From the NCBI GenBank assembly GCA_001972305.1, contig BDDD01001619.1, positions 62,789-126,788 of the forward strand: 64,000 bases of DNA, given 5' to 3'. Shown piece by piece: positions 1 through 64,000 of the stretch. The stretch comes from Cephalotus follicularis. Its lineage: Eukaryota > Streptophyta > Magnoliopsida > Oxalidales > Cephalotaceae. Positions within the stretch are counted from its first letter, which is position 1, and each line of letters starts with the position of its first letter. Both the position numbers and the translations under genes were made by a program. The notes below the pieces were generated by a model. It worked only from the letters and a program-made list of their open reading frames with translations, was not told the origin of the DNA and searched no databases.

Positions 1-1622
1 TCAAGCATTTGCCTCCACCTCGTAATGTGAAAGATATCCGAGCATTCCTCGGACATGCTGGTTTTTATCGAAGGTTCATCAAGGATTTTAGCAAGGTTGC
101 ACGCCCCTTGACTTCGCTCCTAGTGAAGGATCAAGATTTTGTTTTCTCTGATGAGTGCCTTGTAGCTTTTAACCGCTTAAAGAAGGAGCTCACTTCCGCT
201 CCTATCATTCAGGCACCCATATGGAGTGAGCCTTTTGAGATCATGTGTGACGCTTCCGATAGTACCATTGGAGCTGTTCTCGGCCAAAGAATGAATAAAC
301 TCCCTCACGTCATTTATTATGCAAGTAGGACCCTTTCCGATGCGCAATTGAATTACACGACCACTGAGAAGGAATTCTTAGCTGTGGTCTTTGCTCTTGA
401 GAAATTTCGTTCATATCTTTTAGGATCTCATGTCATCGTGTATACTGATCATGCTGCAATCCGGTATCTCATGAGTAAAAAGGATGCCAAAGCACGTCTT
501 ATCCGGTGGGTTCTACTCCTTCAAGAGTTTGACGTTGAAATTCGAGACAAGAAAGGAACTGAGAATTTGGTAGTCGACCATCTATCCTGACTTTCCAATG
601 CACCCAAGATCCATGGTCTGATTAATGAAAGTTTTCCTGATGAGCAAATTATGCGTGTTGAGAGCGAACCATGGTATGCGGATATAGTGAATTATCTTGT
701 TACGGGAAGTGTACCCTCAGAAAGGTCTGCTCAAGAAAGGCATAGGTTTCTGTCGCAAGTTAAACATTTTTATTGGGATGATCCTTATCTTTTTAAAGCA
801 TATCCGGATTTGATTTTGCGACGATGTGTTCCTGATCATGAGCATCGGTCGGTTCTATCTTTTTGTCATGATCAAGCATGTGGTGGTCATTTCGGCCCGA
901 CCAAGACAGCGGCTAAGGTTTTACAATGTGGTTTTTATTGGCCAACTATTTTTAAAGATGCATTTCAGTACTGTAAGGCTTGTGCTTCGTGTCAAGCTTT
1001 AGGCCGCGTGACTAAACAAAATATGATGCCTTTGACACCGATTTTGACGGTCGAGAACTTTGATGTTTGGGGTATTGATTTTATGGGTCTGTTTCCCAAT
1101 TCTTTTGGGAACTTATACATCCTTCTTGCTGTTGATTATGTTTTGAAGTGGATTGAGGCGATTCCTTATCGAACCAATGACAACTCAGTTGTTGTGAAAT
1201 TTCTCAAGGGACATATTTTTTCTCGTTTTGGCACCCCACGTGCCATTATCAGTGATAGAGGTACTCATTTTTGTAATCGTTCGTTTGAAGCCCTTATGAA
1301 AAGGTATGGGATTACTCACAAGCTCGCCACACCATATCATCCCCAAAAGAGTGGGCGAGTTGAGGTATCTAATCGCCAAATCAAGCAAATTCTCGAAAAA
1401 ACAGTCAACCCCAATAGAAAGGATTGGTCCACGCGACTTGTGGATGCTTTATGGGCTTATCGAACCGCTTTCAAGACCGACCTTGGTCAATCTCCTTACC
1501 ATCTTGTGTATGGTAAAGCTTGTCATCTTCCTGTGGAATTGGAACATAGAGCATTTTGGGCTATTAAGCAATTTAATTTTGATCGTTCCATTCTTTTCTT
1601 TAGTTTGTTTCTAGTGCATTGA
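1..1622 (+). pseudogene. pol: Gypsy pol: RT end, RNase H, integrase (broken)
   Basis: Encodes the replication and integration enzymes of the gypsy element. Bases 9-590 give the RT thumb ([16 protein letters not shown]) followed by RNase H ([39 protein letters not shown]). A TGA at 588-590 interrupts the frame where DHLSRL is expected, consistent with CGA to TGA. The same frame then resumes (651-1622) with the integrase: an HHCC zinc finger ([10 protein letters not shown]... CKACASC), catalytic Asp in VWGIDFMG, Asp in ISDRGTHF and Glu in [11 protein letters not shown]. After KQFNFD the sequence jumps to unrelated residues and a stop at 1620-1622, so the integrase C-terminal tail is deleted. 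Not expected to be functional. Confidence 0.88.
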
Positions 1623-1937
1623 GGACAATGCAAGATTTAAGTATGGGTGGGGTTTAGGCCAAAGTTCATTTTAATTTTGAAAGTAGGAATAAGTGTTGAT
1701 ATACTTAGAAACAATAGAAAACCCCCATAGGAGATAATAAAAATTTTGTTTTCAAGGAAAAGAAAAGGAATGCATCTCAAGGTAGGAATTTTGTGCGAAA
1801 ATTAAAATGGTAAATGAATAAAAGACCGATCTTATGTGTTTTCAAAGTTTCATAAGATTTTATGGAGGAGGATGACAAGGAATTGATGTTCTTGCATATA
1901 TGTGTATATATATATATATATATGCCAAAAAAAAAAT

Positions 1938-2263
1938 CAGTCTTAGTCTGAAGCCTATTTGGTTCGAGTAATTAAACCTTAGGGGTGTTCTACACCTAGT
2001 TCCTTAATGCCAACTGGTTTGAGAGTAACTGGTCGAAAGCTCGTTACATGGATCTTATAGAAAGCTTAAAAGGCAAAGACCTATATAAAAACTATATAAA
2101 TAAATTTACCTCTTTGAATTCAGTCTTAGTCTGTAGCCTATTTGATTCGAGTAATTAAACCTTAGGGGTGTTCTACACCTAGTTCCTTAAAGCCAACTGG
2201 TTTGAGAGCAACTGGTCGAAAGCTCGCTACATGGATCCTATAGAAAAGCTTAAGAGGCTAAGA
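1938..2263 (+). repeat. Two tandem copies of a ~183-bp unit in the Athila spacer
   Basis: The blocks beginning CAGTCTTAGTCTG at 1,938 and 2,121 match over about 140 bp (shared text includes GGGGTGTTCTACACCTAGTT and ACTGGTCGAAAGCTCG) with a period of 183 bp. They are non-coding and lie between integrase and the polypurine tract. A (TA)n run at about 1,903-1,922 precedes them. Confidence 0.85.
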
Positions 2264-3020
2264 CATTGCACGAATTTAAAAGATGGTAAACAACAATAAA
2301 AAAAATGGAGATATATATATATATGTGTATATGTGAGTGCTAAAGTTCTTTTGTCTAACTCCGAAGTAGGATTTTATGATATTGTGAATGCATATCTTGA
2401 TTGGTCATTAATGGTGGAATTATAAAATAATTTGCTAAAGGTTTCTTAATTGAGATGTGTTTTGATTCTAGAACTTGGAACGAGATAATAAAGTTCAAGT
2501 ATGGGGGTATTCTATGAATTTTTTAGTATAGATACATTTAACCTGTTTTTAAAGTTTTGATGAACTGAATTTTGTGTGTTTATTCGCTTGGAAAACACTC
2601 ACGAGACAAAACTCGTCCACTGGGGCCACCTAGGGGTTTAACGGCTTGTTGCATAAGCTAAATGCAATCGTGATTCCTACGAAAGTGAGTTAGGTTTTTG
2701 TTTATGTTCTTGTGTGTGCTTTTCAGTTTTTGTTTTTGGTGTTTGTGTATGTTTTCTGGTTCTTACTTTCTATTTTGTTTGCTTGAGGACAAGCAAAGTT
2801 TAAGTATGGGGGTATTTGTTTAGCATAAAAATGTGTTGTTTTTAATGATCTATTTGTGATATTTTTATGCTTGGAATAGACTACTTTGGTTGTGTTATGT
2901 TAATTTTCAGGTACAAGAGCTAAAAGACCAAAGTGCAAAAATACTACCCAAAAGTGTACAAATTGGAGCTTGAAAGTGTAAAGATTGAAGAATTGAAAAA
3001 TTCGGCAGAAACAGGGCAAA

Positions 3021-3325
3021 AAGCGTCGACGCCTTTCATACGCATCGATGTCCTTTCTGGGTTTACATCAAAAGCGTCGACGTCTTTCTATGAGGATCGA
3101 CGTCTTTTTTGGGCAATACAACTTACCTTCAAGAGCTATGAAGAAGGGATCGACGTCTTTCATCATAGGGATCGACGTCTTTGTGCAAAATCGACCTGTA
3201 ACTTTTGGACCAAAAGGGATCGACGTCTTTATGCTTAAGGATCGACGTCTTTCATGCGCATCTCAGAAAAACGCGACTTTTACAAGAAGACATCGACGCC
3301 TTTCAAAAGAAGTCGACGCCTTCCT
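3021..3325. promoter_or_regulatory. GTCGAC palindrome array, Athila U3
   Basis: About ten copies of motifs such as AGCGTCGACGCCTTT, GGATCGACGTCTTT and CATCGACGCCTTTC in 300 bp. They end about 85 bp before the TATATAAA at 3,409. Direct observation; a regulatory role is inferred. Confidence 0.6.
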
Positions 3326-3408
3326 CTGCAGCAGAAATAGAAAGATTAGCTTTTTGCCAGATTCTGTAACTAGGATTACTTTATTTCCGTTTTTGATCAG
3401 TTTTGTAG

Positions 3409-3416
3409 TATATAAA
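3409..3416 (+). promoter_or_regulatory. TATA-like box in the Athila LTR
   Basis: TATATAAA followed by an AC-rich stretch, placed inside the LTR downstream of the palindrome array as expected for a U3 core promoter. No transcript evidence. Confidence 0.45.
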
Positions 3417-4162
3417 CAATATATGGCCGACCAAATCTTGTGTGTAGAAGTTGTAGAACCCTAATTTCTTTTATCAATTCAGTTTTGTTTCATAATGTTT
3501 AGTAGCTAAACTCTTCAAGGTTTTGGGGAAGAACAAAGCCTAGATTGTTATTGTTTCAATTCCATCAATAAAAATCCTTGAATATTTGATTTGTTCTTCA
3601 ATATTTCTGCCTTCGCATACACTTTATTTGTCTGATTAAAATCCACAAACATCTTGTCGGTGAAGCTGAAAGTTGGTGAATAAATGGAGCTTAATTCAAC
3701 GGAGTCTACTCATACGATTTGTCGCAACGAACACACTTCGTATAGACCTAGCATGTCTACTCATACGTCTTGTCATCACCGCCGCACTCTGTATCGACCT
3801 AGCTGCTATTGTTTATCAAGGTATGATCGTTCAAGTAAATGGAATTGTTCAATACAATCTACGGTGAGTTTCTATACCCCAAAACCGTTTCTTAATTATA
3901 TATTCTCTTCTCTTTTTATTAGTTGTTTTTATTAAGTTGCATGTTTTGTTTCTTGGTATTTCGAATTCAACGATTTCTAAGTCTTAATTTCTTGTTTCGA
4001 TTATTTATTTTATTTTGCATAATTAGGAGTAGTTTTTAATAAGTTTATCTCAAATTTGGTATACTTCGCCTAGGTTGGATAAATTACAACTAGTTTCACG
4101 TTTCCCTGCGTTCAATCCGTTACTGCATGATCCGTGCACTTGCGGCTATAAATTTTAAAACA

Positions 4163-5346
4163 TTCTTTTTAACAGTGAACATATTGCGTTAATACACGAG
4201 GGCGTCGACGCTTATCGTGAGCGTCGACGCTTAGGCAGTCCATAACAGCCATGTTCATCGTTCCAATTAATCCTGGGGAAACAACTCAATAATCATGCAA
4301 ATCCAGTTCGATTATTGACCTAGATTACACATGCATGATCAGTTTACAGGTTACAGTAAACATCTTAACAATCCAGCAATCCAACAACCCGAAATTAACA
4401 CGCAAATCATGCATAACAACCATGACAAAACAGTAACCTTAATTCCAACTTTGCATGAATAAAGTCACTACAATTTCCCCTACCTTTTCGCTCCAAGTTA
4501 GGAACTAGAATGTCCACCTCTTTGTGTTCCAAAACCGGCTACAGCAGCCCCAATCTTCGTCCAGAAGCTACAAGCCTCCAGGCTCCAAAGCTCCAAGGTT
4601 CAACAATGGAGGAAATCCTCCCTTCCTCTCTCTATCTTTCCCTCTGGTTTTTACTGTTTTATTCTTGATAATTTCCATTTCTCTTCTTCTCTAGGTTCGT
4701 TTTAAGGAGAGCAGAGAGTTTTATGTTGATTGCATTTTGTTTCTATCTGCATAAATGCCAAACCTCACTCCGTCATCACACCTGGTTGCATGGCGCACCA
4801 GGTGTCTTCCCCTTGCATCATTTCCAGTTGCATGCACTCACATGCCTTCTCCTCTCTGTCATTTCAGTCCTGGCAGACCAAAAAATTGAAATGCATGCCC
4901 AACACATCATAATATACATGCTAAGACGCCTGGATAATGCCCCAAATATGTCCCCTTGTACCACGTTTCTGTCAGTGCATAACGTGTCTGAGATTCGATT
5001 CTAAGCGTCGACCTTTACATGCAGGCGTCGACGCTTATAGCGTTTTACCTCAAAGGCATTGACGTTATCAACAGGCATTGACGTGCATGTACATGAGCTT
5101 ACGTGCGCTTTTGTCCCATAGGTGTCGACGCTTTCATTAAGGCGACGACGTTTTTAGCCCCAATACTGTGCCATTTTGACTTAAAATGCACCTTTTATCA
5201 TTTCTTAATCATTTTTCCTTTCAAAATTCAACATTATGAATTGGAAAACATCATCAAAGTCGGGAATTTCAATATTCTCAATTATTGCATAATAAGATTA
5301 CATTGAAAATTCGATTATTACAATATATGAAATCCCGGGCGTTACA
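4163..5346 (-). mobile_element. Gypsy LTR remnant Z
   Basis: The right edge on the minus strand reads TGTAACGCCCGGGATTTC, a typical gypsy LTR start, and sits exactly where the copia-4 coding sequence stops matching (just after its SVSYL block). Two groups of GTCGAC motifs lie inside, at 4,200-4,232 and 5,005-5,153. No ORF of substance. The left end is not visible: the Athila element abuts it. The simplest reading is that Athila inserted into Z and the rest of Z lies left of the window. ATCTT (5,347-5,351) would be the duplicated target. Confidence 0.5.
4200..5153. promoter_or_regulatory. GTCGAC motifs in Z (two groups)
   Basis: GGCGTCGACGCTT and GAGCGTCGACGCTT at 4,200-4,232, then AGCGTCGACC, GGCGTCGACGCTT, GGCATTGACG (twice), GGTGTCGACGC and GGCGACGACG at 5,005-5,153. 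Several copies show CG to TG or CA changes. Confidence 0.55.
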
Positions 5347-6540
5347 ATCTTATACAAATATGAAACAGAAACAACGTTTCTTACAAGGTTCTTGACAAAA
5401 TAACAAGGACCAAGTTTAATTACATGTCCATTTCCCAAAAACAACTCAAAAACGCCTATTGCCATGGTGTGAATCCTCGATCCATCACCTAGATGCAAGT
5501 CCAAAGCTTCCGCCTATCTCAGTTGTCTAGCGCCTCTTAGCCCCTGCAAAAAGTTACAAATATTAGTTCCACAACCTGAATCCAAAACCCAAGTTGAACT
5601 AACATTAGTAGCTAGAAAAAGCTCAATTATGAAAGTATCTGACCTTAAGGCACCTCCTGACTTGAACTTTTGGAACTCACTACACTGTGATCTCCAATGT
5701 CCCTGCTTTCCACAATAAAAGCAACGGTCATCATCCTGTAGCTTCCGGATCGTATCAAGGACTGATCCCCCAATAGCTGGCTCCGCCGATGCAGCTACTT
5801 TTCTCCCTTTGTTCTTCTTCTTCCCTTTAGGTTTCATGGGTGCCTTGCCCTTGGACTTGGATCCTCTCAATCCGCTCCCTCTTGGAGATGTCCCGGAAGA
5901 AGTCGAAGGAAGATACATCACATCAGATTTGGACCTCCCATGGCCCATATCAGCTTCGGCCGTACGATGCATTTCCACAAGTTCAAGCAAATTAGTATCC
6001 ATCTTGTTCATGTGGAAATTTGTGATGAACTAGGAGTATGACCTATGGAGGGATGAAAGCACCAGGTCAATGTAGAAATCATTGTCCACGGTGAGATCCA
6101 ACTGAGCCAGCTGCTCAACAAGATCAATCATCTTTAATCCATGTGCGTGGACTGAAGATCCCTCGGCCATCTTCGTGTAGAAGAGCTGATAGGACAAGTT
6201 AAACCTCTCGTTCCTCGACCGGGATCCATACAACTCCTGAAGACGGAGAAGTATAGCTCCTAGGGCATCAAGCTTCTCTTGCTATCTTTGTAATTTCGAT
6301 ACCATACTCGAAATCGCTAAGCAAAGAGTTTGCTCATCCTCATCTATCCATTTGGCCCTCTTGGCCTTAAGCTCATCTGAGGGTTGGCTCCCAGTTTGGG
6401 GAGGGGGGGCTCTCAGTCATGACATGAGCAAGCTTCATGCTCATGAGTGCTAAGAGCAACTTGTGCTGCCAATCCAAGAAATTAGGACCCGTAAGCTTGT
6501 TCATTTCAAGAACGCGTGAAAGTATTGTGCCAACCAACAT
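5347..6540 (-). pseudogene. gag: Copia-4 gag and protease start (broken)
   Basis: Starts with an ATG at 6,540 and reads MLVGTILSRVLEMNKLTGPN then a DWQHKLLLAL motif, typical of copia gag N-termini. It continues with LYGSRSRNERFNLSYQLF and EGSSVHAHGLKMIDLVEQL, a basic linker (KPKGKKKNKGRK) and a zinc knuckle CFYCGKQGHWRSQC (CX2CX4HX4C) that would bind RNA. The protease active site LDSGCGTNIC follows. Damage visible: a frameshift near 6,410-6,350 after the proline-rich stretch, stops near 6,031 and 5,512, and loss of everything after the pre-integrase region at 5,347. The copia-3 protein is the closest match in the window. Confidence 0.8.
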
Positions 6541-7883
6541 TGTAGCAGAATATGGTGAAAACTAGCAACCTATAAAGGAGGAAACAAGAGAGAGATTAAT
6601 TAGCACATCATTCCACTTATATTATTACTATAATACTTGGTATTTCGTAGTTATTGTTCCTCCCACTATTCTAATCGTATCCCACACCCCCATGTGGAAT
6701 TCAGGAAGCCTCTCGCTTCCTAGTAGGGATCGGAATCTATCCACAATACTATAGTCCCGACTGTGGTCGTGCAAACCATAATATCTGAATAGGTATGTAT
6801 GAATACCAATTTACATTAGGACCTCTCACCCATATGTAAGATCCGATACTAGATTCGGCCTCTCGGCCCTTATGGCCTCTGCTTTGGCATGATGGTAACC
6901 ATAAGATCCTGGTAACCCTCAAAGAAATAGATTCGTTTTGACACCCACACGCTTTGGCCTGTCAGAGTATCAAAACATGATCATTTCATTCCAGTGTACC
7001 TCACACTAAAATTGAATAGAAATTGTTATACGGGGGACCTCAGCTTTGGCTGGTGCCATCCCCAGTATATCCACACCATTCAACGTTGATTGTGGAAGGC
7101 CAATGACAGGGCAGCCATATGTCCCACCGCTTATGGACTTATTATTTGAAAATTGGAGGGATTTGGTCTCATCAATTTTAACAAATTACCAAAGTCGTTT
7201 TAGATTAATTTTAATCTTCCTATCCATTTGGACGGCTTAACATGCTTGGACGTGTTTGGATTGTTAAAAGAAAAACATCCATCTCATGCACCCTAAAATT
7301 GGCCTGACTTGGGACTAAAGCTATAAGAGATCACGTGAGCCAACGTGACCACTAGGTCTCCTAGGTGTACAAGTTTAATTTAACTCTATTACATTTGCTA
7401 CCACGCATACATTGCCTTCAACTGGTCTTGCAATCTTCTTGATCTTCTCTTCAATCTCCATTGGTCTCCTTTCTTCAAATTACAACCATAGTACATTTAA
7501 ATGAAAAGAAATACAATTGAGGGAGAAGAGAATTCTACTCTAAGAAAAAAAACAAGAAAACAAATATGGCGCACGCAGGCAGCCTTATCACAGACTGAAT
7601 GAATTCCATAAATGCAACAAAGCAATTAAATCATCCACAAAAGGAAAACACAAAGCTAGGCCGAGTCCCAAGCCTACTAGCATGCATAAGAAATTCAAAA
7701 ATATAACCGATGTATAATTGAATAAACACGTAACAATCTGGCATTCAATGGTTCGTCCATTTCATTAGTGTGACCAATAAGCAACTCCCAATAAACGTAG
7801 GGCTACTACAAATCGGCCAAGACACATATGCAATCTCCAATCTACTATACATCAAATTGATGTCTAATTGAAGTCATTAGGTC
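6541..7883 (-). other. Copia-4 untranslated leader
   Basis: About 1.3 kb between primer site and gag without a convincing gene. It corresponds in position to the 1.7-kb leader of copia-3. Short open stretches in it have no recognisable domains. Confidence 0.6.
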
Positions 7884-7895
7884 GCTCTGATACCA
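7884..7895 (-). other. Primer binding site, copia-4
   Basis: Minus strand reads TGGTATCAGAGC, complementary to the 3' end of plant initiator methionine tRNA, two bases inside the LTR end. Confidence 0.88.
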
Positions 7896-8582
7896 CTTGC
7901 TGGGAACACGTGGCCCACGGGCAGCGGAAGACTTATCAATTCATACATTAGGGTTTAGGGTCGATTAACTTTTATTTTTCACCAATAGTTTAATCCCCAA
8001 GCAATGGGATGCCCTAATCTAAGTTTGAATTGTCCCAATGAGTGCCAAGGAACCCTAATTAAACAACCAATTAAACCGAAGACAAAACCAAGCATTGGGC
8101 ATAAAGGGTCGAAAAGTTAGGGTTACCATAAACCCTAGAAATTGACTCCAAACATAGGCTCACAAGGAAACACACAAAAAACCTAGCCTAAAGTCTAATC
8201 AACCTAAACCCAAGCATCCCTAACCCTAAGGGATGACAAACAAACCATCAAAAGAAAATCATGGAGGTACGACTAGGGTACACACACCCTAGCGCCAACC
8301 CACTGCCACAGCGCCACAAGGGATAAGAAGAATGGATTCTTACCAATAGTGAAGACTCCTTCCTTCAAGACAAGCTCCCTCTACTCTTTATCCCAAAAAG
8401 CTCCAAGCTCCTCCACAAGCCATGGATGAGAGGATCCAAGGATGAAGGCTAAGCGTTTACCCTACACTAAATCACTCTAGATGTAGATAAAATGTAGTGT
8501 GCAAGTTATCTCCACCTATAATGACCTTTGAGTGGTGAAAGGAGGGTGAAAATGGCTACAAAATTGAACAAGACGATTTGCG

Positions 8583-9105
8583 CATCGACGTGTAGGCGAT
8601 AGGCGTCGACGCGTACGCTAGTAGCAGGAAGAAGAGAGATGGCAGGGAAGAGAGAGAAAAAGGAAGTGTGTTATGGAAGCTTCAGTTCTTTTGCCCTTTA
8701 GTCATTAAGTATTTATACTTTTGACTTTTTGACTTTTCTCTCTCCTACAAAACCCGCTTATCAGCCTGTCAAGGCCTCAATGCCATGCGCCTCATCTTAT
8801 CCAGGCTTCAACGACAACGATAGGATGAAACAGGCGCCTAGTCTCATTTGTCTTCGCGATGAAGCGTAAAACCCATAGCATCAACGCGTAAACCTACTGG
8901 TTTTTACAGCGTCAACGCCATGCTCTCCATAGCGTTAACGTTTAGCGGCTCAATCCAGTTATGGCGTCGACGCATGCTCTCCATGGCGTTGACGTTTAAA
9001 ACTACTGGTTTTGTCAGTGTCAATGCAAGCCATTCGCGTTAACGCCCAGCAACTCAACTAGACATGGTGTCAACGCATGCTCTTCATGGCGTCGACGCCT
9101 AAGAC
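8583..9105. promoter_or_regulatory. GTCGAC array, copia-4 U3
   Basis: Copies include GGCGTCGACGCGT, TGGCGTCGACGCATG, GGCGTTGACG, AGCGTCAACGCC and GGCGTCGACGCC. Most lie at 8,875-9,105, upstream on the minus strand of the TATA-like box at 8,711-8,717; a pair lies at 8,583-8,612. The related LTR H2 has no such array at the matching place. Confidence 0.6.
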
Positions 9106-10100
9106 AAAGATGAGACAATCTCTTCTATTTTCAAAACCCTTCGGATGGAATATTTCATCGTGGCATTGCATGGATCTAAATCCATCAAATGAAATACTCA
9201 CTAGCAAAGCAACATCTTCCCTGATGTTGTCCTTTCACTAAATGATATGTGTCCCACCACATATCAACCTGTTCAAAGTCAGGCAGGACCCGAAAGCCTA
9301 TTGTTCTCCGATATGATGATAAATTGCCAGAACATCCTGATTTCTGGTACGACCACTCTAACAGTACATCGACTATAAGAGTAGCCCCGGTGTGAGCGCC
9401 AGTCACCCTCCGGATCCGTGTATTATAACGTCTATCAATCATGGTATGAATAGGTAGTCGCTTTATCCAGTCATCGGCATATGTGTCATGTTTCCCTTGT
9501 CATACATTGCCTCGATCATAACCTAGGGTTTGGATGAATGTCACCCCTAGTATTGCTGTAATAGCTATGGATCTATGATCGCAGTGAGACTATCGGTAGA
9601 CCTCCCACGGGAACCTCTCGTTCCCAGTCCACCTATGCCTGATCAGGACTTTTAAGTCTACAACGTACATAGATAAATAGTGTCGGTCACCCTCAGCCCA
9701 AGTGTGACGATCCCCTATTGTGCACTCGCCCATATATCTCAATGTAGCTCCCATAAGACCCAAAGACAACCATTTTGCCAGCACTTGACTAGTGCTGGGG
9801 AAGGCGGAAATCAAATTCAAGCAGTCACCACACAATGCATGCCAGCCTCTCAGGTCAAAGGAGACAATGTAGGCTATAGACCTACTAGTCACCATAGACT
9901 ATACACTACTGAGACCATAGGAATCCTATTGATATTGGGTATTGACTATCCAAATAGGTTTCCTATTGGTGGGTCAGTTCAGTGTCACACTCTCTTGCAT
10001 ACACCTCACATTTAGCTTTAGGGATAGGCTACAAGATAACCATCCTCCACTGCTAACCTGAGAGCAAGCTTAACGTGACACGTCTTCACGGTTCATCAAT

Positions 10101-12792
10101 TGTAACGTCCCCGACCCAAGCCCGCTAATCGCTCAAAGTGAACTACAAGGATCGGTTGCGTTACATGGGGTGAAACATTAACCATCAAATCGTTTAATCA
10201 TTTAACAATCCATTAACCGTTTAATCTTAACTTAGATTTAAAACCTAACATCATTACTCCGTGGAAACATCATATCATATTCAATAGCTTCACAGGATCA
10301 CAATATGCTAACATCATTGAACACCAAATTTCAAAACATCATATTCTCATTATCATGATCGTTTCTAATACCTTTTACGTTCGTACATCACTTAGCATAT
10401 AACATTACACAGCGTAAAAAAAAACTTATTACATCATAAAAATAGTCATTTTCATTACACACCTTTACCATTAACTTCTCATACTCTCAAGTACGTTTTA
10501 TAATTTTTGACATTATCATCTTACTTGAAAACATCATAAACTATAGCATTCATTTCCTTACTCTAACATCTACACATCGTCTATCATAAAACGTTACATG
10601 GCGAAAAATACTAACGCATGACATTAAGCATAAAACTTAATAGCATAACATACTTCCTTTTCGATACTTCATTTACGAACTTCTTCTAAAGCTCGCACTT
10701 TTATGTTCGACGTCACCTGGAAAAGCATTTGAAAACAAGACATTGAAAGGAGTGAGCTCAAATAGCCCAGTAAGGATCATAGTCGTAAAACGTCATTGAA
10801 ATCCGTTGTTTTTGATAATCTTTATCAAAATGTTTGCAATCATACATTTCAAAACATCATTGAAAATCATCTTCTAGTTTTATAAAACTAGAACATTTCC
10901 ATGATCATTCATTTGCTGGTGTATAGCCCAGCCATACTTGAAAACGTCATTAAAATCATTTTTTGATATATTTTGTAAAACCAGAAAATTTCACATTCCT
11001 TTTCTTTTTCAAATCATATTCATTATTTTCTGTCCATATCTCATGAAACATAACGTTTCATAAATAACTGAGGGGTCATAAAACATAAAGGACCTAAATG
11101 AACCATTTCAACATTCGCTTCATCGGGGCATTGTGCACTCCCCGATTACTATCCTTACATCACATGCATGTCCGTGAGCACTCTTCGCTCCATTAACATC
11201 GAGCATCTTGCTCCATTAACATTGAGCATCTCGCTTCATTAACATTAATCTTTACTAGATTAATCCTCCATGGATCGCAATCCAGGAGTTGTTCATCTCA
11301 GTTCGTTGCCATTTCCATTTCATAAAATCATTAGCTCAAAGCATTCATGAAACATCATCGTACAACATTTCTAAAACTGGTTTCTCATGTAGAAACATTG
11401 ATTTCATTTCCTTTCACAATTCATAAAGCATTTTCATCACTTTGAGTAATTTAACTCAAAACATTCATAAAACGGCTTTGCATAACATTTCTAAATCTTG
11501 AATTTCATATAGAAATAAATACTTTTAGAGAAAACTTAAAACATAAACATTAACGTATACATCTTCACGAATTCAGAAAGCTCAAGTTCATAAAAATTGG
11601 TTGAGAATCGAATCCGTTATGAATTTAAAATCAATACTTCCATATGAAAATAGAACATGAGTAGTAAAATGAAACATGGATTCTCATCAAGAATTCGACA
11701 GAATTTCGAGAACCATAAAACATATCAGTTAAAGAAGACTTCTTGATGTTTCTAAAACATTAAACCATTCAAAATTTCATCAAGAATTGAGCAGGATATG
11801 AATAAAACAATTTGTAGCATAATTTGGAAGTAAAACAGAGGAACTTTGATAAAAATGGGTATGGAATTTACATACCTTACTTTGATCTCCTTCTCTCTTG
11901 CTCTCCCACGAATTCTCCTCTTAATCACAGTAGAAAACTCTTCCTTTCCTCAGCCAAAATGACTAAACTCAGCCTTCATTGCCTATAAATAAGCTAGTTG
12001 CTTGGGGAGCAAGTTTTCTCCCTCTCTCTCATGACTCAACACTCTTAGTTGCCCATGTGCTAAATTTAATCCAACCAAATGGTGACACTTGTTATATCAT
12101 CTGAAAATATCTCAGATCCTTCACCCTTGTCCTACCACGTGTCCATAATTAATGAATTTAACTCACAAAATGACAAAAGGTTAGACTTTGGCAACCAGTC
12201 TGCAGCTCAAAGCGTCAGCGCTTCACTTTCAAGCATCGCCGCTTACGGGCTTGTTCTGAGTTCTTCAACTTCCTCCTCGACTAAAGCGATGACGCTTCTC
12301 TTTCAAGCGTCGCCGCTTTCGAGTCTTGTCCAAGTCAACAGGGCATACTTTGACTTCAAAGCGACAAAGCTCACATTTCAAGCGTCGTCAGTTACCTCAC
12401 AGCGCTGCAGCTTTCGTCTAAGAGTCGTCGGTTAGGGGAATTTGTCCAAGTTCAAAACTATCTGTTTTTAACCGGCGCTATAAGGGTGCTAAGTGTCGAA
12501 GTTTAACGGTCAAAGCGTCGCAGCTTCACCTAGAACCGTCAGCGCTTAAGCCAATTTTCTTCCATTTCCACCACATATACCAATAGCCAATTTCGATTTT
12601 CTTCCGGGGGCGCTGCCTCCGAGCCCCTGCCCGCTGTCCGGGTAGTGGGACCCCCCATCCGCTCACCAGGGAGATGAACCCCCGAACCCCCGAGCGTTAG
12701 GGTCATTTCACGGGTCCCTTGAAACATTTTCCAACCTCAACAATGGCAACCATATATCCATATAACTTTAACAAAATTTCCTGGTCATTACA
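10101..12792 (-). mobile_element. Solo LTR X1 (gypsy-type)
   Basis: Flanked by a perfect 5-bp duplication, TCAAT at 10,096-10,100 and 12,793-12,797. On the minus strand it begins TGTAATGACCAGG and ends GGGGACGTTACA. There is no second LTR and no internal coding region, hence solo. It contains a GC-rich block with a hairpin (about 12,600-12,700), a GTCGAC-type array and a TATA-like box (RC of TATAAATA at 11,984-11,991). X2 is a second copy of the same family in opposite orientation. Confidence 0.85.
12208..12545. promoter_or_regulatory. GTCGAC-type array, X1
   Basis: Degenerate copies such as AAAGCGTCAGCGCTT, AAGCATCGCCGCTT, AAGCGATGACGCTT and AAGCGTCGCCGCTTT, about 215 bp upstream (minus strand) of the TATA-like box at 11,984-11,991. 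Many have GTCGCC or GTCAGC in place of GTCGAC. Confidence 0.5.
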
Positions 12793-13107
12793 TCAATGGC
12801 CTAAAGAAAGTGAACATATGACTTGGAACATTTGTCACAGGTAATAAGGATCTCATTCTCATAGCCCTCTCGGTACGAGATCCAACCCTTTGTTGTGACA
12901 GGGTGCTATATGACATACAGTTAATTACGTATAATTATTCTATTCCTTTTGGTTGGTTGGGATGAGCCATATAGCCATGCCAATAAATGAATATGTACAT
13001 AAAATATGAATGAAATACATAATTGTATTAATTAATAGTGTATATGTACAACCAACAAGTCATATCGTGGCATACAGGGGCACCTCTAACCTAGCACGAG
13101 GAAGGCC

Positions 13108-13466
13108 AAGATCTATGGCTTGGGTAACTTCATGACTTCCACGATGATGCTACCACAAGCACTTCATACTCCATCAGTAATTGGCAGACAGAGTCACCCC
13201 TTCACTTCACAGCCATCATATGCTGCCATTGGGACAGACGTAGGCTATCGCGAGGAGGTCATAGAGCTTCGACAGCAGATGGTGACGAGGCTCAGATGGC
13301 TCGCTCTTCTATGATTGTGGCTCAAATGACTCAGCTAACTCAAATGATGGTCGTTTAAATGGCATCGCAGTCGGGACAATCAAGATCTGACCAGAGTACG
13401 CTGCAGAACCGGTACTTCCCATCTCAGTTTTCTCCGGACTTGGACCATAGTGATTCTCCATCATAG
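13108..13466 (+). pseudogene. C-terminal remnant of a CACTA-encoded protein
   Basis: Fragments in shifting frames read HTPSVIGRQSHPF, REEVIELRQQMVTR, SSMIVAQMTQLTQMM and FPSQFSPDLDHSDSPS before a stop at 13,464-13,466. The Gln/Met-rich, coiled-coil-like tail followed by a non-coding AT-rich stretch is what I expect at the 3' end of a CACTA ORF, but I cannot assign it to the transposase or the accessory protein. A frameshift near 13,290 and an in-frame stop near 13,356 break it. Confidence 0.45.
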
Positions 13467-13719
13467 TTTTCTTGTTTTTGTTATTTTTGACACACTTTAT
13501 AACTTTTTTTGTAAACTTATTACACTTTTCATAAGTATGATATAAAGTTTAAATGTGTTGTCTTGCTTTTTAGATGTGAATTATAATTTTGATTGAGCAT
13601 TTATGGATTGAGTCCATAGGAGAATTGAAATATAAACTGTCATTATGGTTACTGAAAAATAAATTGCAGGTTTTGCTTAAATAGGAAATGGATTCTGCTG
13701 ATGAAAATCCCATATGGGA

Positions 13720-14010
13720 TCTCTGCAGAATGGCAAGGGAACATACCCTCGGAATGCCCTCGTAATACTGCAGAACATTTTCCACAGCAAGGGGACATGC
13801 CCTGATTGGGGCTCGCCACGAACAGGTATCTGTGAGGGTGGGAACCTCGCCACACCCTCGCATGTGGTGAGGGCACTCTATAGAGAGGGCATCGTCCCCT
13901 CGCCCAATTAATGGCAAGGAAGGCAAAGGCGAGGGTTATTTCCCCTCGCCATACCCTCGCAGTTAACTTAACTGCGAGGGCATAACGAGGGGAAGTGCCC
14001 TCGCCGTTGT
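13720..14010. repeat. CACTA subterminal repeats
   Basis: Short GC-rich units (ACCCTCGGAATGCCCTCG, CCCTCGCCATACCCTCGC, GCGAGGGCATAACGAGGG) alternate in direct and inverted order up to the terminal inverted repeat. Known role in the family: binding sites for the element's own protein. Confidence 0.75.
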
Positions 14011-14011
14011 T

Positions 14012-14027
14012 GATTTTTCCTGTAGTG
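14012..14027 (-). other. CACTA terminal inverted repeat
   Basis: Minus strand reads CACTACAGGAAAAATC. The other terminus is not in the window. Confidence 0.85.
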
Positions 14028-14390
14028 AATGTAGGGATACAGTATTGTTTGAGGATAAATTTCTCAAATATCAAGCCAAAACCTTACCAGGCCTAGCAGG
14101 AATGGTTACATATTCAACTTTGAAATCTGAATAAAATGCTTTTGACACTCTTCCCATATTGATTTCTGAATTAGAACCTATAAGAATATCTACAAGAGAT
14201 CGAGTACCTAAGAATTTTGGTGAGGACTTTTTGACCTACCATGTAGTGGATGATCCATCCGCCAATAAGGAAGCAATAAGATCTAGGGACTCGACGTTAT
14301 GGACAGAAGCCATGCATGATGAAATGAGCTCTTTGTTACAAAATCAAACATGGCAAGCTTGCCGATTTTCCAAAGGGCGCTAAGACTGTG
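14028..14390 (+). pseudogene. pol: Copia-5 fragment: linker before RT (left half)
   Basis: Translates to ISTRDRVPKNFGEDFLTYHV, then ALWxEAM-like LWTEAMHDEMSSLLQNQTW and, after a small frameshift, a KGAKTV-like end. These are the residues just before the RT core of plant copia polyproteins. It stops at GACTGTG (14,390) where gypsy element G starts. The reading continues at 59,650 with GGTTGTAAATGGG (GCKW), so the two halves were one gene before G inserted. An upstream part (EDKFLKYQAKTL) may be the integrase tail. Confidence 0.8.
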
Positions 14391-14869
14391 TGTAACACCC
14401 CATGTCTCTTTAAGGTAGACCCTCTCTGCTTGAGTGAGGGCTCCGTCTCTTTTGTAGGAGACACCACAGTTGTGAAGTAGTATCTCCAGGTTTGTTTGAA
14501 GCTATTCGGGTATGGCCCTGGTCATTTCCTCCGGGTTATTTGAGAATTCCTCGATTCTTGCCATTCTGGAAGTTTCGCTGTTAGTACGCCTCCGTGGTGG
14601 ACGACATGATCTTTGTGCTAAAGTCAGGAGATGAGCGCGCATGGGGCTTCATACATAATCCTAGCAGGTGACAAGTTTGGGCATGCGGCTTGGGCCGGCC
14701 TCGATTGGGTCTGCTCGGATGAGATGCTCGGCTTCAGAGCAGACCTATGTTTTGTTGCAAAGCTTGTGAGGTGCCCTTACTGTAGGCACAGATTTAAGTT
14801 AAGTTGGCTAATGTATCAGCTTCAGGTTGTGATGCTCTGCGTCAATTATTGCAGAGCAGACCTTGTCTT

Positions 14870-15060
14870 TGTAGAGTAGACGAGGGCAAAGCAGACCAGA
14901 GCAGGGCAGACCAGACCATGACAAAGCAAACCAGAGAAGACCTGGTCTAGGTTGAGCATACTAGGATGAGCATACTATGTTGAGCAAACCTGGATGGGCA
15001 GACTAGAATGAGCAGAGCTGGTTGAGCAGACCTGGGAGCAGCTAGGAGCCAACAGGAAGG
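14870..15060 (+). repeat. CAGACC/GAGCAG-rich low-complexity tract in G LTR
   Basis: Imperfect repeats of AGCAGACC and ACCAGAGCAG. The same tract is at 53,905-54,110 in the 3' LTR, and a related CAGACCTCG-rich tract is at 51,620-51,860 and 59,260-59,520. Confidence 0.7.
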
Positions 15061-15831
15061 TTCTAGTTAAGCAAACCTGGGCTGGGGCCTGTTTTATTAA
15101 AGCCCAAAACTTCGGCCTATTATGTTTCAAATTCTTCAAAACTCTAGAAGGCTCTTCATACTCATATATATCATGCCCATTATATCCTAAATTCTCCAAA
15201 AATCTAGAAGGCTCTTCACGCTTAGCTATGAAAATAAAAATGATAGAGGGTGACAAGCCTTTCTTCATTCTTTGCGTTGGCCGAATTTCATATTCTCCAA
15301 GCTTCCCTTACTCTCTCTTGGTCAAAGTTTCATCATCAAGAAAGCAAGAATAGAAGTGAATTCTCTTCCATTATTCAACTATATCATAACGTGGATCCAA
15401 TAGCTGATCCAAAGCTTCGAGATGATAGTTCGTGGTAGCATATTTCAGTAAATGTGTGAGTGGGACATTCCCTTCTCATCCTTTATGATCATTGAGACTT
15501 ATACAAATATCTTATGTTGAGCAAGTTCTTTAACTGTGAGGTGATTCACAAGCATATGAGTGCTCAGACTCTAAGTAACGAGGTTACCTTGCCATGTTAT
15601 ATATCATCAGACTAATGATATCGTACTCTATACTCTGATGCTGGTACTCTGTGACTCGTCACATAAGATACAATACCGATCAAGGCTGAGGTATACATAT
15701 GACGCTCAACTCTCCTTAGTAGTCCCATTGTCTATGATGGGGTGCTACGTGGGAACTGCCCCCAGGAACCCATAGCCTGGATCTACGGTATACCGTTGGT
15801 CTATGATGGTATGCTGAGTGTGAATGCAGCA

Positions 15832-17030
15832 TGAATATACTACAAGGGGGGGTGAATTGTAGTATTGAATAGTCTAATGAACTTTTTCGGATAAATCAAA
15901 TTAAAACTATGAAAACAAATTAAATAAACAAGCAAGGCAAATAAACAATGTAATTGAAGAGAGAGGGTTAGAGAGGTGCAAACAAGATTTTATAGTGGTT
16001 CAGCAAATCTCGTGCCTACGTCCACTTTTCCCAATGACCTCCTTGAGATTCCACTAGATTCCTTTTAGTACACTTCGATTTAGGATTTCGGGTGCAAATC
16101 GTAACACCTTACAATTTGAGTGATTGACCTCAATCACTTTTGGGTTCACTCCCTAATCTCACTAAGGGTTCACTCCCCTATCTTACTGAGGGTTCACTTC
16201 CCTTTACAAGTGTGGATTACAAAGATGATTTGTGTTTTTGGATAACCTCTCAAAAGGTTTTATATAGCTATGTAATTACAGAAAATGATTGCTCTCAAAT
16301 AGACAAAAAAATCTTGATAGTGCTTTGATATTGATTTGAAAGTTGGGGATTTGCTCTTGATATTCTTGTGCTTGCTTGATCGAGTTGTATCTTGTTCTCT
16401 CTTGTTCTCTACTTGTTCAATGTTATAATCTCCAGTTTATAGTTGATTTTGAAGTGATAGAGCCATTGCTTGTGTCTTGGGACTTGTTGCTTAAAAGACG
16501 GTGCATTAAAATGTAGTCAGTAATTGTTCCCAGTGCGCAAATCGTCGACGATGTTCCTCAAAGTGGCGCCGCTTATGTGACCGTTGTACATTTGAATTTG
16601 AATCTGTATGCTCAAAGCACTGAAGGTTTGAATTTGGAGTCGACTGTTTAACACAAAGCGCTGAGGTTTCTTCAAATCGTCGCCGCTTTGTGCAAATTAA
16701 TTGGCCTTAAAAGTTTCTGTAATTGACCGTTGATGTAGAGTGCTTAAGCGTTGATGCCTTGGCTCAAAGCGCTGACGCTTTCCTTAGACCGTCAACGGTT
16801 TGACGAATTTCTCCTTTACTAAAAATGCTTCAACTGTTGATGCTTTGCACTCAGGCTTTGAAGGTTTCCTTAAGCGTTGACGGTTTCATCATGACCGTCG
16901 ACGCTTAGCCCTGTGCCTGTAATTTCTTGTTTTTTCTTTACAACATTTTATCTTTACTTGCACAAAAAGAAACTTTGTTAAATGCAAATATGTTATCATC
17001 AAAACTCGGATTAAGACATAAATGTCAACA
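15832..17030 (-). mobile_element. 3' LTR of copia-1
   Basis: On the plus strand TGAATATACTAC ... AATGTCAACA, 1,199 bp. It is preceded in element order by the purine tract AAAAAAGGGGGAG (minus strand, about 17,033-17,045). A TATA-like box (TATAAAC, minus) lies at 16,435-16,441. The U5 end carries an 8-bp inverted repeat, TACTACAA / TTGTAGTA, around a run of G. Confidence 0.9.
16540..16910. promoter_or_regulatory. GTCGAC array, copia-1 3' LTR U3
   Basis: Many copies such as AAATCGTCGACGATG, AAGCGCTGACGCTTT, ACCGTCAACGGTTT and ACCGTCGACGCTTA in about 370 bp. The TATA-like box is about 100 bp further along the element. Confidence 0.55.
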
Positions 17031-17447
17031 ATCTCCCCCTTTTTTATGATGACAAAAATTTGCTATATTTTAGACAAGTTAAAAAATATAGCAATGCAGA
17101 AGTTAAAAATCAAATAACTCCCCCTTAGTATGACAAGGGGTTTTAACTTATCATTCTCCCCACTAATCTCTCCCTTTTATGTTATAACATCAAAAAGCTT
17201 TAAGAATAATAAACACGACATCAAAATATATTTCGACAAGCATATTTAATAACATCAAACCATTAAAACATCAAACCATTAAAAAAACATCAAACTTACA
17301 ATATTCAAACAGATTAAAAAATCATGTTGTTTTCACATTACAAACCATCATAATTCAAACTTCATAACAATTTACAAACTTCAAATTATTTTTCAAACAC
17401 CAATCAAAATGAACAAAATGCGAAATGAAAAATGTAGATGCATGAGC
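17031..17447 (-). other. 3' untranslated part of copia-1
   Basis: Between the extra ORF and the LTR: AT-rich with repeated CATCAAA text and, next to the LTR, the purine tract for plus-strand priming. No gene seen. Confidence 0.65.
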
Positions 17448-18680
17448 TCAATCGTCCATGGGATCATCCATGTCGCCCTCCATATCACCCATATCGTCGG
17501 TAGCTCCGTCTTCTATTGGATTAGCATCATCTTCCTGGCTCGAGGATGATGTAATGATGCCTTCATCACCAATCATCATGTTCTCCACAAGCTTTCTTGC
17601 TATTCTCTTTTCCCTTCACTTGATTGTTTGAATATCCATTTTCATTCCCTTGATAGCTTGGATTAATTCTTCAAACTGATTGCTTGGCAAGTTTACATTT
17701 GGTGTTGGATTGACTTCAGGCGTTCTTGCTTCTTCACCTTGAACCTCTTCACCTTCTTCTTCCCCACCTTATTCTCCACCTTCTTCTCTAGTCACCCTAT
17801 TAGAATCCTCCTCTCTAGGTATCCATGTCCCAAGCCTTTTATGCTTTTTGAACCCCATTCTCCCTAGGGTTCCTTTTCCTAATTTGTCCGCACTTTGGAG
17901 TGCATGGTGCACCTCTCCACTCAAGTCTACTCTAAAGTGCATGAGGATTTTTGTGATTATGTTGCTATAGGGTAATCTAGAGTTCTCCCTAGAATGCATG
18001 GCATGCATATGGTTGATTATAAGCTTTGGTATACAAATTCTTTGACCCGTGATGATATATGGAACATTGTGAATGCTTTCATATGGGTCACCTCATCAAA
18101 ACTACCGGCTTTAGGAAAGATATGCGTAGCTACGGCACGGTGTAGGAACCTATGGTGAAGACTAAGGTGCCTACATTCGTTGCATTACTTGTGCGTTTTC
18201 ACCAAATAGCAACCGCACACACTCTTCCTTGTTAAATGCATTGTCAATAATCCAATTTCTTTTATTCCAACCCCTAGCACCTTCATAGGGTATATATAAA
18301 ATAGTGGCTAGGGTTGTGAATTTAAATTCTATCTCCTTATATTTAACCTTAGTGTACAAATCTACACTAGAGCTAGAGAGAATATTTACATAAAATTCCT
18401 TCATCAATTTAGGATGATAGGGGAGGTTTATTCTAAAGAGTAGAGCTAGTCCTTGGGCCTCTAACCACTCAACTATTGGAAATCCCTCATTAAGACAAAA
18501 ATCAAAATCGAGAGTTTTACCTACTAGAATTTTCCGTTCATAGTAGGCCTTTGGATACCTCACGACTTGAGGGAAATCATCTGGTGAAGATGGTACCTCA
18601 ACATTTCTGCCCTTCTTTCTTCCAATGCTCTTCTTCCTTTTTGAGCCTTCTCCAATCTCAATGTTCTTTGATTTAGGCAT
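17448..18680 (-). pseudogene. Extra ORF (ORF2) of copia-1, plant-transposon-protein type
   Basis: Begins MPKSKNIEIGEGSKRKK and is open to 18,171. The same frame continues with several in-frame stops to a TGA at 17,448-17,450, 411 codons in all. Landmarks: a basic N-terminus (KRKKSIGRKKGR), YERKILVGKTLDFDFC, LPYHPKLMKEFYVNI, KVKYKEIEFKFTTLATIL, a middle part with LMHFRVDLSGEVHHALQ and KGTLGRMGFKK, a helical stretch (NQFEELIQAIKGMKMDIQ) and an acidic tail (DDMGDMEGDMDDPMDD). The central pattern resembles the Pfam family 'putative plant transposon protein' (from memory). Such ORFs occupy the env-like position of SIRE elements. Copia-2 has a homologue. Function unknown; no transmembrane segment is obvious. 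Confidence 0.65.
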
Positions 18681-18821
18681 ATTTGGTGAGAGTATTTGGT
18701 TTAGAAATGAATTTCGATGGGAAATCAGTTTGAAATAGCCAGAGAGAGGATTGAGTTTTAGGTTTTAGGTATTGTGCTTAAAAATGGCTAGTAGACGAGG
18801 GGTTCTATTTTAAAACACTAC

Positions 18822-19005
18822 TAAAGCGTCGACGCTTTTAAGAGAAGCGTCATCGCTTTGTGCATTTTGCACAATTCTAGCAAAACTACAGTGTGAAGCG
18901 CTGACGCTTTTACGCAAGGCATCGGAGCTTTGAAAGTTTTGCACAATTCGAGTTCTAAATGCAGTGTGAAGCGCTAACGCTTTCAGTCTAGGCGTCGGTG
19001 CTTTG
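18822..19005. promoter_or_regulatory. GTCGAC array in copia-1 pol-ORF2 spacer
   Basis: AAAGCGTCGACGCTTTT, AAGCGTCATCGCTTT, AAGCGCTGACGCTTTT, AAGGCATCGGAGCTTT, AAGCGCTAACGCTTT and AGGCGTCGGTGCTTT over 180 bp, ending about 140 bp upstream (element sense) of the ORF2 start. Copia-2 has a matching array in the same spacer. Confidence 0.6.
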
Positions 19006-19103
19006 CTCTGTTTTTCTTCCGATTTTTCGATATCACGATTTAATGAATGCAAATGATGCAAAAATGAGCATACAAGCACATCAAACAACAACATATGATC
19101 ATA

Positions 19104-20807
19104 TCAATCAATTTTACACAAACTTAATTCCAATCTAAATTTTGAGAATGTTTGTTCATCTAATGGTTTAGTGAATATATCCGCTACTTGGTCTTGTGTG
19201 GGTACGAAAACTAGTTCGATGTCTCCCTTTTCTATATGATCCTTTATGAAGTGATATCTAATGTCTATATGTTTAGTTCTTGAGTGGTGTACAGGATTTT
19301 TTCCTAAGCATATTGCACTAGTGTGATCACACCTTATGGGCACTTTTTCAAAACTAAAGCCGTAATCGAGGAGTTGTTGTTTCATCCACATTATTTGTGC
19401 GCAACAACTTCCATGGCAATATGCTCAGCTGCTAAACCAAGAAATGAGCATATTTCCTAGGAATTGGCATGTGTCACTAGTACTCTTTCTATCTACTTTA
19501 TATCCTCCGAAATCGTCATCAGAGTATGTATGCAAGTCAAAAGATGAGTTACTAGGATACCAAAGTCCTAATGTTGGTATATAAGCTAAATATTTAAAAA
19601 TTCTTTTTACCGCATGCAAATGGGATTCTTTAGGGGATACTTGAAATCTAGCACACAAACATACACTAAACAAGATATCCGGTATACTAGTCATTAAATA
19701 AAGCAACGAGCCTATCATACTCCTATAGAGTTTTTGGTTGATAGATTTACCTTGCTCGTGTTTATCTAACCTTGTCGTTGTGCTCATCAGAGTCTTACTC
19801 TTCTTGGAATTTTCCAATCCAAATATTTTGAGTAGGTCTTTGACGTACTTGGATTGGTTGATGAAGATGGCGTCCTTAATTTGCTTTACTTGAAGTCCAA
19901 GAAAGAAATTGAGCTCTCCCATCATGCTCATCTCGAATCTGCATAATCCTAGCAAATTCCTTGCACAAATCTTCATTAGCAGAACCAAATATTATGTCAT
20001 CAACATATATTTGCACAATTAATATATCTTTATTAAGAGACTTAGTAAAAAGTGTTATATCAATTGTCCCTCTCTTAAAACCGTTTTCAAGTAAGTAGCC
20101 ACTAAGTTTTTTATACCAAGCTCTAGGAGCTTGTTTTAAAACATATAAGGCTTTTGAAAGCTTAAAAAAATGATTTGGCAAATGTGGGCTTTCAAATCTG
20201 GGAGGTTGTTCTACAGAGACTTCCTCTTTTATTAGACCATTTGAAAAGGCACTTTTTACATCCATTTGAAAGAGGGTAAAGTCTTTAAAGGATGCATATG
20301 CAAGTAAAATACGTATTGATTCTAATCTAGCTTCCGGTGCATAGGATTCATCAAAGTCAATTCCCTCTTCTTGGGAATAACCTTTGGCAACTAACCTAGC
20401 TTTATTTTCAATAACTATACTTTGTTCATCCATCTTATTTCTATAGACCCATTTTGTACCAATTATATTATGGTTTTTAGGCCTAGGTACTAGATTCCAT
20501 ACTTTATTGCGTTCAAATAGATTAAGTTCTTCTTGCATGGCATTTATCCAATTTTCATCTTTTTCTGCTTCTTCTATATTCCTAGGTTCTATTTGAGATA
20601 AAAAGGCAATATAGTTATGATTTAGACTAGACCTAGTAGTTACTCCTAGTCTAAGATTACCTAACATAGCTTCATGAGGATGTCCTCTCACCACCTTCAA
20701 GGTCTTGTCTTGAAGAGCTTATTGGTAGCTTTGAGAGAGTTCTCCATTCATAGACTCCTTCTTGCTATCATCTAGATTTAGCTCCTCAATCTTATTTTCT
20801 ATAGAAT
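19104..20807 (-). pseudogene. pol: Copia-1 reverse transcriptase and RNase H (broken)
   Basis: [20 protein letters not shown], then [57 protein letters not shown] and the catalytic YVDDI (19,996-20,007). A frameshift near 19,930-19,985 moves the reading to [40 protein letters not shown] and KVDRKSTSDTCQF. RNase H continues after a break near 19,425-19,391 with HHSRTKHIDIRYHFIKDH and QVADIFTKPLDE, ending at 19,104. All core motifs of a copia RT are present; stops and frameshifts make it inactive as it stands. Confidence 0.9.
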
Positions 20808-22016
20808 CTACAGAGTCAACATTAACAACTTCTTCGTCGACTTTGGAGTCGAACTTACCAAGATGGTCTTTTCTATGCAGCATTTGCATCCGAAGGCATG
20901 AAAGTAACCAATGTTAGGCTTTCTCCCCCTCCATAATTCATATGGAGTCTTTTTGAGAATAGACCTTATAGATATACGATTTAAGACATAACACCAAGTA
21001 TTTATAGCTTCCACCCAAAAATATTTTGGCAAATTATTTTCATTTAAAAGAGTTCTACACATTTCTTGTAGAGTTCTATTCTTCCTTTCAACAACCTCAT
21101 TTTGTTGAGGTGTTCTAGGAGTAGAGAACTCATGTGTAAAGCCATTTTCATTGCAAAAGTTCTCAAAAAGATGATTTTCAAACTCTTTTCCATGATCACT
21201 TCTAATTTTTAAAACAGAAGTGTCCTTTTCTTTTTGAAAAATTTTACAAAAAATTGAAAATTGTTTAAAAGCTTCATTTTTATGGGCAAGGAAAATAGTC
21301 CATGTATATCTAGAGTAATCATCAACAATAACCATGGCATACGATTTACCACCTAGACTTCTAATATCAAAAGGTCTAAATAGGTCGATATGCAATAGTT
21401 GCAATGGCCTAGTTGTACAGACTATGTCTTTGTTCTTAAAGGATACTCTAGTTTACTTTCGATATTGAAGAGCATCACATAATTTATCTTTTTCAAAGCT
21501 AATTTTGGGAAGGCCTTTAACTAGTTCTTGCTTTGAAAGTTTTGATATTGTTGACATACCTACATGACCTAGTCTCCTATGTCATAGCCAACTATCTTCA
21601 TTTATGGAAACTAGACATTTAACATTTTGCAAGTCATTTAAATTTACAACATATACATTTCCATGTCTATATCCAATGAACCTAGTTTGGTTATTATCGA
21701 TATCTATTACTTTACAAGCATATTTTTCAAAAGTGACTCTACAATCCTTGTCACATAATTGACTTATACTCAAGAGATTGTGTTTGAGTCCATCCACATA
21801 TAATACATTATGAATAGAAGTTTGAGTGTTACCTATGGAGCCAAAACCCATAATCTTTCCTTTTGCATTATCTCCAAAGGTGACATCTCCTCCTTCCTTT
21901 GACTTGAAGTTGACAAAAAGGCTTTTGTCACCCGTCATATGCTTGGAGCACCCACTATCCAAGTACCATTGCGTCTTCTTGGATAGTGCCTTCAAGCACA
22001 TCCACAAAAAATAAAT
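20808..22016 (-). pseudogene. pol: Copia-1 protease and integrase (broken)
   Basis: Protease has the active site YLDSGCSKHMTG and typical FGDNAKGKIMG and LLSISQLCDKD blocks. A stop follows KCLVSINEDSWL (21,582). Integrase follows: the HRRLGH zinc part near 21,570, then catalytic Asp in LLHIDLFRPF, Asp in LKIRSDHGKEF and Glu in PQQNEVVERKNR, with YVLNRISIRSILKKTPYELW and GRKPNIGYFHAFGCKC after it. The stretch at about 21,410-21,470 has a stop and a frame change, and the C-terminal linker beyond 20,900 is also shifted. Confidence 0.88.
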
Positions 22017-23851
22017 TCAAGTTTTTGTTTGAGGTACCCAACTAATTTTGGGTCCCTTGGGGTTAGTTACAATGGTTCCTTTAGGAACCCAACTTTTCTT
22101 AATTCTAATAAAATTTGAATCACGCAAAATATTTCTCTTGTAAAAGCATGAAGAAGAAACATGTCCTTGTTTACCACAATTATTACAAGTGACATTTATT
22201 TTTCTTTTATTAATGACATTTTTCTTATAGAAGCAAGATGATGATTTATGTCCAAATTTACCACAATGGATACAAGAGGTATTTATACTTTTCCTATTCA
22301 TGGCATTTCTCTTATGGAAACAAGATAAAGATGCATGTCCAATTCTACCACAATAATCACAAATAATTTTCACAATTTTCTTCTTAATAGAGACTTTCTC
22401 TACTTTATCCTTTTCTATCATTTCTTTCCTTTCAAAGAAATTTTGATATAGCTTTACATTATTCATTTCTTCATATCCTAATCCCGCTTTATCGAAGACA
22501 CAGCTTTGCATTCCTAAAAGGCTTTCTAGTTTTTCACTACTATTTAAAAACTTTGAGAAAGTTTTCTTTAGAGCATCTATTTCTACCTTAAGGTTTTCAT
22601 TTTCTTTCACTAAATAAGCTACTTCATTTTCTAAAAGATCTATCTCAACTTCTTTAGAATTATCTTCCCGAGTCAATTTAATTGATGTTAATTCATTATT
22701 TTCATTTGTTAAGGTTTTAACCTTTTTCTTTAGGGAGGCTATAATTGAACTATTTTTTTCTACAACTGTAACAAGTTCGTCATAACTTACCTCGTCATTT
22801 TTCTCCTCTTCTTCCTCCTCCAAAGCCATCAATGCCAATTGAGCTACTTGTTCCCGTGTGTCCTCATCCGAGCTTGTATCATCGCATCATCCCATGTGGC
22901 AATCATTGCTTTCTTTTTCTTCAAGGATTCCTTCTTCTTTAGTCGAGGGCAATCACTTTTGTAATGCCCCGACTTGTTGCATTCAAAACAAATGATTTCT
23001 TCTATTTTGCTCGACTCTCCCTTTTGATGGATCTTCTTGTTTGGTTTTCCACCAAACTTCTTTTTATTGCCTACGAACTTCTTGAACTTCCTTGTGAAAA
23101 GGGAAAGTTCTTCATCATCATCGGAGTCTTCAATTGTGGATGACTTCAAAGAAACCACCTTTTTCTTCTTTTTCTCCTTCTCTTCATCATCATCTTTCTT
23201 TTGCATTGATAGCTCATGGGTCATTAGTGACCCTAGAAGGTCCTCCAAGGGAAGGATATTGAGATTATTGGCTTCTTCGATTACCATTACCTTGGGCATC
23301 CACGATCTTGTCAAGCACCTAAGGATCTTTCTCAACATTTCACTGTTGGAATAAGTTTTATCTAAATATTGCAATGCATTAATAATATTGGTAAATCTAG
23401 TAAACATAGATTTGATATCCTCATTCTCATTTATTGTGAACATTTCATTATCGTGAACAAGCATGCTTATTTTAGCTTCTTTGACTTGGTTTGTACCTTC
23501 GTAGGTAACTTCAAGTCTATCCCACATTTCCTTAGCGGAAACTCAAGACGAAACTCTATTAAATTCGCTAAAATTTATAGAACAAATTATGATATGTTTA
23601 GCTTTAGGATTCATTTGTACTCTCCTCATATCTTCATCATTATAAGTATTTATAGGTTTAGGAATACTTTCTCCATTTTGCTCTCTAATACAGGGTAGGT
23701 TTGGACCATCAACAATGAGGTCTCACAAGTTATAATCTAGGGATTGAATAAAGATGGCCATTTTTGCCTTCCAATAGCTATAGTTCTTTCCATCAAAAAA
23801 TGGAGGCTTAGAGATATTTTGACTTTCTCTGGTGTTCATGTTCATTGTCAT
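22017..23851 (-). pseudogene. gag: Copia-1 gag (broken)
   Basis: Starts at an ATG at 23,851 and reads SKPPFFDGKNYSYWKAK, as in copia-2. Breaks: TGA for Trp near 23,727 (copia-2 has NLWDI), TGA at 23,543-23,545 before the VSAKEMWDRLE block, and a 2-base shift at about 22,884 after MIATWDD. Three or more zinc knuckles of CX2CX4HX4C type follow (CFECNKSGHYKSDC, CDYCGRIGHASLSC, CIHCGKFGHKSSSC, CNNCGKQGHVSSSC), separated by long coiled-coil-like segments (SIIASLKKKVKTLTNENNEL). Multiple knuckles are typical of this gag type. Confidence 0.88.
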
Positions 23852-23895
23852 TCTAGATCTTTAAGGCTCTAACAATTAAGAATTATAAGCCTACA

Positions 23896-23907
23896 GCTCT
23901 GATACCA
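23896..23907 (-). other. Primer binding site, copia-1
   Basis: Minus strand TGGTATCAGAGC, two bases after the LTR end TATATTCA. Confidence 0.93.
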
Positions 23908-23909
23908 AT

Positions 23910-25133
23910 TGAATATACTACAAGGGGGGGTGAATTGTAGTATTGAATAGTCTAATGAACTTTTTCGGATAAATAAAATTAAAACTATGAAAACAAATTA
24001 AATAAACAAGCAAGTCAAATAAACAATGTAATTGAAGAGAGAGGGTTAGAGAGATGCAAACAAGATTTTATAGTGGTTCATCAAATCTCGTGCCTACGTC
24101 CACTTTTCCCAAGGACCTCCTTGAGATTCCACTATATTCCTTCTAGTACACTTCGATTTAGGATTCCGGGTGCAAATCCTAACACCTTACAATTTGAGTG
24201 ATTGACCTCAATCACTTTTGGGTTCACTCCCCAATCTCACTAATGGTTCACTCGCCTTTTTCACTTAGCGTTCACTCCCCTATCTCACTTAGGGTTCACA
24301 CCCATTTACAAGTGTGGCTTACAAAGATGGTTTGTGTTTTTGGATAACCTCTCAAAAGGTTTGATATAGCTATGTAATTAAAGAAAATGATTGCTCTCAA
24401 ATAGACAAAAAATCTTGATAGTGCTTTAATATTGATTTGAAAGTTGGGGATTTGCTCTTGATATTCTTGTGCTTGTTTGATCTAGTTGTATCTTGTTCTC
24501 TCTTGTTCTCTACTTGTTCAATGTTATAATCTCCAGTTTATAGCTGATTTTGAAGTGATAGAGTCGTTGCTTGTGTCTTGGGAGTTGTTTCTTCAAAGAC
24601 AACGCATTAAAATGTAGTCAGTAATTGTTCCCACTGTGCAAAGCATTGATGGTGTTCCTCAAAGCGTCGCCGCTTATGTGACCATTGTACATTTGAATTT
24701 GAATCTGTCTGCTCAAAGCGTTGAAGGTTTGAATTTGGAGTCGATGATTTAACACAAAGCGTTGATGGTTTCTTCAAAGCGTAGCCGCTTTGTGCAAATT
24801 AATTGGCCTCAAAAGTTTCTGTAATTGACCGCTGATGTAGAGTGCTTAAGCGCTGACGCCTTGGCTCAAAGCGCTGACGCTTTCCTCAAACCGTCGACGG
24901 TTTGAGCAATTTCTCCTTTGCTAAAAAATGCTTCAACCATTGACGCTTTGCACTCAGGCTTCGAAGGTTTCCTTAAGCGCTGGCGGTTTCATCATGACCG
25001 TCGACGCTTAGCCCTGTGCCTGTAATTTCTTCGTTTGTCTTTGCAACATTTTATCTTTATTTGCACAAAAAGAAACTTTGTTAAATGCAAATATGTTATC
25101 ATCCAAACTCGGATTGAGACATATATGTCAACA
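23910..25133 (-). mobile_element. 5' LTR of copia-1
   Basis: 1,224 bp; on the minus strand TGTTGACATATATGTCTC to TAGTATATTCA. TATA-like TATAAAC (minus) at 24,536-24,542. It differs from the 3' LTR by scattered substitutions and a short extra stretch near 24,245-24,290. Confidence 0.92.
24640..25010. promoter_or_regulatory. GTCGAC array, copia-1 5' LTR U3
   Basis: Copies include AAAGCGTCGCCGCTT, AAGCGCTGACGCC, AAAGCGCTGACGCTTT, ACCGTCGACGGTTT and ACCGTCGACGCTTA. Neighbouring starts are about 20-21 bp apart in the densest part (24,848-24,900). The TATA-like box lies about 100 bp downstream. Confidence 0.6.
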
Positions 25134-25189
25134 CAGCAGAAGCTCTGTTACTCACCTATCAGACCTTGTTTGGTTATCTGATGACATGT

Positions 25190-25545
25190 TAGCCTCTCGG
25201 AGAGGGCTAAGGTCCTTGCGTTGAGTAAGTCAGTCCCTCGTGTGAGGTACGGTTGTTATAGATTAGTCTATCGGTGAGGGTTAGGGTCCGTGCGTTGTAT
25301 ACACCAGCCCCTCGTGCGAGGTATGGTTACTATGACTGAGTTTCTCAGACGAGGGCTAGGGTCCGTGCTGTGATATGCCAGCCCCTCGGATGAGGTAGAG
25401 ATATGGTGCGTGCAGTTACTTGGACGAGGGCTAGGGTCTGTGTAGTGATATTCCAACCCCTTGTACTGCACGAGGTTTCTCGAACGAGGGCTAGGGTCTG
25501 TGCGGTGATACGCCGACCCCTCGGATGAGGCAGAGGTATAGGTAC
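25190..25545 (+). repeat. GC-rich minisatellite in G 5' LTR
   Basis: Imperfect units of about 60-70 bp containing GAGGGCTAGGGTCCGTGC and GCCCCTCG. The same array is at about 54,965-55,305 in the 3' LTR. Confidence 0.75.
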
Positions 25546-25639
25546 TCTACACCGGCACGGATGTATGAAGGATGATGTACACATCTTGTAACCTTACCTA
25601 TGATTATTGCTGCAGCGGCTGAATTATGATGATATATAG

Positions 25640-26105
25640 AGCCTGTGTGGCCGGTCTAATGATATACAGAGCCTGTGTGGCTACTCTGATGTTTTTGCCT
25701 GTGTGGCTACTATGATGTTATTGTCTGTATGGCTATAGCCTATGTGACTGGTCTGATAATATACAAAGCCTATATGGCTACTCTGATGTTATTGCCTGTG
25801 TGGCTATAACTTGTATGGCTGGACTGACGATACACAGCCTGTGTGGCTAGTCTGACGATATACAGTCTGTGTGGCTAGTTTGATGATATATAGCCTATTT
25901 GGCTGGTCTGATGCTATACAGAGCCATGTGGCTACTCTAATGTTATTGCCTGTATGGCTAGACTGACGATACATAGCCTGTGTGGCTAGTCTAACGATAT
26001 ACAGCCTGTGTGGCTAGTATGATGATATACTGCCTGTGTGGCTAGTCTGACGATATATAGCCTTTGTGGCTACTCTGATGGTATACAGCCTATTTGGCTA
26101 CTCTG
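25640..26105 (+). repeat. ~28-30-bp minisatellite in G 5' LTR
   Basis: About sixteen imperfect units of GCCTGTGTGGCTAGTCTGA followed by TGATATACAGA or CGATACACA. The 3' LTR has the same array at 55,400-55,816 and, beyond insert Y, at 58,403-58,555. Confidence 0.88.
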
Positions 26106-27957
26106 CATTGGTGCAAGAAGGCGATGGTATGAGGATGTGTTAGATTAGGGGTGTCCCTGTATGCCATGAGGTTGTTATACCCTCTTGATTTATACATTCT
26201 TAATTCCATACATGTTTTATGTGCATGTTATATTCAAAAATGGAAAAGGCTATATGTATTATCCCAAACCATCGACATGGATGAGTTGATCACCAAGTCA
26301 ACTGAATACACATATAGCATTTTGTCGATAAAAGGTTGGATCTCGTGCCTGGGAGGTTATGAGAATGAGATCCTTACTCCCTTCTGACAAAACGTTCCAA
26401 GTCATAGGTTCACTTTCTTAGGGCAATTAATGAACCCTAAAGACTGGACGTATTCTGCTTGCCCTATTGTGTGTAGAGGATGGATCATCTCATTGTCATT
26501 TGGGTTTACCCTAAAGCTGATGCGGGGTGCGTGCTAGAGAGCATGACACTGAACCGACCCACCATAGGTTACCTACTTGGAATGCCAACACCTTTGTCAA
26601 TAGGATTCCTATTGTCTCGGTAGTGTATAGTCTATGTGTTAGATAGGATGACCCTACAAGCCATTGGATGGGCTTTCGTATTATATCTATCTATGTATAT
26701 AAACAATCTTATTCCTTATATATGATATGTGCTACTTTGAATATTATTTAATATGGCAATATCACTTGTGTTTTATCATATAATCGAAGTAGTTGTTATA
26801 AATCTACTTACGCTTATGATGACCTGACATAAGGTTGGATGCCAAGCATGGAGGCAGTGAGATTGGCTACCTTATTCCTTATGTTGAACTAGTTCCAAGT
26901 CATAGGTTCACTTTGTGGGCATTAGCAAATCGGACAGACTTGCGCGTATGTTGCCTGCTTTTGGAATTGGATGATGGATTCTCTCACTACCATCTGTGTT
27001 GGGACACTAGGGCAAATACGGGGTGCGCACTGGGAGAGTGTACACTGAACTGGACCCACGTAGGAGACACTATTTGGATAGTCGCTATTCTCGTGTCAGT
27101 AGTGACTCCTACTTGTTGCAGTTATGTATAAGTGCTAGTCACTTAGTGAGTTTTTGAACTCGTATGATCCTTAAACCTGAGCGATTGCTCTATATTGTAT
27201 GGAGACGGTTATGCTTTGATCTCCACCTTACCCAGTTATTGCTCAGGGCTGGTAATTGGGTGGTCTTTGGGTATGATCGAATCTATACAAATATAAGCGA
27301 GTGCACAATATGGGATTGTCACACCTGAGCAAAGGTGATCGGCTCTATTATGGTCTGATTGTACTTTGGACTTATGAAATCCTTGGCTAAGGTTGAGGTG
27401 GACTGGAAATTAGATCTCTGAAGAGTCTACCAAAGGTCCTAGTAATGATCATATATTTTAGCCATTGAGGTATTATCTAGGGTTAAAGCGTGTCCTTACC
27501 CTAGACCTCAATCGGGGCCAAGTATGACAAGGGATTATAGTACACGCGAACTGACGACTTAGAAAATCTAGCGTTACGACGGTGTGTAACAAATTGTGGA
27601 AAAATTAATTAGATTAATTTTTCCATCTGGATAATATTGGATATTATTCTGAGAGCATTTAAATGGGTCGGTGACTATTTAGAATTGCTTAACCAAACCC
27701 TAGGGGCATTTCGATAATTTATGAACACCACCAATTATAACCAAGATTTTATAGGGTCCCTGCCCAATAATGATTAGTTCATAAATATGTCTTCGTGAAA
27801 TTTATAAAATCTAATATCTGTTAGGTGTATTTTGTAATTTGTGGAAACATGTTTGCTTGATCTTACTTAACCAATATTCGAAGGGATATGTGGTATCACT
27901 AAAATGCGTTGGACTCATTTAAATAAAAGTTGGACTTTATTTGTTTGACCAGTTTTC

Positions 27958-28082
27958 AAAGCGTCGACGCCTTGTGGAAGGGCGTCGACGCTTAAGCCAT
28001 GTCTAAGCGTTAATGCCTTGTGGAAGGGCGTCGACGCTTAGCCATCTAAGCGTCAGTGCTTTTGAAAAAGCGTCGACGCTTA
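27958..28082. promoter_or_regulatory. GTCGAC array, copia-3 5' LTR
   Basis: Six units: GCGTCGACGC, GCGTCGACGC, GCGTTAATGC, GCGTCGACGC, GCGTCAGTGC, GCGTCGACGC, with start-to-start spacing 21, 25, 21, 22 and 20 bp. It lies about 195 bp upstream of the TATA-like box. Confidence 0.65.
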
Positions 28083-28526
28083 GAGCGGTAATATGGGTGA
28101 AAAACGTGGGCGCACAATGTGCGCATTATCTCTCTCTCACTCCCGTCGTTTTCTTTCCTATATGTGCATGATAGGGAGGAAGTGGGGATCATGCTTTGAG
28201 GATTCCTTAGAGGAAGGAGCATGATCACCACTTGGTGGTGCTCATGCAACGTGAGAGAGAGAGAAATGAAAGGCTGGCATAAAACTAGAAAATAAACAAG
28301 GCAATAGAGGGCTTTGATAGTGATTCTGCTGGGCATGTTGAGAGCACACTTAGAGTGATATCCCTCCACTGATTTCGGCACCAAGCTTGATACTAACCTA
28401 GGGTGGATTGATATTGACAACACTTGTCAATCTCAATCTTCTCTTTGTGAGTCTTGTGAGAGAGAGAATGAACTAAACCAGAAAATGTTTTTGAGGTCTG
28501 TTGTTGCTGGTGTCTTGGGACCTTGG

Positions 28527-30639
28527 TGTAATGACCAGAAAATTTTGTTAAAGTTATTTGGAAATATGGTTGCCATTGTTAAGGTTCACAAATATTTCAA
28601 GGGATCCGTAACATGACCCTAATGCTCGGGGGGTTCGGGGGTTCCGCTGCCCGGACATCGGGCAGGTGCTCGGGGGCAGCGCCCCCGGAAGAAAATCGAA
28701 ATTGGCTATTTGTTTTGGATGAATGTCATGTTGAAAGCATCGATTTCAAAGGTTAAGAGTTGACGACGATGTATAAAGCGCCGATGGTTTCACTTAAAGT
28801 GGCGACATTTTGAAGGTAACCATCGACGCCTAGAGCACTCATGGCACCGGTTAAAAACAGAGAGTTTTGAACTTGGACAAATTCCCCTAACCGACGACGC
28901 TTAGACGAAAGCAGCAGCGCTTGGAGGTAACCGATGACTCTTGAAATGTGGGCTTCGACACTTTGAAGTCAAAGTATGACCTCTTGACTTGGACGAGACC
29001 CGAAAGCGGCGACGCTTGAAAGAGAAGAATCAGCGCTTTAGTCGAGAAGGAAGTTGAAGAACTCAGAACAAGCCCGTAAGCGGCGACGCTTAAAAGTGAA
29101 GCGCAAACGCTTTGAGCTGCGAACCAGTTGCCAAAGTCTGCCTTTTTGTCATTTTGTGAGTTAAAATCATTAAATATGGGACAAGTGTCAAGCCAGGGTT
29201 TAAAGAGACCAGATATTTTATATTTTAATGCCAAGTGTCACAATTGGATTGGAGGATTTAAGGCACATGGGCCACTATGAGAAATGATTCATACGAGAGA
29301 GGGGGTGACTTGCTCCCCAAGTAACTCAGCTATATATGGCCAAGTGTGGGCTGAGTTCAGCCATTTTTGGCTGAGAAAGGAGTGCTTGTTGCTGGGAATA
29401 AGTGGAGAATTCAGCTAGAGAAGAAAGAAAGGAAATCCAAAGTAAAGTAAGGAAATTCAACACCCGTTTTTATCAAAGTTTCCCCTGTTTTAATGCAAAT
29501 TTTACAGCTGAATGTTTTATTCATATCTTGCTCATTTCTTGATGACATTTTGAATGGTTCAATGTTTTGGAAACTTTAAGATGTCTACTTTAACTATTAT
29601 GCTTTGTTCAATTTGAAATTCTGCCGATTTCTTGGTGAGAATCCATATTTCATTTTACTGCTCCTGTATTGTTAAAACAGGGAACTAGTCACTTTAAAAA
29701 TTCATAGCAGATTCAATTCTCAACCAAATATTATAAACTTTAGCTTTCTGTAATCGTTAAGATGTCTACTTTAATTTTACTTTTTTATGTTTTCTCATAA
29801 AATTATTACTATATGAAATGTGAACTTTAGAAATGTTATGCAAAGCTGTTTTATGAATGCATTTGAGTTAATTACTCAAATGAAGAGAAATGTTTATGAA
29901 TTGTCAAAGAAATGTATACGATTTTGTTTATGAATTCTTTGAGCTGATCACTCAAAGTATTAAAAAATGTTTTATGAAATGAATTTATGAGAATGAACCA
30001 CCCTTGGATTGCGATCCAAGGGAAATGAATCCGAGATGGATTAATGTTATGGAGCGAGATGCTCGCGAACATGCATGTGATGTAGCCCCGGTGAATTGGT
30101 GTGAAAGGGTTCATTAAGGTTTTATGACTTCTATGTTTTTGTGAAATGTTATAGTTATGAGTTTTGACTAGAAAAGTGATATGATGAAATGTGTTTTACA
30201 ATGAAAACCTTACTGAGCTATTTTGATCTCATTCCTTTCGATGTTGTTTTCAAATAAAATGTTTTCAGGAAAGGATTGAATGGAGAATGCGAGCTTTATA
30301 GGGAGCTATTAAGAAGGAGTTTTGTGAAGGAAATGTATTATGAAATAGGGTTTGCATAAAATGTTTTTGACATGTAATAGGATAATGTTTTTCGGCTGTA
30401 GTATATGTTTATGATAAAGGATGATCCTGTGTAAATGTAATTGAACATTATGGTTTATAACATTTTTAGATAAGATGAGAATGTTTAAAGTTTGAATTCA
30501 AGGTTATGTATTATGTTGAAACATATGAGCTTTATGATATATGTTAACTTTAGACTAGAGCGCTAAAGGATGTAACGGTTCACCTCACGTAACGCACCGA
30601 TTCCTCGAGGCTCGCTTTAAGCATAAAGTGAACTCGGAA
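28527..30639 (+). mobile_element. Solo LTR X2 (same family as X1)
   Basis: Starts TGTAATGACCAGAAAATTTTG inside the copia-3 5' LTR. CTTGG at 28,522-28,526 and again at 30,640-30,644 is the likely target duplication (alternatively 30,648-30,652). Compared with X1 it lacks the last bases GTTACA and about 0.5 kb in all. It has a 7+3+7 hairpin CGGGGGC-AGC-GCCCCCG at 28,671-28,687 and a TATA-like TATATATG at 29,331-29,338. No coding sequence. Confidence 0.75.
28735..29115. promoter_or_regulatory. GTCGAC-type array, X2
   Basis: Degenerate copies (AAGCATCGATTT, AAGCGCCGATGG, ACCGACGACGCTTAG, AAGCGGCGACGCTT, AAGCGCAAACGCTTT). It ends about 215 bp upstream of the TATA-like box, the same distance as in X1. 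Confidence 0.5.
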
Positions 30640-30790
30640 CTTGGGGACTTGGAGGAAATCAAAGATTCAGAGGGAATCAACTTAAGCTTGAAGCGGCAAA
30701 GACGAAGGAGCCATCACCATGTGGTATGTTCTCCTAGTCTCTCTCTAACTTGCCATGTTTGTTCATCACATTTGTTGTTCTTGTGATGCC

Positions 30791-31923
30791 TGTTGACGAT
30801 TTAGTCTCAATCCTAGTTTTGATGATAACATATTTGCATTTGACAAGTTGTCTTTAGTGCCAGAAAGTACAAGATCAAATTATAATGAAGACATCGTCCT
30901 TCCAGAAATGACATCGACGTCCGTACAGAAAGACATCGATCCCTTTCAAGAAGACATCGACGTCTTTAGTAACAGAAGCTACTGTTCAAAATTTGCAATG
31001 AAGACATCGATCCTTACATGCAAAGACATCGACGCCTTTCCATAGACATCGACGTCTTTCTAGACCTATCTGCATTTCCCAGAAAAGACATCGACCCCTA
31101 CAGAAGAAGTCGATGTGATGCTCAAAGTTTCAAATGCTGGAGATTTCCCAGAAATGACATCGACGCCTTTAAAAAGATATCAACGTCTTTTTAAATGGAT
31201 TGACCCGGGAAACATGGAATGGCTAGTGCGCGCACTTCCAACGGCTATCAACTATCAAAGACATCGACGCCTTTCCAAAGACATCGACGTCTTTATCTCA
31301 GCAGAGACAAAAATTCAGAATTGCACTAACACATTTTATAATCAAAAGCTTCCATGAATTATGCAACGGCTACAAATCTTTTCTGCCTATAAAAGGAAGA
31401 CTGAAACCTCAGAAGAATAACAACAATTCAGAATTATTCACATAAATCACACAACACCACGAGAGATATCAAATTCAAGCATTCTAGTGTGAAAAAGCTC
31501 AAAGTGCTCTATAGTGTTCTAAAAGGCTTCTAAGCTCTATCTTTTGAGTTTATCTGAGTGTTTCATATTGTGAGCTGTATTATTCATATCAAACCTATTT
31601 GAGAGGTTATCTTGTAAACACTTTCACTATTACTTGTAAAAGAGGAGAATCCTCTAAGATCTTGAGGTCAAGGTCTTGTGATTGAGGTCAATCACGAAAT
31701 TGTAAGGTGTAACGAATTGCTACCTTAATCAATTCGAGATAGTGGAAACTCAAGGAGCTCCCTTGGGAAAAGTGGACGTAGGCAAGAGTTAGCCGAACCA
31801 CTCTAATTCAGAGAAGTTTTTCTTTCCTTGACTCTTTACATTTAAAGTTTTTTTAAATTCCCGATATTTACTTCAATATTCAATTCAACCCCCCTCTTGT
31901 ATATTGCAAGAGTGTTTATTTCA
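30791..31923 (+). mobile_element. 5' LTR of copia-2
   Basis: TGTTGACGATTTAG to GTGTTTATTTCA, 1,133 bp. TATAAAAG at 31,388-31,395. Relative to the 3' LTR it lacks about 150 bp of the array between GACAAGTT and GTCTTTAGTGCC. U5 is rich in CCCCCC close to the end, as in copia-1. Confidence 0.9.
30889..31295. promoter_or_regulatory. GACATCGACGTC array, copia-2 5' LTR
   Basis: About twelve copies (AGACATCGACGTCTTT, GACATCGATCCCTTT, GACATCGACGCCTTT). Neighbouring starts in the first block are 20, 22 and 21 bp apart. It ends 93 bp before TATAAAAG. The variant GACGTC is also the palindromic C-box core known for plant bZIP factors. Confidence 0.65.
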
Positions 31924-31925
31924 AT

Positions 31926-31937
31926 TGGTATCAGAGC
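31926..31937 (+). other. Primer binding site, copia-2
   Basis: TGGTATCAGAGC two bases after the LTR end. Confidence 0.93.
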
Positions 31938-31981
31938 AGTTAATCTTATTTCTTAATTGTTAGAGATTACAAAGATCCTTC

Positions 31982-33100
31982 ATGGAATTGAATATGTCAA
32001 ACAAGGAAAGCATGTCAATCTCAAAGCCTCCATTTTTCGATGGAAACACCTATAGTCATTGGAAGGCAAAGATGACAATATTTATTCAAGCTCTTGACTT
32101 CAACCTATGGGACATCATCATTGACGGCCCGGAACTTCTTCACATCATCTCGCAAGAAGGTATCAAAACCCTCAAACCGAGAAGCTCATATACGGATGAT
32201 GATAGAAACAAGGTACAATTAAATGCTAAAGCCAAACATGTTATTATATATGCTTTAAACTCTAATGAATTCAATAGAGTATCATCATGTGCAACCGCAA
32301 AAGAGATGTGGGATAGACTAGAGGTTACCTATGAAGGAACCAATCAAGTCAAGGATGCTAAAATAAATATGCTTGTAAGAGAATACGAAATGTTCTCTAT
32401 GAAGGAAAATGAAAACATTTCCGGTATGTTTGTTAGATTTACAAATATTATTAATTCCTTACAATCCTTGAATAAATGCTACACTAATAGTAAGATGGTA
32501 AGAAAGATACTTAGGTGTCTACCGAAAAGTTGGATGCCTAAAGTTACGGCTATAGAGGAAGCAAAAGACCTCAACACCTTGCCGCTTGAAGAACTTCTTG
32601 GATCACTCATGACACACGAAATGACCATCAAAAACCATGAGGATGATGAAGAACCAGATAAAAAGAAGAAGAAAGTCATTGCATTCAAGTCTTCTACAAC
32701 GAACTCAAGTGAAGAAGATAGTGACGATGTTGGCTACTCCCTCACTAGTAAAGCTTATAGATGTTTTAATAAACGTACTTTACTAGTAGAAGAATCTATG
32801 CATATTGTTTTTGATGAGTTACATGATTCTACTTCACATGTGCATGATAGTATAGATTTTCATGAACCATCAGAGGACATAGATGTAGAACCTAAGGATA
32901 GCTACCAAAAAGAGCTTAAAGATAAGACTTACAAGGTAGTTAGAGACCACCCTCATGAGGCTATCATTGGTGACAGTCAACAAGGTATTAGAACTAGGTC
33001 TAGAGCAAACACTTGTAACTATGTTGCATTCCTTTCTCACCTAGAACCCAAGAACTTTGTAGAAGCCAAAAAAGATGAATATTGGATTGTAGCTATGTAA
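31982..33100 (+). pseudogene. gag: Copia-2 gag fused in frame to the pre-RT linker
   Basis: Starts MELNMSNKESMSISKPPFFD. Gag blocks: WKAKMTIFIQALDFNLWDI, CATAKEMWDRLEVTYEGTNQ, RFTNIINSLQSLNKCY, RKILRCLPKSWMPKV and an acidic Ser-rich stretch SSEEDSDD. At about 32,728-32,732 the frame passes straight into GYSLTSKAYRCFNKRTLLVEE, the integrase C-terminal/linker block of SIRE pol. The zinc knuckles, protease and integrase core are thus deleted without breaking the frame. The fusion continues to TAA at 33,098-33,100, where MQEEL is expected (CAA to TAA). Without the stop and one later frameshift it would read through into RT. Confidence 0.85.
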
Positions 33101-34569
33101 GAAGAGCTAAACCAATTTGATAGAAACAAAGTTTGGTTTTTAGTACCTAGACCAAAGGACCATTCGTTATAGGAACTAAATGGGTTTTTAGAAACAACAT
33201 GGACAATCAAGGAATCATCATTAGAAACAAGGCTAGACTAGTTACACAAGGCTATTCACAAGAAGAAGGAATAGACTATGATGAGACATATGCACCGGTT
33301 GCTAGACTAGAATCCATTCGTTTATTACTTGCATTTGCTTGCTTTAATAATTTCAAGTTATATCAAATGGATGTGAAAAGCGCCTTTTTAAATGGTTTTA
33401 TTAAAGAAGAGGTATATGTTGAACAACCTCAAGGTTTTGAGGACCCTCACTTTCCAAATCATGTTTTCAAACTAAACAAAGCTTTATATGGACTCAAACA
33501 AGCCCCTCGTGCTTGGTATGAGAGGTTGACAAAGTTTTTAATTGAAAATGATTTTGAACGAGGTAATGTTGATATTACTCTTTTTACAAAATCTAAAGAT
33601 AATGATTTACTTATTGTTCAAATATATGTTGATGATATTATCTTTGGATCTACTAATGACTCTTTGAGCAAGGATTTTTCAAATACCATGAAATCTGAAT
33701 TTGAAATGAGTTTAATGCGAGAGCTCAACTATTTTCTTGGACTACAAGTCACACAAAACAAAGATGGGATCTTCATCAACCAAACAAAATACATAAAGGA
33801 TATTCTCAAGAAGTTTGGAATGGAGAATGATAAAACAAGCAAGACTCCTATGAGCACCTCTACAAAGCTTGACAAAGACGAACAAGGCAAACATGTCGAT
33901 CAAAAGTTTTATAGAAGTATGATAGGATCTTTATTATACTTAACCACAAATCGACCCGATATTTTGTTTAGTGTGTGCTTGTGTGCCCGTTTTCAATCCA
34001 ATCCTAAAGAATCCCATTTGTTTGTCGTGAAACGTATTTTTAAATATCTTGCATACACACCTACATTAGGCTTGTGGTATTCCCGAGATTCTAATTTTGA
34101 TTTACATTCTTAATCGGATGCCGACTTTGGTGGTTATAAAGTTGACCGCAAGAGCACTAGTGGCTCATGCCAATACCTAGGGAGCATGCTTGTCTCTTGG
34201 TTTAGTAAAAAGCAAAATTCAGTAGCTTTATCTACCACCGAAGCTGAATATATTACAGTAGGTAGTTGTTGTGCACAAATCCTTTGGCAAAAGCAACAAT
34301 TGGTTGATTATGGTATATGTGTGAAGGATGTATCTATTAAATGTGATAATACTAGTAGTATTTGCCTAGCTAAGAACCCAGTCCATCATTCTAGGACAAA
34401 GCACATTGATATTAGATACCACTTCTTAAGAGAACATGTAGAAAGTGGTGACATTGTTTTAGAGTATATTCCCACCGAAAAACAAGTGGCGGATATTTTC
34501 ACCAAACCCTTAGATGAAAATTCTTTTTCTAAGTTTAGAAGAGAATTAGGTTTATGTGAGCTTGAATGA
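33101..34569 (+). pseudogene. pol: Copia-2 reverse transcriptase and RNase H
   Basis: After the stop at 33,098 the sequence reads EELNQFDRNKVWFLVPRPKD, then loses one base near 33,165 and resumes as GTKWVFRNNMDNQGI. RT motifs: [58 protein letters not shown] (33,625-33,636) and YFLGLQV. A TAA at 34,111-34,113 replaces Tyr before SDADFGGYKVDRKS. RNase H then runs to 34,569 with LSTTEAEYITVGSCCAQ, HHSRTKHIDIRYHF and QVADIFTKPLDE. Catalytic residues look intact; three lesions are visible. Confidence 0.9.
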
Positions 34570-34676
34570 TGTTTATTATGTTTGAATGATTGTTTTAATC
34601 GAATGCATATTTGATGTGATGATTGATTTTTGGTTATTATTCTGTTCTTGCTTGATTTTGTGTTCTGTTTTACAAA

Positions 34677-34960
34677 AACGTCGACTTCTTTTCTGGAAAA
34701 TTCTTGCTTTACAAAAACACGTCGACTTCTTTTCTGCAAAGTTTTATGAATTATGAAAATCACGTCGATCTCTTTTTAAAACATCGATTTCTTTGTGTTT
34801 CCCTAAAATACGTCGACTTCTTTACAAACGCGTCGATGCTTTTCAAAACGCAGCGTTTTTCTGAATTGTTTTCTTTCGTTCTTTTAAAGAACACGTCGAC
34901 TTCTTTTGAATCACGTCGACGTCTTTATCTCAGAAATCAAATTCTTCATAAAAACGTCGA
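34677..34960. promoter_or_regulatory. GTCGAC array in copia-2 pol-ORF2 spacer
   Basis: Copies read AACGTCGACTTCTTTT, ACACGTCGACTTCTTTT, ACGCGTCGATGCTTTT and ACGTCGACGTCTTT, a local sequence type differing from the LTR array of the same element. They lie between RNase H and ORF2, as in copia-1. Confidence 0.6.
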
Positions 34961-35167
34961 TCTCATGCTCATAATACACTTTTACCCTATTCTGAGTTTT
35001 TCAAAAATTTCTACTCTCTTTATTCTTCTTTCAAAAATCGTTCTATTTGGTCGTAAACAATCCTCTGAATCTTTCTCCAACTTCAAAAACTATTTTCATC
35101 TCCTCAAATCCGTCTGTTTTTATCACTCTCTGTGTTTATCTTTTGTACTCACCAACTGTTTGATAAT

Positions 35168-36530
35168 ATGCCGAGGTCAAAACGAACTGCCAATAAGAAT
35201 GCTGCATCTTCCTCTCAGTCTAAGAAATCTGCCAAAAGGCAGAGGCTTGAACTTAGAGAGTCTTTCCCCGACCCTGCTCTCCAATCGGATTCCGAATCCG
35301 AAGAGCAAGTCCCATTGAGAAATGTTGTTTTTGTTGAGAAAAGGGTTATGGGCGGCAGAAACATAGATTTAGATTTCTGTTCCTCTGAGTTTTCTTTTGT
35401 TTCTTGGTTAGATAACCTCCATCTTCTAACTCTTGTACAAATCCAGGACCCTTTTTACATAAAATTGGTCAAGGAATTTTACATGAACCTTCGGATTGTA
35501 TCCGGCCCTAATGAGGAATTTGCACTATCCTCTTCTATCAAAGTGCAGAGAATCTATCTAGATGCTAGGATTCTAGCCTCTATTTTACACATTCCACATA
35601 CCGGCTTATACATTTTTTAACATAAAAAATGGCCGGAGGTTAAGGGTTTTCACCCTAATCAAATTTTGTCCATTCTTTACCCAAATGATCCAAATATTCA
35701 TCCCAATATGGCACTGACTACCAACAGATTATCAGTTGACCATAGGCTACTCCACCATCTCATTGTGCACCAATTTCTACCCACCGGTGGAGGGTATGCC
35801 AAGTTGTCCCGGATGCAAGTTTTCCTCATGTGGTGCATCCTCTCTAAGATAGAATTCTATTTTCCCCTTCTCATGCTCAAGACCATGGTGAGAGCATTCT
35901 CTCAAAAGAAATCCATTCTTCCATTCGGATCCATCCTCACCAAAGTCTTTCTCCACCACCAAATTCGGCTAGAAGGAGAAATTGCAGCGAAATTGAAGAA
36001 AGAGGACACTTACAACAAAAGCACTATGAATAGAATGGGGTGGAAAAAGAAAGAAGGCATTTGGACTTATTGCCCCAAAGTTGATGCAAAGGATTGCAAG
36101 GGAAGAGCAAGAAGAGAACCCTCCATGGGAAGCTCAAGAAGAAGCTGCACCAGCTCAGGCTCAAGCTCAAGAAGAAGCTGCACCAGCTCAGGCTCAAGCT
36201 CAAGGAACCTCATCCTCTACTGATTTTGATATGATGATGGAGTATATGCGCTCAAGATTTGATTCTATGCAAGCTTCGCTTGAAGAAAAATTTGAGCATG
36301 TCAACTCACGGCTCACTAGCTTGGAAAAAGATCATGTGACGATTCGGTCCGACTTCGATAACATCGATGACACCATCTACTACGACCTAAAAGTCGTAAG
36401 GAGGTGATTCAAAAGGATGGAACGAAAACTCGCGGCCTCCAAGACCATTGATGCTTGCGAAGAGACTACGGGCGATGACTCCGATTCTGATGCCCCTCCT
36501 GCTGCAGCTTTATCTTTGTTATGTTTTTGA
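35168..36530 (+). pseudogene. Extra ORF (ORF2) of copia-2
   Basis: Starts MPRSKRTANKNAASSSQSKK at 35,168 with a basic N-terminus. Then EKRVMGGRNIDLDFCSSEF, DPFYIKLVKEFYMNLR and RIYLDARILASILHIPHTG align with copia-1 ORF2. One in-frame TAA (35,618-35,620), then the same frame continues with NRLSVDHRLLHHLIVHQFLP, KTMVRAFSQKKSILPFGSIL and STMNRMGWKKKEGIWTY. A frameshift near 36,085 leads into a QAQAQEEAAPAQ-type repeat, a coiled coil (SRFDSMQASLEEKFEHVNSR), a TGA at 36,405-36,407 and an acidic tail (TTGDDSDSDAPP). Same family as the copia-1 ORF; role unknown, env-like position only. Confidence 0.65.
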
Positions 36531-37171
36531 TTTGTTTTTGTTGTTTGTTTTTGTTGTGTTGTAATGAAAGTAAATCTTGTTTATTTATATTTTTGTAAGA
36601 ACAAAGTTTGTTAATGAAATTATGTGTTTTTATGATTGTGTTTATGAAATGATGTTTATACATTTTTATGTTTATGATATTATGAAGTGTGTTTATGCTA
36701 TGACATGGATTCATAAATGAGTTTTAGGTTTAAGATAATATGTTTTCTCAATTATGCTTATTGCCAATATTTTATTTTGTGCATAATGCCTATGTTTATT
36801 TTTTTACCCTTGCTTTTATTAAGAGGGAGCTAATGTTTTTCTACCTTTTTGATGCTATACAAAAAAGGGGGAGAAATGGCTCAAAAGAAAAGGCTCACAT
36901 ATGGGAGAAATAGGTTCAAAAGCATATGAGATCTTAATAGCATTGCTACATTTTTTTAAGGGGAGAAAGGGCTCAACAAGTTTGATCCTCTATCTAATGG
37001 GGAGATAGAGCTCTCAACAGCAAAACTCATTGCTTATTGATATTGCACAGGAACTTTCTTATGAACATTGCCATTGCTTACATTATAAGATGTTTCTATT
37101 GGTATTTACTTATGTTTTAAATTGGTATTACTTATGTTTATGCCTTTTTTGAGCAAATTTTTGTCATCATC
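36531..37171 (+). other. 3' untranslated part of copia-2
   Basis: T/A-rich, with repeated TTTATGATTATG-like text and then GGGGGAGAAA, GGGGAGAAAGGGCTC and GGGGAGATAGAGCTC, purine-rich tracts that resemble extra polypurine tracts. No gene seen. Confidence 0.6.
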
Positions 37172-37185
37172 AAAAAGGGGGAGAT
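37172..37185 (+). other. Polypurine tract, copia-2
   Basis: AAAAAGGGGGAGAT directly before the 3' LTR. The same tract (minus strand) precedes the copia-1 3' LTR. Confidence 0.85.
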
Positions 37186-38208
37186 TGTTGACGATTTAGT
37201 CTCAATCCTAGTTTTGATGATAACATATTTGCATTTGACAAGTTTACTTGATGTGCAAGATATTACAAAGTTCAATACCAAGGCAAAACTCATCTGCAGA
37301 AGAAGACATCGACCTTCCAGAAATGACATCGACGTCCGTACAGAAAGACATCGATCCCTTTCAAGAAGACATCGACGTCTTTAGTGCCAGAAAGTACAAG
37401 ATCAAATTATAATGAAGACATCGTCCTTCCAGAAATAACATCGACGTCCGTACAGAAAGACATCGATCCCTTTCAAGAGACATCGACGTCTTTAGTAACA
37501 GAAGCTACTGTTCAAAATTTGCAATGAAGACATCGATCCCTACATGCAAAGACATCGACGTCCGTACCAAAGACATCGACTCCTTTCCATAGACATAGAC
37601 GTCTTTCTAGACCTATCTGCATTTTCCAGAAAAGACATCGACCCCTACAGAAGAAGTCGATGTGATGCTCAAAGTTTCAAATGCTGGAGATTTCCCAGAA
37701 ATGACATCGACATCTTTTTAAATGGATTGACCCGGGAAACATGGAACGACTAGTACGCGCACTTCCAACGGCTATCAACTATCAAAGACATCGACGCCTT
37801 TCCAAAGACATCGACGTCTTTATGTTAGCAGAGACAAAAATTCAGAATTGCACTAACACATTTTATAATCAAAAGCTTCCATGAATTATGCAACGGCTAC
37901 AAATCTTTTCTGCCTATAAAAGGAAGACTGAAACCTCGGAAGAATAACAACAATTCAGAATTATTCACATAAATCACACAACACCAAGAGAGATATCAGA
38001 TTCAAGCATTCTAGTGTGAAAAAGCTCAAAGTGCTCTATAGTGTTCTAAAAGGCTTCTAAGCTCTATCTTTTGAGTTTATCTTAGTGTTTCATATTGTGA
38101 GCTGTATTATTCATATCAAACCTATTTGAGAGGTTATCTTGTAAACACTTTCACTATTACTTGTAAAAGAGGAGAATCCTCTAAGATCTTGAGGTCAATT
38201 CCTTGTGA
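37186..38208 (+). mobile_element. 3' LTR of copia-2 (truncated)
   Basis: Starts TGTTGACGATTTAG. Matches the 5' LTR up to TCTTGAGGTCAA and stops in CCTTGTGA about 110 bp before the expected end. TATAAAAG at 37,915-37,922. The array here is longer at its start than in the 5' LTR. Confidence 0.88.
37305..37823. promoter_or_regulatory. GACATCGACGTC array, copia-2 3' LTR
   Basis: About fifteen copies. A block of about 120 bp (CCTTCCAGAAATGACATCGA onward) is present twice, at about 37,310 and 37,425. The 3' end lies 92 bp before TATAAAAG, matching the 5' LTR. Confidence 0.65.
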
Positions 38209-38350
38209 CTTGTGATAATGCTAAAATGGACTTGTTTTAGAAATGTTAACGGTGTTTTTCGCTGCCATGTTTGTTAATAAAAGTTTTGTTTTGCACCCTT
38301 AACCCCTTTGTCCATTTTTGGCACCGGAGATGGTTTACCGTTTCCAACAG

Positions 38351-38362
38351 TGGTATCAGAGC
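38351..38362 (+). other. Primer binding site, copia-3
   Basis: TGGTATCAGAGC one base after the LTR end TTTCCAACA. Confidence 0.92.
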
Positions 38363-40083
38363 CAACCGCATCATCATTAGTTGAATCTATGCCTAGGATG
38401 ATTAATTGATTGAAAATTTAATTAGTGGATGTGTTTGTATGGTTAAACTAATTTTCAAAGTGCCTGAATGCTTACATGATAGTTTTCAAAGTTTTAGAAA
38501 CTAAATTGTGAGACTGTCTTGGGGATTATGTTACAATGTCTTTGGACTTATGTTTAGAACCTGCATAGTGCAGTTTGGATTGCCAAATTGGAATGCCAAA
38601 GTCCAAACCATTGAAAACTGCAGTTTTTGCGAGTTGCAGAAACTATGGAGAAGGTTTAAGCGTCGATGTTTTTTTGGTTGAAGCGTCGACGCTTACTTCA
38701 CTGTCTTGAAAAGCGTCAACGTCTTTGTTAAGTGTCAACGCTCACCTGTATTTCATGTTTAAATGCATTGGACGTTAAGCGTTGACGTCTTTGTATAGTG
38801 TCGACGCTTTGATTAAAAAAACTATTTTATAAAAATTTGGAATTTTTGCATTAAGGCACTTAGAAAATAATAATCATTGTTTGATTTAGTAGGAGTTTGA
38901 CCTATAAACAATCCTTATATTAAATTTTATAATTGGTTATTATTAAAGGCATTTGTAAATTGTTTAAAGTTATATTGGATATACTTTTATGATCTTATGC
39001 ACAATGGATGGCCTATAAGGACAAGACCTAGTTTATGGTTTTTCTTGTGTGAATGATTTTATCTATTATATTAATGATCTGTAATAAGGTGCCTGCGTGC
39101 ACCATTTTTCCTCTTATGTAATTACTCCTTGAAAATTTGTATGTAATTTTTATTTTAAAAATGTAAAGTTGCATTGTAAAAGAAGACTTTGCGAAAGGAG
39201 AAATGGAGACGAGGAGAAAAGAAGTACAAGACCTTTGAAGGTCATGAATGCATGGTTATAAATGTAATAAATAGATTTATTCATAGCACATAGGAAGACC
39301 AAGTAGTGACTTTGGGCTCAAGTCATTACTTATAGTGATGTCCTTGCCATTCCATTGATTTATTTTAGAAATAAATCGAAGGTGCATAAGAATCTCGTCA
39401 TGCATGCTAAGCCGTAATTAATTGGAATTGGGTAATGAAACCAATGAATTAATTAAAGGCTTGGTAATTAAAATTTGAGACCGCAAAATTCCCTCAATTG
39501 AATAATAAGTCTGAACGTAGGAACCCATGGAGTGGTTCCCCGTGGCCTTCCACAATTTTCGTTGAGTGGTGTACATGGGTTATTAGTTTGTCATGCCCTA
39601 GATGAGGCTGGTAATCTATGGGACACTATGTCGACGTTGGTGTTGGGAATCGCAAAGGGTGGCTATATTTTAGCACTTGGACACGCCTACGTGTGGGTGT
39701 TAAAACTAGTGCATTCCAATGAAAATTCTAGGTGTCTGACATATCGTGATTCTAATTGTTTGTCATGCCCTAACTGAGGCCATATTGAATCTAAGGCAAA
39801 ATTCTATGATTGGATCTTGTATTAGATACAAATTGGTAAGATAGCCTACCCATTGGACATATTATGGTTTTTCATGCCCTAGCCGAGGCCATAATATGAT
39901 TGCGATGGATTCCAATCCCCATTAGGAAGTTGGACTTCTCAAGTTCCATATGAGGGTATGGGATACGATTAGAATAGTGGGAGGAACCATAAGCACTAAA
40001 GACCAAGTGTTATGGTAGTCATATATTAAAATTGGAATAAATGCTTACTCAACTTTATATTTCCTTATCTAGGTTGCTATAAA
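38363..40083 (+). other. Long leader of copia-3
   Basis: 1.7 kb without a recognisable gene between primer site and gag. It contains a group of GTCGAC-type motifs at 38,658-38,805 (AAGCGTCGATG, AAGCGTCGACGCTT, AAGCGTCAACG, AGTGTCAACGCTC, AAGCGTTGACG, AGTGTCGACGCTTT), the only array here in a 5' leader, and repeated TTGTCATGCCCTA text near 39,590-39,880. Confidence 0.7.
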
Positions 40084-41409
40084 ATGGCTTTTCAATCTTC
40101 TATGTCCTGCATTCTAGAGACAAACAAGTTAGAGAGCCCTAATTATTACGATTGGTATCGCAACCTCAAGATCGTCCTAACGGCCAATAAGATGGCATAT
40201 GTGATGACCGGGGGGCCTCTTGCACTGGGTGCAGATCCTACGCCTGAGGAGTCGAAGCGTCTAGCCAAGTGTCTAGAAGATGACAAGCAAGCTCGATGTC
40301 TTGCCCTTCTGGGAATGACACCGGAGTTGCAACGTCAACATGAGAATATGGACACCTTATCTGCTATACTACTCCATCTTCAAGAGATGTATGGGGCTGA
40401 TTCTAGGACTCAGAGGTTCAATCTCTCACGTAAACTCTTCAAGGCGCAGATGCCAGAGGGAGCTTCAGTCCATGATCATGGATTGAAGATGATAGACATG
40501 ATTGAGTAGCTAGCTCAATTAGGTTTTGTCATGGACCATGATCTTTATGTGGATCTTATTCTTACGTCCCTTCCTAAGTCGTTCTCTCAGTTCTTGGTGA
40601 ATTTTCACATGAACAATATAGAGGTAACTCTATCTGAGCTGATTGCTATGCTGAGGACGGCTAAGGCCGATTTTGACTCTGAGAAGTCAAAGACCCACTC
40701 TCTGCTTCTTCCTTCTTCTAGGTCTGCCCAAGGAAAGGGTAGTGCCTCATCTTCCTCTAAAGGGAAGGGCGTACTCTGGCCTGTCAACACAAAAGGCAAG
40801 GGTAAGAAGAAGAATAAGAAGAAGGGAAAATTTGGAGCTAGTGGGAGCGTTACCAAGAATAGTTTGAAGCAACTGGTGGCTGAGGGTGCCTGCTTCCAGT
40901 GTGGCAAGTCTAGACACTGGAAAAATGATTGTCGGGTTACTATTGCTGGAGTCTCGCCTGATAACCCGCATGGTGCGAGTACATCAGGTATGTTCATGAT
41001 TGAACTTAATCTAGCTTTGAATAGTAGTTCTTCATGGGTATTGGATACTGGATGTGGAACTAACCTATGCAATTTGTTGCAGGGACTAAGAAAAGTTAGA
41101 AAGCTTGGAGCTGGAGACTTGGACTTACGGCTTGGGGATGGATCTAGGATCATCGTTGAAGTTGTAGGGATTTGTGATGTTACTTTAAGTAATGGTTATG
41201 TATTGACGTTTAATCCTTCTTTTTATGTTCCAAACGTTGTAAGAAATATTATAAGTGTTTCATACTTATGCAATTTGGGTTTAGAGCTCAAATTCCAAAA
41301 CATTCAATGTTTTGTATTTTCTGACAATGTTTGTGTCAGTAATGGTTTTATCGATAATGAATTATTTGTCTTAAATACTGTACAATCTAAAATCCTGTTC
41401 ATAGACTGA
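40084..41409 (+). pseudogene. gag: Copia-3 gag and protease (two stops)
   Basis: Starts MAFQSSMSCILETNKLESPN with the YYDWYRNLKIVL motif of copia gag. Stops: TAG at 40,507-40,509 where CAG (Gln) is expected (MIEQLAQL), and TGA at 41,407-41,409. The frame never changes. Zinc knuckle CFQCGKSRHWKNDC (CX2CX4HX4C), basic linker KGKKKNKKKGKFG, and protease active site VLDTGCGTNLC followed by LRLGDGSRI and NIISVSYLCNLG. It is the closest relative here of the copia-4 gag. Confidence 0.9.
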
Positions 41410-42426
41410 AGTAATAAGAAAAGACCAAGAGAAACTAAGCTAAATAAAACCTATACTTGGCATTGTAGACTTTGTCATCTTAGTGATGCAAGACTTTCAC
41501 AGTTGGTTACGGGTGATCTTTTAGATATCCAGGACTTGGAGTCATATCCAACATGTGATTCCTGTCTATTGGGAAAGATGACCAAATCCCCCTTCTCTGG
41601 TCAAGGAGAAAGGGCTATGGACTTACTGGGATTGGTCCATACCGACGTATGTCGTCCTATGTCAGTTAGTGCACGAGGACGTTATGTCTACTTCATAACC
41701 TTTACTGATGATTTATCTAGGTATGGTTATGTGTATCTGATGAGACACAAGTCAGAATCCTTTGAGAAATTTAAGAAGTTCAGACTTGAAGTAGAAAAGC
41801 AGACAGATAAGTCAGTTAAAATACTTCGATCGGACAGAGGTGGCAAGTATCTATCAATTGAATTCCTAGGTTATCTTAGAGATAACAGAATTCTATCTCA
41901 GTGGACACCTCTTGGAACACCACAACATAATGGTGTGTCCAAAATGAGGAATCGGACCTTGTTGGACATGGTTCGATCCATGATGTCTTTTACTGACCTT
42001 CCCACCTGTCTCTGAGGTTATGCCCTAGAAACAGCAGCTTACATCTTGAATCAGATTCCTTCAAAATATGTACCTTCCACTCCATACCATGTATGGTCAA
42101 AAAGGAAACCCAGCCTAAACCATTTAAAGGTTTCCGGTTGTCCAGCTTATGTTAAGAGGCTTGTCGCAGATAAGTTGGAAACTCGGTTGGACAGTTGCAG
42201 GTTTGTGGAGTATCCAAAAGAAACTAAAGGATACTACTTCTACCATCCTAGCGAACAAAGAATATTTGTTTCGTGAAATGTTGTGTTCCTAGAGAAGGAA
42301 TACCTTCTTGAAGGAAACAGTGGGAGTCATGTGGAATTCAAGGAGTTGCCACAGGTAAAAACCACACAGGATATGAAGGAGTTGGGGGTTGGACCTTCAA
42401 CAGACACAACTGAGATTGCATCTTAG
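41410..42426 (+). pseudogene. pol: Copia-3 integrase (stops, no frameshift)
   Basis: Same frame as gag. Zinc part WHCRLCHLSDARL ... CDSCLLGKM, catalytic Asp in LVHTDVCRPM, Asp in KILRSDRGGKY, then TPQHNGVSKMRNRTLLDMV, where the third catalytic Glu of the usual NGVSERRNRTLLDM appears as Lys (SKMRN), a likely loss of function. Stops at 42,013-42,015 (TGA for TGG), 42,274-42,276 (TGA, Arg expected) and 42,424-42,426 (TAG, Gln expected). VSGCPAYVKRL and KGYYFYHPSEQRIFVS mark the C-terminal part. Confidence 0.87.
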
Positions 42427-44142
42427 GCTGAGAGTGGATCTCAGTTAGGGAAAGCTCATTTGAGGAGATCAAGTCGGATCCCATTAGCACCTGAGATGTA
42501 TGGTTTCCTCATTGATGGTACTGATGAGGTCAACATCGTTGAATACGATGAGCGTACCAGCTATCAGGAGGCAGTGAAAGGCATTGAATCCGAGGCGTGG
42601 CTAGGAGCCATGAAATCTGAAATGGATTCCATGTACTCCAGCCAAGTTTGGAATTTGGTTGAAGCACCCGAAGGCATAGTGCCTATTGGTTGCAAATGGA
42701 TCTTCAAGAAGAATATGAATGCATATGGAAAGATCGAGACATATAAAGCTTGATTAGTGGCGAAAGGGTATAGACAACGCCATGGTGTCTACTATACTGA
42801 GACTTTCTCACTTGTCTCCATGCTTTGTATTTTGCTTGCTATTGCCGCTCATTACGATTATGAGATATGGAAAATGGATATCAAGACAGCATTCTTAAAT
42901 GGACGTCTTGAAGAGGACATCTATATGTCCCAACCCGAGGAGTTTACATCTGCCGAGCTTCCGCACATGGTGTGCAAGCTCGAATGGTCCATCTATGGAA
43001 TAAAGCAAGCATCACGTAGCTGGAATCTACGTTTTGATGAAGCAGTCAAAACTTTTGACTTCATTAAAAATGTAGATGAGCCATGTGTTTATCGGAAGCA
43101 AGAGGGACCTAATATCACTTTCTTAGTGCTATATGTAGATGAAATCTTACTCATTGGAAATGATGTAAGGATGTTGCAGTCTGCAAAGATATGGCTAACT
43201 AAGAACTTTTCCATGAAAGATTTGGGAGAAGCCACCTATATACTGGGTATTAGGATCTTCAGGGATAGATCCAATAGGTTGCTTGGGCTTTCCCAAAGCC
43301 AATACTTCAGCAAGGTGCTGAAAAGGTTTAGCATGGAGAATTCCAAAAGAGGCCTGTTGTCAATAGGTGAAGGAATTCATCTCTCTCGAAAGATGTCTCC
43401 TCAGACATCTGAAGAAAGAGCACGCATGAGTCGGATCCCTTATGCTTCGGCAGTAGGATCGATCATGTATTCCATGTTACGTACTAGACCTGATGTTGCG
43501 CATGCCTTGGGAACGGTAAGCCGATTTCAGTCTGATCCAGGTGAGAAGCACTGGGAAGTGGTCAAGGGGATTCTGAAGTACCTTAGAAGCACTCAGGATA
43601 TCTTCTTGATCTATGGAAAGAATAGTGAATTAAAATTGGAGGGCTTTACAGACTCTAGTTTTGATAGTGATCCAGATGATCACAAATCTATCTCTGGATA
43701 TGTTTTTGTACTTAATGGAGGAGCTGTGAGCTGGCGCAGTTCAAAACAAGGGACTATAGCAGATTCTACAAGAAAAGCAGAGTACATAAAAGCCTCAGAT
43801 GCCGCCAATGAGGGTGTATGGATGCGCAAGTTCATTACTAAACTCGGAGTTGTTCCTACCATTAGCAGTCTAGTTGTTATATACTGTGACAATAATGGGG
43901 ATGTAGCACAAGCCAAGGAACCACGATCTCACCGGAGATCCAAACACATCGAGCGGCACTATCATTTGATCCGAGAGATCATTGGTAGGCGAGATATTTA
44001 GCTTGAGAGGGTCTCCTCAAAGGAGAACACAGCAGATCCACTGACCAAGGCAATGGGCACCAAGGCTTTCGAGCATCATCGTGGGAAGATGGGTCTAGGC
44101 TATAGGAGTTCATGGCTTGAGGGTCAAGTGGGAGATTGTTAG
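42427..44142 (+). pseudogene. pol: Copia-3 reverse transcriptase and RNase H (two stops)
   Basis: Same frame throughout. RRSSRIPLAPEMYGF, GCKWIFKKNMNAYGKIETYK, TGA at 42,751-42,753 (Arg expected), LVAKGYRQRHGV, MDIKTAFLNGRLEEDIYMSQ and YGIKQASRSW. The catalytic box reads YVDE (43,132-43,143) instead of YVDD, so the second catalytic Asp is lost. RNase H: DSSFDSDPDDHKSISGYVF, SWRSSKQGTIADST and HRRSKHIERHYHLIREI, then TAG at 43,999-44,001 and KENTADPLTKAM. The terminal TAG at 44,140-44,142 falls just inside the 3' LTR. Confidence 0.9.
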
Positions 44143-44668
44143 ATAGGATGACCCGATAAGCCATTGGATGGGCTTTCGTATCGTATCTATCTATGTATAT
44201 AAACAATCTTATTACTTATATATGATATGTGCTACTTTGAATATTATTTAATATGGTAATATCACTTGTGTTTTATCATATAATAGAAGTAGTTGTTATA
44301 AATCTACTTACGCTTGTGATGTCCTGACATAAGGTTGGATGCCAAGCATGGAGGCAGTGAGATTGGCTACCTTATTGCTTATGTCGAACTAGTTCCAAGT
44401 CATAGGTTCACTTTGTGGGCATTAGTGAACCGGACAGACTTGCACTTATGTTGCCTGATTTTGGAATTTGAGGATGGATTCTCTCACTACCATCTGTGTT
44501 GGGACACTAGGGCAAATACGGGGTGCGCATTGGGAGCGTGTACACTGAACTAGACCCGCGTAGGAGACACTATTTGGAAAGTTTCTATTCTTGTGTCAGT
44601 AGGGACTCCTACTTGTTGCGGTTGTGTATAAGTGCTAGTCACTTAGCGAGTTTTCAAACTCGTCTGAT

Positions 44669-45948
44669 TTGTTGAGTCACAATCATGGGGAGATTGTTGA
44701 ATCTCAATCATATGTTTTAATGATTACAAATTTGCATTTAACAAGTTTACTTGATGTGCAAGATATTACAAAGTTCCACAAAAAGGCAAAACTCATCTGC
44801 AGGAAAAAGACATTGATCTTCCAGAAATGACATCGACGTCCGTACAGAAATACATCGACTCCTTTCGATAAGACATCGACGTCTTCAGCGACAGAAGCTA
44901 CTGTTCAAAATGTGCAATAAAGACATCGATCCCTACATGCAAAGACATCGACGTCAGTACAAAAGACATCGGCGCCTTTTCAATAGACATCGATGCCTTT
45001 CTAGAGCTACCTGCATTTCCCAGAAAAGACATCGATCCCTACAGAAGAAGTCGATATGATGATCAAAGTTTCAATACCTGGAGATTTCCCAGAAATGACA
45101 TCGACGCCTTTTAAAAAGACATCGACGTCTTTTAAAATGGTTTGACCCGGGAAACCTGGAACGACTAGTTGGTGCACTATAAACGGCTAATAACAGAAAA
45201 GACATTGACGCCTTTTGAAAGACATCGACGTCTTTATGTCAGCAGAGACTAAAACAAAGCTGCATCAACAAAATGTTATATCCAATATGCCCAAGACTTT
45301 TGCAACGGCTATAATCTAAAGAATGCTATAAATAGAGGCCAAGAAACAAAGCTCAGTGACTGGAACACAACTCTTGATCATCCAATCACAAAAGCTCAAC
45401 TTGCACATCTACAAAAAGAAAGATCATCAAGCTAGATTATACATTTTCATATCCAAAGCTTGCATCTAGTTTACACCTTCATATCCAACCTTTGAGAGGT
45501 TATTTGTCAACACAAACTTTCTTTACAAATCCTTCTTTGTAAAAAGGGTGTTAAAACCCTTGGTGAGAATTTAGAGGGGAGTGAACCCTAGTAAGGTGTT
45601 TGTTTGATTTGCACCCGGAACCTAAAATCAAGTGTCAGGTGTTTGTTTGATTTGCACCCGGAACCCAAAATCAAGTGTAAGGTGGTTTCTTTGATTTGCA
45701 CCCGTAAGCCAAAAATCAAAGGTTGCTAGTGGTAGCTAGTGGAATCTCAAGGGGTTCTTGAGAAAGTAGACGTAGGCACGGTTTTGCCGAACCACTATAA
45801 ATTCGTTTGCACACTCTCTATCCCTTAACTCTCTTTACTTACAAGTATTTTATTTGTTCTTGTGTGCTTATTTATATTCATAGTTAATTTGTATTTTCCG
45901 CATACAAATTTTGTTCGTTTAAGGTTGCCATATAGTTAGCTTTTTTTC
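44669..45948 (+). mobile_element. SIRE-like LTR remnant W
   Basis: Inserted between CTGAT (44,664-44,668) and ATGAT (45,949-45,953), a target duplication with one change. It begins with TTGTTGAGTCACAATCATGG and GGGAGAT, then TGTTGAATCTCAATCATATG at 44,695, so it carries a few bases of purine-tract-like sequence before an LTR. TATAAATA at 45,327-45,334. The body matches the copia-2 LTR (GATTTCCCAGAAATGACATC) but the last 100 bp differ. No coding sequence. Confidence 0.65.
44808..45236. promoter_or_regulatory. GACATCGACGTC array, W
   Basis: About thirteen copies of GACATCGACGTC or GACATCGACGCC type. It ends 91 bp before TATAAATA, the same distance as in both copia-2 LTRs (92-93 bp). Confidence 0.62.
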
Positions 45949-46757
45949 ATGATCCTTAGACCTGAGCGACTGCTCTATATTGTATGGAGCCGGTTATGCT
46001 TTGATCTCCACCTTACCCAATTCTTGCTCAGGGTTGACAATCTTGTAGTCTTTGGGTATGATCGAATCTATACGAATATAAGTGAGTGCACAATATGTGA
46101 TTGTCATACCTGAGCGAAGGTGATCGGCTCTATTATGGTCTAATTGTACTTTGAACTTATGAAATCCTTGGCCAAGGTTGAGGTGGACTAGAAATTAGAT
46201 TTCTGGAGAGTCTACCAAACATCCTAGTAATGATCAGATATTTTAGCGATTGAGGTATTATCTAGGGTTGACGCGTACCCTTATCTTAGACCTCAATCGG
46301 GGCCAAGTATGACAAGGGATTATAGTACATGCGAACCGATGACTTAGAAAATCTAGCGTTATGGCGGTGTGTAATAAATTATGGGAAAATTAATTAGATT
46401 AGTTTTTTCATCTGGATAATATTGGATATTATTCCAAGAGCATTTAAATAGGTCTGTGACTATTTAGAATTGCTTAACCGAACCCTAGGGGCATTTCGGT
46501 AATTTATGAAGACCACCGATTATAACCAAGATTTTATAAGGTCCCTACCCGATAATAATTAGTTCATAAATATGTTGGACGTATTAAGTCTAGGTGAAAT
46601 TTATAAAATCTAATATCGATTAGGTGGATTTTGTAATTTGTGGAAACACATTTGCTTGATCTTACTTAACCAATATTCGAAGGGATATGTGGTATTGCTA
46701 AAATGAGTTGGACTCATTTAAATAAAAGTTGGACTTTATCTGTTTGACCAGTTTTCA

Positions 46758-46882
46758 AGACGTCAACGCCTTGTGGAACGGCGTCGACGCTTAAGCCACG
46801 TCTAGGCATCAATGCCTTGTGGAAGGGCATCGATGCTTAGCCGTCTAAGCGTCAGTGCTTTTGAAAAAGCGTCGACGCTTAG
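46758..46882. promoter_or_regulatory. GTCGAC array, copia-3 3' LTR
   Basis: Six units aligned with those of the 5' LTR: GCGTCGACGC copies alternate with changed copies (GACGTCAACGCC, GGCATCAATGCC, GGCATCGATGC). Confidence 0.62.
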
Positions 46883-49175
46883 AGCAGTAATATGGGTGAA
46901 AAACGTGGGTGCACAATGTGCGCATTATCTCTCTCCCACTCCCGACGTTTTCTTTCCTATCTGTGCATGATAGGGAGGACGTGGGGATCATGCTTTGAGG
47001 ATTCCTTAGAGGAAGGAGCATGATCCCCACTTGGTGGTGCTCATCCAGCATGAGAGAGAGAGAAACGAAGGGCTGGCATAAAACCAAAAAATGAACAAGG
47101 CACTAGGGGGCTTTGAGAGTGATTCTACTGGGCATGTTGAGAGCACACTTAGAGTGATATCCCTTCACTGATTTCTGCACCAAGCTTGATACTAACCTAG
47201 GGTGGATTGATATTGACAACACTTGTTAATCTCAATCTTCTCATTGTAAGTCTTGTGAGAGAGAGAAAGAACTAAACCATAAACTGTTTTTGAGGTCTGT
47301 TGTTGCTGGTATCTTGGGAGCTTAGTGACTTGGAGGAACTCAAAGATTCAGAGGGAATCAACTCAAGCTTGAAGCAGCAAAGGCGAAAGAGCCATCACCG
47401 TGTGGTATGTTGTCCTAGTCTCTCTCTAACTTTCCATGTTTGTGCATCACATTTGATGTTCTTGTGATGCCAATTCAATTATGTGATGATGTGGTGTTCC
47501 TTTTGACTTGTGATAATGCTGAAATGGACTTGTTTTAGAAATTTTAAGGGTGTTTTCCACTGCCATGTTTGTTAATAAAAGTTTTGTTTTGCACCCTTAA
47601 CCCCTATGTCCATTTTCGGCTCTGGAGATGGTTTACCATTTCCAACACTATGGTTTCTAGTAGGTCTTAGCCTGCGTTGTATCCTTAAACCTGAGCGGCT
47701 GCATGCATTGTGTAGTGACCGATTGGCTTTGTTTTCTTCCTTCCCCAACACTAGCCATGTGCTGGCAAAAGGGTTGTCTTTGGGCCTTGTGGAAACTGCA
47801 TTGAGATGTATGGGCGAGTGCGCAATATGGGATCATCACACCTGTATTGAGGGGTGACTAGCTCTATAGTATTTATGTCCATTGAAGACTTAAATCCTGG
47901 CCATGTGTAGGTAGACTGGAAAGAGAGTTTCCTGGGAGGTCTGCCGATAGTCTCAATGTATTCATAAATTTATAGTTATCGTGATATTACCTAGGGGTGA
48001 CATTAATCCAAAACCTAGTTTGCGGTAGGAGCCAAGGATGACGAGGGACACATGACACATACACCAATGACTATTAGTAAACTACAGGTTTAACTAGCTA
48101 ACAAATGATAGGCGTGGTGTACAAGGATCCAGGGGTGATTGGAGATCACACCAGGGCTATAGGATAGTCTAGGACTATCGGAATGGTAGTACTAGAATTC
48201 TGAGATTTCTGGGAAATATATCATTGTACCAGGAACCAACCTGACATTCGGGTCCTGCCTGATTTTGGGAATAGGTTGACATGTGGGAGACATGTCATTT
48301 AGTGAAAGGTTAACATCTGAGAGATGTTACTTTGCTAGTGAACATTCTATTTGCTGAATTTGTGTCACTTTCTTAGAAGTGAGTTCAAGCATCATCATTA
48401 TAGATTGTTCCGTGTGAAGGGTTGTTTGTTGAACTAACAAGTGCATTGGGCATTTGTTGGGAGAGAGAGCTCTAGGGATTTAGGATGAATTGGGCATGGA
48501 TTTAACATCCATTGTTGGGCCAAAATTGAGCCTCCGAAGGGCTTGATGTATGGCCAGCCCAATGCTTATTCCTAAGCCTACCAAAGTTGACCAATTCAAC
48601 TTAGTATTCCTTATGCATTTTGGGCATGTCTTGGACGAATTTTTAGTTTGGCCGGACCTTTGTGCCAATTTTTGGGGAGATATTTGTTAAGTCTTAGCTT
48701 ATTTATCAAGCCTTTGAAAAGTCTTAAGTTGTATAAGACTTGGAAAGCACCCAATGACTTAACTAACTAATTCTATTTCATTTCTCTCTTGTCTCACCCG
48801 TGGCAATACAAGCTCTCACTCTCTCTTCTCTTCTTCCTTATGCCGTATCATTGTCCTCCATTAATGGACCTTGAAATAACTTCTAGTTCTTGAAGAGAAG
48901 ACAACAAACCAATCTTCTTTTACAACCCTTAATCACATAGGTGGAGATTGTTTGTTAATTGCAATCAATCTTTACTTTGCGTGATTTCTAGTTTTAAGAA
49001 TAAACACATATAGCCTCCAACCTTTCCTAGAAGTTATAGATACATGTTTGAGGAACAACTTTAGTGAAGGAGAAAGCTAGGATTCAAAGATTGGAGTTAC
49101 ACATCAAAAGTGGAGGTGGGCAAAGAATTAGGTAATGCTTTCTTATCATGTTTTTACATTGTTTTGTGTTGTTTG

Positions 49176-50534
49176 TGTTAGATATAGTGACCCGACAAGC
49201 CATTAGATGGGTTGTCACATTATATCTTACCATGTATAGAACAATCTTATTCTTATATATATGATGCGTGCTAAATTTGTTAAGGCTATATCACTTGTAT
49301 TTTATCACATAATTGAAGTAGTTTATTTAATTACCTACTTATACTAGTGATGTCCCGACATAAGGTTGGATGCCTGGCATGGAGGCTGTGAGACTGGTTA
49401 CCTTATTCATTATGTCAAACTTGTTCCAAGTCATAGGTTCACTTTATGGGCATTAGTGAACCGGATAGACTTGCGCGTATGTTGCCTGCTCATGGAATTG
49501 GGGGATGGATTCTCTCACTACCATCTGTGTTCGACACTAGGGCAAATACGGGGTGCACGCTGGGAGCGTGTACACTGAACAGGACTCGCGCGGGAGACAG
49601 TATTTGGATAGTCACTATTCTCGTGTCAGTAGTGACTCCTGCTTGTTGCCGTTGTGTATAAGTGATTATCACTTAGCGAGTTCTTTAACTCGTATGATCC
49701 TTAGACCTGAGCGACTACTCTATATTGTATGGAGACGGTTATACTTTGATCTCCACCTTATCCAGTCCTTGCGTAGGGCTGGCAATCGGGTGGTGTTTGG
49801 GTATGATCGAATCTATACGAATATAAGTGAGTGCGCAATAAGGGATTGTCACACCTGAGCGAAGGTGATCGGCCCTATTATTGTCTGATTATACTGGGAA
49901 TCATGGCTTCGGACTCCAAGGGAGTGAAGGCCATGATTCTGAGTAAATGGGAGGTTGGGAGAGAGAATCAGAGGCTGGTATAAAACATTTCTGCAGAAAT
50001 GAAAGTAGGTGTGGGTGACACTTTTGCTAGGCAATTGGACCTCGAAATCTTCTCTGCAAGTGTGTGTTCCTTTATTTGATATACACCAAGCAAGGCTTAT
50101 CTAGGGTGGATTGATTACTGACTTCATTGGTCATAATCAATACTCCTTTTCTAAGCTAAATGAGAGAGTGAGTGAGTTCTAGCTCTTGGTGTTTGCTGGA
50201 AGGAGTGCTTGCTGTTCCTGAGGCTTAGAGAAGATCAAAGGGAATCTACTCAAGCTTGTAGCGGCAAAGAAAGAAGGAGCCAACACCCACTGGTATAACC
50301 TTTGTCCCCTCTTCATCTTGCCATGTTTGTGTGTCACCATTGGATGCAATGGTGACACCAATTCAATTCTGTTAATGTTGTGGTGATCCATGGGATCTGT
50401 GGACATGCCTTTATGGACTTGTTTTGTTATATAGGGTGTTATTCCGCTGCATGATTTATTGTTTAAAGTTTTATTATACACCTCAACACCCTATGTCCAT
50501 TTTGGCACCGGAGTCGGTTTATACGATTCCATCA
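49176..50534 (+). mobile_element. Solo LTR of the copia-3 family
   Basis: Flanked by GTTTG at 49,171-49,175 and 50,535-50,539. Starts TGTTAGATATAGTGACCCG and ends CGATTCCATCA. At 1,359 bp it is shorter than the copia-3 LTR; the block from about 49,893 to the TATA-like box is replaced, and it lacks the GTCGAC array. TATAAAAC at 49,979-49,986. It lies in H2. Confidence 0.87.
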
Positions 50535-52016
50535 GTTTGTAGGTGGGTAAAGCATCGGGTTCAAGCTAGGGTTTGGTACCCTACCCAAACCCTATTGCTA
50601 CGCTAGAAAACCCTAAGGGTTTGGGTTTGTCTAGGGTTCAGGTTTGGTGCCTTTGGTGTTAGGGCTTTTTGTGTGTTGCTCTAATCCAAATGAAATGTGA
50701 GGCTTAGTTAGGGTTTGTGTAATCCTACTCTAAACCCATGCCCTCTTTGTACTTGGATAGTTTATATGGTTCAATTGAATGATTAATTAGTGATCCTTGG
50801 CATGATTGAGATGATTGTGGACTTGGAATTTAGGGTATCCCATTGCTTGGGGATTTAAATCAATCAAAAAGTTTTGTTATCAAACTCTAAACCCTAATGA
50901 CTACAATTATGTCAATGCCTTTAGAGCCTTTCCAACAGGATGTTGATAAGATGATGATGATATGGGATATGATGAGCATGATTGTCGTATCAGCATCCCT
51001 GGATAATATGGGCACATTCTGGGTTATTGATCCCTCCACAAAATCTGATGCAACTATGTGCTCTAACGTTGTGGAGCTCTTAATTGTGTATTGAGTTCAT
51101 TCAATGGATTCTTGTGGGCTTATAGTCGTGATACTGTCAGGGGGAGCTTAAAAGCAGATTGACCACAACTCCAATGGCTATGATATATTTTCTCATGCAA
51201 CACATCTATACTTTGTTGAGGCAGCAGTTGGGTTACTGGAGGCAGACCATGAGCACGGACATCATTCACTAACAGCTCAGGCAAGTTTCACGTGCATGCA
51301 TGGGGCATATGGAATGTTGATTTTAAATGATCTTGAGTTGATGAGAAAACATGATATATATGGATAAAATGATCATTTCATACATGTAAAGGACTTTACA
51401 CTAGTGGAACCTCAATGGTACTTAAGGAAGTGGACATAGGCACAGTTGGGCCGAACCACTATAAATCTCTATCTCATTTCCTAACTTACTTATCTCTTGT
51501 TTATTTAAATACTACAGATGATGGTTTTGGATTTAATGAACTGTTGATTCCTCATTCGGGAGTGTGGAAATATAAATTGTGGTTGAACTGTAGATTTTAG
51601 CAAATGTTCCCGATGTTTTGCAGGAACAGAGTTCGAACAGCTAAAGAAAGAGCTCAGAATGTAAGAACAGAGCTCGGCATTTGAAGGCAGAGCTCTGAAT
51701 GCCAAAGCAGACCTCGGGGGTAGAGGCCAGAGGAAGAAATCAGAGCTCAAGGCTCGAAGTCAGACCTCGATGCATGAAGGCAGACCTCAAAGGTAGAGGT
51801 CAGACCTTGGAGCAAAGTAGACAAAGCAGAGTCTGAGAAGCTAAGGCAGACCTCGGTGCTTAATGCTCGTTCTCTTCGAAACACTTTGTTTGGCGTGCAG
51901 AGCTTAGCGCCCTGATCTTTGCAAATCATGTTGGTTGGAGTGCAAAGTTAGTATTTGTAATAAAGCGCGACTCATCTAGTGGGGTTGAAGTCTAGTGGGA
52001 CGGGTCGTGTCAGTTT

Positions 52017-52027
52017 TGGTATCATAC
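52017..52027 (+). other. Degenerate primer binding site of G
   Basis: TGGTATCATAC right after the 5' LTR end; probably a decayed TGGTATCAGAGC. Confidence 0.55.
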
Positions 52028-52097
52028 AGAAGGGTTGGGATTCTACGTGATATGAAGAGTATATGATAGTAACATCTTGTTATTGCATGAGAAAGAA

Positions 52098-53430
52098 GTG
52101 TTGCCCCGTGGTCGTGAAAGAAAACGTGGCCGACCATGGGATACGGGGGCAGGAGGTTCAGTGGGTGGTAGCTGCCGATATTCCAGAAGCGCCATCTGCT
52201 GCACGTATGTCACCACCTTTCTCCTCCAGTAGCTGTAGGTGGTCAATCTGAGTTGATGCAAGCAGTCACATTACTAGCTCAGACATTGGGGACTGCTAAG
52301 ATTCCAGCCTTTACCAATAGAGCACACGCAGCGCATGGGAGCTATATCAATTGAGGGGACGGGAGACCCCGTAGATGCAGAGGCGTATTTGAGCCGCCTG
52401 GAGCAAATATTTGAGCAGATTGGAGTTACTGGTGATTCAAGAGTTCGGCATGCATCTTTTCTGAAGGAAAAGAGTACCTTTCACTACTGGGAGGTTCTCA
52501 ACGCCAGATATAAGAATCCAGCAGAGAGTTCTTTGTGTTTAGATGAAAGTTTTGTCAGCACTTTTTCCCTCCCACATATGTCCAGGAGAGGCGAAGAAAG
52601 TTCATCCATCTGCGTCAGGACAGTATGACCATGACGCAGTATGAGTACAAATTTATGGAGCTATCACATTATGCTTCTACTCTGGTAGCAGATCAGGAAG
52701 AGATGTGCCAAAAATTTCTTGATGGACTAAGACCGGAGATCCGACATACAGTAGCAGTCACCCCTTTGAGCTGTCTTCAGTGATTTAGTGGAGTCTGCAA
52801 AGAGAGTGGAGCATAGTATATCTAATCAGAGGCTCCAACAAGATCAAGGTCAGAAATGGCCTGCATCACAATTTGAGTTGGGAAAAGTTCCTCTAGGGGC
52901 CAGAGACTACTAGGACCCCCACCCCCTGCTAGCAGATCCACTGGTTGAGAGAGACGTAGACCAACCAGATCAGAGGGACCGAGAGCATTCCCCCAATAGC
53001 GGATGCAGACTTCAACTACTAGTGGTATGCATGAGATATCATATAAGGGTGACAGGCAGACCAGCTCTCAGAGTGTGGCAGCCTCTTCACAGCTACCGCA
53101 GTGTAGAATATGTGACCGGTTTCATTTCAGAGAGTGCAAGGTTGAGACATGGATTTGTTATAGATGTGGTCTGGTTGGATACATCATGAGAGATTTCCCA
53201 CAATCGCCACCCAGTTCAGCAATGGCACCCGGACTAGCAACTGTTGACAGACAGACTTTGGGCAGAAGGGCAGTACATGCAAGACAACAGTCAAGCGTGC
53301 CAAGGGCCAGACCTACGGCACCTCACGGTAGTAACCCCAGAGCTAGCAGTGGCAGGTAGCCAGGTAAACCTGCAGCGACAGTCAGAGTTATACTTTAATC
53401 AGAGACGAGGCTCTGGCAGCTCCTGATGTG
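52098..53430 (+). pseudogene. gag: Gag of gypsy element G (broken)
   Basis: Near 52,098 the text LPRGRERKRGRP (start codon now GTG) resembles an Arg-rich gypsy gag start. Then GTGDPVDAEAYLSRLEQIFE, VTGDSRVRHASFLKEKSTFH, and in another frame FIHLRQDSMTMTQYEYKFME, ASTLVADQEEMCQKFLDGLR and PEIRHTVAVTPL, all typical of chromovirus-like gag. The zinc knuckle reads CYRCGLVGYIMRDF where CX2CX4HX4C is expected: His is Tyr and the last Cys is Phe. Several frameshifts. After a Gln-rich tail the sequence enters the 3' LTR with no protease or pol. Confidence 0.8.
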
Positions 53431-54964
53431 GCAATAGGTATGTGAATTTTGAGTACAAAATTATAACCTCTCTACTTGAGTGAGGGCTCCATCTCTTTTG
53501 TGAGAGACACCACGGTTGTGGAGAAGTAGCTCCAAGTTTTTTTGAAGCTATTCGGGTATGGCCCTGGTCATTTCCTCTTGGTTATTTGAGAATTCCTTGA
53601 TTCATTCCGTCTGGAGTTTCACTGTTAGTACGCCTCCGTGGTGGTTGGCAAGATCTTGGTGCTAAAGTCAGGGGATGAGCGCACATGGGGCTTCATACAT
53701 AATCCAAGCAGGTGACAAGGCTGGGCATGCGGTTTGGGCCAGCCTCGGTTGGTTCTGGTTAGATGAGATGCTCGACTTTAGAGCAGACCTGTGTTTTGTT
53801 GCAGAGCTCATGAGGTGCCCTACTGTGGGGATAGATTTGAGTTATGCAGGCTAATGCATCAGCTTCATGTTGTGATGCTCTGCGTCAATTGTTCCGGAGC
53901 AAACCTGGTCTTTGTAGAGTAGACTAGGGCAGGGTAGAGCAGAGCGGACCAGAGCAGCGCAGACCAGACCAGAGCAGAGCAGACCTGGTCTAGGTTGAGC
54001 AGACTAGGACAATCAGACCTGGTTGAGCAGACTAAATTGAGCAGACCTGGATGGGCAGACTAGAACGAGCAGAGCTAGTTGAGGAGACCTGGGAGCAGCT
54101 AGGAGCCGACGGGAAGGTTATAGTTAAGCAAACCAAGGCTGGAGCCTATTTATTAAAGCCCAAAACTTCGGTCCATTACTTCGGCCCATTATGTTTCAAA
54201 TTCTACAAAACTCTAGAAGGCTCTTCATACTCATATATATCATGCCCATTATATGGTAATTCTCGAGAAATCTAGAAGGCTCTTCATGCTTATATATAAA
54301 TACGAATGGTATGAAATTAAAAAGGAGAGAGGGTGATGGGCCTTTCTTCATTCTTTGCGTTGGCTGGATTTCATCTTCTCCAAGCTTCCCTTACTCTCTC
54401 TTGGCCAGAGTTTCATCATCAAGAAAGCAAGAATAGAAGTGAATTCTCTTCCATTATTCTACTATATCCTAATGTGGATCCAATAGTTGATCTGAAGTTT
54501 CGAGAGGATAGTTCGTGGTAGCAAATTTCAGTAAATCTGTGAGTGAGACATTCCATTCTCATCCTTTATGATCATTAAGACGTATACAAATATATTATGT
54601 TGAGCAAGTTCTTTGACTGTGAGGTGATTCATGAGCATATGAGTGCTCAAACTCTGAGTAACAAGGTTACCTTGCCATGTTATGTATCGTCAGACTTATG
54701 ATATCGTGCTCTATACTCTAATGCTGGTACTCTATGACATGTCACATAAGATACCATATCGGTCGAGGGTGAGGTGTACGTACGACGCTCAACTCTCCTT
54801 AGTAGGCCCATTGTCTATGATGGGGTGCTATGTGGGAACTGCCCCCGGGAACCCATAGCCTGAATCTATGGCATACCGTTGGTCTATGATGGTATTCTGA
54901 GTGTGAGTGCAACAGAAGCTCTGTTACTCACCTATCGGACCTTGTTTGGTTATCTGATGACATG

Positions 54965-55816
54965 TTAGCCTTTCGGCGAGGCCTAGGGTCTGTGCATTGA
55001 ATACGTCGGCCCCTCGTGCGAGGTATGGTTGTTATAGATTAGCCTCTCAGCAAGAGCTAGGGTATGTGCATTGAATACGCCGGCCCCTTGTGCAAGGTAT
55101 GGTTACTATGACTGAGTTTCTCGGACGAGGGCTAGGGTCCGTGCAGTGATATGCTGGCCCCTCGGACGAGGTTGAGATATGGTGCGTGTAGTTACTTAGA
55201 CGAGGGCTAAGGTCCGTGCAGTGATATGTCGGCCCCTTGAACTGCATGAGGTTTCTCTGACGAGGGCTAGGGTCCGTCTGGTGATACACCGGTCCCTAGG
55301 ACAAGGCAGAGGTATAGGCACTCTACACCGGTATGGGTGTATGAAGGATGATGTAAACATGTTGTTGCCTTACCTATGATTATTGCTACAGTCGCTGAAT
55401 TTTGATGATATAGAGAGCCTGTGTGGCTGGTCTGATGATATACAGAGCCTATATGGATGGTCTGATGATATACAAAGCCTGTGTGGCTAGTCTGATAATA
55501 TACAGAGCCTGTGTGGCTCTCTGATGTTATTGCCTATGTGGCTGGTCTGATGATATACAGAGCCTGTGTAGCTACTCTGATGTTATTGCCTGTGTGGCTA
55601 CAGCCTGTATGGCTAGACTGACGATACACAGCCTATGTGGCTAGTTTGACGATACACAGCCTGTGTGGCTAGTTTGACGATGCACAGCCTGTGTGGCTAG
55701 TCTGATGATATACAGCCTGTGTGGCTAGTCTTATGATATACAGAGCCTATGTGGCAACTCTGATGTTATTACCTGTGTGGCTACAACTTGTGTGGCTAGA
55801 CTGACGATACACAGCC
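54965..55816 (+). repeat. Minisatellites of G 3' LTR
   Basis: GC-rich ~60-70-bp units (54,965-55,305) and ~28-30-bp GCCTGTGTGGCTAGTCTGA units (55,400-55,816), continued at 58,403-58,555 after insert Y. Confidence 0.85.
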
Positions 55817-58402
55817 TGTAATATCCTGTTTCTATGCTTACATGTCTTATGTTGGGTTTTTACCTTTTGATATATGCTATGGTTTGTGAACGCTTTGATT
55901 CTTTGCCTGAAATCCTATTATTTTTGTTTTCTGGGCACAAAGCGTCGACGCTCTCATTAGAACCGCCGACGCTTTGGGTGCTGAGTGACACGTTGAAGCC
56001 AAAACGTGTGACATCGACGCGTTTTGTATTTAAGCGTTTAACCGTCGACGGTTTAAGTAAACAGTCGACGCTTTGGTCGGCTTTCCATACCAGTTTGGAC
56101 GGTGGGCTGTTTAGGAAAAGAGAGGTTTTTGCCATTTTTGTTGATCTGATTTTCCTTGTCTGTTTGAAACCGAATCTGCATGAAAGGAAACTTATTAGTT
56201 GCATGATTTTACCATTAATTTGACACGTTTTTGTTGTTTTAAAACTGATCACTAAAAATTCTTTGAAAATCATCTGCACATTTTGATAAACACGAACAGC
56301 AGCTTGAACGCCCTTTTCTGCATCATTTTTGACGTCTTTTGAAGGTAATTTCTAAACAAAAATTGTAGTTTGTACTATGTAGTTTATATATCATCCTTTA
56401 ATTTGTATTAAAACCGACTATAATTTGATTTCGAGCATGATTTAAGAGGCCTGTTGAAACTGATTTTCTGTTGTTCTAAATTTGTTCATATATGAAATTT
56501 AGGTGCATAATTTGTTTTGCTGATGTTTTGATCAAATAAATTCTGCTATAGATGCGTAAATGTTATTGTTTTATACTATGAGAGACAAAGATCAGATTAT
56601 AGTTCATGATTTTGTAAACTATTTTAAAACCAGGTTTTGACATGAACATGCTATGCTAAACTTGTTATTTTCATGATTTTGTGTTTATAATCACCATACT
56701 GATAGTTACAGACTCATATGACATGTTTTTAAAATCTGTTTATTGCTCCTATAACTTCTGAATATGAAAAAAATCCGAATTGTTCATGAAATTGAAACTG
56801 TTTTCTGCATTGGTATTCTGTGTCTGACGCAAACCGTCGACGCTTATTCCGTGAGCGTCGCCGCTTTGTACCGTTTTGTGCTTTGGTCAGTCGACTCTTT
56901 GCTCGACGCTTTGTCCTTTTACGCAACGAAACCGTCGACGCCTAGAAACAAACTGTCGACGCTTTATGGCAGTTTTGATGTTTTGTTCTTTTTATGTTGT
57001 GTGATGCTTGGGCTTAAATGTTTAGGTCTTAATATCATTCGTGGTGGAGTTTAGGACACTTCTAGGGAGCTCTTGTACGGTATTCTAGTTTGTTTAGATT
57101 TTTGACCTGCTAAGGTACTGATTCTTCGTTCTTTGGTACTCTTTCGATTGAACTTTCATTAATTGATGATTTTGTACGTTTTATTGAACGAATTTATGTT
57201 TCTGGTTTATTCGAAATAAAACTCGTATTTTGATATGGATATTCTCATTTTGATAATAATCATACTGAAATGGATTTTAACATTGTTACTTCAGATATTG
57301 ATTAGTATATTTTCTGTTATCGAAAGTATGTTATTTATTTTAGACATGGCTTCCACTTTAGGAAGTATGTTAAACTTCAGATACAGATCAGAATTTGATT
57401 TTAAGATCGGATTTTGATTTTGATTTATGATATGAAAGTATAATCCTCTTTAAATAATTTCAGATATGTCTGGAGACAGATTACATAAGTACGTTTTAAA
57501 TTGTTTTAGAATAAAACAATATTTTAGCATAATAACATACAGAGAAAACCCTACCTAAGAGGTATCATAGGCATGTTCTTTGGCACGGAAGACATGACAC
57601 CTACCGTGGCGGTGTGATCGGTCTACGGCGTCTCTTTTAAATATGTGTCCTGAGAATAGGATATGGATCCTTTTGAGGCGTATGAGTATACTCTAGTTAT
57701 TGTCAGAATTCAGAAATTCAGTATTTGGGATTGTTTGTGTAGTGTCGTACACGACTTTTCTGTCAGAGCATGTGGACCTCGCGAACCCCTTGCACCTATA
57801 TATGTATGTATGTCAGAAAGTCTCTGTTATGGAATTATGAAATCAGATAATGTTTTGAATTATGTTATGTTTTCATAAAGTTATGATGATTCTATAACTG
57901 CTCGTTTTTAAATATTCTGTTTTACATTTCAAGAATATTTACTATGTTACTTTACTGAATTTAAAGTTCAAGTTATTCTGTCTACCGTTTACTGTTTTAA
58001 TTCCTTATCCGTACTGAGGTTTGCTCAGTCGCGTTTTTGTTTCTATGCGGCAGGTTTTCAGGATCATGGGGGAAACGTGTGATGAGAGTTACCCACTTGT
58101 TAGAGGATTATCTAGGAGTTGGTCCTTGTGTTTTCCAGTAGAATCAGATTAGTTTTCAGTAAAAACAGTTTCAGATTTTGGTTTTGTTTTGGTTATGTTT
58201 TCATCTTAAACAGTATTTGGATATCGGATTATGGTTTGTTTTTATTCAAGATTGGTTAAATTTTCAGACTCTGTTTTATATCAGTTTGTTATAAGATATG
58301 TTTTCAGACCACCACACTCGTTTCGCATCAGGTTATTGTTAGGTATTCAGTTATGTTCAGTTTGGTATTATGACCTGTAAGGGCTCCCACCATCGGGGGT
58401 CT
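55817..58402. mobile_element. LTR-like insert Y within G's minisatellite
   Basis: Starts TGTAATATCCTG and ends near CATCGGGGGTCTTA; flanked on both sides by G's 28-bp repeats, which hides any target duplication. The TGTAA start suits a gypsy-type LTR whose TTACA end is damaged. No coding region is recognised in 2.6 kb. Two GTCGAC groups are inside. Solo LTR is the best guess; orientation is probably plus. Confidence 0.5.
55940..56965. promoter_or_regulatory. GTCGAC motifs in Y (two groups)
   Basis: AAAGCGTCGACGCTC, ACCGCCGACGCTTT, GACATCGACGCG, ACCGTCGACGGTTT and ACAGTCGACGCTTT at 55,940-56,072; ACCGTCGACGCTTA, GAGCGTCGCCGCTTT, ACCGTCGACGCC and ACTGTCGACGCTTT at 56,830-56,965. Confidence 0.55.
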
Positions 58403-59649
58403 TAGTCTGACGATACACAGCCTGTGTGGTTAGTCTGACGATATATAGCCTGTATGGCTAGTCTGGCGATATACGGCCTGTGTGGCTAGTCTGACAATAT
58501 ACAACCTATGTTGCTACTCTGATGGTATACAACCTATTTGGCTACTCTGCATTGGTGCAAGAAGGCGATGGTATGAGGATGTTGATAAGATGATGATGAT
58601 ATGGGATATGATGGCATGATAGTCGTATTAGCATCCCTAGATAATATGGGCACATTCTAGGTTGTTGATCCCTCCGTAGAATCTGATGCTATTATATGCT
58701 CTGACGTTGTTGAGCTCTTAATTGCGTATTGAGTTCATTCTGTGGATTCTTGTGGGCTTATAGCCGTGATGCTATCAGGAGGAGCTTAAAAGCATATTGA
58801 CCACAGCTCCAATGGATATGATATATTTTCTCATGCAACATATCCAAACTTTGTTGAGGCAGCAGTTGGGTTACTGGAGGCAAACCATGGGCACGGACAT
58901 CATTCACTGACAGCTCAGGCCAGTTTCATGTGCATGCATGGGGCATATGGAATGTTGATTTTGAATGATCTTGAGTTGATGAGCAAACATGTTATATATG
59001 CCTAAAACAATCATTTCATACATGTAAAGGACTTTATACTAGGGGAATCTCAAGGGTACTTGAGGAAGTAGACGTAAGCACAGTTGGGCCGAACCACTAT
59101 AAATCTCTATCTCATTTCCTAACTTACTTCTCTCTTGTTTATTTTAATACTGCAGATGATGGTTTTGGATTTAACGAACTGCTATTCCTCCTTCGGGAGT
59201 GTGGAAATATAAATTGTGGTTGAACTGCATATTTTAGCAAATGTTCCCGACGTTCTGCAGGAGCAGAGTTCGGACAGCTATAGAAAGAGCTTGGAATGTA
59301 AGAGCAGAGCTCGGCATTTAAAGGTAGAGCTCTGAATGCCAGACCAGACCTCGAGGGTAGAGGCTAGAGGAAGAAATCATAGCTCAAGGCTCGAAGTCAG
59401 ACCTCGATGCATGAAGGCAGACCTCAAAGGTAGAGGTCAGACCTTGAAGCAAAGAAGTCAAGGTAGAGTTTGAGAAGCTAAGTCAGACCTCGGCGCTTAA
59501 TGCCCGTTCTCTGCCAAACACGTTGTTTGGTGTGCGGAGCTTAGCGCCCCGATCTCTGCAAATCATGCTGGTTGGAGTGCAAAGTTAGTATTTGTAATAA
59601 AGCACGACTCGTCCTGTAGGGTTGAAGTCTAGTAGGACGGGTTGTGTCA

Positions 59650-60889
59650 CTGTGGGTTGTAAATGGGTTTTGAAGAAGAAACTTAATCCTGACGGATCTG
59701 TAGCTCGATATAAAGCACGTTTAGTGGCTAAGAGCTATACTCAAGTTAGTGGGATAGATTATTTTTATATCTACTCACCGGTCTATCATTTGGCAACGAT
59801 AAGGATTCTTCTTGTTTTGTCATCTATTGAGCACTATGTTGTGCATCAAATGGATAAAAAAACGGCTTTCTTTAATGGAGACATAACTAATGAAATCTAC
59901 ATGAACCAACCTGAGGGATTTCTCATGAAAGGTTTGGATAACAAAGTTTGTAAATTAAACAAATCTTTGTATGGTCTTAAACAAGCACCTAAATTGTGGC
60001 ATCAAAAATTTAATAAGACGGTAAAGAGCCTTGGTTTTCAAACCAGTAATTCAGATAAATGCCTTTACTTTCGCTATATGTTGAATAAGGTTGCAATTAT
60101 CTGCTTGCATGTAGATGACATGTTGATTCTTGGTTCTGATCATTCTGTAGTGAATGACATCAAACAAACCTTGGCTAAAGAATTTGACATGAAGAATTTT
60201 GGTGTGGTCGACACCATTCTTGGTATGAAAGTAAGTTTTGATAGGCAAGAAATTTCTCTTAGCCAAGCTCATTACATTGAGAAACTGCTTTCTACATAGG
60301 GATACAGTGAGTATAAACTAGCTGAGACACCTTATGATTGTAACAAACGGCTGAAACCTAATGAAGGTGACATCGTGAATCAGTTAGATTATTTTAAACT
60401 GATTCGTAGTCTCATGTATGTGATGAGTTGCACTAGACCAGACATAGCCTTTGCAATAGGCATGTTGAATTGTTTCACTAGTAATCCTGGTGGTTATGTA
60501 TTTACACTAGGTGGAGCTGCTGTTGCATGGAAATCTCAGAGACAGACTAATATTGCTTTGTCTTCTATGGATCAGAACTTTATGCTCTAGTTTTTGCGGG
60601 AGATGACGCAGAGTGGATAAGGAATCTGATTATGGATATTTTATTGACTAGCTTAAAGATCAATTCTTTAAATGTGTTCTATGATAATCGAGATACAAAA
60701 ATGGTAGTTCAAAACTCACTCTTTAATGGTAAGAGGAGACATATTTGACTGAAACAAGCCATGTTGCATTATCTAATAGAACACAGGATTATCACTTTGG
60801 TCGATGTGAGATCGAAAGATAATATAACAGATGCCCTTACAAAGGGATTGAACAAAGATCGAATATTCAAAATTGCGAGGGAGATCTGA
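59650..60889 (+). pseudogene. pol: Copia-5 RT and RNase H (right half)
   Basis: Resumes the gene cut at 14,390: GCKWVLKKKLNPDGSVARYK, RLVAKSYTQVSGIDYFYIYS, MDKKTAFFNGDITNEIYMNQ, YGLKQAPKLWHQKF, HVDDM (60,108-60,119; Tyr of YVDD is His) and DTILGMKVSFDRQEISLSQ. TAG at 60,297-60,299, then the same frame gives SLMYVMSCTRPDIAFAIG and CFTSNP, directly joined to GGYVFTLGGAAVAWKSQRQT: a stretch of RNase H of about 70 residues is deleted. After a frameshift near 60,590 come AEWIRNLIMDILL, NGKRRHI, a stop and NITDALTKGLNKDRI, the end of pol. Old and inactive. Confidence 0.87.
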
Positions 60890-62641
60890 ATTTTAATCTA
60901 GTCCCATATTATTATGAATTTTTTGAATCTCATCTGACCATGATAAGCATTCGAGACAATATAAATATTTCAGATAATTTGGTAAAATTGTTGAAGAGAT
61001 CTGTGAAATCATTCCAAATATGATAATGTAGTAATCTCTTATGATACATACTTACCTAATTATTCCACAAAAAAAATATGAGAATTGTCTAATATGTTTC
61101 AATGATATTATAGTTATCTTTATATCATTTCAAATTTGATGATATGTCTCTCATGGTATATTGTTCATTCCAAATTTGATGATACAACAAAAATCCATGT
61201 TTGATACGACTGTAACATTCCAAATGAAAACATGAAATTGTCCTTGAAAAAGAAACAGTTAAGTCTTGTTCTTGTAAAGAAACTTGACGATAATACTTAT
61301 TGTTTGTTGATATTTTCAATCATTGTGAAATTGCACTGAGTTCTTTTGATAAAATTAGATACTTTTGTGCTTTATATAAATGATTAAATTCATATTGTTT
61401 ATAAAATTTATAATTGATAATTTACAGAGACTGACGAAAATATAAGAGATTGTTTGAATCTGAATCTTGAAGAGAATGATTTACTTGATGAATAAAATTA
61501 TTTTTAAGTTGTTAAGAACTATTATATTTTATGATTAAATAAATATTTCACTTACATGTAAAAAACTTCATGTTTGAGTTTAGATTTAATCTAAAACTCT
61601 TGATTTTTTTTAAGGTTTTATTTATGATTCAAATAGATTTCAAATCTATCTTAATATAGTGATATAAATAATTCAATATTTTGTTTAAACATTATATAAG
61701 TTTAACCTATTGGTTAAACTATATATAAAATATAAAAAATTATTAATCATTTAATTCTAACCAAAATTGTATGTTCTAATATAAACTCATATAGATAATG
61801 AACTAATACATTGATTAATAAACCTTAATTTATTCTGATATATACTTTACATTCCAAACTAGATGCCTTTATCATAATGCTTTAAGCAATCTTTAACAAT
61901 CTTACCACTTATGATGCGCCTAAACCAAGCCACTTAACCTTGACCTATAGAAGCGTTGATGCCCTTGCGCCTTAAGCACTTGCTTTTAAACATAGGGCAA
62001 GACAAATTCAACCAGCCACACACATACAAAGCAATTGTTTTTTATATGATATAACCAGATCAGACGCAATTATCTAATGTAGATCGAGTACCCGGGTTTT
62101 ATCTAATTTTTGCGAAGCTTGCACGGAGGGAAAGAGTCATCAATCCTTAAAGCTTAAAGTCAGTGTAACCGTGGTTTCTTAGATATTTCAAGTACAATCT
62201 CCTCCTGTTTCTGTCATGCCAAACTCAACCACCCACAATTAGGCTTTTAAGCTTGGTTCACCCTCAAATAAATAAAACTGAGCTTGAACACGTCAAACTT
62301 CAGACCGTGTTCTACGCTTTTGCGGCCAATGCTACTAAATCCATATTCCTTTCCCAAATTTACCACACAATTAGATAAGCTCCAAGACCAAACCAAAGAA
62401 CATAGAACTTCATCCCACTAGAAGCAAAGTAGATAGTAAACAGGAATTGTTATTAGAACATGTCTCACATTTTGAAAACGTGTTAAGGCATAAATATCAC
62501 ATTGCTCGGGTGGAATAAATGTGATGTCCAACATGACCTACCTTGTATGTATGCCACAAGCTAAGGCCCAGAAGCTAGCTGATATGGTCTTGTATTTCTA
62601 TAACAAAATTTTATAATAAATTCCAACAGTTCACCACCTAC
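60890..62641. other. AT-rich stretch without a recognisable gene
   Basis: Possibly the decayed 3' LTR of copia-5 at first (purine tract GCGAGGGAGATC ends near 60,888), then intergenic DNA and the 3' flank of the minus-strand gene. A short perfect inverted repeat AGTTTAACC-TATT-GGTTAAACT lies near 61,700. No ORF with domain features seen. Confidence 0.55.
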
Positions 62642-63115
62642 TCATTTGAGTTGCCTTCTTTGGGGTGGTAGCGGCTGAGACATCAAAACCTGGAGGGATG
62701 AAAACAACATCATCCCACATTGACGAAGAACTTTCCTGCCATTTTCATACATTTCATTGTTATTCTGAATTTTGGGTAATACACCAATTCATTGCTCGAA
62801 AACAAGAAAAATGACAATTTGGAATTAGTAGAAATAATCTGAGTTTATAATTATCTCCTCTTGTTTGCTTCAGCTTCAAGATAGTTTGTTATATAACTAG
62901 AATCAGTTTTTTAGAGAGATTTCTTACCTTCATTCCCTTAATTATATCCTCAAAAACAGCAACCTGAAAAACAAATGGAGCGTGAGTATTAAAAAAGTGA
63001 ATATTTGCCCATAAAGAGTCATGAAAAACATTACCTGAATATCCCCTTTTCTAAAAGCTGGATTTAACTGATTTTGTTCACGGGAAGCCCTCAGCAATGA
63101 CTTTTCCAGATCCTC
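62642..63115 (-). CDS. 3' exons of a probable host gene, unidentified
   Basis: Three phase-0 exons on the minus strand. Exon 63,115-63,035 (27 codons) gives EDLEKSLLRASREQNQLNPA and FRKGDIQ, with acceptor TTTTGCAG and donor GTAATG. Exon 62,963-62,928 (12 codons) gives VAVFEDIIKGMK, with acceptor TTTGTTTTTCAG and donor GTAAGA. The last exon, 62,764-62,642, begins after AATTCAG and gives NNNEMYENGRKVLRQCGMML, then FSSLQVLMSQ and a Pro/Gln/Arg tail to a TGA. Introns are 71 and 163 nt. A second acceptor at 62,736 would instead open another frame ending VVFIPPGFDVSAATTPKK to a stop at 62,631. The protein is helical and hydrophilic; I do not recognise it. Upstream exons should lie right of 63,116 or beyond the window. 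Confidence 0.5.
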
Positions 63116-63487
63116 CTGCAAAATCCCAACAACGACAACAATAATAACCAACATTCTAAGACTCAAGTTGACTATGTACTTAAGTGACTCAAGTACAGGA
63201 AACTTGTGATTACTGAAAAGGTAACTCTTTCGAACTCATGCTCAGGGGACATATAAATACATATATTGAGTAGAATAAAAAATACTATTCATTGGAAATC
63301 TATACATACTATCTATTTTCTGTTCTTTTTTTAAGTCGACCATGTGTATTATAACTTCAACATTGAAATTGTTTTCATAGAAGAAATATAAAAAATATAC
63401 AAGAAGATAGGAAGATGAACTCCATTGAATAGGACGTTGTGGGAGAGAAGCAATGCCCTCACAATTGTTGTGAACAGGCATTCCAGT
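63116..63487 (-). other. Presumed intron or upstream part of the host gene
   Basis: Starts (minus strand, reading back) with the acceptor side TTGTTGGGATTTTGCAG of the first visible exon. An open minus-strand stretch near 63,490-63,415 (MPVHNNCEGIASLPQRPIQW) could be another exon, but no convincing donor site is seen. Otherwise AT-rich. Confidence 0.3.
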
Positions 63488-63995
63488 TAGGGATGGCAAT
63501 GGGGCGGAGCGGGACAGATTTTACCATCCCCGTCCCCACCCCGTCAAAGAGCGGGGCGGGGACGGAGCGGAGTTTCTTTTCCCCATGGCGGGGTGGGGCG
63601 GAGGCGGGGACACCATTTCTTTGGCGGGGCGGGGGCGAAGATGAAAAATTCTGTCTCCATCGACCTCATCGTCATCTCTAACCTCATGGATATACAAGCT
63701 AAACACTCAAACTCACATATTAATATGTTTAAAATTTAAGAAAAAAAAGATTATATGTATTTGTTATACATAAATACATATTACAATAATATTTTGAGAA
63801 GTTCATTTATTCATATATCATATATGGGATAAAATATATGTGATACAATATATAAAGACGGAGCGGGGCAGGACAGAGCGGGGAAAACACTTGCTTTGCC
63901 CCCTCCCCATCCCCACCTGCGGGGCGGGGATTCCCCACTCCATTTGAAGCGGAGCAGAGCGGAGGGAGCGGGGGCGGGGAAAATTGTCGTCCCTA
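63488..63995. mobile_element. GC-ended non-autonomous DNA transposon, possibly hAT-like
   Basis: Left end TAGGGATGGCAATGGGG and right end (inverse complement) TAGGGACGACAATTTTCC match in 11 of the first 13 positions. Each end continues with dense GGGGCGGAGCGG text in opposite orientation around an AT-rich centre of about 200 bp. No ORF. hAT elements often have short TAGGG/CAGGG ends and 8-bp duplications; left flank ATTCCAGT cannot be tested because only 5 bases (GGGAT) follow the right end. Confidence 0.5.
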
Positions 63996-64000
63996 GGGAT

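Follow-up and report, generated by a model that had tools for sequence, protein, structure and literature searches.

A CpG-rich palindromic box of about 16 bp recurs in arrays in several unrelated lineages of LTR retrotransposons within one 64-kb stretch of the Cephalotus follicularis genome (64,000 nucleotides of contig BDDD01001619.1, here called the window). About five independent lineages carry such arrays, one of them a Ty3 (Athila-like) LTR. The consensus of the box is about AARRCGTCGACGYYTT, with CGTCGACG as the core of the matrix. We suggest, with a probability of roughly 0.5 and judging from sequence, that the arrays are binding sites for a host factor, placed upstream of the promoter and gained in parallel by the elements that bear them.

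The word is strongly over-represented. GTCGAC was observed 42 times, compared with 4.86 expected from 200 dinucleotide shuffles of the 64-kb window, and CGTCGACG 25 times, compared with 0.085 (maximum 2). By excess over the order-2 Markov expectation, CGTCGACG comes top among all 256 8-bp palindromes. Clusters of at least three one-mismatch words within 100 bp, a check proposed in the first-pass annotation and run here on the window, numbered 7 versus 0.005 in shuffled DNA (maximum 1); this is the highest count for palindromes with at least four G+C bases (runner-up 3) and is exceeded by four A+T-only palindromes. A 16-bp matrix places 145 boxes in 15 blocks. At a score of at least 12, there were 117 boxes inside the blocks (19,866 bp) and 6 in the remaining 44,134 bp (four of them in D2, listed below), a contrast that is only descriptive because the block limits were set by the arrays; whole-window shuffles yielded 0.85 matches (maximum 4, 20 shuffles). 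In a fairer test, matrices trained with one lineage left out detected boxes in all six groups, with 5–10 in each of the 15 blocks versus 0.02–0.13 in shuffled sequence. A base-composition effect is thus ruled out by the dinucleotide shuffles and the leave-one-lineage-out detection, and the earlier claims of dense arrays and of their independence from composition are both borne out. The arrays had also been described as absent from element G, which holds for its LTRs as far as matches of at least 12 and clusters are concerned, apart from a single isolated match of at least 10 at 59484. V and X3, two LTRs related to array bearers, have no match of at least 10. The CpG observed/expected ratio is 1.2–2.7 in arrays and 0.2–0.8 in the remaining block sequence in 13 of 15 cases, the excess not being seen in D and F.

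The arrays and the inserts that carry them are as follows:

2817..3420, plus strand: E, 5' part of the 3' LTR of an Athila-like Ty3 element; 10 boxes in five pairs, 3020–3322
4199..5346, minus strand: F, an LTR-like insert starting TGTAACGCCCGGG at 5346
8579..9101, minus strand: Y, array in the copia-4 LTR (PBS at 7895, minus)
12209..12548, minus strand: D2, second copy of D, nested in Y; matches of at least 10, outside the chosen blocks
16539..16907, minus strand: copia-1 3' LTR array; 13 boxes, PPT AAAAAAGGGGGAGATTGTTGA at 17039
18823..19004, minus strand: copia-1 pre-ENV array; 6 boxes in three pairs
24640..25010, minus strand: copia-1 5' LTR array; 13 boxes, PBS at 23907
27958..28082, plus strand: X1, copia-3 5' LTR array; 6 boxes
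28775..29113, plus strand: D, array in an LTR-like insert; 10 of the 12 boxes of D
30908..31293, plus strand: copia-2 5' LTR array; 11 boxes, PBS at 31926
34675..34966, plus strand: copia-2 pre-ENV array; 9 boxes
37303..37820, plus strand: copia-2 3' LTR array; 15 boxes, PPT tracts at 36867 and 37177
38657..38810, plus strand: copia-3 leader array; 6 boxes, after the PBS (38351) and before gag
44827..45234, plus strand: W, a Sirevirus-type LTR nested in X2; 12 boxes
46757..46881, plus strand: X2, copia-3 3' LTR array; 6 boxes
55939..56965, plus strand: C, an insert inside G starting TGTAATATCC; boxes at 55939–56074 and 56831–56965

The boxes therefore lie in LTRs or LTR-like inserts, as first annotated, and additionally in the pre-ENV linkers of two Sirevirus-type elements (copia-1 and copia-2) and in one leader (copia-3). 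The first-pass annotation had counted at least seven unrelated families. That several unrelated lineages are involved still stands; their number is nearer five, since X and Y are related to each other and copia-1, copia-2 and W, previously listed as separate families, form one lineage. X, earlier labelled a gypsy-type LTR, is the LTR of copia-3 (PBS 38351, PPT 44126, ends TGTTAGATAGG..CCAACA), and Y is the copia-4 LTR, related to X, rather than a family apart from both.

Copia-1 and copia-2 share several traits of Sireviruses. Their reverse transcriptases are related to each other (70% identity over 176 aa) and distant from other copia elements in the window (copia-3/copia-2, 31% over 298 aa); the copia-2 enzyme reaches a top identity of 75% (Hibiscus) among the best 120 of 7993 scored candidates. 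Both elements have multiple PPTs of the AGGGGGAG type before the 3' LTR, in the attachment context GATTGTTG (copia-2 at 36867 and 37177, copia-1 at 17126 and 17039, with GGGGGAGATTGTTGA in both; a further match at 20929, in copia-1 pol, was left out of the count). At least eight palindromes per element, mostly in the upper LTR half, are present in copia-1 (13 per LTR), copia-2 (11 and 15) and W (12), and all LTR boxes of this group fall before position 650 of LTRs that are 1022–1262 long. Extra boxes precede a putative ENV region in both elements, 6 in copia-1 and 9 in copia-2: the copia-1 array has the RT/RH ORFs on one side and a Transposase_32-like ORF (18171–18764) on the other, and that of copia-2 follows the RT/RH ORFs (to 34569) and precedes Transposase_32-like ORFs at 35069–36223. 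These putative ENV ORFs match Transposase_32 below cut-off and are called env-like by position. In viral contigs searched with reverse transcriptase and integrase queries, the patterns matched 7, 4, 3 and 22 stretches, with no relative among them. Two stretches with paired boxes were noted in the viral collection (L001 and L002), and one distant reverse transcriptase in a bacterial assembly (L003).

Element E has a Ty3-type integrase. Its integrase ORF (591–1622) contains rve and H2C2 domains, and among the 60 of 117 PDB matches listed the best was Ty3-G Gag-Pol (94.2 bits, E 8.8e-26), with a foamy-virus integrase close behind (90.7 bits) and no Ty1 chain among them. A PPT-like AAGTATGGGGGTAT lies immediately before 2817, and the 5' end of the element is beyond the window. 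Repeated tracts of the AAGTATGGG type are also present in E, and we take these to resemble Athila PPTs. C, D and F may be LTRs of the Tekay/Del type, for which a TGTAA-type start, a CA end and a chromovirus coding region would be expected; they start TGTAATATCC, TGTAATGACC and TGTAACGCCC, respectively, the end of D is not CA, and coding parts were looked for in the ORF lists only. The D insert spans 28529–30635 with CTTGG flanks, its remaining boxes being at 28734 and, isolated, at 30591. It is 78% identical over 1449 columns to D2, where matches occur at 12209/12230, 12283/12304 and 12512/12533. F has boxes at 5002–5154 and 4199–4233.

Boxes are spaced at a preferred pitch. In arrays of at least three boxes, 47 of 82 adjacent gaps measure 19–23 bp, while 4000 random placements gave means of 12.3, 17.3, 22.0 and 23.5 such gaps (maxima 25, 33, 34 and 35) at minimum gaps of 12, 16, 18 and 19 bp, respectively; the last three settings keep boxes from overlapping. 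Block by block, p<0.05 was reached in 6 of 11 at a 16-bp minimum gap and in 5 of 11 at 18 bp. The arrays could be easily arising minisatellites with a CpG-rich palindromic seed, drifting by tandem duplication and without meaning, and some pair units are indeed repeated (43–46 bp in X, 72–73 bp in the copia-1 pre-ENV array). We regard this as very improbable: a matrix trained on other lineages finds the same word in unrelated ones, and the pair spacers are no clear duplicates. Spacers inside the 49 pairs are only marginally alike (0.325 vs 0.263 when re-paired, p 0.07), so the pitch does not obviously stem from the duplication of a 21-bp unit.

Where a TATA-like box could be chosen by a loose pattern, the arrays of several LTRs end at a similar distance before it: 87 bp in E (box near 3409), 98 in copia-1, 95 in copia-2 (5' LTR) and 93 in W, which has another TATA-like box within the array. 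Distances elsewhere are 196 bp in X (CATAAAA), 54 bp in Y, where one box pair follows further downstream, and 218 bp in D; with the same loose pattern, C and F showed no clear TATA-like box.

Between unrelated lineages, the sequence near the boxes has nothing else clear in common. BLAST matches between lineages coincide with boxes, and with boxes masked, similarity in the surrounding 60 bp does not exceed that of shuffled sequence, except marginally in two pairs, copia-1/D (z 3.8) and Y/copia-1 pre-ENV (z 3.4); across all 66 block pairs, similarity was strong only for the related copia-2/W. The earlier statement that the families have no other obvious sequence in common is accordingly correct near the boxes between unrelated lineages, and fails inside both the Sirevirus-type group and X/Y, where we accept common ancestry. 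A single ancestor for all LTRs is rejected by sequence comparisons for the Sirevirus-type group versus X/Y versus E versus C, D and F. The array could instead have evolved in one lineage, probably the Sirevirus-type, and passed to the others by recombination, gene conversion or nested insertion with deletion, followed by divergence. Presence does vary among related LTRs (X and Y with, X3 and V without boxes), and a 57-bp match between the E and copia-2 LTRs (82%) extends beyond the last box. With boxes masked, however, E shows no significant similarity to copia-2 or W within 60 bp, the 66-pair comparison leaves just the marginal pairs named above, and box variants differ among lineages. Recent transfer is therefore unsupported by the surroundings, and the exchange of a short mobile module, as first proposed, was not upheld; an ancient transfer is possible, and the explanation as a whole seems to us unlikely.

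Divergence within boxes was compared with that around them. W and the copia-2 5' LTR differ at 11 of 132 box sites and 36 of 185 sites outside (p 0.006), the copia-2 3' LTR giving a borderline result (12/132 vs 19/102, p 0.05); between families, box and spacer divergence did not differ significantly (p 0.23 and 0.25). In the copia-1 LTR pair, boxes changed more than spacers (24/156 vs 9/209, p 0.0003), mostly by transitions, an excess that was not significant in the X and copia-2 pairs. In none of the three LTR pairs did CpG sites inside boxes change faster than CpG sites elsewhere. Lower box divergence between families and faster box change in copia-1 are thus weakly indicated, and a general rule that boxes decay fastest after insertion is rejected, since it holds for copia-1 alone and box CpG sites are no faster. 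The CpG density of the arrays and the transitions in copia-1 would suit boxes that serve as targets of host methylation or small-RNA machinery, their repetition being a mutational by-product. The X and copia-2 pairs and the box CpG sites do not follow this pattern, and a pure liability should vanish, yet W and copia-2 boxes differ less than the LTR around them; we consider this reading quite improbable.

Arm positions 3-14 and 4-13 of the palindrome co-vary, the observed value being reached by 0 and 1.6% of 500 shuffles, respectively; the other six arm position pairs show no covariation above shuffles. RNA folding, which covered the E and copia-2 arrays only, was better than in each of 100 shuffles (z -3.5 and -3.6). 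Transcribed palindromes might accordingly act as hairpins in packaging, dimerisation or small-RNA production, with DNA binding secondary, and palindromes in maize Sirevirus LTRs are small-RNA hotspots (PMC5311732, PMC10760457). Palindrome arrays fold well anyway, however, and arm covariation fits a dimeric DNA-binding protein as well. The E and Sirevirus-type LTR arrays, being upstream of a TATA-like box, would also lie outside a transcript begun there (the pre-ENV and leader copies excepted), and hairpins leave the 19–23 bp pitch unexplained, which makes an RNA-level function improbable.

Short repeated or symmetric LTR sites that host factors recognise include Tnt1 box I and the ONSEN heat elements. 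To our knowledge, sites of this type are on record from single families or their close relatives, whereas here one site is found across unrelated lineages. The plant VOZ factors, the only factor site considered, bind GCGT-N7-ACGC; the inverted half-sites GCGT...ACGC are the same here, but with a spacing of N2 instead of N7, so the VOZ site is not matched. Tnt1 box I is an LTR enhancer repeat (PMC2829016). The closest precedent is the RM boxes of Sireviruses, described in 2010 as high-copy CpG-rich palindromes in the 5' half of the LTR, shortly upstream of the TATA box, with extra copies before ENV in ENV-containing elements; the portions of that paper considered name no binding protein (PMC2829016). 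Copia-1 and copia-2 share this anatomy, and so does W as far as its LTR goes. The published core is CGG-CCG, with Tnd-1 as an exception (PMC2829016), whereas it is CGTCGACG here, symmetric CCG..CGG flanks occurring only in some copia-1 and C boxes. RM boxes were moreover described as specific to Sireviruses and as missing from the classic Ty1/copia elements compared (PMC2829016), unlike the present boxes, which occur in E, X/Y, the copia-3 leader, C, D and F. The 20.5-bp pairing seen here is not mentioned in those portions (PMC2829016). In maize, another palindrome, CACCGGACNNNGTCCGGTG, different in sequence, is likewise shared by two TE superfamilies (Copia and Helitrons) in one host (PMC10760457). 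Palindromes in Sirevirus LTRs and before ENV are therefore known; what sets the present boxes apart is that their core is GTCGAC, that they are paired and that Ty3 and other LTRs also carry them. A limited literature search, which does not establish absence from print, returned no title on a GTCGAC array common to Ty1 and Ty3 LTRs.

The same paired word in unrelated families upstream of the probable transcription start suggests dependence on the same plant protein. We propose a cis-regulatory role for the arrays, most likely that of an upstream activating region, on which a host DNA-binding protein would sit as a dimer on each ~16-bp palindrome and bind cooperatively to two palindromes ~20.5 bp, or two turns, apart. 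LTR arrays would act upstream of the core promoter, and the second array before the env-like ORF of the two Sirevirus-type elements could serve an internal promoter. Parallel gain and local duplication would be the main routes by which unrelated Ty1 and Ty3 lineages acquired these sites, favoured because array-bearing elements were copied more. The first-pass idea of one host-recognised enhancer fits the position before a TATA-like box in several LTRs, the 19–23 bp spacing and the lack of other common sequence near the boxes, and it is a prediction from sequence alone.

More tentatively, Ty1 and Ty3 lineages of one plant may have independently settled on one host-specific code, in which palindromes stand in pairs, two helical turns from each other and upstream of the promoter, and are recognised by a single host protein on which the retrotransposon community depends; the word would then vary among plant groups (CGG-CCG in published Sireviruses, GTCGAC here) in step with the host factor. 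One box common to Ty1 and Ty3 LTRs of unrelated families, and frequently paired at a fixed pitch, is a strict probe for pulling out the binding protein, and the same site on unrelated backbones provides a natural replicate design. If the proposal is true, this would identify a host factor that many plant retrotransposons need.

The window, AT-rich plant DNA with 39% G+C and a CpG observed/expected ratio of 0.62, consists largely of nested LTR retrotransposons. It contains 25 copies of CGTCGACG, where 200 dinucleotide shuffles gave 0.085 (maximum 2); as the first-pass annotation held, its arrays go beyond base composition. This word stands first among the 256 8-bp palindromes in excess relative to order-2 Markov expectation. 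When only palindromes with four or more G+C bases are counted it also leads in clusters, with 7 where the runner-up has 3; four A+T-only palindromes form more. An iterated 16-bp matrix, its threshold set to let through roughly one hit in every 10 kb of order-1 Markov sequence, called 145 palindromic boxes with a GTCGAC core across 15 array-bearing blocks (consensus approximately AARRCGTCGACGYYTT; variant forms include GCGTTGACGC and GACATCGACGTC). With each lineage left out in turn, the other lineages' boxes having been called by the joint matrix, 5–10 boxes per block scored ≥11 in all 15 blocks, against 0.02–0.13 when the same block was shuffled 200 times; one 64-kb window is the source of matrix, blocks and tests alike. 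At ≥12, 6 of 123 window hits lie outside the blocks, four of these in D2, the further copy of insert D that is nested in the LTR Y. At ≥10, 10 of 141 do, including six in D2 and one isolated match (59484) in an LTR of the Ty3-type element G, whose own sequence had been reported free of arrays.

LTR ends, polypurine tracts (PPT) and primer sites (PBS) were the basis for reassigning the annotated elements:
copia-3: LTR is X; PBS 38351, PPT 44126
26636-38349: first copy of X, interrupted by insert D and copia-2
~44135-47648: second copy of X, interrupted by the LTR W
copia-4, minus strand: LTR is Y; PBS 7895
18171-18764, minus strand: Transposase_32-like ORF after pol in a Sirevirus-type element (Pfam Transposase_32 match below its cut-off)
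35069-36223, plus strand: the same in the other Sirevirus-type element (Pfam match likewise below cut-off)

On these features X, previously called a gypsy-type LTR, belongs to copia-3, and Y, previously a separate insert, is the LTR of copia-4 and akin to X. Sirevirus-type PPTs (GGGGGAGATTGTTGA) are present in copia-1 and copia-2, whose RTs share 70% identity over 176 aa; the copia-3 RT is 31% identical to that of copia-2. The Transposase_32-like ORFs are env-like by position only. E belongs, as 3' LTR, to a Ty3 element, presumably Athila-like by its PPT context, with an integrase whose best PDB match is Ty3 Gag-Pol (94.2 bits), foamy-virus integrase being a close second (90.7). Inserts C, D and F, which are LTR-like with a TGTAA start, are without a firm lineage. 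In place of at least seven unrelated families, a conservative count has three lineages backed by coding sequence (Sirevirus-type Ty1, a second Ty1 and Ty3) and a further two or three that are unassigned. Arrays also occur outside LTRs, before the env-like ORF of both Sirevirus-type elements (pre-ENV) and in the copia-3 leader.

G (Retrotrans_gag match; 14421-26138 and 50937-59657) appears as two internal regions around a common LTR (50937-52020) and a further LTR copy at 58576-59657, an arrangement resembling a tandem product of LTR recombination; insert C sits within its minisatellite-like repeats of GACGATATACAGCC-type units (55403-55819, 58403-58549, 25625-26105). In the chain at 26137-50936, V, a Y-type LTR with no internal part seen (flank repeat GGATG), lies inside G, and copia-3 (CTATG) and the solo LTR X3 (GTTTG) lie inside V. 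By eye, copia-1 has three tandem CCHC zinc-knuckle-like units (22017-22886, minus strand), and its DNA is locally duplicated at 22131-22354; Pfam found a separate knuckle in 22844-23542.

Between blocks of different lineages, BLAST matches were short and located at the boxes, those between D and Y deriving from D2. When boxes were masked and the 60 bp around them compared over 66 block pairs, copia-2/W, which are related families, were the sole clearly similar pair; copia-1/D (z 3.8) and Y/copia-1 pre-ENV (z 3.4) were marginal. A 57-bp match between E and copia-2 extends beyond the last box, and masking left no standout similarity in this pair. Within that distance of the boxes, the claim that the families have no other sequence in common holds between unrelated lineages, the two marginal pairs apart; it fails inside the Sirevirus-type group and inside the X/Y group. 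V and X3 are related LTRs that lack arrays, so arrays have been gained or lost.

Over all blocks together the boxes show a clear preference for gaps of 19–23 bp, which account for 49 of 84 adjacent gaps (≤150 bp) in 11 non-redundant blocks, with at least three per block (7, 15, 19, 6 and 2 gaps of 19, 20, 21, 22 and 23 bp). This is clear because, with two-box arrays left out, 47 of 82 gaps qualify, against means of 12.3, 17.3, 22.0 and 23.5 and maxima of 25, 33, 34 and 35 in 4000 random placements at minimum gaps of 12, 16, 18 and 19 bp. Single blocks show it more weakly: at a 16-bp minimum, p<0.05 in 6/11 (E, copia-1 LTR and pre-ENV, D, copia-2 LTR, C), and F, Y, X, copia-2 pre-ENV and the copia-3 leader are not significant alone. 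A looser test, judged too lenient, gave p<0.03 in 10/11. The similarity of within-pair spacers is only marginal (0.325 versus 0.263, p 0.07), so that simple duplication of a 21-bp unit does not obviously account for the pitch, although certain pair units do recur.

With TATA-like boxes picked by a loose pattern, the next one follows the array end by 87 bp in E, 98 in copia-1 and 95 in copia-2 (both LTRs each), and 93 in W, which has another TATA-like word within its array. The distance is 54 bp in Y, 196 in X (CATAAAA) and 218 in D; the pattern gave no clear TATA-like box after the array in C or F. Of the 15 blocks, 13 have a CpG observed/expected ratio of 1.2–2.7 within arrays versus 0.2–0.8 in the remainder; D and F lack this contrast.

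Comparison of the two LTRs of copia-1 gave changed sites at 24/156 in boxes, 9/209 in spacers (p 0.0003) and 42/833 elsewhere; the corresponding counts are 8/72, 3/49 and 96/1244 for X, and 4/123, 4/298 and 9/448 for copia-2, so that of three LTR pairs only copia-1 has a significant box excess. CpG sites changed no faster in boxes than elsewhere in any pair. W differs from the copia-2 5' LTR at 11/132 sites in boxes, 32/249 in spacers (p 0.23) and 36/185 outside (p 0.006), and from the 3' LTR at 12/132, 33/249 (p 0.25) and 19/102 (p 0.05). These W comparisons lean towards the array region having been conserved while the elements were active.

Repeated palindromic motifs are known from Sirevirus LTRs, where they lie upstream of a TATA box, and from the stretch ahead of ENV (Bousios et al. 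2010, PMC2829016); they form CpG islands and have a CGG-CCG core. The copia-1, copia-2 and W arrays are of the same kind with a different core. That source describes them as Sirevirus-specific and absent from the classic copia elements it compared. Maize Sirevirus palindromes are reported as small-RNA hotspots (PMC5311732), and one maize palindrome as common to Sirevirus elements and Helitrons, Ty3 elements in that work being generally without an obvious structure peak (PMC10760457). The departure here is that one box, at the same preferred pitch overall, extends to a Ty3 LTR, a second Ty1 lineage and additional LTR-like inserts.

Arms of the box covary at two of eight positions, compatible with a dimeric protein or with RNA hairpins. 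RNA folding was stronger than in shuffles in both arrays tested (z -3.5 and -3.6), as is to be expected of palindrome arrays; roles through small RNAs or RNA structure are therefore still rival readings. The best reading is that the arrays are putative binding sites for a host protein, which would act on the core promoter and perhaps also on a promoter inside the element that serves the env-like ORF.
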